A stretch of DNA of 64,000 nt from Buxus sempervirens. Taxonomy: Eukaryota; Streptophyta; Magnoliopsida; Buxales; Buxaceae. Below, in pieces: positions 1 through 64,000 of the stretch. A program made the position numbers and the translations under genes. Each line of letters opens with the position of its first letter. Position 1 is the stretch's first letter. Where the stretch lies: NCBI GenBank assembly GCA_947561395.2, contig OX387190.1:19214858-19278857 (forward strand). Reading direction: 5' to 3'. The notes beneath the pieces were generated by a model that ran no database searches, had not been told where the DNA came from, and saw only the letters and a list, made by a program, of their open reading frames with translations.

Positions 1-1690
1 CTTTTCATTATTTTTCTTTGTACTTTCAACTTGGGCTGCTGGTCCCTAGCAAGGGTCAAGCTTGACTTTTATTTTGGGCTAGGTCACAGCCAATTTATTT
101 CATGATTTTTCTTATTAAGCTGAAGCTGAGTGAGGCACAGGGAATTGGAGCCAGTCCCGGTGTAGCTTTGATCTTTGGAAAAAAATTTTGCATTATTTCT
201 TTTGAAAATGATTTGATAAAAAAGCTTGTGCAAATGATTTTGAAGTGTGTGCACTCCATGCATGAAGATGCTTGCATAGAATTTAAGCCAAGGCCAATTG
301 ATATTACCATTCAGAAATCCAGTATCAAGAAATGAATATAAAAGGTACACCAAAAAGGGTGTGTGCACAATCCTAAACAAAAGGTTGGTGCCTCGCGGGG
401 CACGACCTCTAGACACACTTGTGTATGGAAACACCTCTGAGTCCTGGTCTACTTTCTTTCATCTGCTTTTGACTTCAGGTATAAAACCAAAAGAATTTAC
501 AACTTGCCAGCGAGGGCGAAAATTACACGATATTCACAAAAATCTGCAAAGAATTCATCCTTAAGGTTGTTGGGAGCCAAAAGGAAGGGTACAAATTTGC
601 TTCAAGGCGGATCGGCCAAATTCCAAAATCTAGGGTTTTGTGCCCTTGCTCTGGTCTGGCCTGCTTTCATCTGATTGTTTGATCTGGCCGGCTTTCATCT
701 GCTCGAAAGGTCGACCCGGACCCAGGGTGCTTCCAGTGGACTCAATGGGTCGAGGCCCACAGCTTGCAGGACTCCATGCATGGATCTGGGGTGGTTCCCC
801 TGATCAAAATTTGGTTGGCTTCCTAAATTGAGGTCAAGGTAGCCTATGATCTAGGGTTTACTCCATTTGAATGCAAAAAGTGGGGGTTGCCGTCCCTGAT
901 GGACTCTTGGGTTTTAATTTGATTTTTTTTTCTTATTTCATCATCCACATCACACTCCCTCGCAATCACAAGCGCGTGGTTCATTCAGAAACGCTAGCTG
1001 GGGAAGGATACCCAGCCCGAGACATACGCCTACAAGGGTCTGGACCAGTACTGGATCCTTGCGTGCCACGGCAAGAAACCAGTGGTGCTAATGGACTCCA
1101 GAAAACTGGGGGGATGGGTTTACCCTGCTTTCCTCAGTAAGCCACGGGAGCGTAGGTGCTAATACCATCCCAAAGATCAGTTCATAGGAATCAGAAGGGT
1201 AGGCTTCTAGAAAGGTCTAGGTTTTGAAAAAGAAGATGCAATATCCGCTCTCATTCATTCAAGGTCGGATCATTCATGCAGTCCCCCTCGTGCGTGTCAC
1301 CCCACGCAGTTTATCACAAAAAATTAAATCCATCCACGGTGTGGTGGAGTGCCCTTGTGTGCAATTGAGCTGAGTGCGGTGTCTAATCGGGTGAGATTTG
1401 ACTGGATTTCGTTGATAAAGGAGTTTTTACCGTCTCGTATAGTAAGGTGCAGAATTGGCACGCAATACGAGGTTTCGGGAGAGTCCCCAGGTAAGTGGAG
1501 GGTCACAGGGGACCGCTTAAATTCCACTTTCCTTAGGCGATTATCATGTCCTTGTGACAGGACTCCCCAGAATACGTAGTTGCGTGTATTCCACGTCTTA
1601 CTAAGAAAGGTAGTAAAAACCCTAAATATCAACTAATCTCTCTTGGTTGACTCATTCTAACCATGGGTTCCATTGGGCTGAGATTCATGT
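1..1690 (-). mobile_element. Leader (5' untranslated internal region) of element B1
   Basis: This stretch lies directly downstream, in minus-strand sense, of the B1 5' LTR and its primer-binding site, so by position it is the leader of a minus-strand Ty3-type element whose genes lie outside the window. I see no convincing coding region: open frames are short (about 60-115 codons), overlap on both strands and show no retroelement motif. No TATCCG-type palindrome array is visible, unlike the leader of A2. The assignment is positional. Confidence 0.6.
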
Positions 1691-1707
1691 CCCTAGCGGA
1701 GTCGCCA
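1690..1707 (-). other. Primer-binding site of element B1
   Basis: Read on the minus strand, two to three bases after the LTR end, the sequence is TGGCGACTCCGCTAGGG. The same kind of site (TGGCGACTCTATTGGGG) follows the 5' LTR of A2. TGGCGACTC-type sites are usual in Tat/Ogre-lineage plant elements, where, as I recall, the primer is a tRNA-Arg. It shows that 1711-4347 is a 5' LTR in minus orientation rather than a solo LTR. Confidence 0.75.
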
Positions 1708-2149
1708 GGCTGTGCGCGCCTGATTTCAGTCGCCCGACGAGGCGCACGCAAAATGATGCGTGCCTCGGGATTGTTTGGAGTCGCCACTGCCTGATGGGGT
1801 GCAGGCAGACACCTGGGTGCCTAAGTTTTTCTATTAGGGCTTGGTCTGCGGCTTGAGATTCTAAGTAAGTTCTCTGTTACGGTCCGGGGAAGTCCATAGA
1901 CACCCCGGTTCGCCCTGCCAAAAAAAAACGGGTCCCATAGGATTCCTTGGTTTGAGTCAACTTTTGGTCTCTCACTCACCCGATTCCTAATCCAGCATTC
2001 AATTCGGTTAAGTCTGGTGGGACCGCCAAAGTGGTGTGGGCTCGACAGGCCCTCCCTGTGGTCTCGGCCAAACCACAACCTAATTTAAGCATACATGCCC
2101 CACCTAGGGCTTGGGTGGGCCTCAAGTGGTCCGACACAAGCCCCTAAAA

Positions 2150-2370
2150 GAAGGTAGGCACGAGCTCAATGCGAGCTGAGCGCAAGCTAGGCGCGAAGCT
2201 CGGTGGATGCCAAAAAAACGATCCGCCCGCGAGCTCAGCGCAAGCTAAGCACGAGCTCGGCGGATGCAAAAAATACTCCACGCGAGCTCAGCGCAAGCTA
2301 GGCCCGAGCTCGGCGGATGCAAAGAGAGCTCCGCGCGAGCTAGGCGCGAGCTCGGTGCATACCCATTGCG
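2150..2370. repeat. GC-rich inverted-repeat cluster in B1 LTR
   Basis: Four or five diverged units built of GCGAGCTC, GCGCAAGCTAGG and CGAGCTCGGCGGATGC follow one another at about 60-65 bp. Each unit is itself rich in GAGCTC/AAGCTT self-complementary cores. The equivalent part of B3 (60060-60212) has a related GCTCGCGCGAAGCTTGCGCG cluster, while B2 has TATCCGG palindromes (30349-30453). Confidence 0.6.
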
Positions 2371-3383
2371 AAACCCGAGCTTCTGTTTTTTGCTCAAACT
2401 CCATTTCTGACTAGTTTTTTTAAGCTCCAAAACACCTCCCAGGTGCTTCCCAGACTCCCAGAAGACACTTAATCATGTATCAAAATTGATCTAACCTACT
2501 ACGAGACACAACTAAATCTATCAGGGAAGCTCGATTATCATATAAAAAACAATACACTAACAGCTGCAGGGGGAGTGGGGGTGATGGGAGCATGCTCACA
2601 GGTGCTCAAGTAGGAGACAACAGGTGGCAAGGGGTTAGGGGAGCATGTTGGAAAATCTAGCAAGCAATAAAACAACCAAAAAAACAATAACAAGCCGGGA
2701 TTGCCTACGTAAGATGGAAACCTAATTTTCGCACCTACGCCTGTACCTGAACTCTGTGCATGCACGCAGACATTCGGAGAAGGGAGGGAGAAGGGGGGTT
2801 TACAGGGGTACATTAGATGAAGGGAACTTGGGGAACATGCTCCCTTTTCGACGCAGACAACGCATGCATCTTCCTCTTCCTTGCTTGGTGGCCTTCATCG
2901 GATGGAAGTGAAAAGAAAAAAGCATGGCAAGCTTTCATGGCAATGGTCTTATACCACCGAATAAGACCGGCTTACGAAAACCTTTAGAAAACATCGCATA
3001 TTCATATATGTGTAACCCAAAGTAACAAGGATCCTTACCTGGTGGTTCTTGAGTTCTGGAGCAGAGTGGAGACGCCTCCTAGAAGCCGGACAGCAGTTGG
3101 AGCCTCCACTTTACCGCACCGACAGTAGCAAGCTTCCACTTGCTTAGGTTGAAATGGAGGAGAACCAAAGAAGGGTGAGGCGCTTGGGGTTTTTTGGAGG
3201 CAAGCAGGGATGAAGAGAGGGGGCTTCGGGTGAAGGAAGAAGAAGGAGAAGGGAGTGAGCTGATGGAAACTCAAAATCCGACGAAGAGCAACCCAAAAAT
3301 CCCCACCCAAGAAAAGCTCTTGACCAAAATCTTACAACCCCTTTTCGCATGAAGTCTCGCGGCTTATATAGGCGAGGAAAAGG

Positions 3384-3428
3384 GGGTATCCGCTAAGCTT
3401 GCACTGAGCGCAAGCTTAGTGCATACCC
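3384..3428. promoter_or_regulatory. Large palindrome upstream of the B1 LTR TATA box
   Basis: A 45-bp inverted repeat with 19-bp arms. The left arm is GGGTATCCGCTAAGCTTGC and the right arm GCAAGCTTAGTGCATACCC, with two mismatches and a 7-bp centre. In minus-strand sense it lies about 13 bp upstream of the TATATA box at 3365-3370. B3 has the same palindrome at 58958-59003. Confidence 0.7.
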
Positions 3429-4347
3429 GCCTGCCACGTCCGCGCGAGCAGCAATATGATGACAAAACATTTAATGCGGCCGCTTGTCGGTCGGAAAATC
3501 TGAATTTTTCAAATTTAGTCCCTGGCCATTTTCGATTTAATCCGATATTCTTAGATTTTTACAGATTTAGTCCCTGGGACATTTCGTACATTTGGATATT
3601 TATGGATTTGATCCCCGAGATATTTTCCTGCGCAACTCGCCACGTGTGCAGCTTTTTGCCACGTGTGCAATTTGCCGGTTTTGCTGCTCGGGAACTTCGA
3701 TAGCTTATATTTTCTCCATCCGAACTCCGATCTGGGCAAACTCAGTTGCGTTAGAATTGTATCGGAGCCCTTTATCCAATGACACAGGGGTAGGCATCTG
3801 GATTGGATTTTAGCAGAAAGTCAACTTTTGGCTTCGCTTAAGTTTGACCGCCCGTAGAACCCTCATCCGGACTCAGATTCCTGCAAACTCAGTTGCGTTG
3901 GAACTATGTCGGGATTCTCTATCCAATGATGTAGGGGTAGGCATCTGGATCGGATTTTAGCAGAAAGTCAACTTTTGGCTATGCTCAAGTTTGACCGCCC
4001 ACAGAACCCTCATCCGGACTCTGATTCCTGCAAACTCAGTTGCGTTGGAACCGTGTCGGGATTCTCTATCCAATGATATAGAGGTAAGCATCTGGATCGG
4101 GTTTTAGCAGAAAGTCAACTTTTGGCTCCGCTCAAGTTTGACCGCCCGTAGAACCCTCATTCGGACCTCGATTCCTGCAAACTCAGTTGCGTTGGAACCG
4201 TATTGGGATTCTCTATCCAATGATATAAAGCGAGGTGGTCAATTTTCAATTGATCAAAAAGTCAACTTTTGACCCCTTAGGGTTTGACTTTTTGTCCAGG
4301 GTTTGCATTTCCGATTCTTCTGGGAGCGCAAAAATGAGGTGCTTACA

Positions 4348-6192
4348 CAAGCCATTGTTGATCACCTAACTGCACATCCTTTGCCATAATACCAACCGTT
4401 GAAGACCAACTTTCCCGATGAGGCAATTCTGTTTATTGAAGAAGAGGAAAGTGAGAGTTCTTGGCAGATATTGTTCGATGGGGCCGCCAACATGAATGGA
4501 AATGGAATAGGGGCAGTCTTGGTCAAAGCAGATGGTTCACACATCCCGATTGCAGTAAAGCTAATATTCCAGTGCACCAATAATATTGCAGAGTATGAAG
4601 CATGTATAATTGGGTTGCAAGCCGCTATAGATCATGAAGTGGAGGAATTTGATGTATACAGAGATTCGAGTCTTATCATCTTCCAAACAACTGGTGAATG
4701 GAAAACCAAGGATCACAAATTGATCCCCTATCACCAGTATTTGGAAGAAATAAGCACAAATTTTACTCGAATTTCCTTTAACTATATGCCAAGGGCCAAG
4801 AATCAGTTCGCGGATGCTCTAGCAACATTGGCTTCAATGGTCAGCATGCCAGAAGGGGTAGACATCAAAACACTAGAAATTGAGGTCAGGGATGAACCGG
4901 CTTATTGTCTTGTTCTAGAGGGAGCACCAGAAGAAGAAGCACCATGGTTTCAAGACATAAAAAATTTCTTGAACAATCGGAGTTTGCCAGAAAATGCCAC
5001 TTCTACTGAGAAAAGGACAATACAAAGATTAGCTGGTCAGTTTCTGCTAAGTGGTGGACATTTGTACAAGAGATCACATAATGATATTCTGCTCAGATGT
5101 GTTGCTAAGGCGGATTCAGAAAGGTTAATCGAGACTATACATGGAGGAGTCTGTGGACCCCATATGAATGGACACATGCTTGCAAAGAAGATCCTGAGGT
5201 TGGGATATTACTGGTCAACAATGGAGCACAATTGCTGTATACATGTCAGGAGGTGTCATCAATGTCAGATATATGCAGATAATAAGCATGCACCCCCAAG
5301 TGAATTGCACAACATGACATCACCATGGCCCTTTTCCATGTGGGGCATAGATGTCATTGGCATGATTTCCCTAAAGGCATAGAACGGACACAGATTTATC
5401 TTGGTGGCAATTGATTATTTCACTAAGTGGGTAGAAGCAGCCTCATATGCGAATATCACAAGCAACCATGTTATTAAATTTTTGAAGCACAATATCATTT
5501 GTCGCTATGGACTGCCAAGTGCCATAGTATCAGACAACGCTTCAAATATTAAGAACAAGGACATGAAGAAGATGTGTGAGCAGTTTCAGATTACCCATCA
5601 CAAGTCCGCTCCGTACAGGCCAAAGATGAATGGGGCAGTGGAAGCAGCAAATAAGAATATAAAGAAAATCATTCAGAAGATGGTAGTGAGTTACAAGGAT
5701 TGGCATGAAATGCTACCACTTGCTCTACATGCCTACAGAACCTCAATCCGGACTTCAACTGGGGCAACCCCGTGTTCCCTAGTCTATGGAATGGAAGCAG
5801 TCTTGCCAGTGGAAGTAGAAATCCCATCACTTAGAGTTCTCAAGGAGGCTGAATTAGAAGAAACTGAATGGATACAGTCAAGAAGTGATCAATTTAACCT
5901 GATAGAAGAGAAGTGATTGAAAGCACTATGTCATGACCAATTGTACCAAAGGAGAATGGCCCAGGCCTACAATAAGAAAGTGAAGCCTAGAACTTTCCAA
6001 GAAGGAAACTTGGTGCTAAAGAAAATCTTACCATTTTTGGAAGATCTTCGTGGTAAGTTCAAGCCGAATTGGGAGGGGCCGTATGTCATCAAAAAGGTCC
6101 TATCAGGGGGAGCACTCATCTTGACAGAAATGGATGGGACAGATTTTCCTGAGCCAATTAACTCTGATGCAGTAAAAAGGTATTTTCCTTGA
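4348..6192 (+). pseudogene. Ty3/Tat pol fragment of element A1: second RNase H and integrase
   Basis: C-terminal part of a Tat-lineage polyprotein, beginning where B1 inserted. In order: a linker (QAIADHL, here partly mutated), a second RNase H with FDGAANMNGNGIGAVL, NNIAEYEAC and a D-S-S-L-I strand (4470-4840), an HHCC integrase zinc finger (CHQCQIY, about 5140-5290), the DDE core (GIDVIG, VSDNASNI, NGAVEAANKN with the glutamate intact), and a GPY module (NWEGPYVIKKV, 6060-6110). It ends at RYFP-stop with no chromodomain. Two in-frame stops, at 5380-5382 and 5914-5916, break it; A2 has serine and arginine there. A third change, YGDSS to YRDSS, touches the RNase H region. Closely related to A2 39232-41190. 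Confidence 0.93.
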
Positions 6193-7184
6193 TTGAATAT
6201 TACTAGGAAATGATCCGAGGCCATTTTTCTTTATTTCCCTCAAATTTTAATCCCTAGTCTAGCCAAGTTGAGCCGGTTCATTTCTCTGATAAACTTAAAC
6301 CGGACTTACAGTCTTACACTGGGGCAAAACAAATTGAGGTAAGGCCAATTGAGGCAAAAATAATAAAAAAAAAGAAAAAAAAGAAAAAAAAAAGCACAGA
6401 AAAATGGCAAATGAAAGCCAAGTGTGAAAAGAGAGGAAAAGGATTCATTTTGGGGAAATGGGGCAAAATTCATCATGACTGTAAGTCCGGTCTACCTATT
6501 TCCACATTTGAAAAATTTTGAGCTTGTAATACCTTTTCTTTCATAAACCGAGCCTAGCCTTTGTTTCATCCTATTTCTAAGCCCTCGGTGATTTTAGGAT
6601 GTTCATTCAAATTTCAGAGTGAAATTGGTGATGAAGGAATGCAGAAGCCGGTCCTAGTGAAAACTGTAACTGGCGCTAGGGGCAATATTGGCAAGAAGAA
6701 AAAAAAGAAAGAAAAAAAATCAAAGGTTGAGTTGATCATGTGATCCAAGCTTGAAGAGAAATTAGCACAAGTGCTGAAACTGAGCAGATTGGGTAACACG
6801 GTCAATTCTAGAAGAAAAAGCATTTGGGGATGACTCTAAAGGTCCTAAGATGGACGGTTTTGATCCCTTATTATTACTTGGACTACCCCCTTCATTATTT
6901 AACCTGGTTTTAATTCATTTAATTATGGGTGATTAAGTGTATGGACCAAATTTCAAAAAAAATAAAAAATAAAAAAAAACCAAAAAAAAAAGAAAAACTA
7001 TACTTTGGCCAGTGATGAGAAATCAAATACTTTTCATAAAACCTTTGTTTTTACAAGCATCTGAGCATTCTGAGGCAAATAATATAAAAAATTTATTTTT
7101 GAATTAAATCCTTTGTTTTTCCACTATTGGAGTTTGCTTTCGTACAAAGGTATGGAAAAGAAAAAAAATGTGTAGGAAACGAGG
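6193..7184. mobile_element. Spacer between A1 integrase and antisense gene
   Basis: Noncoding, A-rich spacer that aligns with 38231-39231 of A2 (shared blocks such as TAGTCTAGCCAAGTTGAGCC and the GGCGCTAGGGGCAATATTGG stretch). It contains purine-only runs at 6360-6395 and 6955-7000. It separates the sense pol gene from the 3' end of the antisense DUF7745-like gene, so it should hold the terminators of two convergent transcription units; no specific terminator is recognised. Confidence 0.7.
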
Positions 7185-8069
7185 CTAGTCTCTGTCTCCT
7201 AGCCGCTTCTCAAGTTCCCGAATTTGAGCTGCAATAACTCCAGAAGCCCCCTCTGCAGCGGGATCACTCAAGAAGGAAATAACCTCATCTGAAAGGGTCT
7301 GACTGATCCTCATGCTCCTAAGGCTGGCTAAAGCATCCTGGTGCTTCTGCCTCAATGCTCGGACTTCAAAGCAGTGAGCCTACCTCTGCTCCTCAAGTTG
7401 CTTTTCCACAGCAAGACGGCGAGATACCGGCTCTGCAAGTTGCCTCTCCATGTCAAGGCCTCGTATCCTAAGCTCCTGGGCCTCTCGTACCTAAATCTGC
7501 TGAAGTCGCTTGTGAGAAGCTCTCTCGAACTCCAGAATATCTTCATAGGTGGGAGCCAAAACTGCAGGAAGATCTTTAGGTACTGAAGCCTGACACTGTA
7601 TCTGCTCCCTGATCCAGAAGAGATAGTCCTTCACATGGGACTCTGAGAAGACTGGGCCCCGCATGAAACGAACATAGGACCACTTCCTCATCAACCAAGC
7701 ATTCAACTTCATGGTGGCTGGAGAAAGTGGCCCAAGATGGTCCTCATATCCACTTGGGATTATAATCCCCTGGGTCGCTCTGAACTGACGAAGAACCCGC
7801 AAAGGAAGGTAAAGCACAGCATGTCCCAAGCCAGTCAGGACTAAAAAGTTACAGTCTCGAAAGTTGATCACCGTCTCTGCATTGGGCTGATAAGTACCAG
7901 AACACCTCACTTGATCATCCTGGAGTGTAGCCAAGAAAGCAAACCAGCCCTGTTTACCTCCTGGAATATCAGGACACCCCTGGTTGCTCATCAAAATAGG
8001 AACCCTCAAGCTGGGGAAGAAGTGTCGATTGATCTCCTCAATCTGACTCAGGTGGTCAAGTAACCAAAG
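7185..8069 (-). pseudogene. Antisense DUF7745-like gene, last exon only (element A1)
   Basis: Matches exon 2 of the A2 gene at 34960-38230. The reading runs from LWLLDHLSQIEE, after a splice acceptor (TTTGCAG at 8070-8075), through NFLVLTGLGHAVLYLPLRVL and HVKDYLFWIREQIQ, to a heptad-like C-terminal segment (RQLAEPVSRRLAVEKQLEEQ) and a stop at 7185-7187. The first exon is missing: beyond the acceptor only the A-rich reverse image of the intron (to about 8160) is kept. In-frame stops appear after KRLQQI and after KQLEEQR. The domain resembles the plant family catalogued as DUF7745 (function unknown); the name is from memory. It lies opposite to pol, as antisense extra genes do in Tat elements. 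Confidence 0.75.
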
Positions 8070-8160
8070 CTGCAAAGGAGGAAGGATATTTCAGTATATT
8101 ATAAAGAAAAGCAAGCAAAATAAAAAAAGAAGAAAAAAAAAGAAAAGAAAAAAAAAGGGG

Positions 8161-9325
8161 AAAAAAAGAGGATCATCTCTGCCGAGGGGCAAATACTACT
8201 TCAAGAAATCAAAACCGGGGCATGCTCAGCGCCTTTCCCTCTGGGTTTTCATGGAAATAAATTACAGCATCTGGAAGAAGCAGTCAGGCCTTAGTCTTCG
8301 GATTTGAAAAAAAAAAAGGAGAAGCTTCGAAGTAGTTGCATGTTTTCTCCTTTAAACAAAGGTTTCCAATTCTGAAGAAGGATTTTACTGAAGCAGTAAG
8401 AAGGCATGAATGAGAGGTCATGGGTTGTAAGGGCATCCATCAATCAAGAAGAGGCATTCACTTGGGCAGTTGAAAAGAATGAAGGCAGGCTATGGGCAAC
8501 AATGGCACATACATCCTTATTGAGAGAGCAAGAAGATGAAGAAGCAAAAGCAAGTTGTAGAATATTCAAGCACAGGTTTGGGCATCAAATGGCACCTAGG
8601 TAAATCAAATAAGAAAATCAATCAGGAAAATTCAATAAAATATTTCCTTTCTTATTGTTGAAAAACATCAAAAGCAATTGAGTTTGCAGAGGTCAATTTT
8701 AAATCCACATTCTTTTCAAAATTTGCTTGTCTCAGATTTCTTTTCATAGCCGCGAGAGCTCAAAGAAATCTGAGATAAGGAAGAGACGCCACCCAGTCAG
8801 ACTATAACCAGCAGGGGTTTTATTGGCTATCTTCAAATCCATGTTTTTTTATCACTCATTTATTTGACCAAAGCAAGTTCAATTAATGAGGTGTCTTTCA
8901 AACGTGTAATTTTGAGTTGTGTCTATTCTTTGCTGTTCATTGTGCTACAAAGTCTGCTATTTTCACAAAAAACCCTATTTTGTCTTGAAATCCACATCAC
9001 AGCCACGAGAGCTCAGTGGAATTTGGGACAACTTGGGGGAAATGTGTTGGTCAAAAAGGAAGATATTCACTCAATTTTTAACTTGGTCTGAAAAAAAAAG
9101 CAGTTTTCAAAAATCTTATTTTTGGGCTTGAAATCCACTTCATAGCCACGAGAGCTCAGTGGAATTTAAGACCTCTTGGAGAAATGCCCCCCCTTAAAGT
9201 TAGGGCTTTTTGGCAAATCTTCACCCAAAAATTATTTTACAAAATTGAATTGAACCAAGCGAATCATGGTTAAGGGAGTGTAATTTGGGCTTGTCTAATT
9301 TTTGCAGCTCATTGCTTCGCAACTC
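8161..9325. mobile_element. A1 internal region upstream of the 3' LTR, with 145-bp repeats
   Basis: No gene recognised. 8161-8640 has no visible counterpart in A2 and replaces the first DUF7745-like exon and the whole PMD gene present there. 8640-9325 matches A2 24961-25340 on the other strand. It contains three diverged copies of a block centred on AGCCACGAGAGCTCAGTGGA, near 8747, 8999 and 9143; the last two are about 145 bp apart. The same block occurs at 25119 and 25260 in A2. Confidence 0.6.
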
Positions 9326-9342
9326 CCGCAAAGAGGGGTAGT
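9326..9342 (+). other. Polypurine tract of element A1
   Basis: Purine-rich run GCAAAGAGGGGTAG directly before the 3' LTR start. The same run in reverse complement abuts the A2 3' LTR (24943-24960) and, as GGCAAAGAGGGGCAG, the B2 3' LTR (32461-32478). It is the expected plus-strand priming site and fixes the orientation of A1. Confidence 0.85.
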
Positions 9343-12036
9343 TGTAGACACCCCAAATTGCACAGTAAAAATGAAGAATAATTGGCAAAAATCATTATCT
9401 CCTTTGAAACCAGCACAAAATTTGTGAAAACAAGCTTTTTCCTTGTATCCGACAACTCAGGTCAGATACAAGCATACCTCTTCGTATCCGACCTAAGTTG
9501 TCGGATACAATTAGACCTTAATGTATTCGACAACATATGCCGGATACGTATAGGTGCTTGTATATCCGGCCTGATATGTCGGATACATTATTTTTGCTCA
9601 AAATTAGGATTTTCCAAGAGTTTTCACTTTTTACCATCATATCCTTCATTAAATGAGTGGAAATCTCGGAAATAGCCTTAGGGTCAAGGTTGGTAGGCTC
9701 TAGACATTAGTTTGTGTCTACCATCTCCCCAACCCTAACCCTAGCCTTTGCCTATAAATAGGAGGCTCCTCCTTAAGCAAATGGCCATTAACTCTTGCCA
9801 TTAACTCTTGCCAAGAACTTTTGCCAAGAAGTTGGAGATCAAAGAGCTTCGAGTGAAGAGGGGAACCGCTGCAGTCTTGCTTCCAGAAGCCCAGGTAAGC
9901 CTCAAACCTCTCTTTATTTTTCTGTTTTACATTCTAGATCTAGATCTCTTCTTCTACCTTTCTGTAGAATAAGGCCTCTTCTATATGTGTGAAAACCCTT
10001 CCCCTACTCAAAGTACCTTGAGACTCCCCCTAGCCGTAAAACGTGAAGGCGGGATCTAGGGGAAACAAGACTGGGGATTGATCCTAGTGTTAGAACTTAT
10101 TTGAATATGCCTTTTGAATCTTTGAAAACTGTTTCATATTCAAAGTACCCCAAGATTATCTTGAAGAACCGTGTTTAACGGGGAGAGAGAACTAAGGGAA
10201 ACGATGATGGAACGGAACCCTAGGTTGTTCTAGAACCCTTTTGATTGATCTAGATGCATGTTATTATGTTGAAATAAGCCTTGTGATTCTATGAAAACCG
10301 TTCCATACTCAAAGTACCCCAACATTATCTTGAAGAACCGTGTTTAACGGGGAGAGAGAACTAAGGGAAACGATAATGGAACGGAACCCTAGGTTGTTTT
10401 AGAACCACATCTGATTGATTTAAATGCATGCCACATGTTGTTATATTGTTCTTGAATGGATTTTTATACACATTCACACATCACTTGTTTTGCCGGATTT
10501 GGCTTGTATTTCGGATTCATTGCATTCATTGTGATAAATCTGGAATAAATAGCCTCAAATAATTCTGGAATATTTCTTGTTGGTTTTCAATATGATTTCA
10601 AGCAAGTTTTGTTGAGTATTGAAGGCCTCTAGGTCTAACCTCTCGGTTTTGGGCATTTTTGCTCACTTTTTGGGGTTTTTGGCATATCCTTTCCAATCGG
10701 AGAGGATGGTGAGCCAAACCTGTGCCCCATTTCTTTCTAGAGGTTCTTCAACATCTTTTTAAAATGGTTTTGATCTATCTTGCACGGATCACACACCTCT
10801 TATCACTGTTTTGAGTTGATTCTCTTCAAAAAAGGCTTAACTTGACAGCAACTGTACCCCAACTTCGGACACTCATAACTTCATCGTCCGGATGCATTTT
10901 GGAGTGATTCTAGAGCCATGGGAAAGGTCAGGCTGTCTAGTTTTTGCTTGTAAAATTTCATTAATTTCTATATAGCGGATTTTTGACACCTCTCTATCGA
11001 AGTTGATAGGTCAGTTCAGATCTGAATATAGAACCTGTCACTTCGACTGAGCGCCATACATTCGTTTTAAGTCCGATTAGAGTGATTCTTTTTTTTGAGT
11101 TTTCCTTTGGGAGTCTAATTTCAAATCCAGTTGGTTTCATATTTTTTTGACTCCATTTGTGTCGTGAGCAATAGATTTACTCAGAGCTGTTCAACAGAAC
11201 TTTTCTGGGTAAATCTGTGATCTTCGGGGCCTGTTCGGAAGACCACCCAAGGCACCTCCGAATGAATTTTTGTATGAGGTTAGTTTTGTTTGAAATATGG
11301 TCATACAGACTTTACTCCCACCAAATTTCATGGATTTATATGGAGCCGATATTTCTAGATAAGTTTCTAAACTTGCCCACTTGCCACTTTTTATTATCTC
11401 CAGCAGCAGATTTCACAGGAGAATAACTCCTAGGATTTTAATCGGAATGGATTGAAAATTTGCATGAATCTTCTATCTACCATAATCTTTCAAATGGATT
11501 TGGTTTGATTCAATTTAAAATTGGATTTGAATGATTTCAAGACAAATGGTTCTTGCTTTTACCGAATTTTCCGGATTTAACTCAACTCGGTTTTGTGCAA
11601 CTTTTGTTTTGATTTCCATCTTTTGGTGATATTCCCGAAGTGATATTGACATAAAAGAAGATCTGGAATTCATTTGGATTTTCATGTGAAGATATCATAC
11701 ATTTGTCCTTTTCCAAGGTTTTTAATGATTTTTAGCAAGCTTTCTTATTTTTTAGCATGAACAACACTTAGCAACCACCTTATGTGGGTGAATGGGGGTG
11801 CCTAACACCTTCCCCCGTTCATAATCTAATCCCCTTACCCATCTCTGGATTTGATTTTCAAGTAGAGTTATTTTTACTCTAAAATTTTCCTTTTAGCTCT
11901 TTTTGATTATTATTTTGAATCTTTTGGTGTCCATTCTCACCTCAAAAATCTGAATGGTGGCGACTCTCCCATTTTACGTTGAGCCCGTGTGTTGACGGAG
12001 GGGAAATCACCCCGGTGATTTTTCCCATGTCTCACA
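9343..12036 (+). mobile_element. 3' LTR of element A1 (family A)
   Basis: Starts TGTAGACACCCCAAATTG and ends ...CCATGTCTCACA, about 2.69 kb. A four-unit palindrome array lies at 9444-9587, a TATA box (TATAAATA) at 9753-9760, and a splice donor CCAG|GTAAGC at 9894/9895. It matches A2 LTRs and solo LTR A3 in order and sequence. Beyond 12036 the sequence is that of LTR G, so CAACC at 12037-12041 is probably half of the target duplication; the other half is off-window. Near 10080-10400 a block containing GAACCGTGTTTAACGG occurs twice, an internal duplication of about 180 bp. Confidence 0.9.
9444..9587. promoter_or_regulatory. Palindrome array, A1 LTR U3 (4 units, 39-bp period)
   Basis: Four 27-bp inverted repeats start at 9444, 9483, 9522 and 9561, exactly 39 bp apart. 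The first has arms TGTATCCGAC and GTCAGATACA around the loop AACTCAG; the others vary (for example TATTCGAC with GCCGGATA). The array ends 165 bp upstream of the LTR TATA box. Confidence 0.9.
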
Positions 12037-13904
12037 CAACCCAGCCTAGTTTGGGTTTCGGGTTGCTCTACACCAGTCATGGCAACACTCATGGCCATGC
12101 AATTACATCAATAAAGCCAACACATTACATTACTAAGCTTAAGACATGGATCCAAGGCAAACTAGACCAAGTAAGTAAAATCAAGCCATCAAGTAAACCA
12201 AAGTGTTCAAGTATATAAACATGGGTCACTCATGAACAAACCCACTCCATCATGGAGAATCTCAAATACACGCCTTCAAGGCAACTTTTCCATAACAAAC
12301 AGTATGTAAATAAATTCAATCATGAGATAGAAAGACTAATCCCAATTTGTCCGGAAAACTCAAAGTATTCCAAATCTGCTCAAAACAGAGGAACCCTAAT
12401 TGTGCAATTCCAGAAGTGAAACCATGTTTAAGAGCAACTAATACAAGTATAAGAAACCTTCAATTCATTTAAAATCAGAGAATAGAACATAAATTCGTTA
12501 CATTCCAAAAACAAGACAAATTTTAGATAAATGTGCCCAAATTCTATGATTAATTCAATAAATTCAATTGGTCACTGAAAATCACTTTTAGAGACCTAAA
12601 TATAGTTTATACATGACTTGGATTGATCTAGAAATTGATCTGAGGTGGAAAACATCTCAAAAATCAGGTTGGCCGAAAACAGAGAGTGGGGGCTTGTCAG
12701 GATCGCTCAGGCGACTTGGTTGAGCGTCCGTTCATTTGCGTGAATTGCGGCTAATTGAGTGATCACTTGAGAGAATGCCCAAGCGATCTCTCCTGAGTGA
12801 TAGAAAAACTTGGTGAAATAAATGGGCGCTTAATCAATCACCTAGGCGAAGGGTTGAGCGATCCCTGAAGTTCTATGATAGCGGCAAAACTCCTTACTTT
12901 AACTACGATTCTTCCATCTCTAAACTAAAATTACTCATTCTAAACACTTTAATTTCATGCTTAGAACACCTTAGAAACTCAAATCAATGATTCACTATTT
13001 AATTAAACTGAAATCCACAAAGTAATTCAGATTTTCACCCATTCGAACATTGAATCAGATTTGTCGACTAATCAGTTGTTTCAATTTGAAATTAAACCAT
13101 TTATGCATTATAATTCGAAATCAAAGGGTGCTACTCACCTCTAGGAAGCTCAATCAACACAATTCAAAGCCTAAAACCTGAGAAGCTTCAGATCTCGCAA
13201 TTCTCTATAATTACTCACTGTTTCACTGAAATGTTTCCAGATCTGATTAGATCTGTTCTAAACTGAACGAATCCATCTTAATAATTGCAATGATTAAATT
13301 GAACCTCTTTTACCTAATTTTTCTCTGATTTGGACGAACCTTGAAGTGATCTCCATAGAAATTCCAAATCTCACTCCAAAATCAGCACTCACGATCACTG
13401 AACTCTCTTGGCTTGATCAACTCTTCAATACTTCTCCAAATCAATTGTGTAATCTCTTTTTCTTCTCAATCTCTCACAGATTTGGATCTTGTTCTCTTCT
13501 TTCAGCCCTCCAGAAACATCCGACTCCAAACAACCAATTAACTAACAAAGCCAGTCAACTGATTTTGCCCCCCTTTTATACTCTATGATTTTGCAGCCCA
13601 ACTCCTTTGAACACCACTTTATTTGCTAAATTGCCACTCCAGCATTTTCTCTACACATCCAAAACTAAAATATAAACAAACACTTAAATAAACAATACTT
13701 AATATCATTAGAAAATTATAATAATTATTTACCTCATTAGGAAATTATAATAATTATTTACCTCACTTAAATAATTTCTATTTTAAATTCCTGAACTTAC
13801 ATAATATCCTCCAATTCCTTTTCCTAAAATTTTTCCACCAATAATAACAATTAATAATATTAAGTCAATTTCCAAATTTGCTAATCAAAATTTGGGGTTT
13901 TACA
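12037..13904 (-). mobile_element. LTR G remnant (minus strand), invaded by A1
   Basis: Minus-strand LTR that starts TGTAAAACCCCAAATTTTG at 13904. A TATA box lies at 13580-13573 (TATAAAAG) and a splice donor AGAG|GTGAGT at about 13140. It is related to E and G2 by its TGTAAAACCCC start and layout. The left side runs straight into the end of A1, so the rest of G should lie beyond the left window edge. Clustered GCGATC/GATCGCTC motifs occur at 12705-12870, at the place where E has a similar GC-rich cluster (36784-36970). Confidence 0.7.
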
Positions 13905-13981
13905 CTATAATGTGTGATGGCAAAATGTGAGATCCTCAAGTACTCTCACATCGCCTGGATAGGAAAAAGTGAAGGTCCATA
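13905..13981. repeat. Host intergenic repeat H, fragment
   Basis: CTATAATGTGTGATGG followed by GTGAGATCCTCAAGTACTC and AGTGAAGGTCCAT. Near-identical sequence occurs at 63795-63880 and a relative at 57235-57310. In all three places it is near BURP-type promoter DNA, so it looks like intergenic DNA of a duplicated gene cluster rather than part of an LTR element. Confidence 0.65.
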
Positions 13982-14990
13982 TGTAAAACCCCGAATTTTC
14001 AGCAAATAAATAAATAATAACTAAATCTAAATATTGGGTATGTCAATAAACTTAGCAAAATAAGTTAGAGAATAAACTTAGAAATCTCGGAAGAAATCGA
14101 GTGAGTAGATGTAAATTATTGAGGGAACGGTATTTTGTCCAATTCATATTAATTATTGGTAAATAATTAAATGCATAAATTAAGTTATTATTAGACTTGA
14201 GAAATAATGATAGATTTAAGTTGGGTTTAGATTGCCTATTAATAATGATATTTATACCTTGATAAGTGGGATAAGGGCATAATGATAAATATAGTCGATT
14301 TGGAGCCTTAAGTTGAGGAGACGAGAATTCTATTGAAGGATTTTAATTATAATTATAGAAAATCACAATGATAAGGGAGATTAGGAAAGTGGCGCAAAAT
14401 CTGACCGTTGGATCGTGGTAGATCGAGGTAAGAATTAAGTAAATCTGAAACTGTGTTCTAATTGGATGGTTGTCTAATGGGTGATGCATGTGTGTTGCGT
14501 AGGATTGTGGGGTATAAAAGAATAGGGTTTATACCCTAGAGGAATGAGAAGCGTATATTCCATCGTATTGTATTTGGTTTGGGTATTAGACGGCCGAAGG
14601 AGAAAAACGAAAGGGAGAGAAAGACCGAAGAAGAAGAAAAAAAGAAGGAGAAGAAGGAACATCTATCTTGGGTTCTTCATCGCCTTAAGAGTGTTATTCT
14701 GTGTTTTAGATGAGAAGAAGGCTTTCTGTTTAGAGGAAGAAGAAGAACTCGCACAATCAGGTGGATAGCACCAAGTTTTAACGTTCATTTTGTGTTCTTG
14801 AGATTGATTGAATCATTTGCATGTTTTTATGATGTATCTATATATCTTTAGTTTGTTAATCACCTTAATTCTTAATGGAAAATCTGGGGTGAGTGCAGAC
14901 TTCCCTAGGTAACTTAAGCCAAACCTCTGATATAGTCCATTTTTTCAACCTAGGTGACCATATAGACTTTAATATTCTGGAAATCCACTC
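13982..14990 (+). mobile_element. LTR G2 fragment (plus strand)
   Basis: Starts TGTAAAACCCCGAATTTTC at 13982 inside repeat H. A TATA box TATAAAAG lies at 14513-14520 and a donor-like CAG|GTGGAT at 14760. The right end is not clear: H-like sequence resumes at about 14990 (AGGTCCATATATGTAAGC) without a TG...CA end that I can place. The purine-rich run at 14590-14660 is simple sequence and I do not call it coding. Confidence 0.55.
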
Positions 14991-15340
14991 ATTGAGGAAA
15001 AAGTAAAGGTCCATATATGTAAGCTTATGACTCCCTCAAGCATTAAGGCTTTTTGGAATAAAACCCAGGAGCAAAACTATGAAGCCTATATAATAGCCAA
15101 AAAAGTGGATAGTGTCGTTGCTGCTAGGATGGTTAGCACATGTAGGTGGGCTCTAATTAATGGGCTAGTAGGCCTCTAGAGCTGCTGGGTTACAACTATG
15201 GGGATGTGCAGCCCTTAAAGAGGGGGTGGATGGACTGTGATATCTTGGAATTCCACGTTGTTAGGGGGACAAATTGGAGTTGAGAAGGATGCTTGTGTTT
15301 CGTCCACCCCAGGTTTCTCACTTCTGAAGCTATAAATATG
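14991..15340. repeat. Host repeat H continuation
   Basis: Continues the H pattern (GGTCCATATATGTAAGCTTATGACTCC, AAAACCCAGGAGCAAAAC, GTGGATAGTGTCGTTG) seen at 57310-57380 and 63880-64000. It ends in a copy of TTTCTCACTTCTGAAGCTATAAAT, which is repeated at 15563-15587. No gene is seen. Confidence 0.55.
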
Positions 15341-15490
15341 CACTACAAAAAAAGTCTTTTTATAGCGGCATTTCAAAAGTGCCCTTATAATATGAGAAAA
15401 TATAACGGCATTTTGACAAAATGCCTTTTCAAGTGGTGTTGCATTTTGTTATAACGACAACATATAATGACTTTACCCAAAAAAGAAAAG
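15341..15490. mobile_element. CACTA-like transposon end
   Basis: CACTACAAAAAAAG at 15341 matches the usual CACTA (En/Spm) terminal repeat, and subterminal GCGGCATTT/AAATGCC motifs follow. It lies between two copies of TTCTCACTTCTGAAGCTATAAAT, so it probably inserted in or duplicated the BURP promoter. No matching GTAGTG end or 3-bp duplication was found, so only one end is supported. Confidence 0.4.
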
Positions 15491-15545
15491 GAAAAAAATG
15501 TTCATGTTAATCAACCAATTGACACAATCACTTCTAAAGGGGAAA

Positions 15546-15872
15546 AACTTATTTATAGCTTCTCACTTCTGAAGCTATAAATAAGGCTTGCTTCTGTTTT
15601 CGCATAGTTAAGTCTGAAGCCTCTCTCTCTAACTGCTGTATTCCATGTTTGTAGCATCTTCAATGGGGTCGCAGTTGCGGGCCATATTTTGTATTTTAGT
15701 ATTTTTCATATACAAAATCACTTCCACGAAAAATTGATATATTTTGATTTATCAAGGTTGTGTTCTAAATTTTTTTTTCTCTCATTTTTAAATGTTTCAA
15801 GAGTAAGCTATTAACTACCCATTTTTTTTCTGCAATTTGGCATAGTGGACATGGAAATTTACTGGTGTAATA
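15546..15872 (+). pseudogene. BURP-domain gene fragment 1 (promoter, exon 1, remnant of exon 2)
   Basis: A TATA box (GCTATAAATAAGG, about 15575-15590) and CT-rich leader precede an ATG at 15663. The start MGSQLRAIFCIL parallels MESQLWAMLCIL at 16765. A degenerate second exon appears near 15836-15869 (about ...DMEIYW, compare EVYW) and the gene then dissolves into AT-rich sequence. There is no BURP domain proper. The inverted repeat CTTATTTATAGCTTC/GAAGCTATAAATAAG (15547-15590) surrounds the TATA box. Confidence 0.5.
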
Positions 15873-16229
15873 GTAATAATAAGATGATGGTGATAATAAT
15901 AATATTTATTTTTAGTTTTATTCTTATTATAGTTATGAGTTTTTTTTTGGGGGGGCTTTTTCATTCGCACCCTTGCATTATGATATCTCAGTATCTATAT
16001 TCTCTTGTTTTTAATATTTATATTTATACCCCTTTATTTAATATAATCATTGCAATTGTATTCTTATGCCTTAACATGAAATTTGTAAAAAAATTTTGTT
16101 TATTTTTATTAAATGACTACAATATCCTTTTATAAGGTAAAAATATTATATGGCCAAATTATTATGTGATTATGCTAAGTTTCAATTAGTAATTACTAGT
16201 AGAGTGCACGTGTAGTACTGCACGTATGT

Positions 16230-17390
16230 AGAAAGAATGAAAAATTTGGACATTCAAATCTATATCGGCTTCGTAGAATCCTTGATTATGTAAAATGAAA
16301 AGTCCCTTGTCCCTACCAACCCTCATACAAACAATAAAAGCACAAATCACATTCAAGCATATACGTAGGAGAAGAAACCTAGAAAAAAAATGCTGATAGA
16401 TGGACTATCCCACCAAAGTTTTGGTCGACGACAAACGAGTCCACAAAATACAGAAGCTACTTAACAATTGGTTTCTAAAATAATAATATTCTGGCTGAAA
16501 AACCGAAAACCCCAACATTAGGCTTGGGCACAATTGGGCTTATCCTCTCTGATAAAACCAAATTAGTGCAATAAAATACACATGAAGTCATATGTCACCA
16601 TTACTTACTCTGTATTCCTGATTGTTTTCATCGACCGAGGATACTCACCTTTGTAGCTATAAATAAGGCCCCCCCTGTTATATCCATATAAGCTTGGCTT
16701 CCCCATAGCACACCTCTCTCAAGGCTGAAGCATCTCTAGTTTCTCTCTCATTTGGAGCAACTTCAATGGAGTCCCAATTGTGGGCGATGTTATGCATTTT
16801 GGTATGTTTATCTGCTCACTCCCATTGTTTTTTTTTTTCAGTATGTTTAAATTTGCTTTTCCCTCTCCAGTAAGGCTTTAAGAATAAGCTATTGACAAAA
16901 TTAAATCTAGTTCACCCTAATTATTTTGCAGCTTTCTGTAGTGATGGTCACTCGTGCTACAACTCTTGAGGTATACTGGCAAACAGTACTACCCAACACA
17001 ACGATGCCTAAAACGATCAAAGATCATTTACAATCAGGTTAATTCTACAGAAAATATTTCTATACACTCATAATGGTGATGATGATCATGGTTAATTCTG
17101 ACGAATAAATATATATCTTCAGGAATTTATGTTTTTGCAACTCTTATTTTATTAAGTTGACAAAATAAAATAAATGACCGTGACATTAGGTTTCACCATT
17201 CTTTGACCATTTTGGCTTGTAGGGATATATTTATTTATCTTGTTCTTTATAAGTTCTTGCATTTGCAGGCCTAGATGGGTTCGAAGGGGGAATCAACCAA
17301 AGTTTTTGTTTTTTAGCAACAAAAATTTTTATGGCAAACACAAATTGCTTGCTATATATATCATGCGACAATGCAATTAATGTTTACAAC
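16230..17390 (+). pseudogene. BURP-domain gene fragment 2 (promoter plus N-terminal exons)
   Basis: Exon 1 at 16765-16800 encodes MESQLWAMLCIL, followed by a GTATGT donor. Exon 2 at 16932-17037, after TTTTGCAG, encodes the rest of a signal peptide and ATTLEVYWQTVLPNTTMPK. The V-Y-W-x-x-V-L-P-N-T-x-M-P-K pattern is the usual mature start of RD22/USP-type BURP proteins, which are secreted cell-wall proteins. A possible exon 3 from 17269 (GLDGFEGG...) stays open to a stop at about 17390. The cysteine/CH-pattern BURP domain is absent. The upstream 16230-16640 is duplicated at 63220-63540. I read it as a truncated copy; a far-downstream domain exon is not ruled out. Confidence 0.7.
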
Positions 17391-18360
17391 TAAAAATTAA
17401 AAAAGAAGCATTTGCAGCATTATTTAATATTAGTCTTTAATAAAAAAAAACTACTATTTGTGATGTATTTAATATTTGTCATTATAAAAACTTATTTTTT
17501 GCGGCATAATTTAATGCTTGTCATTAATTGAAAAAATGTACGGCATACCTTAAAAGTTCACCATTAATTAAAAAACTACATGTGATATTCATTAAGGTTG
17601 TCTCTGTAATGTTGTGTTTTTGTTAATGAAACAGCCTAGTTAAGGCTTTCCATCAAAAAAAAAAAAAAGGTTATCTCTGTAATATTTGTTTTTGTTCATG
17701 AATGTATATAAGCTTGGCTTTTCACCAAAAAAAAAAAAAAAAAGAAAGGTTCATCACTGTAATGTTATCACTTTACACAGTTCCTTCCCACATCATAGAA
17801 AACTTAACACTGTGTTAGGAACATTAGATTTGGAGAAGAAAGAATGGAAATCTAAAAAAGAAAAGGAAATAAGAGAGGAAGTGAACGTATTTTCTCTTGT
17901 TTGGTTTGCTAAAAAAACAAAGAAATTTTTTAGGAATCACTTTACATTTTTGGTTGAAAACAAAGAAAATGAATGTATTTTCTTTTGTTTGGTTTGCTAA
18001 AAAAAACAAAGAAATTTTTAAGAAAGCACTTTACATTTTCGATTGAAAACAAAGAAAATCGAACAATTAATTTTATTTTTTAATTTTGTAGTTGATGAAA
18101 GAAGCACAATACATAACTATTGAGTCCACATAATTAAGGATAAGCTAATATTATCTTGTTGCATTAATATAAATATTTACTTAAAAAAATTTAATTTGTG
18201 ATTATAGTTCTACTCATCGTCCATATACCCATATATAATAACAAATTTTGTTACATTCAAATGTTAATAAATCAACTATTAACATCTCAAAGCCAATAAA
18301 TTTTATTACATTCATATTATCGTACAACTATCTTTTCAAGAAACTCCTTTTGAAATCCGC
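17391..18360. other. AT-rich intergenic DNA with an 88-bp tandem duplication
   Basis: No gene. 17400-17600 repeats short GCGGCATAATTTAATG/TGTCATTA-type phrases that resemble transposon subterminal repeats. 17884-18060 contains two tandem copies, 88 bp apart, of a block with TTGTTTGGTTTGCTAAAAAA and GAAAACAAAGAAAAT. Poly-A runs at 17655 and 17727 each follow a short repeated phrase (CTCTGTAAT...TTTTTGTT). Confidence 0.45.
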
Positions 18361-18369
18361 AATAACATG

Positions 18370-19320
18370 AAGTACCATCCTTGGTTCAAGGTTAATTAAG
18401 AAAGCATGTTTTATTTAGTGGTATTAAAGTTGTATATGAAATCAAAATTATGTTTTTATTTGTTATCTCTTATTGATTGTATTGGAGCAATAGATGGGCA
18501 TATGTTAGTGCTTTTGTTCCAGCGAAGAAATAAGTTCCATATTGTGGGAGAGAAACTCTTACCACACATAATGTAATGTGTGTCTGTTCATTTGATATGC
18601 AGTTTATATTTGTCTATACAGGTTGAGAAGGCACCGTGCACGATTCTCGGGTTATTTTAGATTGAATTATAATATAAAATCATTATTTTTATATTATGAT
18701 TTTAACAAATATCATGCATGTTGTCTTAGGTATATTTATACTCTCAATTATGAAATTGAGTTATAATATATATACTTTCAATTATGAAATTGAGTTATAA
18801 TATAAAATCATAATTTTTAACAAATATCATGCATGTTGTCTTAGGTAAATACTATGTTTTGGACCTTATTACACTGGCATGGTAGGCTATCTTATACCCT
18901 ATCATAGAGAGTGATGCCATTTATGAAAGTTTCAAGGAAAAGGTCGACATGCATTTACACCTAGAGAATTATCTAACCATGTTCATTTTTCATTACGTAT
19001 GTGATAGAATGTTGCTTTGGTAATTGAAAGCTTGGTTTCCAATTTTAAAGTTTATGCCTTTGTACTCTCTTCGCACATAAGGATATATTGTTATTGTAGC
19101 ATACACAATTCACAACTTCGTTAGACTTAAGACACAAAAGGATGAATTGTTTGGAGAATATGAAAGGGAGGACTTTATTATTCCAAGTGAAGGTGAATAG
19201 AATGTAGAGCCTCTAGAAGGTAGTTCACAAGCATCTCGATGAAAAGAAATGATTTCACTTAGAGATAGAATTGCATAAGAAATGACAATAGTTAATGGTA
19301 TAAGAGTTGTTTAGGATGTA
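18370..19320 (+). pseudogene. PIF/Harbinger transposase remnant
   Basis: Ordered, badly broken pieces of a DDE_Tnp_4-type transposase. About 18474: IDCIGAIDGHM (first catalytic aspartate). About 18570-18655: NVMCVCSFDMQF...EGTVHDSRV (second aspartate). About 18845: GKYYVLD. About 19083-19290: IVIVAYTIHNFVRLKT, then ELFGEYERED and MISLRDRIA near the C-terminus. Stops interrupt several pieces. An AT-rich insert with a 115-bp tandem duplication (AACAAATATCATGCATG at about 18703 and 18818) splits the region after HDSRV. No terminal repeats or 3-bp duplications were found. Confidence 0.75.
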
Positions 19321-19702
19321 AATACGAGAAGGAGTTTATGGGATTTATCCTTTGTGATTTATGGTATGGAATTTTGATTCGCTCATTTTTTAATAGCAAA
19401 TTTGTTGTAGTTTAATAGCTTTGTATGTTGTATAGTAATATATATTTGTTGATTTTGAAAACTTTAATTGTCTTTTTATCAATTATTACCAAACACGTTT
19501 CTTGTAACCTGTTATCAAAAACCCATAAATAGTAATTGTTATCAAACGGTTTTTCTTGTCACTTGTTTTCAAAAACCCAAAAACAGTTGGAAAATTTTCT
19601 AGTTTTCAAACTGTTTTAAAAAAAAATTACAAAACAGTCTCTTAGTGTCTTAATTTTTTATTTAAGTTGATAATTAATAATGAAATATTAACTATTATTT
19701 TT
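19321..19702. other. AT-rich intergenic DNA
   Basis: No gene or repeat motif recognised apart from a short duplicated phrase (TATCAAAAACCCATAAATAG / TTTTCAAAAACCCAAAAACAG at about 19512 and 19566). It ends at the left target duplication (ATCCA, 19703-19707) of LTR D. Confidence 0.4.
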
Positions 19703-19707
19703 ATCCA

Positions 19708-20053
19708 TGTAGACACCCCAAATCACACCGTATAAAATAATGAATGAATACATGATAAAAAAGGATTTATTCATGAATGACTGGAATTATATTTCAATGA
19801 TAACTATTTCTTTTTGTAGCCGAAAATATATTTCGGATAAAGACTTTTATTTTGTAACCAAAATGTTATGTCGGATACAAAATTTTATATGTGTATCCGA
19901 AATAATATTTCGGATCATGCCTATGAGCTGGCACTTCAAATCTTTTACAGTTAGGCCACCTCAGCAATTGCACATGGCTTTAATTGAATTTGATCTGAAA
20001 TAATATTTCTGATACATATATTTTCTTTGTGTCCGAAATAATATTTCGGATAC
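19708..20053 (+). mobile_element. LTR D, left part (split by A2)
   Basis: Starts TGTAGACACCCCAAATCAC after ATCCA. It continues at 54395 and ends CCATGTCTCACA at 56657, again followed by ATCCA (56658-56662). With A2 removed it is about 2.6 kb. No PBS or polypurine tract adjoins either end, so it is a solo LTR. It belongs to the same broad class as A and C but has its own palindrome sequence. Confidence 0.88.
19815..20053. promoter_or_regulatory. Palindrome array of LTR D (38-39 bp period, continued at 54407)
   Basis: Units start at 19815, 19853, 19892, 19990 and 20028, with one more at 54407-54433 beyond the A2 insertion. The core is TATCCGAAATA/ATATTTCGGATA, longer and more AT-rich than in family A. 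Spacing is 38-39 bp except for a 98-bp gap between units 3 and 4. A2 is inserted inside the unit at 20028. Confidence 0.8.
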
Positions 20054-20158
20054 TGTGAGACATGGAAAAATCATCGGGATGATTTCCCCTCCGTCATCAC
20101 ACGGGCTCAACGTAAAATATGGGAGAGTCGCCACCATTCAGATTTTTGGGGTGTGAAT

Positions 20159-22578
20159 TGTGAGACATGGAAATTTCATCTAGGATGACTTCCGATATCG
20201 TCACGCGGGGATCGATAAATGTAAAGAGTCGCCACCATCCATCTTAAGGTGTGAATGGGCACCAAAGGGTTCATAGAAGCCAAATAGAACTAAAGTAGCT
20301 CTAAGATAAGGAAAAATCCAGAGATTAGGTAAGGGGAATTATTTATGAGCAGGGGAAGGTGTTAGGCACCTCCACTCATCCGTCTAAGACGGTTGCCAAA
20401 TGTTTGCTAACGCTAAAATATTGTTTGCTAATAAAAATGAACAAAGAGGTGTTTATAATAAGCACAATGTGTGTGACCATTCCACATGAGAAATCTAATG
20501 AACTTAGACTCTCTTCATAGATTCATCACTTCTAAAACTTCATGAGTGAATGGAAATCAAAGTAAAAAATGAAGAAAAATCAAGCTAAGGCAAATCTGGA
20601 AAATTCAGACCAAAAGAGCTTGAAAGCTTCCATTAACCATAACTCACTCAATTTAAATCCGAATCCAACGAAACCAAAGCCATTTGAAAACTGGTATATA
20701 GTAGAGTTTACATTAAAAAATTCAGCTCAATCCGATTTAAAACGAGAGAGAAATCCACATCTGAAATCTACTATTATAACTTGGAAAAAGTGTTAAGTAG
20801 GCATTTTCAAAATCCTATTCGTGGAGTTTGGCTCAATAAAAAATCATGAAAATTGGTATGGAGGAAGTATGTGGTGCCATCTTCCCAAAGAAAAAAAACC
20901 TCACACCAAACTCTACCCATATGTGGCTTGTGTGCTCTCTTGAACAGGCCTAGAAGACCACAGATTAGCTCTGGACTATGCCAGCGAGCACTTCTGAGTC
21001 AACTGAGCACCCAAGGCACAAAACAGATCAAAATCTGCTGAAACCAATTGGAAATGAAAATAGACTTCTCAAGGAAAACTCAGGAATTAGAATCACTCAA
21101 AACGGATTAAAATCGAGCAAACAGTGCACCATCAAAGCGGCAAGTTCAGCAATCTGGGCTGAACTGACTTACAGACTTTGAACAGATGGTGTCAAAAAAT
21201 GGCTCCATAAAAGTGAACGAAATTTTCCATATATAAAGTAGACCAACTCATCTATCACATGTCTTTAGAATCACTCAAAAATTCATCCGGAGGATGAAGT
21301 TATAAGCATTCCCAGACAGGCCACAGATCTGCCCTGTTTTGAAAACTTTTGAAGAAAAAAGCCAAACTAGTGTATGTGTGCAAGTGAATTCGACCAAAAC
21401 TCTTAAAAATCAACAAAAACAAACTCATGAAGTTCCAGGATTCATTCTGAAGCCAATAATTCCAAATTTCCCGTATTCAACATGGAAATCCAAAATCTAG
21501 CTTATTGGATGAACAATGGTGAAAGGTGTGTGAATATGTGGAAATCCATTCCCTAGGAGAAGGATGGAATCCTTTGCTATTGAGAGCAAGGATTCACATA
21601 TTTCTCCAGAAGCAGATACATAATCATCAGAAAATTCATCCAAAGGCTCAAAGTAACCATATAGCATGCTCTTCATCATTTGTAGGTTTTAAGCCTAGAG
21701 GATCCATTCCACCTTCCTTTTCCCAAGGCTCTCTCTTCACGTTTTACGGCTAAAGAGGATTCCCAGGTACTTTGGAAGAGGTTTGGGGCTTGCAAACAAC
21801 CACAAACTAGCTTTACACTACAGAAAGGTAGAAGTTGGGAGTTGGAATGTAAAGAAGAAGCTGGAAATGTAATCAGGACTTTACCTTAGGTAGCTTGAAC
21901 ACTTGAGGCAGCAATCCAGCAGAGTTTCTCCTCTTCTTGCAGAGCTTCCAAGCTTCAAATTATCAGCCATTTGCAAGAGGAGGACCTCTCTATTTATAGG
22001 CCAAGACAGGGGTAGAAGAGTCCCAAGGGTAGGCCAAAAAGCCTTCTAGATTATTCCAATTCTCCTCCAAGGCTTGAATTGGAGTAATTCAGCAAGTTTC
22101 TGAGGGTGAAATAGGGAGTTCAAGTCCCTGAGAGAGAGGTAATATGCGTAAATAAGGCTCAGAGATCGAGCCATTTCGCAAATCCCCTGAACAGCCAAAA
22201 CCGTATACACAGTGCGGTTTTCACGGAACCGTCACTATAAGTGCGGTTTCTATGCAAATTTAACCCAACCGTACATACAGGGCGGTTCAATTCAGTTACG
22301 CTCGTCATGATTGCTGTCGACGTGGCTCAACGGCCAAAGCTTCGCGAAGCCACGTGGCAGCTCACGCAACAAGCATGGATATCAACCGTGCTGTGTGTGT
22401 GGTTACAACCGCACATACAGAGCGGTTGAGACCAAAATTACAAAAACCGTTCATTCAATACGGTTAGCACCACTTTTGAGAGTTTTTGAGTTTTTGACAA
22501 ATGTCAATGCTCAAATAAGACATTTAAAGTTCTTTTTGAAGGTTCTCTTCTATGGAAATGTAATTTGGGGTGTCTACA
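20159..22578 (-). mobile_element. Solo LTR C
   Basis: Minus-strand LTR of 2.42 kb, TGTAGACACCCCAAATTAC... to ...CCATGTCTCACA, flanked by GAAT (20155-20158 and 22579-22582); only four of the expected five bases match. Removing it restores GGTGTGAATGGACACC, as found intact at 52081 in the 5' LTR. The TATA box is at 21998-21991. A candidate first exon starts ATGGCTGATAATTTGAAG at about 21973 and reaches a donor (CTAAG|GTAAAG) near 21887. Confidence 0.9.
22199..22465. promoter_or_regulatory. Palindrome array of LTR C (AACCG type)
   Basis: Six 21-22 bp inverted repeats with arms AACCG(T/C)/(G/A)CGGTT start at 22199, 22227, 22267, 22384, 22407 and 22445. Several share the inner phrase ACATACAG. 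The sequence is unrelated to the TATCCG units of family A, yet it sits at the same place, about 200 bp upstream of the LTR TATA box. Confidence 0.8.
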
Positions 22579-24713
22579 GAATGGACACCAAAAGATTCAA
22601 AATAAGCAAAAAGAGCTAAAAGGCAAATACTAGAGTAAAAATAATTCTACTTGAAAATCAAATCCAGAGATGGGTAAGGGGATTAGATTATGAACGGGGG
22701 AAGGTGTTAGGCACCCCCATTCACCCACACAAGGTGGTTGTCAAGTGTTGTTTATGCTAAAAAAATGAGAAAGCTTGCTAAACTCATCAAAAACCTTGAA
22801 ACAAGATAAAACAAATGTATGATATCTTCACATGAAAATCAACATGAATTTCAGATCCTCTTTTATGTCAATATCACTTCTGGAATATCACCAATAGATG
22901 GAAATCAAAGCAAAAGTTGCACAAAACCAAGTTGAGTCAAATCCGGAAGATTCGGTAAAAGATAACGCCATTTGTCTTGAAATCATTTAAATCCATTTGA
23001 AAGATTATGGTAAATAAGAGACTCATGCAAAATTCCAATTAAATCAGGTTGGAATCCTAGGAGTTATGCTTCTTTTAAAAGTGCTGTTGGAGGTAGTAAA
23101 AAGTGGCAAGGGGGCAAGTTTGGAAACTTATCTAGAAAAATCGGCTTCATATAAATTCACGACATTTGGTGGGAATGAAGCATGTATGGCCATCTTTCAG
23201 ATGAAACTAGCCTCATACAAAATTCATTCGGATGTGCCTTGGGTGGTCTCCCGAACAGGCCCCGAAGATCACACATTTACCCAGAAAAGTGTTGTTGAAC
23301 AGCTTTGAGTAAATCTGTTACCAACAACACAAATGGAGTCAAACAATTATGAAACCAACTGGATTTGAAACTAGACTTCCAAAGGAAAACTCAGAAATAA
23401 GAATCATTCGAATTGGACTTAAAACTAACACATGGCGCTCAATCGAAGTGACAGGTTCCGTATTCAGACCTGAACTGACCTATCAACTTCAACAGAGAGG
23501 TGTCAACAATCCGCTTGATAGAAATTAATGAAATTTTACAGGCATAAACTAGACAGCCTCACCTTTCCCTTGGCTCTAGAATCACTCCAAAATTCATCCG
23601 GACGATGAAGTTATGAGTGTCCGAAGGTGGGGTACAGTTGTTGTCAAGTTAAGCCCTTTTTTGAAGAAAATCAACTCAAACAGTGATAAAGTGTGTGGAA
23701 TCCGTGCAAGATAAATCAAAAACATTTTGAAAAGATATTGAAGAACCTCTCGGAAGAAATGGGCCACAAGTTCGGCTCACCATCCTCTCCGATTGGAAAG
23801 GATATGCCAAAAAAACCCCAAAATTGAGCAAAAGTGCCCAAAACCGAGAGGTTAGACTTAGAGGTCTTCAATGCTTGCTTGAAATCATGTTGAAAATCAA
23901 TAAGAGACATCCTAGAATTGTTTGGGGCTATTTATTTTAGATCTACCACAATGACGGCAATAGATCCAAAATATAAGCCAAATCCGACAAAACAAGTGCT
24001 ATGTGTGTAAGTGTAAAAATCCATTCTTTAACAATATAATAACATAAAGAATGCATTTAGATCAATCAAATGGGGTTCTAAAGCAATCTATGGTTCCGTT
24101 CCATTATCGTTTCCCTTAGTTCTCTCTCCCTGTTACACACGGTTCTTTAAGATAATCTTGGGTTACTTTAAATATGAAACGGTTTTCATAGAATCAAAAG
24201 GCTTATTCTAATCAAGGTTCTAGCACTAGGATCAATCCCCAGTCTATTTTCCCCTAGATCCCGCCTTCACGTTTTACGGCTAGGGGGAGTCTCGAGGTAC
24301 TTTGAGTAGGGAAAGGGTTTTCATACACATAGAAGAGGCCTTATTCTACAGAAAGGTAGAAGAAGAGATCTAGATCTTGAATGTAAAAACAGAAAAATAA
24401 AGAGAGGTTTGAGGCTTACTTGGGCTTCTGGAAGCAAGACTGCAGCGGTTCCCTTCTTCACTTGGAGCTCTTCAATCTCCAACTTCTTGGCAAAAGTTAT
24501 TGGCAAGAGTTAATGGCCATTTGCTTAAGGAGGAGCCTCCTATTTATAGGCAAAGGCTAGAGTTAGGGTTGGTGGGATGGTAGACACAAACTAATGTCTA
24601 GAGCCCACCAACCTTAACCCTAAGGCTATTTCCGAGATTTCCACTCCTTTAATGAAGGATATGATGGTAAAAAGTGAAAACTCTCGGAAAACCCTAATTT
24701 TGAGCAAAAATCA

Positions 24714-24841
24714 TGTATCCGACATGTCAGGTCGGATACACGAGCGCCTATATGTATCCGACATTAAGAGCTGTTTATATCCGATAACTTATGTCGGATA
24801 TGAAGAGGTATGCTTGTATCCGACCTGAGTTGTCGGATACA
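24714..24841. promoter_or_regulatory. Palindrome array, A2 3' LTR U3
   Basis: Units at 24714-24740, 24753 (truncated), about 24776 and 24815-24841. The second and third units are joined by a 16-bp deletion relative to 54184-54249 in the 5' LTR. The first and last units keep perfect 10-bp arms (TGTATCCGAC/GTCGGATACA). Confidence 0.88.
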
Positions 24842-24942
24842 AGGAAAAATGCACAATTCTCAAATTTTGTGCTGGTTTCAAAGGAAATAATGATTTTTGC
24901 CAATTATTCTTCATTTTTACTGTGCAATTTGGGTTGTCTACA

Positions 24943-24960
24943 ACTGCCCCTCTTTGCGGG
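24943..24960 (-). other. Polypurine tract of A2
   Basis: On the minus strand CCCGCAAAGAGGGGCAGT directly precedes the 3' LTR start. It is the same tract as at 9326-9342 in A1, and it identifies 20054-24942 as the 3' LTR. Confidence 0.85.
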
Positions 24961-25512
24961 AGTTGCGAAGCAATGAGCTGCAAAGATTAGACAAGCCCAA
25001 ATTGCACTCCCTTAACCATGATTTGCTTGGTTCAATTCAATTTTGCAAAATAATGTTTGGGTGAAGATTTGCCAAAAAGCCCTAACTTTAAGGGGGCATC
25101 TCTCCAAGAGGTCTTAAATTCCACTGAGCTCTCATGGCTATGAAGTGGATTTCAAGCCCAAAAATAAGATTTTTGAAAACTGATTTTTTCATCAAACCAA
25201 GTTAAAAATTGAGTGAATATCTTCCTTTTTGACCAACACATTTCCCCAAGTTGTCCCAAATTCCACTGAGCTCTCGTGGTTATGAAGTGGATTTCAAGAC
25301 AAAATAGGTTTTTTTTTTCTTTTTTGTGAAAATAGCAGACTTTGGAGCATATTTTTTCTTGCTTTTTCATTTTTTTTCATTTTTTTTCTTTTTTTATTTT
25401 ATTCTTTTCTCCTTTTTTCCCTTTTTTTCTTTTCTTTTTCTCTTTTTCTCTTTTTTCCTTTTTTCTTTTCTTTTTCTCCTTTTTTTCTTTTTTTTTTTTC
25501 TGTTTTTCCTTT
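24961..25512. mobile_element. A2 3' internal region with a 190-bp polypyrimidine tract
   Basis: 24961-25340 matches A1 8640-9325 and holds two copies of the AGCTCTC(A/G)TGG block about 142 bp apart. 25310-25510 is almost pure T with some C on the plus strand (purine-only on the minus, sense, strand). Long open frames here are low-complexity artefacts. The tract lies between the polypurine tract and the PMD promoter array. Confidence 0.65.
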
Positions 25513-25578
25513 TGTATCCGACGTAACTCGTCGGATAAGAAGAGTCTCCTATGTATCCGACATAACATGTCGGATACA
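25513..25578. promoter_or_regulatory. Palindrome array upstream of the PMD gene (2 units)
   Basis: Units at 25513-25539 (TGTATCCGAC, loop GTAACTC, GTCGGATAAG) and 25552-25578 (TGTATCCGAC, loop ATAACAT, GTCGGATACA), exactly 39 bp apart. They lie just before the inferred 5' untranslated exon of the PMD gene. The nearest TATA-like string is the weak TACATAAG at 25585. The arms match those of the A2 LTRs. Confidence 0.85.
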
Positions 25579-28500
25579 TTAGCTTACATAAGTCGCGCGC
25601 GACCACGACTCTTCCACTTCTGTTCTTTCTTCTCCGATTGCACACCCTGGCTACATACTCCTCCTCCGACTGTGGCATTCGATCCCTTCTTTCTCCGGCG
25701 ACTTCTCCGGATTCCGGCGACTCCTATTGACACCGGCGACCGTCCTTAACTCCGACGACTTTCCAGTGATCGCCCTTTCACGGCCGTGGTCGAGCCCTAA
25801 CTCCTTGTCCTCCGATTTTCGGCGATTTTCTCAACTCGGCGTGGGGCACTGTTCTCCGGCGATTGCTTCCAGATCTAGGCGACCTGAGCAGCACTCCTTG
25901 CTCGCCATAGTGGTTGGTTTCTTTCCTCGTCAGCAACTCCTCTTCTTCCAATTTTTAGGTAAGTTCTTTGAATCACTTGCATTGATTGGGATTTTTGCTG
26001 AGGAGGAATTCTGGCCGAATTGCTTCATTTTTCATGTTCCTGGTTACTTTTTAATGGTAAATTTGCTTTGACTGCCAATTCTTGAGCTGTCTACCGGTGG
26101 AGGCTATATTGCATGCTTTTTCGATTGATACCATGCTGGCATGATCACCTTGATGCTTTTTAGGTTGTAGGGACCTTGAATTGCTGATATCGCACTGCCA
26201 TTCACATTGGCTCTTTCCTGATCTGATTGCCAATTCTTGACTTGAATTTGGATTACCTGTTGGTGGTAATTTCCAACTAGATTTCTGACTTTGTATACCT
26301 TAAATGCTATTGATCATGTCGATATATGACAATGGCAGATCTGATTCCAAATATCATGTTGTGTGTTTTTTTTTCTCTGCAACTTGCTTGGGCTTTCCAC
26401 TTTAATTTAGCATTTTTCCAATCGAGGCAGTGCTTCTATGATTTGTTCTTGCATGGTCTTCGCTTTATGGATTCTCTGCATGGCCGCCCCCAACTTGGCG
26501 TCCCGGTAGTCTCCTGAGATTTTGTAGGACTAATTGCATGCAGTTCTTGCTAGGACCTTGCTTTGCACATTGTTTTCCTGATTACGTCTGGTAACCCTGA
26601 AAGAAAATTAAGAAAATATTAAGCTTCCCAGAAATTTTAGGACAATATTTGGAAATGCCTTAGAAACAAAATTTCTGATAAATAACTTAGCACAAAATTG
26701 TTAAATAGACAGAAATACCAAACACTTTCTAAAAACTTTGAACTGAAACAGAGAACAAAAGTAAGATAGAACTCCCTCAAGACTCAATCCATGATAGCTT
26801 TGAAAAAGTCCGCTAAGATTCCTGATGAACTAGAACCGAAACCTAGACCTAAAGCAAGGTGAGATTCCTGATAAATTTGAACTGAAACCTAGATTAAAAG
26901 CAAGGAAAGATTCCTGATAAGCACAGTAGGATAAATTTGAACTGAAACACTTCCCTGTTACTTGTAGATGGCTAGGAGTCGTTCCCGTGTTCGGGAGGAG
27001 GATGACCCTGCTGATCAGCCCTCCACCTCGTGGGCTTGGACAGAGGCGAGTTCTAGCGCCACCCTGTCAGAGCCGTTAGATGATTTCAGAGAGAGCTCTG
27101 CTGAGGGCTCTGCTGAGGTAGGCTTCCCAATTCTTTCTTTCTTTTCTTGCTTCCCTTGAACCCAACTTTGCTTATACATTTCTGTTTCTAGCCTGTCATT
27201 GATCCTGTTCGAGGCTGCGGTAGAGGGCGAGAACGAGGCGGAGGTAGAGTTGGTGAGAGGGGCCGAGGTCGAGCTGGAGAGAGGGGCCGAGGCCGGGCCG
27301 GAGCTTCAGGCCAGGAGGGTGCTGCTGTAGCCTTACGCTTAGGGGTCTCTGCGGAGCTGAGAGCATCTGTTCATGATACAGAGATCTTTAGTGGTTTGGA
27401 TAGCCACCCCTCCATGTGCATCTGGGCCGATGTGCCTTTTCCGTACCCTCCTTATCATCTACGAGGCAGTTGGGGGAGATTTAGTGAGTTGGCGCAGACA
27501 CTTTCTCCGGCACTCAGGCGTGAGTTTGGGAGGTGCCACCTGGATTATTTTCTCAGCATCCCTTCATTCCGAGCCTATCGTCCCCTCATCTTCGCTATGA
27601 TGGAGTGATATTTTCCGGAGATGCAGTCATTCCATCTGCCGGACGTGGAGCTAGGGATCCGCCCTTCTGATTTTGTGATGATCACTAGCATTTCTCTAAT
27701 GGGGCAGACTATTGTGCTGGATCGGTCCTTAGTGGCGGACATCGGCCTTCTTTTGGGATACCAAGACCTGCCTCCTGCTGCTTGGGACGGGCGGAATGGT
27801 CGTATCTTCATTAGCTGGCTGCGGGAGAGCCTTACTCGACATTATGAGGGGAGACATGCGACCATCACCGTGGAGGATGCAGTCTTCGCACCTATTTTCC
27901 GGCACATGTTTCTGCTGATGCTTGGGAGCTGCTTCTTCCAGGAGGACACGACCAGTGTTAGTCCTCTTTTCCTGGATGCTTTGAGAGATCTCCATCAAAC
28001 CCGAAAGTTAGCCTGGGAGCGGCTCATATATGGGACTATCTTGGCTGGATTGTGCCGAGTAGTTCGAGGCCTGGAAGCCCCGAGAGGTGATGGAGTCAGC
28101 TGCCGGTTCTTTTGGCAGATCCTGCAGGTACTAAATTCATCTATCCTGTCTTATTCCTTGGGCTTTGTCTTCTTTATCTTTGACTGATTTTTCTTTTGTC
28201 AGGTGTTCATGTACACCTACATGACCTACTTCCGCCCGTCCCCCGTGCCTGGCGTAGCGGATTTTCCTGTTGCCCTGCGGTGGTTAGCCCAGGTCCAAGA
28301 TGCAGATAGGAGTCAGCCCCGCACTACTCGAGTTCACTTGGACCGCGCCCGACGATTTGCTGTAAATTCTTCGCCCCTTTCCCTTTTATTTCTTTTCCTG
28401 TACCTTGACTGTATCTGACCATTTTATTCTTCTTTGCAGCTCATCCTGGCACGCTTTGATGACGTGGATATTGGGGTGGCCCATGAGATGATAGTACAGG

Positions 28501-30348
28501 ATGCTTTTGATAGAGATCTTCGACGTCAGCCCTACCAGTGCTTCCTTGGGAGGCTTGGTAGGGTGATGTATTTAGGAGAGCGCCTGTACTATCAGCACAC
28601 AGGCACGCTTCATATCCCCGTTCCCCCTCCTCCTGTGGGTCCTGACACGCTCCTGCCTGGTTTTGATGTTAATCAGTTTGATCATTATCAGGAGGCGGAG
28701 GGGCTCACAGTAGCTGGGGATTATGACGAGTGGATCCAAAGAGTATCCATTGGGTGTTTGATGGATCGACCCACCCGTACTGGAGTGACATAGATCGGCG
28801 GGATCTATATCCGGGTGCACGATGACACCGTGAGTTTCATGATCTTCATCCTTTCATCTAATCTCCTTCAACTCTACATTTATGACCCTAATTCTGTTCT
28901 TATTGGCAGATTCATGAGCTGAATGCTTTGCGGGATCGGTTCTAGAGCTAGCGGGCCGTGATTGATGATATGATCGCAGAGCATGATGTGGTCGTGGCCC
29001 AGAGGGATGCCCGGATCAGAGAGCTGGAGGCTCTGGTCGCTGAGCTTCAAGCTAGACAGGTATCTAGTTTCTTTATAATTTCATCTCTTTCATTTCTATG
29101 TCCTGCTGTTCTGATATAAACTTTTTTGCTTTTGCAGGGCCCAGTCCCAGATCAGGATGCTGCCTTTGAGCCTGATTTCCCTGTTCCTGATCCATCTCCG
29201 GCTCGGGTTGCTAATCCTGATGATGCCCCAGTTGCTGACCCGGTGGTAGCCGCTCCTGCGGATCCTGTGGGTCCTTCATCTCCCGTGGTGGTCCCTGAGC
29301 CAGAGGGCATCCCTGCTGCTGATCCGGTTGTGCGCGCGTGGGAAACGCAGCACGGGGTGATTCGGAGTCGCCACCGCCTGATGGGGTGCAGGCGGACACC
29401 TGGGTGCCTAATCTTGTCTATTTAGGGCTTTTTGGTCTGCGGCTTGAGATTCTAAGTTTGGTTCTCGGTTGTGGTCTGCGGAAGTCCGTAGACACCCCAG
29501 TCCACCCCATCGGATGACGGGTCTCGTGGGTTCCCTGATTTGAGTCAGCTTTCTCACTTGGTTTTCACCCGATTCCTAATCCAGCATGCTTTTAAGTTAG
29601 GTCTTTGGCGGGACCACCTGAGTGGTGTGGGTCCCTTTAGTTGATTTTATCTTTGCTTAACTTAAGTGATCTGGGTCTGTTTGGGTGGGCCCCGTTGGAA
29701 GGCCCACGGTGTCCTGGGTGGGCTTGAGTTAGCCCGTGTGCCCTTGGTGGGCCTCTATTTAACCTAGGAGGCCTTGTGGGCTTAGGTTAAGTGAATTGGT
29801 TTCACATTAGGGTTCAGGTTTGGAGCTTTAAGTGTTTTTCCATGCAAAAGGTGGGCCGGATTGGTTTGTGGGCCCCTTAGGTGGGCCCACATGGTGGCCA
29901 AGTAAGTTTAGTTTATCTTTTTTAATTTTTCCAAAGTGGGCTGGTCACTGGGCTTAGGGCCCGTGATCCAGACTTTGGGCTTGCACCCTAACTTGGTTCG
30001 ATTAGCGGGCTTTGGCGGGCCCGACAGGCCCTAGCCCATGGTCTCGGCCATACCATGCAATTCATATGTCCATTACACATTACAAGGCACGGGTGGGCCG
30101 CATTGGGTTTGGCCCGCCCGGTTCAAATGGTTCATTTTACTTAAGCTATTTAATGGCATGCTTTGGTGCTCATTGGGCTTGGTGGGCCCCATTGGAAAGC
30201 CCACTATTGTGCCAAGTTGGACCGGTTGGTCCAAGTCCCAAGTTGGGTTTCCGGGTGACCCGAAAACCCTGCTGGTTCAATGGTTTTGGTTCAGATTACC
30301 ATGAAATTCGGCCACATATCATAAAAGTGCAAAAAACACATTTCTGTG

Positions 30349-30453
30349 TGTATCCGGCAACTCAGGCCGAACACACACAAGCTGTAGGTGATCCGGCCTA
30401 ACTTGCCGGATACACAGGGGCCCTAGGTGATCCGGCCTGAGTTGCCGGATCAC
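30349..30453. promoter_or_regulatory. Palindrome array 1 in the B2 LTR (3 units, 39-bp period)
   Basis: Units start at 30349, 30388 and 30427. The first has TGTATCCGGC, loop AACTCAG and GCCGAACACA; the third has arms GTGATCCGGC/GCCGGATCAC, a matched change from TATCC/GGATA to GATCC/GGATC. This part of the LTR lies downstream of the promoter in minus-strand sense. Confidence 0.85.
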
Positions 30454-31515
30454 CCTGAAATGGTCTGTTTTGGGAGTTTGGCCATTCGGGGTGACTTCCA
30501 AGGGTTCTTAGGAGGTTTCTGAGATTTCGTGGGCCCCTGGGTAGGCCCACGTATGTTCAGGTTTGGGAGAAGCCGCATTTGGCTTCTCCTTCTTGGACTT
30601 TTCAGCAAAGCAATCGGGGGACTTGGGGGTTATGGAGCATGCAAAGACCTTAGTGATCATCCAGTCAAAAAAGACACAGCAATTGTTACCTAGCATGTTA
30701 TTATCCAAAAAATAAATGCATGCTTAGACATAGGGAACAACATGTTGGGTGAGGGGATCAAGGAGCATGCAAAGACCTTAACCAAATCAATCAAACAATA
30801 CAAAAGCTACAGTCAACAATGACAGGACACCACATACTCAGAAAAAATATGAGAGGAAGTGAGAGGACAAAATGATAAAAAGAGAATCAAGAAGGGAAAC
30901 CGGGGGTTATTAAAGGGGTACATTAGACGAAAACCAAGGAACATGCTCCTTCTTCAAAAATGCTTAAGATGATCCCTGGACAGCAATATGAAAGGCACTA
31001 AAAGATGTGCAACTGTAGACCCCCATGCCCCCTAAGCAAACCTATGTGGATTCCTTAATCGTGTAGACCCTTATGCCATGAGAATAACATTAGATGCATG
31101 CTTAACATGATAGGAGCATGAGCCCATGCAAAGAAGGAAGCTATACGGAAATATTTTCAGAAAAATATGGATTTAATATATGATGAACACAATGTACTAG
31201 GGAACAATACCTGGGGATTCTTGAACCCTTGAGCAAGGTGGAGACCCCTCCTTGGGGTCAAAAATGCAGCTGGAACCTCTTCTTTGGCAGCACCAGTCAC
31301 AGCAGCACTTCCACTTGTTTTAATGGAGAAGGTAAAGAAGAAGAAGGCAAGGGTTGGGTGTGGTTTTGATTGGTCTTTGGAGGTGGAAGAGGGTTGAGGA
31401 GGTTGAGAGAGGTGGGATTCGTAGGTGAACAAGTGGGGGAGAAGGGCTGGAGAACAACCAAAATAATGCCAACCCCGGAAATGAGCTGCTGGTTTGCTAT
31501 TTATAGAAAACTTAA

Positions 31516-31763
31516 TGTATCCGGTAACTCAGGCCGGATACACTAAGTCCTTTCCTTATCCGGCCTTCGTGGCCGGATACACTAGTCTTCCTTTGTATCC
31601 GGTCTTCAAGTCCGGATACAAAACATAATCATTTGAAAATTAAATGCCGCCGCGAATTGGTCGGGCGATTGGCGCGAATCTCGCGCGAAAATCTTCTTGT
31701 ATCCGGTCTTCAAGTCCGGTCATGAAGGGTAGCTAGTGTATCCGGTATATTTGACCGGATACA
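31516..31763. promoter_or_regulatory. Palindrome array 2 in the B2 LTR, next to its TATA box (5 units)
   Basis: Units start at 31516, 31555, 31594, 31698 and 31737; within each group the spacing is exactly 39 bp. Arms are TATCCGG(T/C)/(G/A)CCGGATA. On the minus strand the array ends 10 bp before a TATAAATA box (31505-31498). B1 and B3 have a large AAGCTT palindrome in this position instead. Confidence 0.88.
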
Positions 31764-33874
31764 AGTCGAAAAATTACGGATTTGCCCTTCGACTTGACCG
31801 ATTCGACCGATTTGACACTTTTGGATATCTACGGATCGCCCCGTATGAATTTTTGATATTTAAGATTTAGTCCCTGAGATATTTTGCTTCGTTTGTCGCC
31901 ATGTGTGTAGTTCTTGCGCTACGTGTGCAGCTTCTGGCTTTGCTGCTCGGAAGCTTCGACAGATCATATCTCCCTCATCCGAACTCCGATTTGAGCAAAC
32001 TCAATTGCGTTGAACTCGTATCGGAGCCCTCTATTTAATGACATAGGGCTAAGCATTTGGCACGGGGTTCAAGGAAAAGTCAACTTTTGGCCTTCCCTTA
32101 AGTTTGACTGCTTGCAGAACCTTCATTCGGACACAGATTCCTGCAAACCTAGTTGCGTTGGAACCGCGTCGACATTCTTTATCCAGTGGTATAGAGCAAG
32201 GTACTTGGCACGGAAATCGAGGAAAAGTCAACTCTTGGCTTTTCCTTAAGTTTGACCGCCCGCAGAACCTTCATCCGGACACCGATTCTTGCAAACCTAG
32301 TTGCGTTCGAACCGCGTCGTGATTCTCTATCCATTGAGATGAAGTAAGGAGGCCAAATTTTATCTGATTAAATGATCAACTTTCCACCCCTCAGGGTTTG
32401 ACTTTTTGGCCGGGTTTTGCATTTTTGGCTTTTCTGGAGCGCAAAAATGAGGTGCTTACAGCTGCCCCTCTTTGCCGGAGTCACCTCGCGGATGAACGGC
32501 AAAGAGAAAAAGAATCTCGTTTTTGCGCCTAGCATGTCTGTCGACATGGTCGACGAGCTTAGTCCTTCGAAATTTTTACTTTGAGAGGGAGGCGGCCAAA
32601 TCATGTGGCGTCACTTCCTGGCTTCAGAGTTTCCTTACCCTTTGCTTTCGGGTTTCTGTAGGGCAACTCTTCAGCATTTGATTTAAGTTTGAAAGAGATT
32701 AGATTGGACTTGAGCTCGCCAACCTGTTTCGGGCGTTGATGCCAGGCACTTGACAATATTCTTTTTTCTTGTTTGTTCCATTAAAGCTTTTAGGCGACTT
32801 CAGACTTTTGATCCATTTTGTGTCTTTTACTTGTGGCTTTTAATAGTTTTTTTTTTTTTTGGGATTTGACGGCCAAGGGTTGGCTTAGGATGCGGGATGG
32901 CTAGAGAAAAGAGGAAAGAAGAGTGGAGAAGGAGCTGCTGTTGGTGAGGAGGTGCTTCCAATGGTATAGAGCAAGGTACTTGGCACGGAAATCGAGGAAA
33001 AGTCAACTTTTGGCTTTTCCTTAAGTTTGACCGCCCGCAGAACCTTCATCCGGACACCGATTCCTGCAAACCTAGTTGCGTTGGAACCGCGTCGAGATTC
33101 TCTATCCATTGAGATGAAGTAAGGTGGCCAAATTTTATCTGATTAAAAGGTCAAATTTCCACCCCTCAGGGTTTGACTTTTTGGCCAGGTTTTGCATTTC
33201 TGGAGCGCAAAAATGAGGTGCTTACACCGGTTGAGACGGATCCCCCTGTTCCTGCTGTAGATATTCCTAGTAAGTTTTCTTTAATTTTCCTTCTTTGGTT
33301 TATCTTGATATTTCTGCTTCTGACCCTTTCTGTTGACCCAGATACTTCTGTTCCTGGTCCTTCCTCTGCTGCTGCCGAGCCTTCTGGAGCTGCAGGAGTT
33401 GAGATTGCTGCGGCCGATGATTCTACTGCGACTGAGGTGGCTCCCCTGCCTGCCGAGCCTGTTCCTGCTGGGCCTGAGGCTTCTTTGTCAGATTCTGCTC
33501 TTGATCTGCCTCCTGACCTCGAGGACTATTGCTGGGAGTACCAACTTCAGTCCATTGTGGGCCGGAGACCACGTTATATGGCCGAGCACCTTCTAGCATA
33601 TTCTAGGCGCCGATCACCTCGAGCTAGAGGCCGCAGAGCGCGTGGTAGAGGATGCGGGGGTGATCCTGCACAGTAGCAGTAGATTAGGATTTTTATGTAT
33701 TTTTTATTATCGTTGTACAGACGAGACTTATATATGAAAAAGACTTTTTTATTCATTCCCTCTTGTATTGCCCTCTTTTCCTTCTTATTTTTATGCAATT
33801 ATAATTTGTACACAGGTGAAACAGGTAAAAAATTCGGATTTTTTTTCCTTTCCTATTTTTTTTGCATTTTTCTT

Positions 33875-34035
33875 TGTATCCGGCATATCAGATCGGATAC
33901 ATTGATATTTGTTTGTATCTGACAAGTTATATCGGATACACGCAAACTTACTTGTATCCGGCATTTTACATCGGATATGAAGAGATTCACTTGTATCCGA
34001 CCTGATATATCGGATACATTAAAAATGCTATAAAT
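33875..34035 (+). promoter_or_regulatory. Promoter of the antisense DUF7745-like gene: palindrome array plus TATA box
   Basis: Four 27-bp units start at 33875, 33914, 33953 and 33992 (exact 39-bp period), with arms such as TGTATCCGAC/ATCGGATACA. The last ends at 34018, and a TATA box (GCTATAAATGC, TATAAAT at 34029-34035) follows after 10 bp. The ATG at 34146 is about 110 bp further on. Array, 10-bp gap and TATA recur at 31498-31542 and 49931-49974. Confidence 0.85.
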
Positions 34036-34145
34036 GCAACCAGCTTCGGGATTTGCGTATTTTTTACGAGTTTTTGAGTTTAGAAAACCCCTTTTTCACC
34101 TTTTTCTTCCTCCCATTGATTCTTAGCTTGCTCCCATCACCTCCA

Positions 34146-37100
34146 ATGGATTCCGAATCATCTTTTGCCCTACCAATGTCTATCCACGCAGCCTCCCCTG
34201 CAAAACAACCTTTTAGAGCAAAACCCCCTAATCTCACTAGGTACAGCCCTGTGGATTCATTCTACACTAGGTGGGTCAACTCCATGACCCTTGATGAAGA
34301 GATCAGATGGGATTCTATTCATTTAGGCCACACCTTGCTTATCCCTTCCATCTCATTCAAATGAGAAATTATTGAAGCCATGATTGGCCATTGGATACCT
34401 GACCTAAACCTTTTCCATTTTGGCGACCATGAGATGACCCCAACCATTGAGGAGGTTGAAACTATCCTGGGCTTGAGGTTTGCAGAGAGGGTAGTGAACC
34501 CACCCCTTAAACCTAGTTACAAGAAAGAGGCTTCTACTTTCCTGGGCATAGGGAAGAAGGATTTAGGGGATTCTGACACCCTTTTGACTTTGTCCAAGTC
34601 TTTTCTGACTGAGAAGCTCTTGAGGGGGGAGAACAAGGAAGCCAGGTTCAATGCCTTAACCCTGATAGTGGTTAACCAACTGCTTTTTCCCCGGGATGAC
34701 GATGAGGTAGACCTGGCCCTTATCTCAGTTGTATGCCAGGTTAGGGAGCGGGAGAGATTGGCCCCTATGGTATTGGCAGGGATGTACCAGGCTTTGACTG
34801 ACTGTTACTACAGGAAGAAGAAGCGCTTCCTATCATGTGCACCTATCCTGCAAGTAAAAATTTTCTCTCTCCTTTTTTTCTTTTTTTTTTCTTTTGCTTT
34901 TTCTTTCTTTTTGCTTGCTTTTCTTTACAATATACTAAAATATCCCTCCTTCTTTGCAGCTTTGGTTACTTGACCACCTGAGTCAGATTGAGGAGATCAA
35001 TTGACACTTCTTCCCTAGCTTGAAGGTTCCTATTTTGATGAGCAACCGGGGGTGTCCTGACATTTCAGGAGGTAAACAGGGTTGGTTTACCTTCTTGGCT
35101 ACACTCCAGGATGATCAGGTGAGGTGGCCTGGTACTTATTAACCTAATGCAGAGATGGTGATCAGCTTTCGAGACCGCAACTTTTTGGTCCTGGCTGTAA
35201 CGCCCCGAACCCGAGTCAGTGCAAACCGGCACCTGACCCGAACCCGGTTCGCTACTGTAACAACCCGAATTTAGTTCAACAACCAAATCCGAGGTGTTAC
35301 TGGCCCATATCAATTACAACATCAATAACATACCAGACCAAAGAAAGTAAATCCAATCCATATATTAAACTATCAGAGTTGCGGAAACAAGTATGTGCGG
35401 AAGTGTAGATCAAAATCCTCAAACAAGCATAAAGCTTGAGCATCAGTCAGTAATATCAAAGTCTGGTAAAATGAACGGGTCACTATCTCTCTCTCTCTCA
35501 TCTCTCTCATACATCAATCCATATAAATGATAATAAACCAATCAAAATGCTAAATCTATAACATCAATCCACCTCAGATGAGATCTGGATAATAATAATC
35601 CTCCGGCGAATACTCGGCTATCTCTCCCTGGAAGTCTAAGAGATCCCCCTCTCGCGTATTAGCTGAAAAAAAATGGAATAGAAGTAGGGTGAGATACGAA
35701 TATCTCAGTAGGTAACACATGCATGATTAAACAGTTAATATAAGCAAAGTAACATTTCATGCACGATTAAGCAACATCGATAAATCAGGCTCGCATAATC
35801 ATTTATACCATTCATGAACACAAAACAGTTTGATAAACAGTTCTAGAAATGATTTTCAGCAAGTTTTAATATAAGAACTCAATAGCCAAATCAGTAGCAT
35901 AATCCATGCATTGCCAGGATGTACTAAGCAGTCACATCCAACCAATATCCCAATCACATGCATCCCGCACGTGCACAATAAGAATAATAATCATATCAAG
36001 TGTTATGTTTTCAGTGTCATTGTAGGACTCACAAAGTAAGATAAACCTTTTGGAGATGATTCTCAACCAATTGCTATACCACCGTGCGACTTAGGAGCGA
36101 TGCTACTAATGATACTCAAGCCCCATGCAGCGCAGCTTAGACAAGAGCCGTAGTCACCGACTTATTGCACACGTACCCATCAAAGTTGGCATGTACCACC
36201 AGCATGCAGCACCAGAATCAATACATGGAGGTGGTTGCTTATCCACATGTACAGGGAATCACCAGCGGCTCACCGGGGTGTCCCTCCAGACATAGGACCT
36301 TCCCAGACAAACTAACTTGCAAAGGAAGCGCGTCGCATATAGGAGTAACTCAACCCAAATGACATATCCCTCAGCTATCTAGCTATGACTATGGATCCAT
36401 AACCAGCTATGCCCACTAGACTCCAAAATTCCCTAAAGTATCATAATTCTATAAGGGTTGGTGCCTAGCGGCATATAATGGTTATATCTGTACATTCACT
36501 TCATTATTCAGTCATTCGGATTCTGAATTCCCTTTATAATGTCTTATGATTTAAAATATCATTTAGAAGTGTTTAGATAATAAAATGGTAGTTAGGCTCT
36601 TCCAAAATCACATTTCTCCTTTTCCTTCAAAACTTGGCAACTAATGTCCTAAATATCTCCCTAATTTGTTTTTCTGTAAAACAGGGATTTAGGTAGTTTA
36701 TTTTGGTCTTAAAGTACCTTAATTAATCATTAAAATTGTCTAAAAATAATTTAGAATTGAATTAGGTTCAAAATTATGAAAAATTGGAAATTCTGCTGAG
36801 AGCGCCTGGGATCGCTCAGGATCGCTCTGGGCGGTCATCAGTCGGCGGTAGTGCAATTTCGAGCGCCCACGGTCCGTCGTCCCGCGGTCCACGGCGTCCT
36901 CAAAACTTTAACCAGCGCCTAAGATTGCCGATGAGCGCCTCGCACAGTCGAGGTCGGCGGTCTCACCAATTCGAGCAGAAACAGTTCTAAATCACGATTT
37001 TTCTCGTCTAAACTCATTCTAATGTATTTATAACATGCTTAGCTAACTAAATGCAACTTTACATATCATAGAAACATGCGTTTGTGATTAAACAGAGATA

Positions 37101-38230
37101 AATCCGAATTTAAACCCAAAACGGTGTCACCTACCTCTATACGCTGCTTCCTCCTCCTCTATTCTGCACAATGGCTAAACTCCTGCACAGAGAAATCCTC
37201 TGGACGATGAACGCACGCCCAGCCCTTCCTTCTTCTTCTCCTTCTTCTTCCCTTGGTCGCTCGAACAGTCGTCGCTTGCGGCTCTTCAATACGCGCGACA
37301 ATACATGTATAAGAATTAGGTTAATTCTTTATACATATTTATACCCCTTGATCCAATGCATCTCCCATGCAACTCTTCTATACACCTTGTCCAATCAGAA
37401 TACATACCTCGATATCTCACGATCGGACGGTCAGATCTGCGTCTAATTCTGGATCTCCGCTAAGTTGATCACCCCCTACAATATTAAAATGTTTCTATCA
37501 ATCATAACTCTGGGTAATATTATTTACTAATTTAATTTATTATTTAAGGGAAATTCGGGGTTTTACACTGGCTGGCTTGGGACATGATGTGCTTTACCTT
37601 CCTTTGCGGGTTCTTCATCAGTTCAGAGCGACCCAGGGGATTATAATCCCAAGTGGATATGAGGACCATCTTAGGCCGCTTTCACCAGCCACCATGAAGC
37701 TGAACGCTTGGTTGATGAGGAAGTGGTCCTATGTTCGTTTTAGGCGGGGTCCAGTCTTCTCAGAGTCCCATGTGAAGGACTATCTCTTCTGGATCAGGGA
37801 GCAGATACAGAGTCAGGCTTTAGTACCCGAAGATCCTCCTGCAGTTTTGGCTCCTACTTATGAAGACATCCTAGAGTCTGAGAGAGCTTCTCACAAGCGA
37901 CTTTAGCAGATATGGGTACAAGAGGCCCAGGAGCTTAGGATACGAGGCCTTGACATGGAGAGGCAACTTGCAGAGCAGGTATCCCGCCGTCTTGCTATGG
38001 AAAAGCAACTTGAGGAGCAGAGGCAAGCTCGCTGCTTTGAAGTCCGAGCACTGCGGCAGAAGCACCAGGATGCTTTAGCCAGCCTTAGGAGCATGAGGAT
38101 CAGGTAGACCCTTTCAGATGAGGTTATTTCCTTCTTGAGTGATCCCGCTGCAGAGGGGGCTTTTGGAGTTATTGCAGCTCAGGCAGCTCAGATTCGGGAG
38201 CTTGAAGAGCGGCTAGGAGACAGAGATTAG
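34146..38230 (+). pseudogene. Antisense DUF7745-like gene of A2, split by LTR E
   Basis: Two exons: 34146-34853 (donor CAA|GTAAAA) and 34960-35195 joined to 37573-38230, for about 533 codons. Exon 1 has an N-terminal disordered part, then EMTPTIEEVETILGL, NALTLIVVNQLLFP and a LxxxYxALxxCxxKK-type stretch. Exon 2 runs from LWLLDHLSQIEE through NFLVLAGLGHDVLYLPLRVL and HVKDYLFWIREQIQ to a helical Gln/Arg/Glu-rich C-terminus ending RELEERLGDRD. The arrangement resembles plant DUF7745 proteins, of unknown function, often retroelement-linked. In-frame stops occur at 34362, 35002, 35141, 37903 and 38105; at least two read as sense codons in A1. Opposite orientation to pol. Confidence 0.82.
35196..37567 (-). 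mobile_element. Solo LTR E in the DUF7745-like gene
   Basis: 2.37 kb, flanked by CTGGC (35191-35195 and 37568-37572). On the minus strand it runs TGTAAAACCCCGAATTTCCC ... GGGGCGTTACA. A TATA box lies at 37343-37336 (TATAAATA) and a donor-like AGAG|GTAGGT near 37134. No PBS, polypurine tract or coding sequence is present. Removing it restores the reading ...NFLVLAGLGHD... A GC-rich cluster of GCGCC/GATCGCTC phrases lies at 36784-36970. Confidence 0.9.
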
Positions 38231-39231
38231 CCTTATTTCCTGCACATTTTTTTTCTTTTTCTTTTCATACCTTTGTACGAAAGCAAACTCCAATAGTGGA
38301 AAGACAAAGGATTTAATTCAAAAATAAATTTTTTATATTATTGGCCTCAGAATGCTCAGATGCTTGTAAAAACAAAGGTTTTATGAAAAGTATTTGATTT
38401 ATCATCACTGGCCAAAGTATAGTTTTTTTTCTCTTTTTATTTTTTTTATTTTTATTTTTTTTGAAATTTGGTCCATATACTTAATCACCCATAATTAAAG
38501 GAATTAAAACCAGGTTAAATAATGAAGAGGGTAATCCAAACAATAAGGAGGGATCAAATCTGTCTATCTTAGGATCTTTAGAGTCATCCCCAAATTCCTC
38601 TTCTTCCCGAATCGATCCCATTATTCCCAATCTGTTCAGTCTCAGTACTTGTGCTGATTTCTCTTCAAGCTTGGATTACATGATCAACTCAACCACTGAT
38701 TTTTTTTTCTTTTTTTTATTATTTTTTTCTTTCTTTTCTTCTTGCCAATATTGCCCCTAGCGCTAGTTACGGTTTTCACTAGGGCCGGCTTCTGCATTCC
38801 GTCATCGCCAATCTCACTCTGAAATTTGAATGAACATACTAAGATCACCGAGGGCTTAGAAATAGGATGGAACAAAGGCTGAGCTCGGTTTATGAAAGAA
38901 AATGTATTAAAGGCTCAAAACTTTTCAAAATGTGGAAATAGGTTAATCGGACTTATAGTCATGATGAATCTAACCCTTTTTTCCCAAATTGCATTCTTTG
39001 CATTTCGTTTCACACTTGGCTTTCATTTGCCATTTTTCTTTGCTTTTTCGATTTTTCTTTTTCTTTTTACCTCAATTGGCCTTGCCCTAATTTGTTTTGC
39101 CCCAATATAAGACTGTAAGTCCTGTTTAGGTTTATCAAAGAAACGAACCGGCTCAACTTGGCTAGACTAGGGATTAAAATTTGAGGGAATAAAGAAAAAT
39201 GGCCTCGGATCATTTTCTAGTAATATTCAAA
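38231..39231. mobile_element. A2 spacer between convergent DUF7745-like and pol genes
   Basis: The reverse-complement relative of A1 6193-7184, A/T-rich with purine runs. The stop of the antisense gene (38230) and the pol stop (39232) face each other across 1.0 kb, so convergent transcripts should end here. No gene is seen. Confidence 0.7.
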
Positions 39232-41457
39232 TCAAGGAAAATACCTTTTTACTGCATCAGAGTTAATTGGCTCAGGAAGATCTGTTCCGTCCATTTCTGT
39301 CAAGATGAGTGCTCCCCCTGACAAGACCTTTTTGACGACATACGGCCCTTCCCAATTTGGCTTGAACTTACCACGAGGATCTTCCAAATATGGTAAGATT
39401 TTCTTTAGCACCAAGTTTCCTTCTTGGAAAGTTATGGGCTTCACCTTCTTATTGTAGGCCTGGGCCATTCTCCTCTGGTATAACTGGCCATGACAAAGCG
39501 CTTTCAAACGTTTCTCCCCTATCAGGTTGAGGTGATCACTTCTTGACTGTATCCATTCAGCTTCTTCTAATTCAGCCTCCATGAGCACTCTGAGTGATGG
39601 GATTTCTACTTCCACTGGCAGAACTGCTTCCATCTCATAGACCAGGGAATACGGGGTTGCCCCAGTTGAAGTCTAGATTGAGGTTCTGTAGGCATGTAGA
39701 GCAAGTGGTAGCATTTCGTGCAAATCCTTGTAACTCACTACCATTTTCTGAATGATTTTCTTTATGTTCTTGTTTGCTGCTTTTACTGCCCCATTCATCT
39801 TTGGCCTGTATGGAGCTGACTTGTGGTGGGTGATCTGAAACTGCTCAAACATCTTCTTCATGTCCTTGTTCTTAATATTTGAAGCGTTGTCTGATACTAT
39901 GACACTTGGCAGTCCATAGCGACAAATGATATTGTGCTTCAAAAATTTAATAACATGGTTGCTTGTGATATTTGCATACGAAGCCGCTTCTACCCACTTA
40001 GTGAAATAATCAATCACTACCAGGATGAATCTGTGCCCGTTCGATGCCTTAGGGGAAATCATGCCGATGACATCTATGCCCCACATGGAAAAGGGCCATG
40101 GAGATGTCATGTTGTGCAACTTACTTGGGGGTGCATGCTTGTTATCTGCATAGATTTGACATTGATGACACCTCCTGACATGTATACAGCAGTCATGCTC
40201 CATGGTCGACCAGTAGTATCCCAACAGCAGGATCTTCTTTGCCAGCATGTGTCCGTTCATATGGGGTCCACAAACTCTTCCATGTACGGTCTCAATAAAC
40301 CTTTCTGACTCAGCCTGAGCAACACACCTGAGCAGAATGTCATTATGTGATCTCTTGTACAAGTGTCCACCACTTAGCAGGAATTGACCGGCTAATCTCT
40401 GTATTGTCCTTTTCTCAGTAGAAGTGGCATTTTCTAGCAAACTCTGATTGTTCAAGAAATTTTTGATGTCTTGAAACCATGGCGTTTCCTTTTCTGGTGC
40501 TCCTTCTAGCACAAGATAATAAGCCGGTTCATCTCTGACCTCAATTTCCAGTGGTTTGATGTCTACCCCTTCTGGCATGCTAACCATTGAAGCCAATGTT
40601 GCTAGAGCATCCGTGAATTGATTCTTGGCCCTTGGCATATATTTGAAGGAAATTCGAGTAAAATTTGTGCTTATTTCTTTCAAATACTGGTGATAGGGGA
40701 TCAATTTGTGATCCTTGGTTTTCCATTTACCAGTTGTTTGGAAGATGATAAGACTCGAATCTCCGTATACGCCAAGTTCCTCTACTTCATGATCTATGGC
40801 GGCTTGCAACCCAATTATACATGCTTCATATTCTGCAATATTATTGGTGCATTGGAATCTCAGCTTCACTGCAATCGGGATATGTGAACCATCTGGTTTG
40901 ACCAAGACTGCTCCTATTCCATTTCCATTCATGTTAGCGGCCCCATCGAAGAACATCTGCCAAGAACTTTCACTTTCCTCTTCTTCAGTAAATAGAATTG
41001 CCTCATCAGGAAAGTTGGTTTTCAACGGTTGGTATTTTGGCAAAGGATGTGCAGCCAGGTGATCAGCAATGGCTTGACCCTTAATCGCTTTCTGAGTGAC
41101 GTACGCGAGGTCAAACTCGGATAGTAGGAGTTGCCACTTTGCCGTCCTGCCAGTTAGTGCCGGTTTCTCAAATAAATATTTCAGAGGGTCCATCCGGGAT
41201 ATTAATAATGTGAAGTGACTAAGGAAGTAATGCCTTAGCCTCTGAGTTGCTCACACTAGAGTACAACAGGTCTTTTCCAATGGTGAGTACTTGGCCTCAT
41301 ATTCTGTAAATTTTTTACTCAGATAGTAAATTGCCCTTTCCTTTCTACCAGTCTTATCATGCTGCCCCAAGACACATCCCATCGATGTTTCCAACACTGA
41401 CAAGTACAGGATCAGCGGTCTTCCTGGAGTTGGTGGCACTAGCACAAGTGGGTTTAG
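39232..41457 (-). pseudogene. A2 pol, C-terminal part: RNase H, second RNase H, integrase
   Basis: Continues the reverse transcriptase beyond solo LTR A3. The first RNase H (GRPLILYLSVLETSMGCVLG, YYLSKKFTEYE, 41430-41250) is followed by a stop, then RHYF. A linker (KAIKGQAIADHLAAHPLP) leads to a second, archaeal-type RNase H (FFDGAANMNGNGIGAVL, NNIAEYEAC, VYGDSSLI, AKNQFTDALA), the extra domain typical of Tat elements. Integrase follows, with an HHCC finger (CHQCQIY) and a core (GIDVIG, VSDNASNI). The third catalytic residue is lost: NGAVKAANK against NGAVEAANK in A1. A stop after RTSI (about 39673) precedes the GPY module (NWEGPYVVKKV) and the RYFP end. No chromodomain. Confidence 0.93.
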
Positions 41458-41558
41458 TGTAGACACCCCAAATTGCATTGTCAAAATGATTAATAATCAC
41501 CAAAAATCATTATCTCCTTGAAAGCCAACACAAAATTTGAAGAAAATAAGTTTTCTCT

Positions 41559-41702
41559 TGTATCCGGCAAATCAGGCGGGATACAAGTACCCTACTTTGT
41601 ATCCGGTGGAAAATACCGGATACAAGAAAGCTTTAGTGTATCCGGCATTATATACCGGATACCTTAAAGCCCTTGTGTATCCGGCCTGATATGCCGGATA
41701 CA
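41559..41702. promoter_or_regulatory. Palindrome array of LTR A3 (TATCCGG variant)
   Basis: Units start at 41559, 41598, 41637 and 41676, exactly 39 bp apart. Two have perfect arms: TGTATCCGGT/ACCGGATACA and TGTATCCGGC/GCCGGATACA. The base that differs between them is matched on the opposite arm. A2 LTRs have CCGAC/GTCGG in these places. Confidence 0.9.
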
Positions 41703-41884
41703 TAAGTTTTGCTCAAAATTAGGGTTTTCCGAGAGATTTCACTTTTTACCATCATGTCCCTCATTAAATGAGGGGAAATCTCGGAAACAGCCTTAGGGTT
41801 AAGGTTGGGGGGCTCTAGACAATAGGTTGTGTCTACCATCAACCCTAGCCTTTGCCTATAAATAGGAGGCTCCTCCTCAAGCAA

Positions 41885-41959
41885 ATGGCCAAGAAGTTGG
41901 AGATCCAAGAGCTCCGAGTAAAGAAGAGAACCGCTGCCGGATTGCTTCTAGAACCCCAG
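41885..41959 (+). other. Candidate LTR leader exon with ATG and splice donor
   Basis: About 20 bp after the TATA box an ATG opens a 25-codon frame (MAKKLEIQELRVKKRTA...LLEPQ) that ends exactly at CCAG|GTAAGC. The same frame, without the adjacent ATG because of a short duplication, is present in A1 (AKKLEIKELRVKRGTAA) and in the A2 5' LTR (AKKLEIEELQVKKGTAP). LTR D has ENFEVKELLKKKGTSA before AAG|GTAAGA. It could be coding or a conserved RNA leader. Confidence 0.5.
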
Positions 41960-43690
41960 GTAAGCCTCAAACCTCTTCTTTATTTTCTGTATTTACATTC
42001 CTAGATCTAGATCTCTTCTTCTACCTTTCTGTAGAATAAGGCCTTTTAGGGTTTTCCGAGACTAGGGATTGATCCTAGTGCTAGAACCTATCTTGCATAA
42101 GTCTTTTGAATGATTGAAAACCGTTTCATATTCAAAGTACCCCAAGATTATCTTGAAGAACCGTGTTTAACGGGGAGAGAGAACTAAGGGAAACGATAAT
42201 GGAACGGAACCCTAAGTTGTTTTAGAACCTTATTTTGATGAATATGGATGCATGCTATGCTATTATATTGTTCTTGTATGATTTTTCACACTTGCACATA
42301 CATAGCATGATTTTGGCGGGATAGGCTCATATTTGGGGATTTATTACATTCGTTGTGATAAATCTGAAATAAATGGCCTCAATCAATTCTGGAATGTCTT
42401 TAAATGATTTTAAATGATTTGGATTCATCTTGCATGAATTGCACACACTTTGTCACAGTTTTGGATATTTTTTCTCCAAGAAAGGCTTAACTCCACAACA
42501 ACTATACCCCTACTTCGGACACTCATAACTTCATCGTCCGGATGAATTTTGGAGTGATTCTAGAACCATGGGAAAGGTGAGGCTATCTAGTTTATTCCTA
42601 CCAAATTTCATTAATTTCTATCAAGCGGATTTCTTACACCTCTCTGTCGAAGTGGATTGGATAGTTCAGGTTTAAATACGGAACTTGTCACTTCGACGGA
42701 GCCCTATGTGTTCGTTTTAAATCCGATTCGAGTTATTTTTGTTTCTGGGCACTCCTTTATGAGTCTATTTTCAAATCCAGTTGGTTTCATAATTGTTTGA
42801 CTCCATTTGTATTATTGGTAACAGATTTACTCAGAGCTGTTCATCAGCACTTTTCTGGGTAAATCTGTGATCTTCGGGGCCTGTTCGGGAGACCACCCAA
42901 GGCACATCCGAATGAATTTTTGTATGAGGCTAGTTTCATCTAAATTTTGGCCATACAGACTTCAATCACACCAAATTTCGTGGATTTTTATGGAGTGGAT
43001 TTTGCTAGGTGATTTTCCAAACTTGCATGCTTATCACTTTTGATTTTCCCCAGCAGCAATTTTAAAGGAGCATAACTCCTAGGATATCAACTGAATTTAC
43101 TTGAAATTTTGCATGATTCTCTTATTTACCATGATCTTTCAAATGGATTTGGTTTGATTCAATTTAAAATTGATTTTGAATGATTTCAAGACAAATGGCA
43201 TTACTTTTCACCGAATTTTCCGGATTTAACTCAACTTGGTTTTGTGCAACTTTTACTTTAGATTTCCATTTTTGTTGATATTCCAGAAATGATATTGACA
43301 TAAAAGAAGATCTGAAATTCATTTGGATCTTCATGTGGAGATATCATATATTTGGCCTTTTTCAAGGTTTTTGATAATTTTTAGCAAGCTTTCTTATTTC
43401 TTTTTTTGCATGAACAAACACTTGGCAACCACCTTGTGTGGGTGAATGGGGGTGCTTAACATCTTCCCCCGTTCATAATCTAATCCCCTTACCCATCTCT
43501 GGATTTGATTTTCAAGTAGGGTTATTTTTACCCTAGAATTTGTCTTTTAGCTATTTTTGCTTATATCTTTAATCTTTTGGTGTCCATTCACACCTTAAAA
43601 TTCTGAATGGTGGCGACTCTCCCAATTTTGCATTGAGCCCGTGTGTTGACGGAGGGGAAATCATCCCGGTGAATTTTCTCGTGTCTCACA

Positions 43691-45440
43691 TTTAGCAAAT
43701 ACTTCTTTATTGTATCAAAGGCCTGTTGGCAATCGTCATTCCAAACTGTTGGATTATCCTTCCTTAGAAGGTTGAAAATTGGTTCACAAATAGCTGTGAG
43801 TTGTGCTATGAACCAGCTTATGTATTGAGTTCTTCCAAGAAAACCCCTGACCTCCTTCTCTGTTCTGGGTGATGGCATTTCAATTATGGCCTTAGCTTTA
43901 GCCGGATCAATTTCAATTCCTCTTCGGCTTATAATAAACCCCAGCAACTTCCCTGATGTAGCCCCAAAGACACATTTAGCCGGGTTGAGCCGTAGACTGT
44001 ATCTCCTGAGACGATCAAACACTTTCTTCAGATTGATCAAGTGGTCCTCTTCTTTGCATGATTTGGCAATCATATCGTCCACATAGACCTCCATCTCCTT
44101 GTGGATCATGTCATGGAATAGTGCTGTCATGGCCCGCTGGTATGTTGCCCTAGCGTTCTTAAGCCCAAATGGCATAACTGTATAGTGGAAGGTGCCCCAA
44201 GGTGTGATAAACGCTGTTTTCTCTTGATCTTCCTTAGCCATCTTGATCTGATTGTATCCCGAGAAATCATCCATGAACGAAAATAAGCCATGTACCGCAG
44301 TATTATTGACCAAAATGTCGATATGTGGAAGTGGAAAATCATCCTTTGGGCTTGCCTTATTCAGATCTCTATAGTCCACACACATTCTGACTTTCCCGTC
44401 TTTCTTTGGTACCAGCACTATGTTTGCAAGCCACTCAGGGTATGTAGAGACTGCCAAAAATCCGGCTTGGAATTGCTTGACCACTTCGTCCTTGACCTTC
44501 AGAGTCTATTCAGGTTTCAATCTTTTCAACTTCTGCTTGATTGGCTTACCCCTGGCAAAATTGGCAACTTGTGCACCACCATGTCAGTGTCCAACCCTGG
44601 CATGTCCCGATATGACCAAGCAAACACATCCTTATAGTCTGCCAAGAACTGTGTCATTTCACCGCACTACACATTAGATAGACATGCCCCAATTTTCACT
44701 ATTTTTGGGTCATCTTCGGTCCCAAGATTTATTGAAATGGTCTCCTCAATATTAGGTTGGACCCCCTTTTCATAACGTTCCAATTGATATTCAATTTCTT
44801 TTGGAACGTCTTCTTCTTCGACTTCGGTCTCTTCTTCAATCCCCATGAGATCAAAGTCGAGCTCAAAGTCGAAGTCATATTCAACCTGGTCCAATTCGGT
44901 TTGCTTATATGGTTCATAAGTGGTTTGGACCTTTTTGAAAAAATTAAATTTTCTAGAAAAAATAGAAAAATCTTTTTGGGTTTTTTTGTGAGCCTTCTAA
45001 ACATAATTCCCCTGAAGACGAAGGCTCATTAGGACCTTCAGGGAAATGGCATTCCACTATTGGAGTTTTTTTTGGAAGCCGCGTCAGTTCGCCAAACAAA
45101 CGCTGCTTCAAAGGTAAGGGGAGTTTCCTCCCAATTGTTTAATACAAAATTTTTGGAAGCAGGGGAAATTGTGCAAGCCTGCTCCTCAAACTCAGAATCT
45201 GATGCCATCATCACCGAGTGGGTACTGCCCTTTTCTGCTACGGGGCCCAGTCCAGATATAACCTCATCTGGAATCTTCACTGCTGCCCAGTCAATGAATG
45301 GTAGCTCCTTGTCACCAACTGTCTTTTCGCCTTTAGTCATGGCGAAGAATGCACCGACATCTTCGGAGAAATCCACCTACTGCTCGGGCTATGGCCTAGG
45401 CCCGCCCAATGTTCCAAGCATAGGAGATGGGTTATAGGGC
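43691..45440 (-). pseudogene. A2 pol, reverse transcriptase and upstream linker
   Basis: The linker at 45376-44667 is acidic (EEETEVEEEDVPKE) and is followed by FAWSYRDMPGLDTDMVVHKL and stops or a frameshift near 44530. The RT domain runs from about 44490 to 43691: AGFLAVSTYPEWLANIVLVP, KVRMCVDYRDLNKASPKDDF, the active site EVYVDDMI, LGFIISRRGIEIDPAKAKAI and FLGRTQYISWFIAQLT. It ends at KKYLLN, where A3 inserted. The catalytic aspartates (YVDD and the DYRDLN-region core) are intact, but the protein is cut. Confidence 0.92.
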
Positions 45441-46360
45441 TGCAGGGTCGGAACAGAAGGCTTTTGGTATGGTTGACGTTTCAGTACGAGGGTTTGGATT
45501 GGTCCATGGGGGGAGCTAGTTGGATGATGCAAGAGGGTTTTGGAAAACTTTCCCTTAAATGAGGGAATTTTCCTTTACTTCTTTTCTCTCCTTCTTCGTG
45601 CTTCATCCTTCTCCATCCTCTGGGTTTAAACCCTAACCCTACCTTAGGGATCAGTTTCTTGGCCCTAATGGGCTCCACCATTCCTTGCAAAATTTATTCC
45701 CAAGCCTTTTCCCGGGTGAAAGTGGTATTTTTCCATCACTTTCTTCACCATTTTCTTTGCAGTAGTCCCTTTCTTTTCTTTTTTCTCACACCCCCCAGGT
45801 ATGAAATTAATCGTCTCAAACTGAAACGAGTGAAATGCAATTTTGTCAACAGTCAAATCCATATTTATTAAGGGTACATCAGGTGACACAATGGGAGGCA
45901 CCAAGTTCTCAGCTAGGACTGTTATCACCCTTTGCCCTCTTATGTATTTCACCCTTTGGTGGAGCGTGGATGATATTGCCCTAGCCGAGTGTATCCACGG
46001 CCTTCTTAGGAGCAGATTGAAGGCTGCGGGTATATCCATCACCTCAAATGTGATGTTGAAGATATTCCGTCTGATTGTGATCGGCAGTTCAATCTCCCCT
46101 AGGGAGTGTGTCTTAGAGCTATCAAAATCTCTCACTATCCTCCCATTCTGCTTGATCTTCGACTGATCCAGACCAAGCTTGACAAAAGTGATTAGCAGGC
46201 AGACATTTAACGCCAACCCGTTGTCCATTAAAACCCATACGATCATACTGTCCTTACAAAGCACTGTGATGTGCAAAGGGTCAACATGATAACACGCACT
46301 TAGGCTGATCTCACCTTCGAAGAAACTTTTCACGTTGTGTGACAAGATTTGACCAACCAT
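45441..46360 (-). pseudogene. A2 aspartic protease with a G-patch-like tail
   Basis: The protease core is recognised by VWVLMDNGLALNVC, in the place of the usual D-N-G-S-A-L-N-V of Tat elements, and FNLLLRRPWIHSARAIS, usually NLLLGRPWIHSAGA. The glycine-to-arginine and serine-to-leucine changes suggest decay. After a basic lysine-rich stretch, EKYHFHPGKGLGI resembles a G-patch start. The continuation is in another frame (QGMVEPIRAKKLIPKVGLGF), which implies a frameshift near 45690. A G-patch after the protease is known in Tat/Ogre polyproteins and in some retroviruses. Confidence 0.82.
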
Positions 46361-46595
46361 TTTGCCTAGTTAGTCTGGATCGATGGTCTGGGATACATGT
46401 GCACTCTGTAGCACCCTTAACAATGCGTCCCTGTGCTTTTCAAAATTCAGCAAAAGGTCCAGAATTGAAATCTGGGCCGGGACCTTGTTCAGCTGATCCA
46501 CAAGATTGAATACACTCTTTTTTATTATTTTTATGAGGTCTGATGCCTCATTTTCTGCACACTGGGGGTGTCTTCTCCTACTTTTGTTTTTCCTT

Positions 46596-48770
46596 TCACT
46601 TTTCTCTTTTCTTCTGTTTCTTTTCTCTCTCTCTCTCCACCTCTGTCTCTTTTTCTTTCTCTACTCCTTCCACACATTTTCCCGACCTCGTCATGAGGTT
46701 CACCTCCTCCTGGTTCTGGTTCTTGACCACTGGAACCGTAGCCGTGACCCCCTCGCTGTAATTCCATGGTACAGCTGCCTCAGAATAGGCTAGTTTGGGG
46801 ACATTAACCACTAACGGCTGGAGTTTGGACTGGGATGTATGGGCCAGTCTAGGGATACTGTAGGAAGCAGGAATGTTTACAACCATGGGTTGGAGTTTGG
46901 ACCCAGATGTGACTGATGGAACTGAAGAGGTGATGGATGCAGTAGTGGGGTCGAGGTTGACGACCAATGGAGCCTTTAATGGCTTGGCTGGAGTATAGGC
47001 GGGTGGAGGGCAATTGAAGACCAAAGGAGGCCTTGTAATGTTTATTTGGGCCATAAGAGAGGAGACCCGGTTCAGAGAGGAGCTAATGTCCTCAGCAGTA
47101 TGATCATTTTTCTGGGAGACCATATTGACCTCCTCTTCTTCTTTCTCTTGGAAAAAATGGACCTTGACCGAGGTCCCTATGGGAGCTATAAGCTGAGATG
47201 GGTCAAAGGCCCTTCTCATGGTGGATATGGCAGTGATAGAGTTGGACGGGCTTGCCCCATTGTGGTAAGGCAGAGGGTTTTGCCCGATATCATTTCTCGA
47301 CGAGGCGGGAGCAGCATTATTAAAAACCAGGGCCTTCTGGTCCAACAGGTCCTGGACCGCATGCTTCAGCATCCAGCAAGTGTCAGTAGAGTGCCCCGGT
47401 GCACCCATGTGAGAGTCACAAGTAACGGCTGGATCAAAATTCCTTTCCTTCGAGGCATTTGGGTTGGGCTCCTTCAGGGTCACATACTCCCCTTTCAACA
47501 GGGTTGATAACAGTTAGGAAAGAGACACAGGAAGGGGAGTAAAGACTCGGCTCCTTCTTGCTGCCATCCAGGCTTCCCTCTCCTCCTTAGTAAAAGCCCT
47601 CCTCTGATTTGCTGGCACGGAGGGGGAGAAATTGACGTTGTGCGGGGTCTGATACGAGTGTTAGGCCTGTTGGGCCTACTGGATTGCAGAGATGTTGACA
47701 TGGAGCGGTTTCTTGGCGGGAGGAGCTTGGACTAAATTCACTTCCCCTTCTTTCCTGGCTCCGTTCTTCTTGAACCCAACTCCCTTCTTTTGTGCCAGGG
47801 AAGCGGTGGAATCAGATTGCCCAGTCAAAGTAGAGTAGTCTATAAGCCTTCCTGACCTGACCCCTTCCTCGATCCGGTTTGCCACCTGTACCAGGGCTGC
47901 AAAATTGGTGGTGATTTGCCCCACCAGATGATTGTAGAAGGGCTGCCCCAGTGTGCCCACAAACATTGAGATCATCTCAGGTTCCAGCATGGGCGGCCTA
48001 ACCTGAGAGGCGGCCCCTCTCCACCTCTTAGCATACTGCCTTACAGACTCATCTTTTCCTTTGCTCATTTTCATCATGTCGTACCGGTCTGGCAAGATCT
48101 CTGAGTTAAATTTGTACTGGTCTAAGAAGACGTCGGCTAGGTCCTTCCAACTTCTAATCCTGCCATGGTCCACGGTGGCAAACGACCTCAGGGCTGACCC
48201 TGTCAAACTCCTCTGAAAGAGTTGGATCAGTATGCCGTCATCCCAGCCAAACTGGCACAAAGCCCCGCAGTATAGTTTCAAGTGGCTCATAGGGCAGCCT
48301 GTGCCATCATATTTGTCGAAGTCCGGGCACTTGAACTTGGCCTGTAAGCGTACATCTGGGTACATGCACAGGTCGTCGAAGGTGGTGCCTCCGTAGCTGT
48401 TTCCCCCCTTCACCTCCTTGAGTTCCTCCTGGATCCTCTCTATTTTGTGTAGCATTTTTCTTTCCATTTCCTCTCTAGTTTTTTCTTTTTCCACTTCTTT
48501 CTCATACTCCACAGTATTTTCCCTGACCAGAATAGGCTCAGGGACAGGTTCAGAGATGGGCTCAGGCATGGGTTGAGCCGGAGGTGGAATGTAGGCTTGA
48601 GGGGGCGGTGCTTGATGGGAAGTTTATTCTTGATTTTGGGCTTGGGCTTGTTGGGCCTGAGCCGCCAGTAGGTCTCCTAGCATTTTGGCCAATCCGGCCA
48701 CTTGCTCTTGCAGCTGAGCAAAGGCCTGAGCAGGTACGGTGGCTTGAGCTTGATTCTCTTTAGTATTCAT
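46596..48770 (-). pseudogene. A2 gag
   Basis: Probable start at the ATG at 48770 (MNTKENQAQATVPAQ), a Gln/Ala-rich N-terminus with an in-frame stop near 48630, then a proline-rich part. The retrotransposon gag domain spans about 48370-47900: FKCPDFDKYDGTGCPMSHLK, LTGSALRSF, WKDLADVFLDQYKFN, ESVRQYAKRWRGAASQVRP and MFVGTL. The downstream frame breaks near 47690. It resumes at about 47498 with LKGEYVTLKEPNPN and a CxxHxGxxGHxxxxC zinc-knuckle variant (CDSHMGAPGHSTDTC) typical of the Tat lineage. The tail to 46596 is Ser/Pro/Val-rich. It is the capsid/nucleocapsid gene and is broken by at least two stops. Confidence 0.88.
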
Positions 48771-48974
48771 GGTGCGGGCTTTCGATCTCGTCACAGGAGC
48801 AATGATTGCAAGTAAGTGTACCTGGAGAAGGAAAAGCAACGAAACAAGTCAGCTTCCTTTTAACTTGAGTCACACCCCTATAAATGTAGACAAGTAGGTT
48901 AGGTGAACACAAGTCTAGATTTATTTGTTTTTTTTTTATTATTATTATTATTTTCTTTTTCTTTTTCTTTTTTT

Positions 48975-49660
48975 GCTTGGAATATTCTAGGGCTTCCAGG
49001 CGTCCCACAAAATTTTTGATTTTGATTGATTCTCGTAACCAAACAAAGGTTTTTTTTTTTTGAATATTCTGGGGCTTCCAAATGTCCCGCAAAATTTTCT
49101 TTGATTTGATTGGATAAAATGACCAACCAAAGGTTTTTTTTTTGGAATATTCTAGGGCTTCCAAGCGTCCCACAAATTTTTGATTTTGATTGGTTCTCGT
49201 GACCAAGCAAAGGTTTTTGGAATATTCTGGGGCTTCCAAATGTCCTATAAATTTTTTGATTTTGAATGGTTCTCGTAACCAAACAAAGGTTTTTGGAATA
49301 TTCTGGGGCTTCCAAATGTCCCATAAATTTTTTGATTTTTGAATGGTTCTCGTGACCAAACAAAGGTTTTTGAAATATTCTGGGGCTTCCAAATGTCCCA
49401 CAAATTTTTGATTTTGAATGGTTCTCGTGACCAAACAAAGGTTTTGAGAATATTCTGGGGCTTCCAAATGTCCCACAAATTTTTGATTTTGAATGGTTCT
49501 CGTGACCAAACAAAGGTTTTTAGAATATTCTGGGGCTTCCAAATGTCCCATAAATTTTTGATTTTGAATGGTTCTCGTGACCAAACAAAGGTTTTTGGAA
49601 TATTCTGGGGCTTCCAAATGTCCCATAAATTTTTTGATTTTTGAATGGTTCAAAGGTTTT
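48975..49660. repeat. 75-bp tandem repeat array in the A2 leader (about 9 copies)
   Basis: AATATTCTGGGGCTTCCAAA recurs at 48981, 49063, 49146, 49221, 49297, 49374, 49449, 49524 and 49599, at steps of 82, 83, 75, 76, 77, 75, 75 and 75 bp. Because 75 is divisible by three, three minus-strand frames and one plus-strand frame stay open as 25-residue repeats. The array lies just upstream of the gag ATG. Coding is doubtful because no frame is favoured. Confidence 0.85.
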
Positions 49661-49930
49661 TTTCTTCTTCTGAATTTTCTCAGTTTTCAAGTTCAAAAGC
49701 TTAATAAAAACATGTTTGAATTGAATTAAACTGGAATCGAAAAATATGACACCTTAATTCCCTCTTTGAGTTTCAAAATTAGGTTAAATCCTAAAAGAAT
49801 ATTTTTTGTTTTTTTTTGGGTTTTTTTTATATATTTTTTTTGAAACATTTTTTTATTCTCTTTGGGGTGCCTAAGGATTATCCACATTGTTTTAGGCATT
49901 TTATTCTAAAAATTTGGGCTGAAAAACCAA

Positions 49931-50091
49931 TTTATACATTTTTTGAATGTATTCGACATGACACGTCGGCTAAGGCTATGGCTTATTGTATCCGATATAA
50001 ATGATCGGATACACGCATAAGCCTTTGTAACCGACAAAGTATATCGGATATGAATAAAACTCTGTTTAACCGACCTGAGTTGTCGGTTAAT
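49931..50091 (-). promoter_or_regulatory. Possible internal sense promoter: palindrome array plus TATA box before gag
   Basis: Four units start at 49948, 49987, 50026 and 50065, exactly 39 bp apart. Unit 2 has perfect arms TGTATCCGAT/ATCGGATACA; unit 4 has TTAACCGAC/GTCGGTTAA. On the minus strand the array is followed after 11 bp by TGTATAAATTGG (TATAAA at 49936-49931), pointing toward gag. This copies the layout of the DUF7745-like gene promoter. Promoter activity is inferred. Confidence 0.75.
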
Positions 50092-51039
50092 GCCGAAATG
50101 GCCCTTTTTGACTCATTTTTTCTCCAGATTATGTTATTTTCATTCCCACTTGATGTTCACCTTAACTTGGCCTTTAAATCTTGCCCCAAATTGGGCTTTG
50201 ACATCATTCTTGCTAAAATTCACAAATTCATGAGGGTACTTGTACCCTCCAAAGTTACACACCAATTGTTGGACTTTGTACACTTGGTTGCCTCTTGGTT
50301 GGACTTTGGGTAGGATAACCTTTATTGAGTTGGAAACTCATCCTATGGGTTACACCAATCTTAGGCTACAAACATTTTTGGGAAAAAATTTCATCCCAAG
50401 CATATGGACACCATTGTTTTTAATTTACATGAAGATAAAATAATACATGGCTTTACCTTGCCACCTTGTGTTACTTTCAATATGGTATTCATATTATACC
50501 TTGGCCTGTGAACATGCAAACGGCCTTCCCACATTTACACCCAATTCCCCAAACGCAATTGTGTACTTTTAGCTGAAAATGTGTTTCTCCACCTTCAAGC
50601 ATATGGTTTTTGGGTTTTGGTTTAACTGGCAACTTAGAACTCAAGTCTAGTGATGCCCGGAATCGAATCACAGATCCCATTGTCATCACATCATTGACTC
50701 AAATTCTAAGGTGAATGTTTTCACTTTCGCTTTCCGAAGTAATCGACCTCGGTGCGCCAAGCTACCCACATTCAGGTTCAACTTCCTATAGGTAATGGGT
50801 AGGCTGTGCAAATAGTTTAAAGTGCTCAAGTACATTTAAAATTGAGGTACATTCACAACGGCCCAGCCCCTTACCACTCTTTTTCGTAGCCATGCATAGA
50901 ATTTCAAGCCAAGGCATATGACATTATATTGAAAGCAAAAACACAAGCAAGCAAGGTAGTAAAAGCCACTCAATATGCACACAATTATCACATACACAAA
51001 AAGTAGCATATAAGCATGTTATCATTTTGTACTAACAAC

Positions 51040-51720
51040 AAATAAACCATGCCAAACATGCTTGAAACCCAAAAGCATTCCTTAAATTTCAGATTTCATG
51101 CTCTTTTTTTCATGCTCAAAGTGTGTCATTTATTCCCCAAATTAAAGGCCTAAAAATACAGCACCTAAGCATTTTATACAAGGAGCATTTGAATAGAGAA
51201 GACATGCTTGAAAACTGCTCCAAACATCTACTGAATTCTGGGTCTTAAAGTTCTCCTTTTCATGCTCAAAGTGCCTTGTCCATGACCAAAGGTAAGCCTA
51301 AAAATACAACAACTAGATGCATTGTACAAGAAGCTTTTTACCGGGGAAAATATGCTTGAAACCTCTCCAAACCTCTACTGAATTTTGGGTTTTATGGTCT
51401 CATTTTCATGCCCAAAGGGCATTGTTTGTACCAAATTGATGCCTAAAAATTCAGCAACTAACAATATGGTCCAAAAAGTGTTTTGTTGGGGAAAACATGC
51501 TTGAAAACCCCCAAAACAGCTACTGAATTTCCAGATTTTATGCCCGCAATTTTCTTGAACAACATGGTAGTGAAACCCAATTTAAAGCCTAAAAATACAG
51601 CAACTAATCACATGGCATAAAAGGGTTTTAATTTAGGGAAGACATGCTAGAAGGCACCAAAAACACCCATTAAACTCCTAGATTTCATGCTTTCAAATTT
51701 TAGGTTCAACTCATGGCATA
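51040..51720. repeat. Diverged 146-bp tandem repeats in the A2 leader
   Basis: GCCTAAAAATACAGCAACTA-like phrases begin at about 51149, 51293, 51440 and 51586, spaced 144-147 bp. Each is followed by a GAAGACATGCTTGAAA-like phrase and CTACTGAATT. Identity between copies is moderate, so the block is older than the 75-bp array. Function unknown. Confidence 0.7.
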
Positions 51721-51964
51721 AAAACTCAAATTAGAGCATGCTATCACAAAATACATCCAAATCATCTTTCAAGATAGGCTTCTTCTAGACACATTTCTAG
51801 CCAACGTCAAGCAACACATACATGCTTTTATCTATGTAAATTTCAAATATTCCAATCAGATTTGAAATACAACAATATGCACAAATAAAGTAAGCAAAAT
51901 AGCAATCATTCAAAAATCAAGAACAAGCATGAACAAAACACACCAATCATGGCTTGAATCCACA

Positions 51965-51984
51965 AGTCCCCAATAGAGTCGCCA
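51965..51984 (-). other. Primer-binding site of A2
   Basis: Two bases after the 5' LTR end, on the minus strand, TGGCGACTCTATTGGGGACT. It is the same class of site as in B1 (TGGCGACTCC). It orients the element and marks 51987-54389 as the 5' LTR. Confidence 0.82.
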
Positions 51985-51986
51985 GT

Positions 51987-54389
51987 TGTGAGACATGGAA
52001 AAATCACTGGGATGATTTCCCCTCCGTTATCACACGGGCTCAACGTAAAATATGGGAAAGTCACCACCATTCAGATTTTTGGGGTGTGAATGGACACCAA
52101 AAGATTCAAAATAAGCAAAAAGAGCTAAAAGGCAAATACTAGAGTAAAAATAACTCTACTTGAAAATCAAATCCAGAGATGGGTAAGGGGATTAGATTAT
52201 GAATGGGGGAAGGTGTTAGGCACCCCCATTCATCCACACAAGGTGGTTGCCAAGTGTTGTTCATGCTAAAAAATGAGAAAGCTTGCTAAACTCATCAAAA
52301 ACCTTGAAAAAGGATAAAACAAATGTATGATATCTTCACATGAAAATCCAAATGAATTTCAGATCCTCTTTTATGTCAATATCACTTCTGGAATATCACC
52401 AATAGATGGAAATCAAATCAAAAGTTACACAAAACCAAGTTGAGTCAAATCCGGAAGATTCGGTAAAAGATAACGCCATTTGTATTGAAATAATTTAAAT
52501 CCAATTTAAATGGAGCCAAACCAAATCCATTTGAAAGATTATGGTAATAAGAGACTCATGCAAAATTCCAATTAAATCCGATTGAAATCCTAGGAGTTAT
52601 GCTTCTTTTAAAAGTGCTGTTGGAGGTAGTAAAAAGTGGCAAGGGGGCAAGTTTGGAAAATTATCTAGAAAAATCTACTTCATATAAATTCATGAAATTT
52701 GGTGGGAATGAAGTATGTATGGCCATCTTTTAGATGAAACTAGCCTCATACAAAAATTCATTCGGATGTGCCTTGGGTGGTCTCCCGAACAGGCCGCGAA
52801 GATCACACATTTACCCAGAAAAGTGATGTTGAACAGCTCTGAGTAAATCTGTTACCAACAACACAAATGGAGTCAAAAAATTATGAAACCAACTGGATTT
52901 GAAACTAGACTTCCAAAGGAAAACTCAGAAAAAGGAATTATTTGAATCAGACTTAAAACGAACACATGCCGTTTAGTCGAAGTGACAGGTTCCGTATTCA
53001 GACCTGAACTGAACTATCAACTTCGACAGAGAGGTGTCAAAAATACGCTTGATAGAAATTAATGAAATTTTACAGGCATAAACTAGACAGAATCAACTTT
53101 CCCATGGCTCTTGAATCACTCCAAAATCCATCCGGACGATGAAGTTACGAGTGTCCGAAGTTGGGGTACAGTTGCTGTCAAGTTAAGCCCTTTTTTGAAG
53201 AAAATCAACTCAAAAAATGATAAAGTGTGTGGAATCCATGCACGAAAAATCAAAACCATTTTGAAAAGATATTGAAGAACCTCTAAGAAGAAATGGGGCA
53301 CAAGTTCGGCTCACCATCCTCTCCGATTGGAAAGGATATGCTAAAAACCCAAAAATTGAGCAAAAGTGCCCAAAACCGAGAAGTTAGACTTAGAGGTCTT
53401 CAATGCTTGCTTGAAATCATGTTGAAAATCAATAAGAAACATCCCAGAATTGTTTGGGACTATTTATTTTAGATCTACCACAATGACGGCAATAGATCCA
53501 AAATACAAGCCAAATCCGACAAAACAAGTGCTATGTGTGTAAGTGTAAAAATCCATTCTTTAACAATATACGGATCTTCAAGATAATCTTGGTGTACTTT
53601 GAATATGAAACGGTTTTCATAGAATCAAAAGGCTTATTCCAATCAAGGTTCTAGCACTAGGATTAATCCCCAGTCTCGTTTCCCCTTGATCCCGCCTTCA
53701 CGTTTTACGGCTAGGGGGAGTCTCGAGGTACTTTGAGTAGGGAAAGGGTTTTCATACACATAGAAGAGGCCTTATTCTACAGAAAGGTAGAAGAATAGAT
53801 CTAGATCTAGAATGTAAAAACAGAAAAATAAAGAGAGGTTTGAGGCTTACCTGGGCTTCTGGAAGCAAGACTGGAGCGGTTCCCTTCTTCACTTGGAGCT
53901 CTTCAATCTCCAACTTCTTGGCAAAAGTTATTGGCAAGAGTTAATGGCCATTTGCTTAAGGAGGAGCCTCTTATTTATAAGCAAATTCTAGGGTTAGGGT
54001 TGGTGGGATGGTAGACACAAACTAATGTCTAGAGCCCACCAACCTTAACCCTAAGGCTATTTCCGAGATTTTCACTCCTTTAATGAAGGATATGATGGTA
54101 AAAAGTGAAAACTCTCGGAAAACCCTAATTTTGAGCAAAAATCATGTATCCGACATATCAAGTCGGATACACGAGCGCTTATATGTATCTGACATATGAT
54201 GTCGGATACATTAAGAGCTGCTTGTATCCGATAACTTATGTCGGATATGAAGAGGTATGCTTGTATCCGACCTGAGTTGTCGGATACAAGGAAAAATGCA
54301 CATATCTCAAATTTTGTGCTGGTTTCAAAGGAAATAATGATTTTTGCCAATTATTCTTCATTTTTACTGTGCAATTTGGGGTGTTTACA
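51987..54389 (-). mobile_element. 5' LTR of A2 (family A)
   Basis: 2.40 kb on the minus strand from TGTAAACACCCCAAATTGC (54389) to CCATGTCTCACA (51987). A TATA box lies at 53979-53972 and a donor CCCAG|GTAAGCC at 53851/53850. It carries the AKKLEIEELQVKKGTA leader exon. It lacks about 110 bp present in the 3' LTR near 24060-24150. The right flank is GATAC and the rest of LTR D. Confidence 0.92.
54145..54288. promoter_or_regulatory. Palindrome array, A2 5' LTR U3 (intact 4 units)
   Basis: The best-preserved array: 27-bp units at 54145, 54184, 54223 and 54262, exactly 39 bp apart. Units 1 and 4 have perfect 10-bp arms TGTATCCGAC/GTCGGATACA with 7-nt loops ATATCAA and CTGAGTT. On the minus strand the array ends 165 bp upstream of the TATA box. 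Confidence 0.92.
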
Positions 54390-54394
54390 GATAC

Positions 54395-55402
54395 AAAGAA
54401 TTTATTTTTATCTGACCTGTGTTTTTGGATACAAGTGTTTTACTCCAAATTGAAAAAAACCCCGCGAGCTGTCACTTATTCACATCTATATATACCTCTA
54501 TATGGGAAATGTGAATTCCCTAAATTGGCCTCCGAAATCAGCCAAATTCCTCAAATTCATGCCTTAGGCTTGAGTTGGAAGATTTAAACACACTTTTGTG
54601 TTTACCCTTAGAACTTTATTGCCCTTGGTCTTGCCTATAAATAGAGGGCCTCTCCTCTAGCAAACGGCTGAGAATTTTGAAGTTAAAGAGCTCTTGAAGA
54701 AAAAGGGAACCTCTGCCCAATTTTCCACTCAACTCTCTCAAACTACCAAGGTAAGATATTACACTTATCTCTTTAGTTTATTTCAATTCAAGCAATCTCT
54801 TTTTCTACCTTTTTGTAGATAAGGCCATGTTGTGTTTGAAACCCCAAACCATGCTTAAAGTACCTTAAGCACCATCTCTAGCCGTAAAACGTGAAGAGAG
54901 AGCTAGGGGAAACAAGTGTTGGAATGGATCCTTAGGCTTAGAACCACTTTTAGATGAGATAATTGCATGTTTGGTTTAAATTTATGTATGATTAATATTT
55001 GTACTTGATTTTGTTGAAAATCTGAAGAAATTACATAGATCTATGCTCTCTATAGCATTAGATTTCAATTTTCTCCTAAAAATCTGATTTCCTACACAAT
55101 CATACACACATCACTTGATTTTTGTCAAAATAGGCATAGATCTTAGATCTACTATGCTCAATATAGAAGATCTAAGATCGGAGGCCTTAGAGCAATCTCT
55201 TAGGACTTTGTGAGTTGAATTTAATTGGTTTTGATGTTCAAGAGAGGGCTTCATGGTCTAATCTCTCTTATTTGAGAAATTTGCATCAATTTGGGTAGAT
55301 TTGACTCTTTCTCTCCAAATAATGAGAGATCTGAGCTAAATATCTTTCTGAGTGTTTTTTAAACTCATTTCAAGTGATTTCAAATTAGATCATGTGGATC
55401 AA

Positions 55403-55434
<32 letters not shown>

Positions 55435-56657
55435 TGTTTTAACTTGGTTTTACTCAATTTTTACAGATCTAGACAGAACATATACCCTGTCTTGGATTAT
55501 TCATAACTTCATCATATAGATGAACTTTTGAATGATTCCAAAGGCATTTGATAGGTGAAGATGTCTAGTTTATCTCTGTAAAATTTTAGCAATTTATATG
55601 GAGTCGATTTTTCAAATCATTTGATTAAAGTTGATAAGTCAGATCAGATTAGATTACTGAACTCGTCACTTTGATTGAGCACCAATGGTTCATTTTAACT
55701 CCGATTTGAGTGATTTTAATTTTTGAGTCTTTCTTTATGAGTCTACTTTCAAATCAAATTGGTTTCAAGAGTTTTTACTTTAATTTGAGCTTTATGTGCT
55801 TAATTGGCCCTGTACTGCTCAGTAGCAGATTACATAGTCAATCTGTGATCCTCTAACCATGTTTGAGAGAGCACTGAAGCCACAAATGGATGAAGTTTTG
55901 AGTAAGGCCTATTCCATTCAAAATATGACATCTCATACTTCATTCACACAAATTTTCAAGGATTTATATGGAGCAGATCTCCACGAATCGGCTTTCAAAT
56001 TTGGCTACTCACTACTTTACTATTTTACAAGAGCATATTTGAAGAAGCATATCTTCTTTGATTTTTATCGGATTTAATTGAACTTTTTACTGAATCTTCT
56101 ACTTCATATAAGCTTTCAAATGCCTTTGATTTTACTCAATTTGAGTTTGAATTGAATGACTTATGATTGATTGAGTTTTCCAAGTTTAAATGGCTTAATC
56201 TTGAGTTGATTTTTCCAGATTTGTTTTAGTTTGCTTTTCTTCAAGTTTTACCTTGATTTTTTACTTAATCATGAAGTCCTAGAGATGATATATCCATGGA
56301 GAGAGTCCAAGATTTATTGGACTACTCATATGGAGGAATGACACATCTATTTGTTTACTTTACATGTAACTCTTGAGTATTATTATTTGCAAGCATATTA
56401 AGCACGTATAGTATACTGCAACCACCTTGTGTGGATGAGTAGGGGTGCCTAACACGTTCCTCTACTCATAACCTAACCCCCTTACCTGATCTCTGGTCTA
56501 AACCATGAATTAGAGCTAATTAAGCTCTATTTTATTCTTTTTATGCTCACTTTGGTGTCCATTCACACCTTAAACATGAATGGTGGTGATTCCTTGATTT
56601 TGTGAATTCCGTGTGATGATTAAAAGATCACATAGGTGATTTTTTCCATGTCTCACA
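54395..56657 (+). mobile_element. LTR D, right part
   Basis: Continuation of 19708-20053. It contains the last palindrome unit (54407-54433), a TATA box (CCTATAAATAGAGG, TATAAATA at 54636-54643), a donor AAG|GTAAGA at 54750/54751, a CA microsatellite at 55405-55434 and the terminus CCATGTCTCACA followed by ATCCA. No coding region is recognised. Confidence 0.88.
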
Positions 56658-56662
56658 ATCCA

Positions 56663-57381
56663 GAAACATATTCTCATGTTGAGAAAATAGAAGGTGATCC
56701 CCCTTGAAGCTAATCAAGGTATTGTTGTTGATCATCTTGCAAAGGTATATAGCACACAAGAAAAGGTTTGAAACCCAGCCCTATCATAATCTCACATCCT
56801 AGCACAACCTATTGATGCTCAAAGATAAAATAGAGCATTCAATTGTTGAGTTTTGATACATGATAATGAAAATAGATGAATGAAAGTTCAAAAAAAATTT
56901 ATTTACAACAAGTGATCATTTTAACCTCATAGGAAAGAAAATTCATATATTTTACATGTCTGTTAACCACCAATGAACCTAGGAATAAAAGTTCAATGAA
57001 ATCTGTTGTAGAATCTTCCATCATCATCACTAGCTAGAATGGGGTGGAAAAATGCATGTGACATCCTCAAGTCTCACATTGTTTGGGGAAGAAAAAATTT
57101 ATTTATAACAAGTGATCATTTTAACCTTATAGGAAAGAAAATTCATATATTTTACATGTCTGTTAACCACCAATGACCCTAGGAATAAAAGTTCAATGAA
57201 ATCTGTTGGAGAATCTTCCATCATCACCACTAGCTAGAATGTGGTGGAAAAATGCATGTGAGATCCTCAAGTCTCACATTACTTGGGGAAGAGAAAGTGA
57301 AGGACCATATATGTTGGCTTGTGACTCTTACAATCAACTATCCTTTTTGGGGTAAAACTCAAGAACAAAACCATGAGTCCT
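56663..57381. repeat. Host intergenic repeat H with a 200-bp tandem duplication
   Basis: A block starting AATTTATTTACAACAAGTGA near 56893 is repeated 200 bp later (57093), each copy ending GTGA(C/G)ATCCTCAAGTCTC. A related copy occurs at 63655-63880. The H unit also appears at 13905-13981 and 14991-15200. It ends at GTCCT, the left duplication of LTR F. No gene. Confidence 0.7.
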
Positions 57382-58957
57382 TATGGGACCAAGGGAATTT
57401 CTGGAATTCCATAAATCCTACATGGCACTTAGAAAAAAAGAGGAGTCACCACCATCTAAAGGATCTTGGTGTGGATGTTACCAAAGTGTGCAAAAATAGT
57501 CAAAATGAGCTAAAGATAGCTCAATTTATGGTCTACACCAAAGTTTGGGTAAGGGGATTAGGTTATGAGTGGGGGTAGGTGTTAAGGCAGACCCATTCAT
57601 CCACTCAAGGTTGTTGCCATAGGTTTCACCCTACTACAATTGCTTTCATACAATCAAATCATTCAAAATAAATAAATAAATAAAGCATAAACATATAAAA
57701 TACGTATGATTATCCATGAAAGTTATCCAATTGATTTGGATGCTCTCTATAGATTTATCAGTCTCAAGACACTTTGACTAAATTAAAAATCAAAGTAAAA
57801 CTCAAAGAAAAAAGAATCAAAACAATGCTGCAATTTAGTACAAGAAAGAGCTATTTGAGCTGTACACATTCGATCAACCAACTCACTCAAATGATATCCA
57901 AAAATTATGAAACCAGAGCCATTTGGAAGCTAATTTGAACTACAAAATACTGTAAAAATTTCATTCAAAGCAAATTAAAATTGAGAGATTTGTGCTTAGT
58001 TAAAGTTGTTGTTCAATCACGTCAGTTACAGTGATGACTGTAAGCACTTCATTTTTGCGCTCCCAGAAAAACCAGAAATGCAAACCCTGGACAAAAAGTC
58101 AAACCTTGAGGGGTCAAAAGTTGACTTTTTGATCAAGTGAAAATTGGCCACCTCGCTTTATGCCATTGGATAGAGAATCTCAACACGGTTCCAACGCAAC
58201 TGAGTTTGCAGGAATCGGAGTACGGATGAGGGTTCTGCAGGCGGTCAAACTTGAGGGGAGCCAAAAGTTGACTTTCTACTAAAATCCAATCCAGATGCCT
58301 ACCCCTTTACCATTGGATAGAGAATCTCGACACGGTTCCAATGCAACTGAGTTTGCAGGAATCGGAGTCCGGATGAAGGTTCTGCGGGCGGTCAAACTTG
58401 AGCGGAGCCAAAAGTTGACTTTCTGCTAAAATCTGATCCAGATGCCTACCCCTGTGTCATTGGATAGAGAATCCCGACACGGTTCCAACGCAACTGAGTT
58501 TACAGGAATCGGAGTCCGGATGAGGGTTCTGCGGGCGGTCAAACTTGAGCAGAGCCAAAAATTGACTTTCTGCTAAAATCCAATCCAGAGGCCTATCCCT
58601 AGGTCATAGGATAGAGGGCTCCGATACAATTCTAACGCAACTGAGTTTGCCCAGATCGGAGTTCGGATGGAGAAAATATGAGCTGACAAAGTTTCTGAGC
58701 AGCAAAACCGGCAAACTGCGCACTTGGCAAAAAGCTGCACACGTGGTGAGTTGCGCAGGAAAATATCTCGGGGATCAAATCCGTAAATATCCAAATGTAC
58801 GAAATATCCCAGGGACTAAATCTGTAAAAATCCGAAAATATCGGATTAAATAAAAAATGGCCAGGGACTAAATCTGAAAAATTCAGATTTTTCGACCGAC
58901 GAGCGGTCGCATTAAATGTTTTGTCATCATGCTGCCGCTCGCACGGACGTGGCAAGC

Positions 58958-59003
58958 GGGTATGCGCTAAGCTTGCACTGAGCGCAAGCTTAGCGGATAC
59001 CCC
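58958..59003. promoter_or_regulatory. Large palindrome before the B3 TATA box
   Basis: A 46-bp inverted repeat with 19-bp arms GGGTATGCGCTAAGCTTGC and GCAAGCTTAGCGGATACCC, one mismatch. It ends 12 bp before the TATATAAA box at 59016. It is equivalent in position to 3384-3428 in B1 and to the TATCCGG array 31516-31763 in B2. Confidence 0.8.
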
Positions 59004-60059
59004 TTTTTCCTCACCTATATAAACCGCGCGAGATTTCGCGCAAAGGGTTGGAAGCTTTGAGGTTGAAAAAGCTTTTGGTTAAAAAGTTTAATGTTGGCTC
59101 ATTTCGGGTGGGGATTTTTGGGTTGCTCTCTGTGGGGTTTTGAGTTGTCACCAGCTCACTTCCTTCTCCTTCTTCTTCCTTCAACCGAAGTCCCCCTCTC
59201 TTCATCCCTGCTTGCCTCCGAAAACCTCCAGACCATCTCTTCCCCTCCTTCATTCTCATCTATTTCCAATAAAGAGGTTGAAAGCTGGTTGCTGTTGGAG
59301 GTGCAAGAGAGGGGAGCTCCAGTGCTCGTGCCACCTCAAGGAGAAGCCGCCGCCTTGCACAAGAGCGTAGGAACCTCAGGTATTGCTTCTCACTCGTTTA
59401 CATAAATAAAAATGGGAGTCATATAAGCATGTTATCGATACTGTCTTTTTTTTTCTTTCCTTGTCACGCATTTTTTTTGCTCCTCCATTTCGAGTGACAT
59501 GGAGGTCTCCAAGGGTAAGGGAGACCCATGCACGACCCCTTTAAGAAGGTGAGGGCTTATTGCTCCACCGGGCGCTCATGAGGTACCTGGCACCCCTACG
59601 AAGAACCGGCCCCTCATTCATCTCATCCAATGTATCCCTGTAAACCCCCCTCCTCCTTCCCTTCTTCGGATGTTAGTGTGCCTGCTCGAAGGTCCAATTG
59701 TGTGGATGAAAGTGCATGTAATGTCTGCATGTTGTTGTTTTTTTATTTTATGTTGCTGGACTTGCTAACATACTCCCCCAACCCCCTGCCACCCGCTGAT
59801 TGCTCCTTGTGCCCCGGTAAGCATGCTCCCATCACCCCATTACCAGATGTCTGTAGCTGCTTGATAACAGTAGGGTTTGTTTTTTTTCATAAAGGAGATT
59901 TGGAGTTGTGTACTAAAGTAGCTTAGATTAAGCTTCAAAACATGTTTGAGTGTCTTCTAGAGTCTGGTAGAAGCATGGTATTAGCACCTGAGAGGTGTTA
60001 CAGAGATTGGAAATCAAGCCAGTCTCTGAGAAAAGAAAAAAAAAAACAGAGCATTAGGG

Positions 60060-60212
60060 GTGTCCGCCGAGCTCGCGCGAAGCTTGCGCGAAGCTCGCGC
60101 CAAGCTTGTGCGAACCTCGCGCCCACCTCATGCGCGGATGCCCCTTTTGCAGATTTTCGGTCCGCCCAGCCCGCGCCGACCTCGCGCCTAGCGCCTGAGG
60201 TCGGCGCATACT
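60060..60212. repeat. GC-rich inverted-repeat cluster in B3
   Basis: Repeated GCTCGCGCGAAGCTTGCGCG-like phrases, then GCCCGCGCCGACCTCGCGCC and CCTGAGGTCGGCGC. It lies downstream of the LTR promoter at the same relative place as 2150-2370 in B1 and the array 30349-30453 in B2. Confidence 0.6.
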
Positions 60213-62632
60213 CTTAAAAAATTCCTAATTGCTATATTTTGAAGAAAAAAAAACCCCAGAAATGCCCTTTACCGTACCGCAGGGGGCTTCGCCCCTCGCA
60301 CCCACCAACCCCGTTGTTCGCCGCGCGTCCAACTCATTCCTTGGTACGGGGAGGGACCCACTTCACTCCGCCCACAGGGGCCCCGGGTCCCTTCCCTTGG
60401 GCCCAGTATAATGAGCCAGTTTCTCCCTGACAAAGTATCAATTTTGTATATTTTCTGTGATTATTGCTGGATGTGAGTGCCATTTCCGAATCGAACCGAA
60501 TAAACCAATAGGGTTTCCGGGTCACCCGGAAACCCAACATGGGACTTGGACCCCCGGTCCAACTTGATTTCCAGTGGGCCTTCCAACGGGGCCCACCCGG
60601 CCCAACAAACATAATGAAATGTATACATGCAACTTAATCAAGATAATTAAAATTAACTGATTAAACCGGGCGGGCCAAACCTAAGGCGGTCCACCCGAAC
60701 CAAACTTGTGAAATTAATGCATGAAATGCGTGGTTTGGCTGAGACCAAGGGCAAGGGCCTAACGGACCCGCCAAAGCCCACCAACCGAACCAAGGAAGGG
60801 TGCAAACCCTAACTTCCCGTAACTTGGGCTTTCAAGCCCTAATAAGGGCTACGGGCCCCAAGCCCAGTGCCCAACCCATTTTTGGAACACTTAAAAAGAT
60901 AAAACCACTAAATTACTTGGCTACTATGTGGGCCCACCAAAGGGGCCCACAAACCAATCCGGCCCACCTTCTCATGGAAAACGCTTAATCTTCAAATCTA
61001 AACCTAAAGTAAAATCAATGCACTTAACCAAAGCCCAAAGGGCCTCCTAGGATAGACCGAGGCCCACAAGGGCACATGGGCTTAACCTAAGCCCACCAAG
61101 GACACTGTGGGCCTTCCAACGGGGCCCACCCAACCAGACTCAGATTACCTAATTAATTAAGATAAAAGCAATTAAAGGGACCCACACCACTCAGGTGGTC
61201 CCGCCAGACTTAACCAAATTGCATATCGGATTAGGAATCGGGTGAGACACAAGTAAACTGACTCAAACTAGGATAAACCTAAGGGACCCGTCACCCGACG
61301 GGGTGGACCGGAGTGTCTACGGACTTCCCCAGACCACAACCGAGACCCTACTTAGAATCTCAAAGCTGCAGACCAAAAGCCCTAATAGATAAGGTTAGGC
61401 ACCCAGGTGTCCGCCTGCACCCCATCAGGCGGTGGTGACTCCGAATTTTCCCGTGCCGCGTTTCCGACGCGCGCACAATGACCCTGCATATCTTCATAAG
61501 TATATTCGTGTAAATCCATTCCATATAAATTCGTGAAAATTTTGTAAATTCGAATGACATAAGGCTCAACCAAAGATTCATCCATATGAGGTCTATGTGC
61601 TCTTACAAATACCTCAAAATCATCACAGATTACCCTGTAATATGCTACTGAGCAGTACAAGGTCAATCAAGCACTTAGAATTCAATGTTGTTTAGAAAAT
61701 TATGAAACTAATTTCTTTTGAAAATAGACTCATCAAAGAAGACTTATAAACAAGAATCAAACAAATCAGGGTTCAAATGGGCCAATGGTGCTCAATATTG
61801 CAGACCTGTTAAAATTCAATCGACCATGGAGAGCAAATGGCTTAACTAAAAATCATCAAAATTAACAAGATTAAACTAGACTCTTATATCTTTCACATGT
61901 AATTGGAAAAATATATACGGAGGATGAAGTTATGAGTGAAACAATCTGATGCACACATACAGTCCATATCTAAAGATTTTGAGTAAAATCAACACTAAAA
62001 GCCTTGGATTTGTCCACAGAGCTCTCTAAATCTAATTCAAATCATTTAAAATGAAATAAGAAAGCTCTAAAAACCTTTAGGGCAAAATTTGACTCAGATC
62101 TCTTATGATTTGTAGAGTGAGAACCAAAACAACCCAAATTCACTTGTAACCTTTTGGATTTAGAGCGATCTGGCCATAAGACCTTCTCTAAGAGATCAAA
62201 ATCCTTTAAAAACCTACCAAAAGGTCCTAAGATATTGATTTAAGGATAAATCCTCAGATCTATCATATTGAGCATGATTGATCTTAGGATTCATGCCGAA
62301 ACTTGAAGACTAGTGATTGTGTGCGCTCATAAAGTGTGTAAAAACTCAACAATATGGAGGAATTTCATATCTAAGGCCATGACTTGGCCTAGATCCAGCT
62401 CTTTGCATGGAGAGAAAGCCTTATATTTATAAGCACAAGGAAGGGCAATGCATGTCCAAAAGCATGCATTAAAATTTTCTCTAGATCCTTCTAACCAAGG
62501 ATCAAAACATGTTTATGATGGAATTAGAGAGGATTTTGAGGGTAAATCAGCCAATCCACAACTTATAGAGAGGTAGAGACAGTAAATTAAGCACAGATCT
62601 CGACTCTTTTCAAATTTACAAAATCCATGAGT

Positions 62633-62902
62633 AACCATATATATCATACGGTGACTCAAGCACTATATTAACCATACGGTTCTTGACACCGATTTTCAGT
62701 ATAACCTTATACAGGGACTTTCAGTTATTCTGCCATATGGTTTGGCTGACGTGGTGTAATTGTTGAATCTTCTGTACGCCATGTCGATGCCACTTGCATT
62801 CAAGTGGAATACGCATCTAGGTAAGCGTATTGATAATACTGTTACCCCCATATTGACAATACAGTCAAAACAAATAGAAGTAACCATTTAATAGATACGG
62901 TT
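62633..62902. promoter_or_regulatory. Palindromes of LTR F (AACCAT type)
   Basis: Clear units: 62633-62652 (AACCATA...TACGGT), 62670-62681 (AACCATACGGTT) and 62882-62902 (AACCATTTAATAGATACGGTT minus one base at each reading). Weaker ones lie between, for example ACGCATCTAGGTAAGCGT at 62811. Degenerate, but in the same U3 position as the arrays of A, C and D. Confidence 0.55.
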
Positions 62903-63016
62903 TACTATAATTTTATAATTTCGAAATTAAAGCACATATATTAATACCTATGTTCTATCTCAAAATATTTTCATTATTTCTCATGTTTTGGTGCAAGTTG
63001 GGGTGTCTACAGTCCT

Positions 63017-63220
63017 AATGGGCCAAAGCAAATGGTATTGTTGCTGATGAGATCAAAGTGTTACATAAAATGTTTCAAATTGCACTCATTTCATATATAT
63101 GGCAAATGCATCAAAAAGTAAAATGAAAATTTTGCACTAGCAAATTAAAAAAATAAAATGGAAAAGAAGAAATAGATAAGAAGTTCAATACATCTTAAAT
63201 AAAATTTCGAAAATTTTGGA
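63017..63220. other. Host intergenic DNA
   Basis: It begins AATGGGCCAAAGCAAATGG, the continuation of repeat H across the F insertion. No gene or motif is recognised. Confidence 0.4.
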
Positions 63221-63600
63221 CATTTAAATCTATATCGGTTTCATAGAATCCATGATTATGTAAAATGAATAGTCCCTACCAACCATCATACAAACTATTT
63301 AGCATAAATCACATACAGGCATCTGCATAGGAGAAGAAACATAGAAAAAATTAATAATATTCTGGCTGAAAACCGAAAACCCTAACATTAGGCTTGGACG
63401 CAATTGGGCTCTTGTCCTCTGATAAAACCAAGTTAGTGCAATAAAATACTCATGAAGTCAAATGTCACCATTACGTACTCTTTATTCCTAATTGTTTTCC
63501 TTGACCCAGGATACTACCTTTTGTAGCTATAAATAACACACCTCTTTCAAAGCTGAAGCATCTCTAGTTTCTCACAGCTTACTAACCAATTGACGCTTTA
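63220..63600 (+). repeat. Duplicated BURP-gene promoter segment
   Basis: Closely matches 16240-16760: GGACATTTAAATCTATATCGG, CCGAAAACCCTAACATTAGG, TTTGTAGCTATAAATA and AAAGCTGAAGCATCTCTAG. The copy stops at GTTTCTCACAG, just short of the ATG-bearing leader, so no exon is present. It indicates a local gene-cluster duplication. Confidence 0.65.
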
Positions 63601-63639
63601 AGATAAAACAAAACACTCAAATCGATAATGAAAAATAGA

Positions 63640-64000
63640 TGAAGGAAACTCCAAAAAAAAAATAATTTATTTACAACAAATGGTCAATGTACCCTCATAA
63701 GAATGAAAAATTCATATATTATAACATATTTGTTACCACCAATGTCACTTGAAATATAAGTACAATGAAATTTGTTATACAATTTTACTTTATCATATTA
63801 GCTATAATGTGTGATGGGTAAATGTGAGATCCTCAAGTACTCTCACATCGCCTGGACAAGAAAAAGTGAAGGTTCATATATGTAAGCTTGTGACTCTTGC
63901 AAGCAATGAGCCATTTTGTGGTAAAACCTATGAACAAAACCATGACTTTTACTTAGGCCATAGTGGACAATATCGTTGTTGATTTTCCATGGCTAGTTAT
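63640..64000. repeat. Host intergenic repeat H, third copy
   Basis: Same order as 56890-57380: ATTTATTTACAACAAATGG, TATAATGTGTGATGGG, GTGAGATCCTCAAGTAC, AAGTGAAGGTTCATATATG, AACAAAACCATGA and GTGGACAATATCGTTG. It runs to the window edge. Confidence 0.65.

Follow-up and report, generated by a model that had tools for sequence, protein, structure and literature searches.

The palindrome arrays in the window, a 64,000-nucleotide stretch of Buxus sempervirens DNA, are confirmed, and the invariant in them is a CCG-N11-CGG dyad with family-specific flanks rather than their 39-bp period. As the original prediction had it, one design is common to LTRs, leader and antisense-gene promoters, and it is seen in the LTRs of both family A (LTR-A) and family B (LTR-B). 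We propose, with a probability of roughly 0.5, that a dimeric regulator encoded by the element binds the arrays and that regulator and sites co-evolve in a VANC-like manner.

In the window, 30 units match TGTATCCGRY-N7-RYCGGATACA with no more than 3 mismatches (12, 8, 6 and 4 units with 0, 1, 2 and 3 mismatches, respectively), compared with 0 at this threshold in 12 length-matched first-order Markov sequences. Genome-wide (G000, 676.5 Mb), perfect copies number in the thousands: TGTATCCGAC-N{5,9}-GTCGGATACA has 3,986 sites, TGTATCCGGC-N{3,12}-GCCGGATACA has 5,809, and neighbouring units, GTCGGATACA-N{0,30}-TGTATCCGAC, occur 2,006 times; the reversed control was 0 in each case. Although these patterns permitted ranges, the loop was 7 nt or the spacer 12 bp among the matches listed, in line with the 7-nt loop and 12-bp gap described earlier. 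Reading the sequence bore out the array starts with small corrections (Table 1). In the damaged copy, the units lie at 24714, 24753 (partial), 24776 and 24815, while 54433, listed as a start, is really the end of a weak unit. The AACCG-N11-CGGTT array at ~22,197-22,467 is a second kind of palindrome in the window, absent from the earlier list.

Table 1. Palindrome arrays, LTRs and antisense genes in the window.
Feature	Position	Strand	Remarks
Antisense gene 2 piece, element E1	7479..8090	-	85% identity to L025 piece
LTR of family A (3' LTR of E1)	9343..12036	+	From self-alignment; starts TGTAGACACCCC, ends TGTCTCACA
Four-unit array in family A LTR of E1	9444..9587	+	101 bp from LTR start; CTATAAATA at 9753, 166 bp past array
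Degenerate array, TGTATCCGAAATAATATTTCGGATACA-like units	19815..20054	+	107 bp from LTR-like start at 19708
AACCG-N11-CGGTT array (family N) in LTR 22578-20159	22197..22467	-	Approximate coordinates; first dyad 116 bp from LTR start, TATA at 581
Damaged array in E2 3' LTR (about 24942-22579)	24714..24841	-	TATA at 24548, 166 bp past array, minus strand
Two-unit array ahead of antisense gene 1 (PMD)	25513..25578	+	Only TATA-like sequence past array; class also in L015 and L024
Antisense gene 1 pieces	25592..28187	+	PMD-like stretch 27609-28187
Three-unit array downstream of family B LTR, leader class	30349..30453	-	TATA box not kept
LTR-B array, 3 + 2 units, 104-bp step	31516..31763	-	TATA at 31505, 11 bp past array, minus strand
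Four-unit array before antisense gene 2	33875..34018	+	CTATAAATG with TATA at 34029, 11 bp past array
Antisense gene 2 (DUF7745; PMD related), first exon region	34143..34973	+	Internal stop codon
Antisense gene 2, later pieces	about 34993-35196 and 37544-37927	+	
Four-unit array in family A LTR (41458-43690)	41559..41702	+	TATA 155 bp past array; LTR sits within pol region of E2
Four-unit array in E2 leader	49948..50091	-	TATA-like GTATAAATT 12 bp past array
Four-unit array in E2 5' LTR (54389-51987)	54145..54288	-	TATA at 53979, 166 bp past array, minus strand
Weak unit just outside E2 5' LTR	54407..54433	not assigned	

The arrays reside in giant Ty3/gypsy elements of the Ogre/Tat type. The domain order on the minus strand is gypsy-like (RT at 44505-43588, RNase H and integrase at 41250-39673), which separates them from the Sireviruses (Ty1/copia). 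The 5' LTR is followed by TGGCGACTCTATTGGGG, a candidate primer site that may resemble the tRNA-Arg sites of Ogre elements. Two RNase H matches lie in the frame 39673-41250, namely RT_RNaseH (profile end, 25 bits) and RVT_3 (70 bits); dual RNase H is reported for the Tat lineage (PMC9289625).

Pfam assigns PMD and DUF7745 to the antisense proteins. Antisense protein 1 consists of a PMD domain followed by coiled-coil-like and proline/alanine-rich acidic regions; its PMD-like stretch scores below the cut-off in the window and the PMD scores above it in L015 and L024. Protein 1 is 50% identical between families A and G and 81-86% identical inside A, and protein 2 (DUF7745) is 67-83% identical across families. 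Searches for homologues and solved structures with the PMD piece returned no matches, and its AlphaFold model (A1, four rows) had a mean pLDDT of 42, too poor for a fold search.

To describe the spacing, we surveyed the window and 39 fetched loci. The 65 arrays yielded 177 unit intervals, of which 157 are exactly 39 bp, 8 are 104 bp and 12 have other values; arrays entered the survey with at least one interval of 38-40 bp, and the share of 39-bp intervals is thus conditional on this rule. The 39-bp period originally predicted describes most of these intervals, but it is not a deep invariant, as sister families step by 27/28 or 28/41 bp. Nor is the TGTATC arm, since the sister families keep CCG-N11-CGG with different flanks. 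The arms themselves are not uniform: CCGAC, CCGGC and CCGGT variants occur, and the array at 30349 has GTGATCCG. What we found was neither copies without the palindrome or the period, nor a single recent duplication without arm conservation.

Two sister families bear GCCCGTA-N7-TACGGGC and AACCG-N11-CGGTT at corresponding places, and the CCG-N11-CGG dyad is common to all three palindromes. Each of the three families has a single palindrome type across its LTR and antisense-gene arrays, the copies inside one type being related to each other. The LTR palindromes of the sister families were predicted from the gene-2 promoters and afterwards found, in one fetched locus each (L066, L067) and, for family N, also in the window LTR. 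Units with half-sites of unlike type account for 1,728 of 11,523, far below the ~5,617 expected under independence, and the half-sites therefore switch together. Array homogenisation inside an element could be another source of this concerted change. In the window and the 39 fetched loci, the flanks of LTR-A and LTR-B arrays do not cluster jointly; the identical loop claimed for the two is often found, in the TATA-proximal unit. Sister families in this genome differ in their signal and agree in its internal spacing; this suggests a separate signal for each family to read.

Several array classes are registered with a TATA box. It lies at 165-168 bp in 31/36 LTR-A arrays and at 11-12 bp in 10/10 LTR-B arrays, and the DUF7745-gene arrays stand at a constant distance ahead of it. 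The pattern CGGATACA-N{2,30}-CTATAAA has 2,644 matches in comparison to 53 in the control, with a gap of 9 or 10 among the matches listed. A TATA box after every array was considered and dropped, because leader and gene-1 arrays have no kept box; the TATA-like GTATAAATT of the E2 leader is not kept in L021 and L022. The gene-2 arrays of family N have no canonical TATA box downstream within the stretch read, and 9 of 20 DUF7745 upstream stretches have neither array nor TATA box.

We then suggest the following model. Rows of putative dyad binding sites would lie upstream of the LTR and the two antisense-gene promoters; the leader has one more array. These sites would be read by a dimer that the element encodes; antisense protein 1 (PMD) is the likeliest candidate, and antisense protein 2 (DUF7745) may take part. 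Through binding, every promoter of one family would be activated, or released from silencing, at once, and the protein would evolve in parallel with its sites, much like the VANC proteins of VANDAL transposons. Here we infer all three of protein binding, the element as coding source and the direction of the effect.

A self-encoded regulator is favoured by the fixed TATA distance in LTR-A and LTR-B, the joint switching of half-sites, the retention of arms while loops and spacers vary, the single CCG-N11-CGG palindrome type of each of the three families, the sister-family LTR palindromes that matched the prediction, and the divergence of protein 1 between A and G. It is disfavoured by the PMD part of protein 1, which was not found in L067, by the DUF7745 upstream stretches that have neither array nor TATA box, and by the leader, gene-1 and N-type gene-2 arrays that have no kept or canonical box. 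The specific version, in which the antisense PMD protein is the dimeric DNA-binding regulator, the family-specific CCG-N11-CGG flanks co-evolve and each family activates or de-silences only its own promoters, is put forward tentatively.

The main alternative, less likely but possible, is that a host transcription factor family binds CCG/CGG dyads, with the retrotransposon families each adapted to separate members of it. We take LOB-domain proteins to be candidate host readers of such dyads; a literature search returned nothing useful on a LOB-domain palindrome motif. The placement of arrays directly ahead of the TATA box suits an ordinary activator site. Palindromes with a CGG-CCG core are also reported in the available part of PMC2829016 for Sirevirus (Copia) LTRs of many plants, among them AATCCGGCTWRCCGGATT (Citrus) and GTCGGACGTCCGAC (Usier), and therefore point to a host factor. 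However, in three sister families of one genome the flanks have changed both in the LTR and at the antisense promoters, and a shared factor does not require such switching.

It is improbable that the palindromes work as RNA hairpins, be it as small-RNA trigger, packaging signal or dimerisation signal. Every unit could fold, and partial texts describe Sirevirus palindrome regions as small-RNA hotspots (PMC10760457, PMC5311732, citing Bousios 2016). However, stem mismatches in 141 oriented distinct units comprise 61 G:T versus 91 A:C, with no wobble preference, and selection for an RNA hairpin is disfavoured by this test. The TATA register of LTR-A, LTR-B and gene-2 arrays suggests a DNA role, and small-RNA effects of hairpins may be a by-product. 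A neutral minisatellite, that is, a chance palindrome tandemly duplicated and spread by transposition, is very improbable: tandem duplication does occur, as indicated by 2 to 5 units per 39-bp run and by identical neighbouring spacers in some arrays (L030), but the arms are conserved while loops and spacers change faster than the flanking LTR, one dyad is common to arrays with differing flanks and periods, and the arrays are registered with the TATA box.

The earlier statement that no standard LTR feature explains the arrays is too strong, as palindromic LTR arrays are already known in Copia Sireviruses. In Sireviruses, repeated CGG-CCG-core palindromes precede both the TATA box of the LTR and an additional ENV-like gene (PMC2829016). 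The repeats before the LTR TATA box are shared with the elements studied here; in contrast to Sireviruses, our arrays are in Ty3/gypsy elements, keep a fixed CCG-N11-CGG dyad across three families, advance in regular 39- or 27/28-bp steps, and stand at antisense PMD and DUF7745 promoters. In VANDAL elements, tandem short non-coding motifs that differ among families are read by the element-encoded anti-silencing protein VANC, as excerpts of PMC5735166 describe. The arrays here are likewise tandem, non-coding and different among related families. However, VANDALs are DNA transposons and ours are LTR retrotransposons, our elements encode PMD and DUF7745 proteins, the VANC motif YAGTATTAY is non-palindromic (PMC5735166, same excerpts), and protein binding has been shown for VANC whereas here it is only proposed. 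Retand is an LTR retrotransposon that also has antisense genes, located between pol and the 3' LTR and proposed to encode DNA-binding regulators (PMC11963269, in part). They encode TRP28, and the Pfam profiles gave PMD and DUF7745 for the antisense proteins here; the available portion of that paper does not describe shared palindromes.

Host PMD proteins offer a further comparison. MAIN and MAIL1, with PP7L, are needed to express genes having the short promoter motif 'DOWN', according to the available parts of PMC7156037 and PMC9899485. DOWN, with the sequence CATGCAGTTT, does not resemble the palindrome unit, and in these parts direct DNA binding by MAIN and MAIL1 is likewise unproven. If the specific version with PMD as the DNA-binding regulator is true, PMD would represent a novel kind of DNA-binding domain and would also account for the promoter access of host MAIN and MAIL1. 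The three families amount to a natural swap experiment, in which the dyad stays constant, the flanks differ and the antisense protein diverges, and they bear on the role of antisense genes in such elements and on direct promoter contact by host PMD proteins. At stake are an LTR retrotransposon that would code for its own sequence-specific regulator and PMD as a possible DNA binder.

The original prediction of a repeated 27-bp palindrome (TGTATCCGRY-N7-RYCGGATACA; 10-bp arms, 7-nt loop, 12-bp spacer) is borne out at the positions it gave. The window holds 30 units with ≤3 mismatches versus 0 in 12 Markov sequences, and perfect units number 3,986 (CCGAC form) and 5,809 (CCGGC form) genome-wide, with 0 in either reversed control. 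Among the matches listed, the loop is 7 nt for both forms in searches permitting 5-9 or 3-12 nt, and the spacer between neighbouring units is 12 bp in a search permitting 0-30 bp. Across 65 arrays from the window and 39 fetched loci, 157 of 177 unit intervals are exactly 39 bp, a share conditional on counting an array only with at least one interval of 38-40 bp. LTR-B arrays, those in LTRs of family B, are interrupted by a recurring 104-bp step, not a multiple of 39 (8/177 intervals, e.g. 31594/31698).

The window is dense with nested LTR retrotransposons, in a genome of 676.5 Mb. The domain order of its elements and two RNase H matches within one frame would suit Ty3/gypsy elements of the Ogre/Tat type.

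Coordinates of features of the retrotransposons E1 and E2 in the window
Feature	Position	Strand	Remark
E2 5' LTR	54389-51987	minus	
E2 leader		minus	TGGCGACTCTATTGGGG directly after 5' LTR
E2 gag	48623-47676	minus	
E2 RT	44505-43588	minus	
E2 RNase H + integrase	41250-39673	minus	
E2 antisense genes		plus	
E2 3' LTR	about 24942-22579	minus	
E1 terminal LTR	9343-12036		

A weak unit at 54407-54433 lies outside the E2 5' LTR (region 54389-54433). A second palindrome array thus appears to have been the insertion site of this LTR, or to adjoin that site, possibly reflecting a target preference. The 75-bp tandem repeats close to where the internal region of E2 begins (48977-49651) contain a separate 27-nt palindrome with 10-bp arms and a 7-nt loop (TTTGATTGGT-N7-ACCAAACAAA-like). 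The LTR-B relatives B1 and B3 lack the 27-bp unit and carry a single 45-bp palindrome, GGGTATSCGC...GCGGATACCC (3384-3428, 58958-59002), immediately ahead of a TATATAA box. Genome-wide, the core of this palindrome is present 42 times. B-type LTRs also contain 147-148-bp tandem repeats (3717-4227, 32057-32333, 58159-58669).

The pattern of substitution argues for putative binding dyads and against RNA stems: half-sites change jointly between CCGAC and CCGGC, and stem mismatches show no preference for G:T over A:C (61 vs 91; 141 oriented distinct units). Mixed units amount to 1,728 of 11,523, versus about 5,617 expected for independent half-sites, a deficit to which shared descent also adds. An anchor recovered 29 LTR-A copies, 27 of them with three units in register and used for pairwise identity. 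At flank identities of 75-85%, 85-92% and 92-100%, identity was 82, 86 and 90% in arms, 57, 60 and 69% in loops, and 47, 51 and 56% in spacers; arm values are inflated by the choice of loci with a perfect unit, a bias from which loops and spacers are free. In the 95 pairs below 75% flank identity, a range in which ungapped flanks are not reliable, arms, loops and spacers were 87, 60 and 48% identical.

Flank similarity sorts the arrays into LTR-A (36), LTR-B (10-11), two leader and two antisense-gene classes. An LTR start was recognised in 22 rows, which count one L022 array twice: 13 have the array starting 101-102 bp from it, 17 have an array of four units, and in 15 a TATA box follows after 166 bp. 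The box lies at 165-168 bp in 31 of 36 LTR-A arrays; three others have it at 98, 155 and 156 bp, and two have none. For LTR-B the distance is 11 or 12 bp in every one of the 10 copies with a clustered TATA-side flank. Genome-wide on both strands, CGGATACA is followed by CTATAAA within 2-30 bp 2,644 times, versus 53 in the control, the gap being 9 or 10 bp among the matches listed. No TATA box is kept after leader arrays (leader-A 1/3, leader-B none). Loops CTGAGTT, CTGATAT or CTGACAT are common in the TATA-proximal unit (31/48 oriented runs); given this recurrence, recognition there may extend to part of the loop.

The order of LTR array, gene-1 array and gene-2 array is common to the window, L015 and L024. 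Antisense gene 1 (array at 25513) adjoins the 3' LTR and encodes a PMD protein (PF10536; L015 and L024 score above the cut-off, the window copy below); in 3/3 copies its array is followed by only TATA-like sequence. Antisense gene 2, preceded by the array at 33875, encodes a DUF7745 protein (PF24924, 69.9 bits) and adjoins the integrase, which is on the opposite strand in L025; 11-12 bp separate the gene-2 array from its TATA box in the window, L015, L035 and L060. Lectin or S-locus glycoprotein domain frames, probably receptor-like genes, lie within some kilobases of LTR arrays in L007, L011 and L013.

DUF7745 is very common in the genome (5,751 first-look candidates, 118 scored). For 20 of the 118 we took about 780 bp of upstream sequence. 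Nine of these stretches had neither array nor TATA box, and one (L060) had a window-type array and, 12 bp beyond it, TATA. Six (L053, L058, L059, L061, L062, L063) had GCCCGTA-N7-TACGGGC units at 27/28-bp steps, with a single clear dyad in L062; where the array was complete, TATA lay ~20-25 bp beyond. Four (L056, L057, L064, L065) had AACCG-N11-CGGTT units at 28/41-bp steps, with no canonical TATA box after the array within the ~780 bp. CCG-N11-CGG is the core common to all palindrome types. Among CCG..CGG pairs with gaps of 0-30, gap 11 occurred in 17/21 (GCCCGTA) and 11/21 (AACCG), versus 0.12 and 0.06 in shuffled upstreams, although copies within a type are related and not independent.

If an element-encoded protein recognised the dyads, a matching palindrome would be predicted in the LTRs of these sister families, G (GCCCGTA) and N (AACCG). 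The 3' LTR side was examined at one locus each. The L066 LTR (G) starts with TGTAGACACCCC and ends with TGTCTCACA, as in the window family; a row of four GCCCGTA-type dyads begins 105 bp into it, CTATAAAT is at 407 bp, and four further dyads lie ahead of the LTR. In the L067 LTR (N), the row of five AACCG-type dyads begins at 115 bp and CTATAAAT is at 580 bp, with two further dyads ahead of the LTR. A gap of 11 is seen 9 times in L066 and 8 times in L067, versus shuffle means of 0.71 and 0.55, and no exact dyad at either locus has the window family's TAT flank. An AACCG-family LTR is also present in the window, with 116 bp between the LTR start and its first dyad, and G-type arrays accompany a locus's own arrays at some A/B loci (L035, 791-875). 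GCCCGTA palindromes number 11,285 genome-wide versus 61 in the control, with a loop of 7 among the matches listed.

For antisense protein 2, first-exon identity is 83% (A-G) and 76% (A-N), compared with 80-90% within A; the corresponding values for a later piece are 79% and 67%, compared with 83-85% within A. Protein 1 identity is 81-86% within A, compared with 50% between A and G (one locus); no PMD part was found in L067. Because its identity between families is lower, protein 1 would be the better specificity candidate. Its tail is proline/alanine-rich, acidic residues making up 13-20% and basic ones 1-4%, and coiled-coil-like stretches are seen by eye.

Published work describes repeated CGG-CCG palindromes ahead of the LTR TATA box and close to an extra gene in Copia Sireviruses (PMC2829016), antisense ORFs suggested as regulators in Retand elements (PMC11963269), and PMD genes in gypsy elements (PMC9289625). 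In VANDAL/VANC, an element-encoded protein has been demonstrated to read tandem family-specific motifs (PMC5735166). Host PMD proteins are required at DOWN-motif promoters, with direct binding unproven (PMC7156037, PMC9899485). Among the papers listed by a search with thin coverage of subscription journals, none reports the present combination. The best-supported mechanism, with odds of about even, is recognition by a protein that the elements themselves encode; the main rival is that a host factor reads the arrays. Together, our results identify a real sequence grammar in giant Ty3/gypsy elements, genome-wide in extent and specific to each family.
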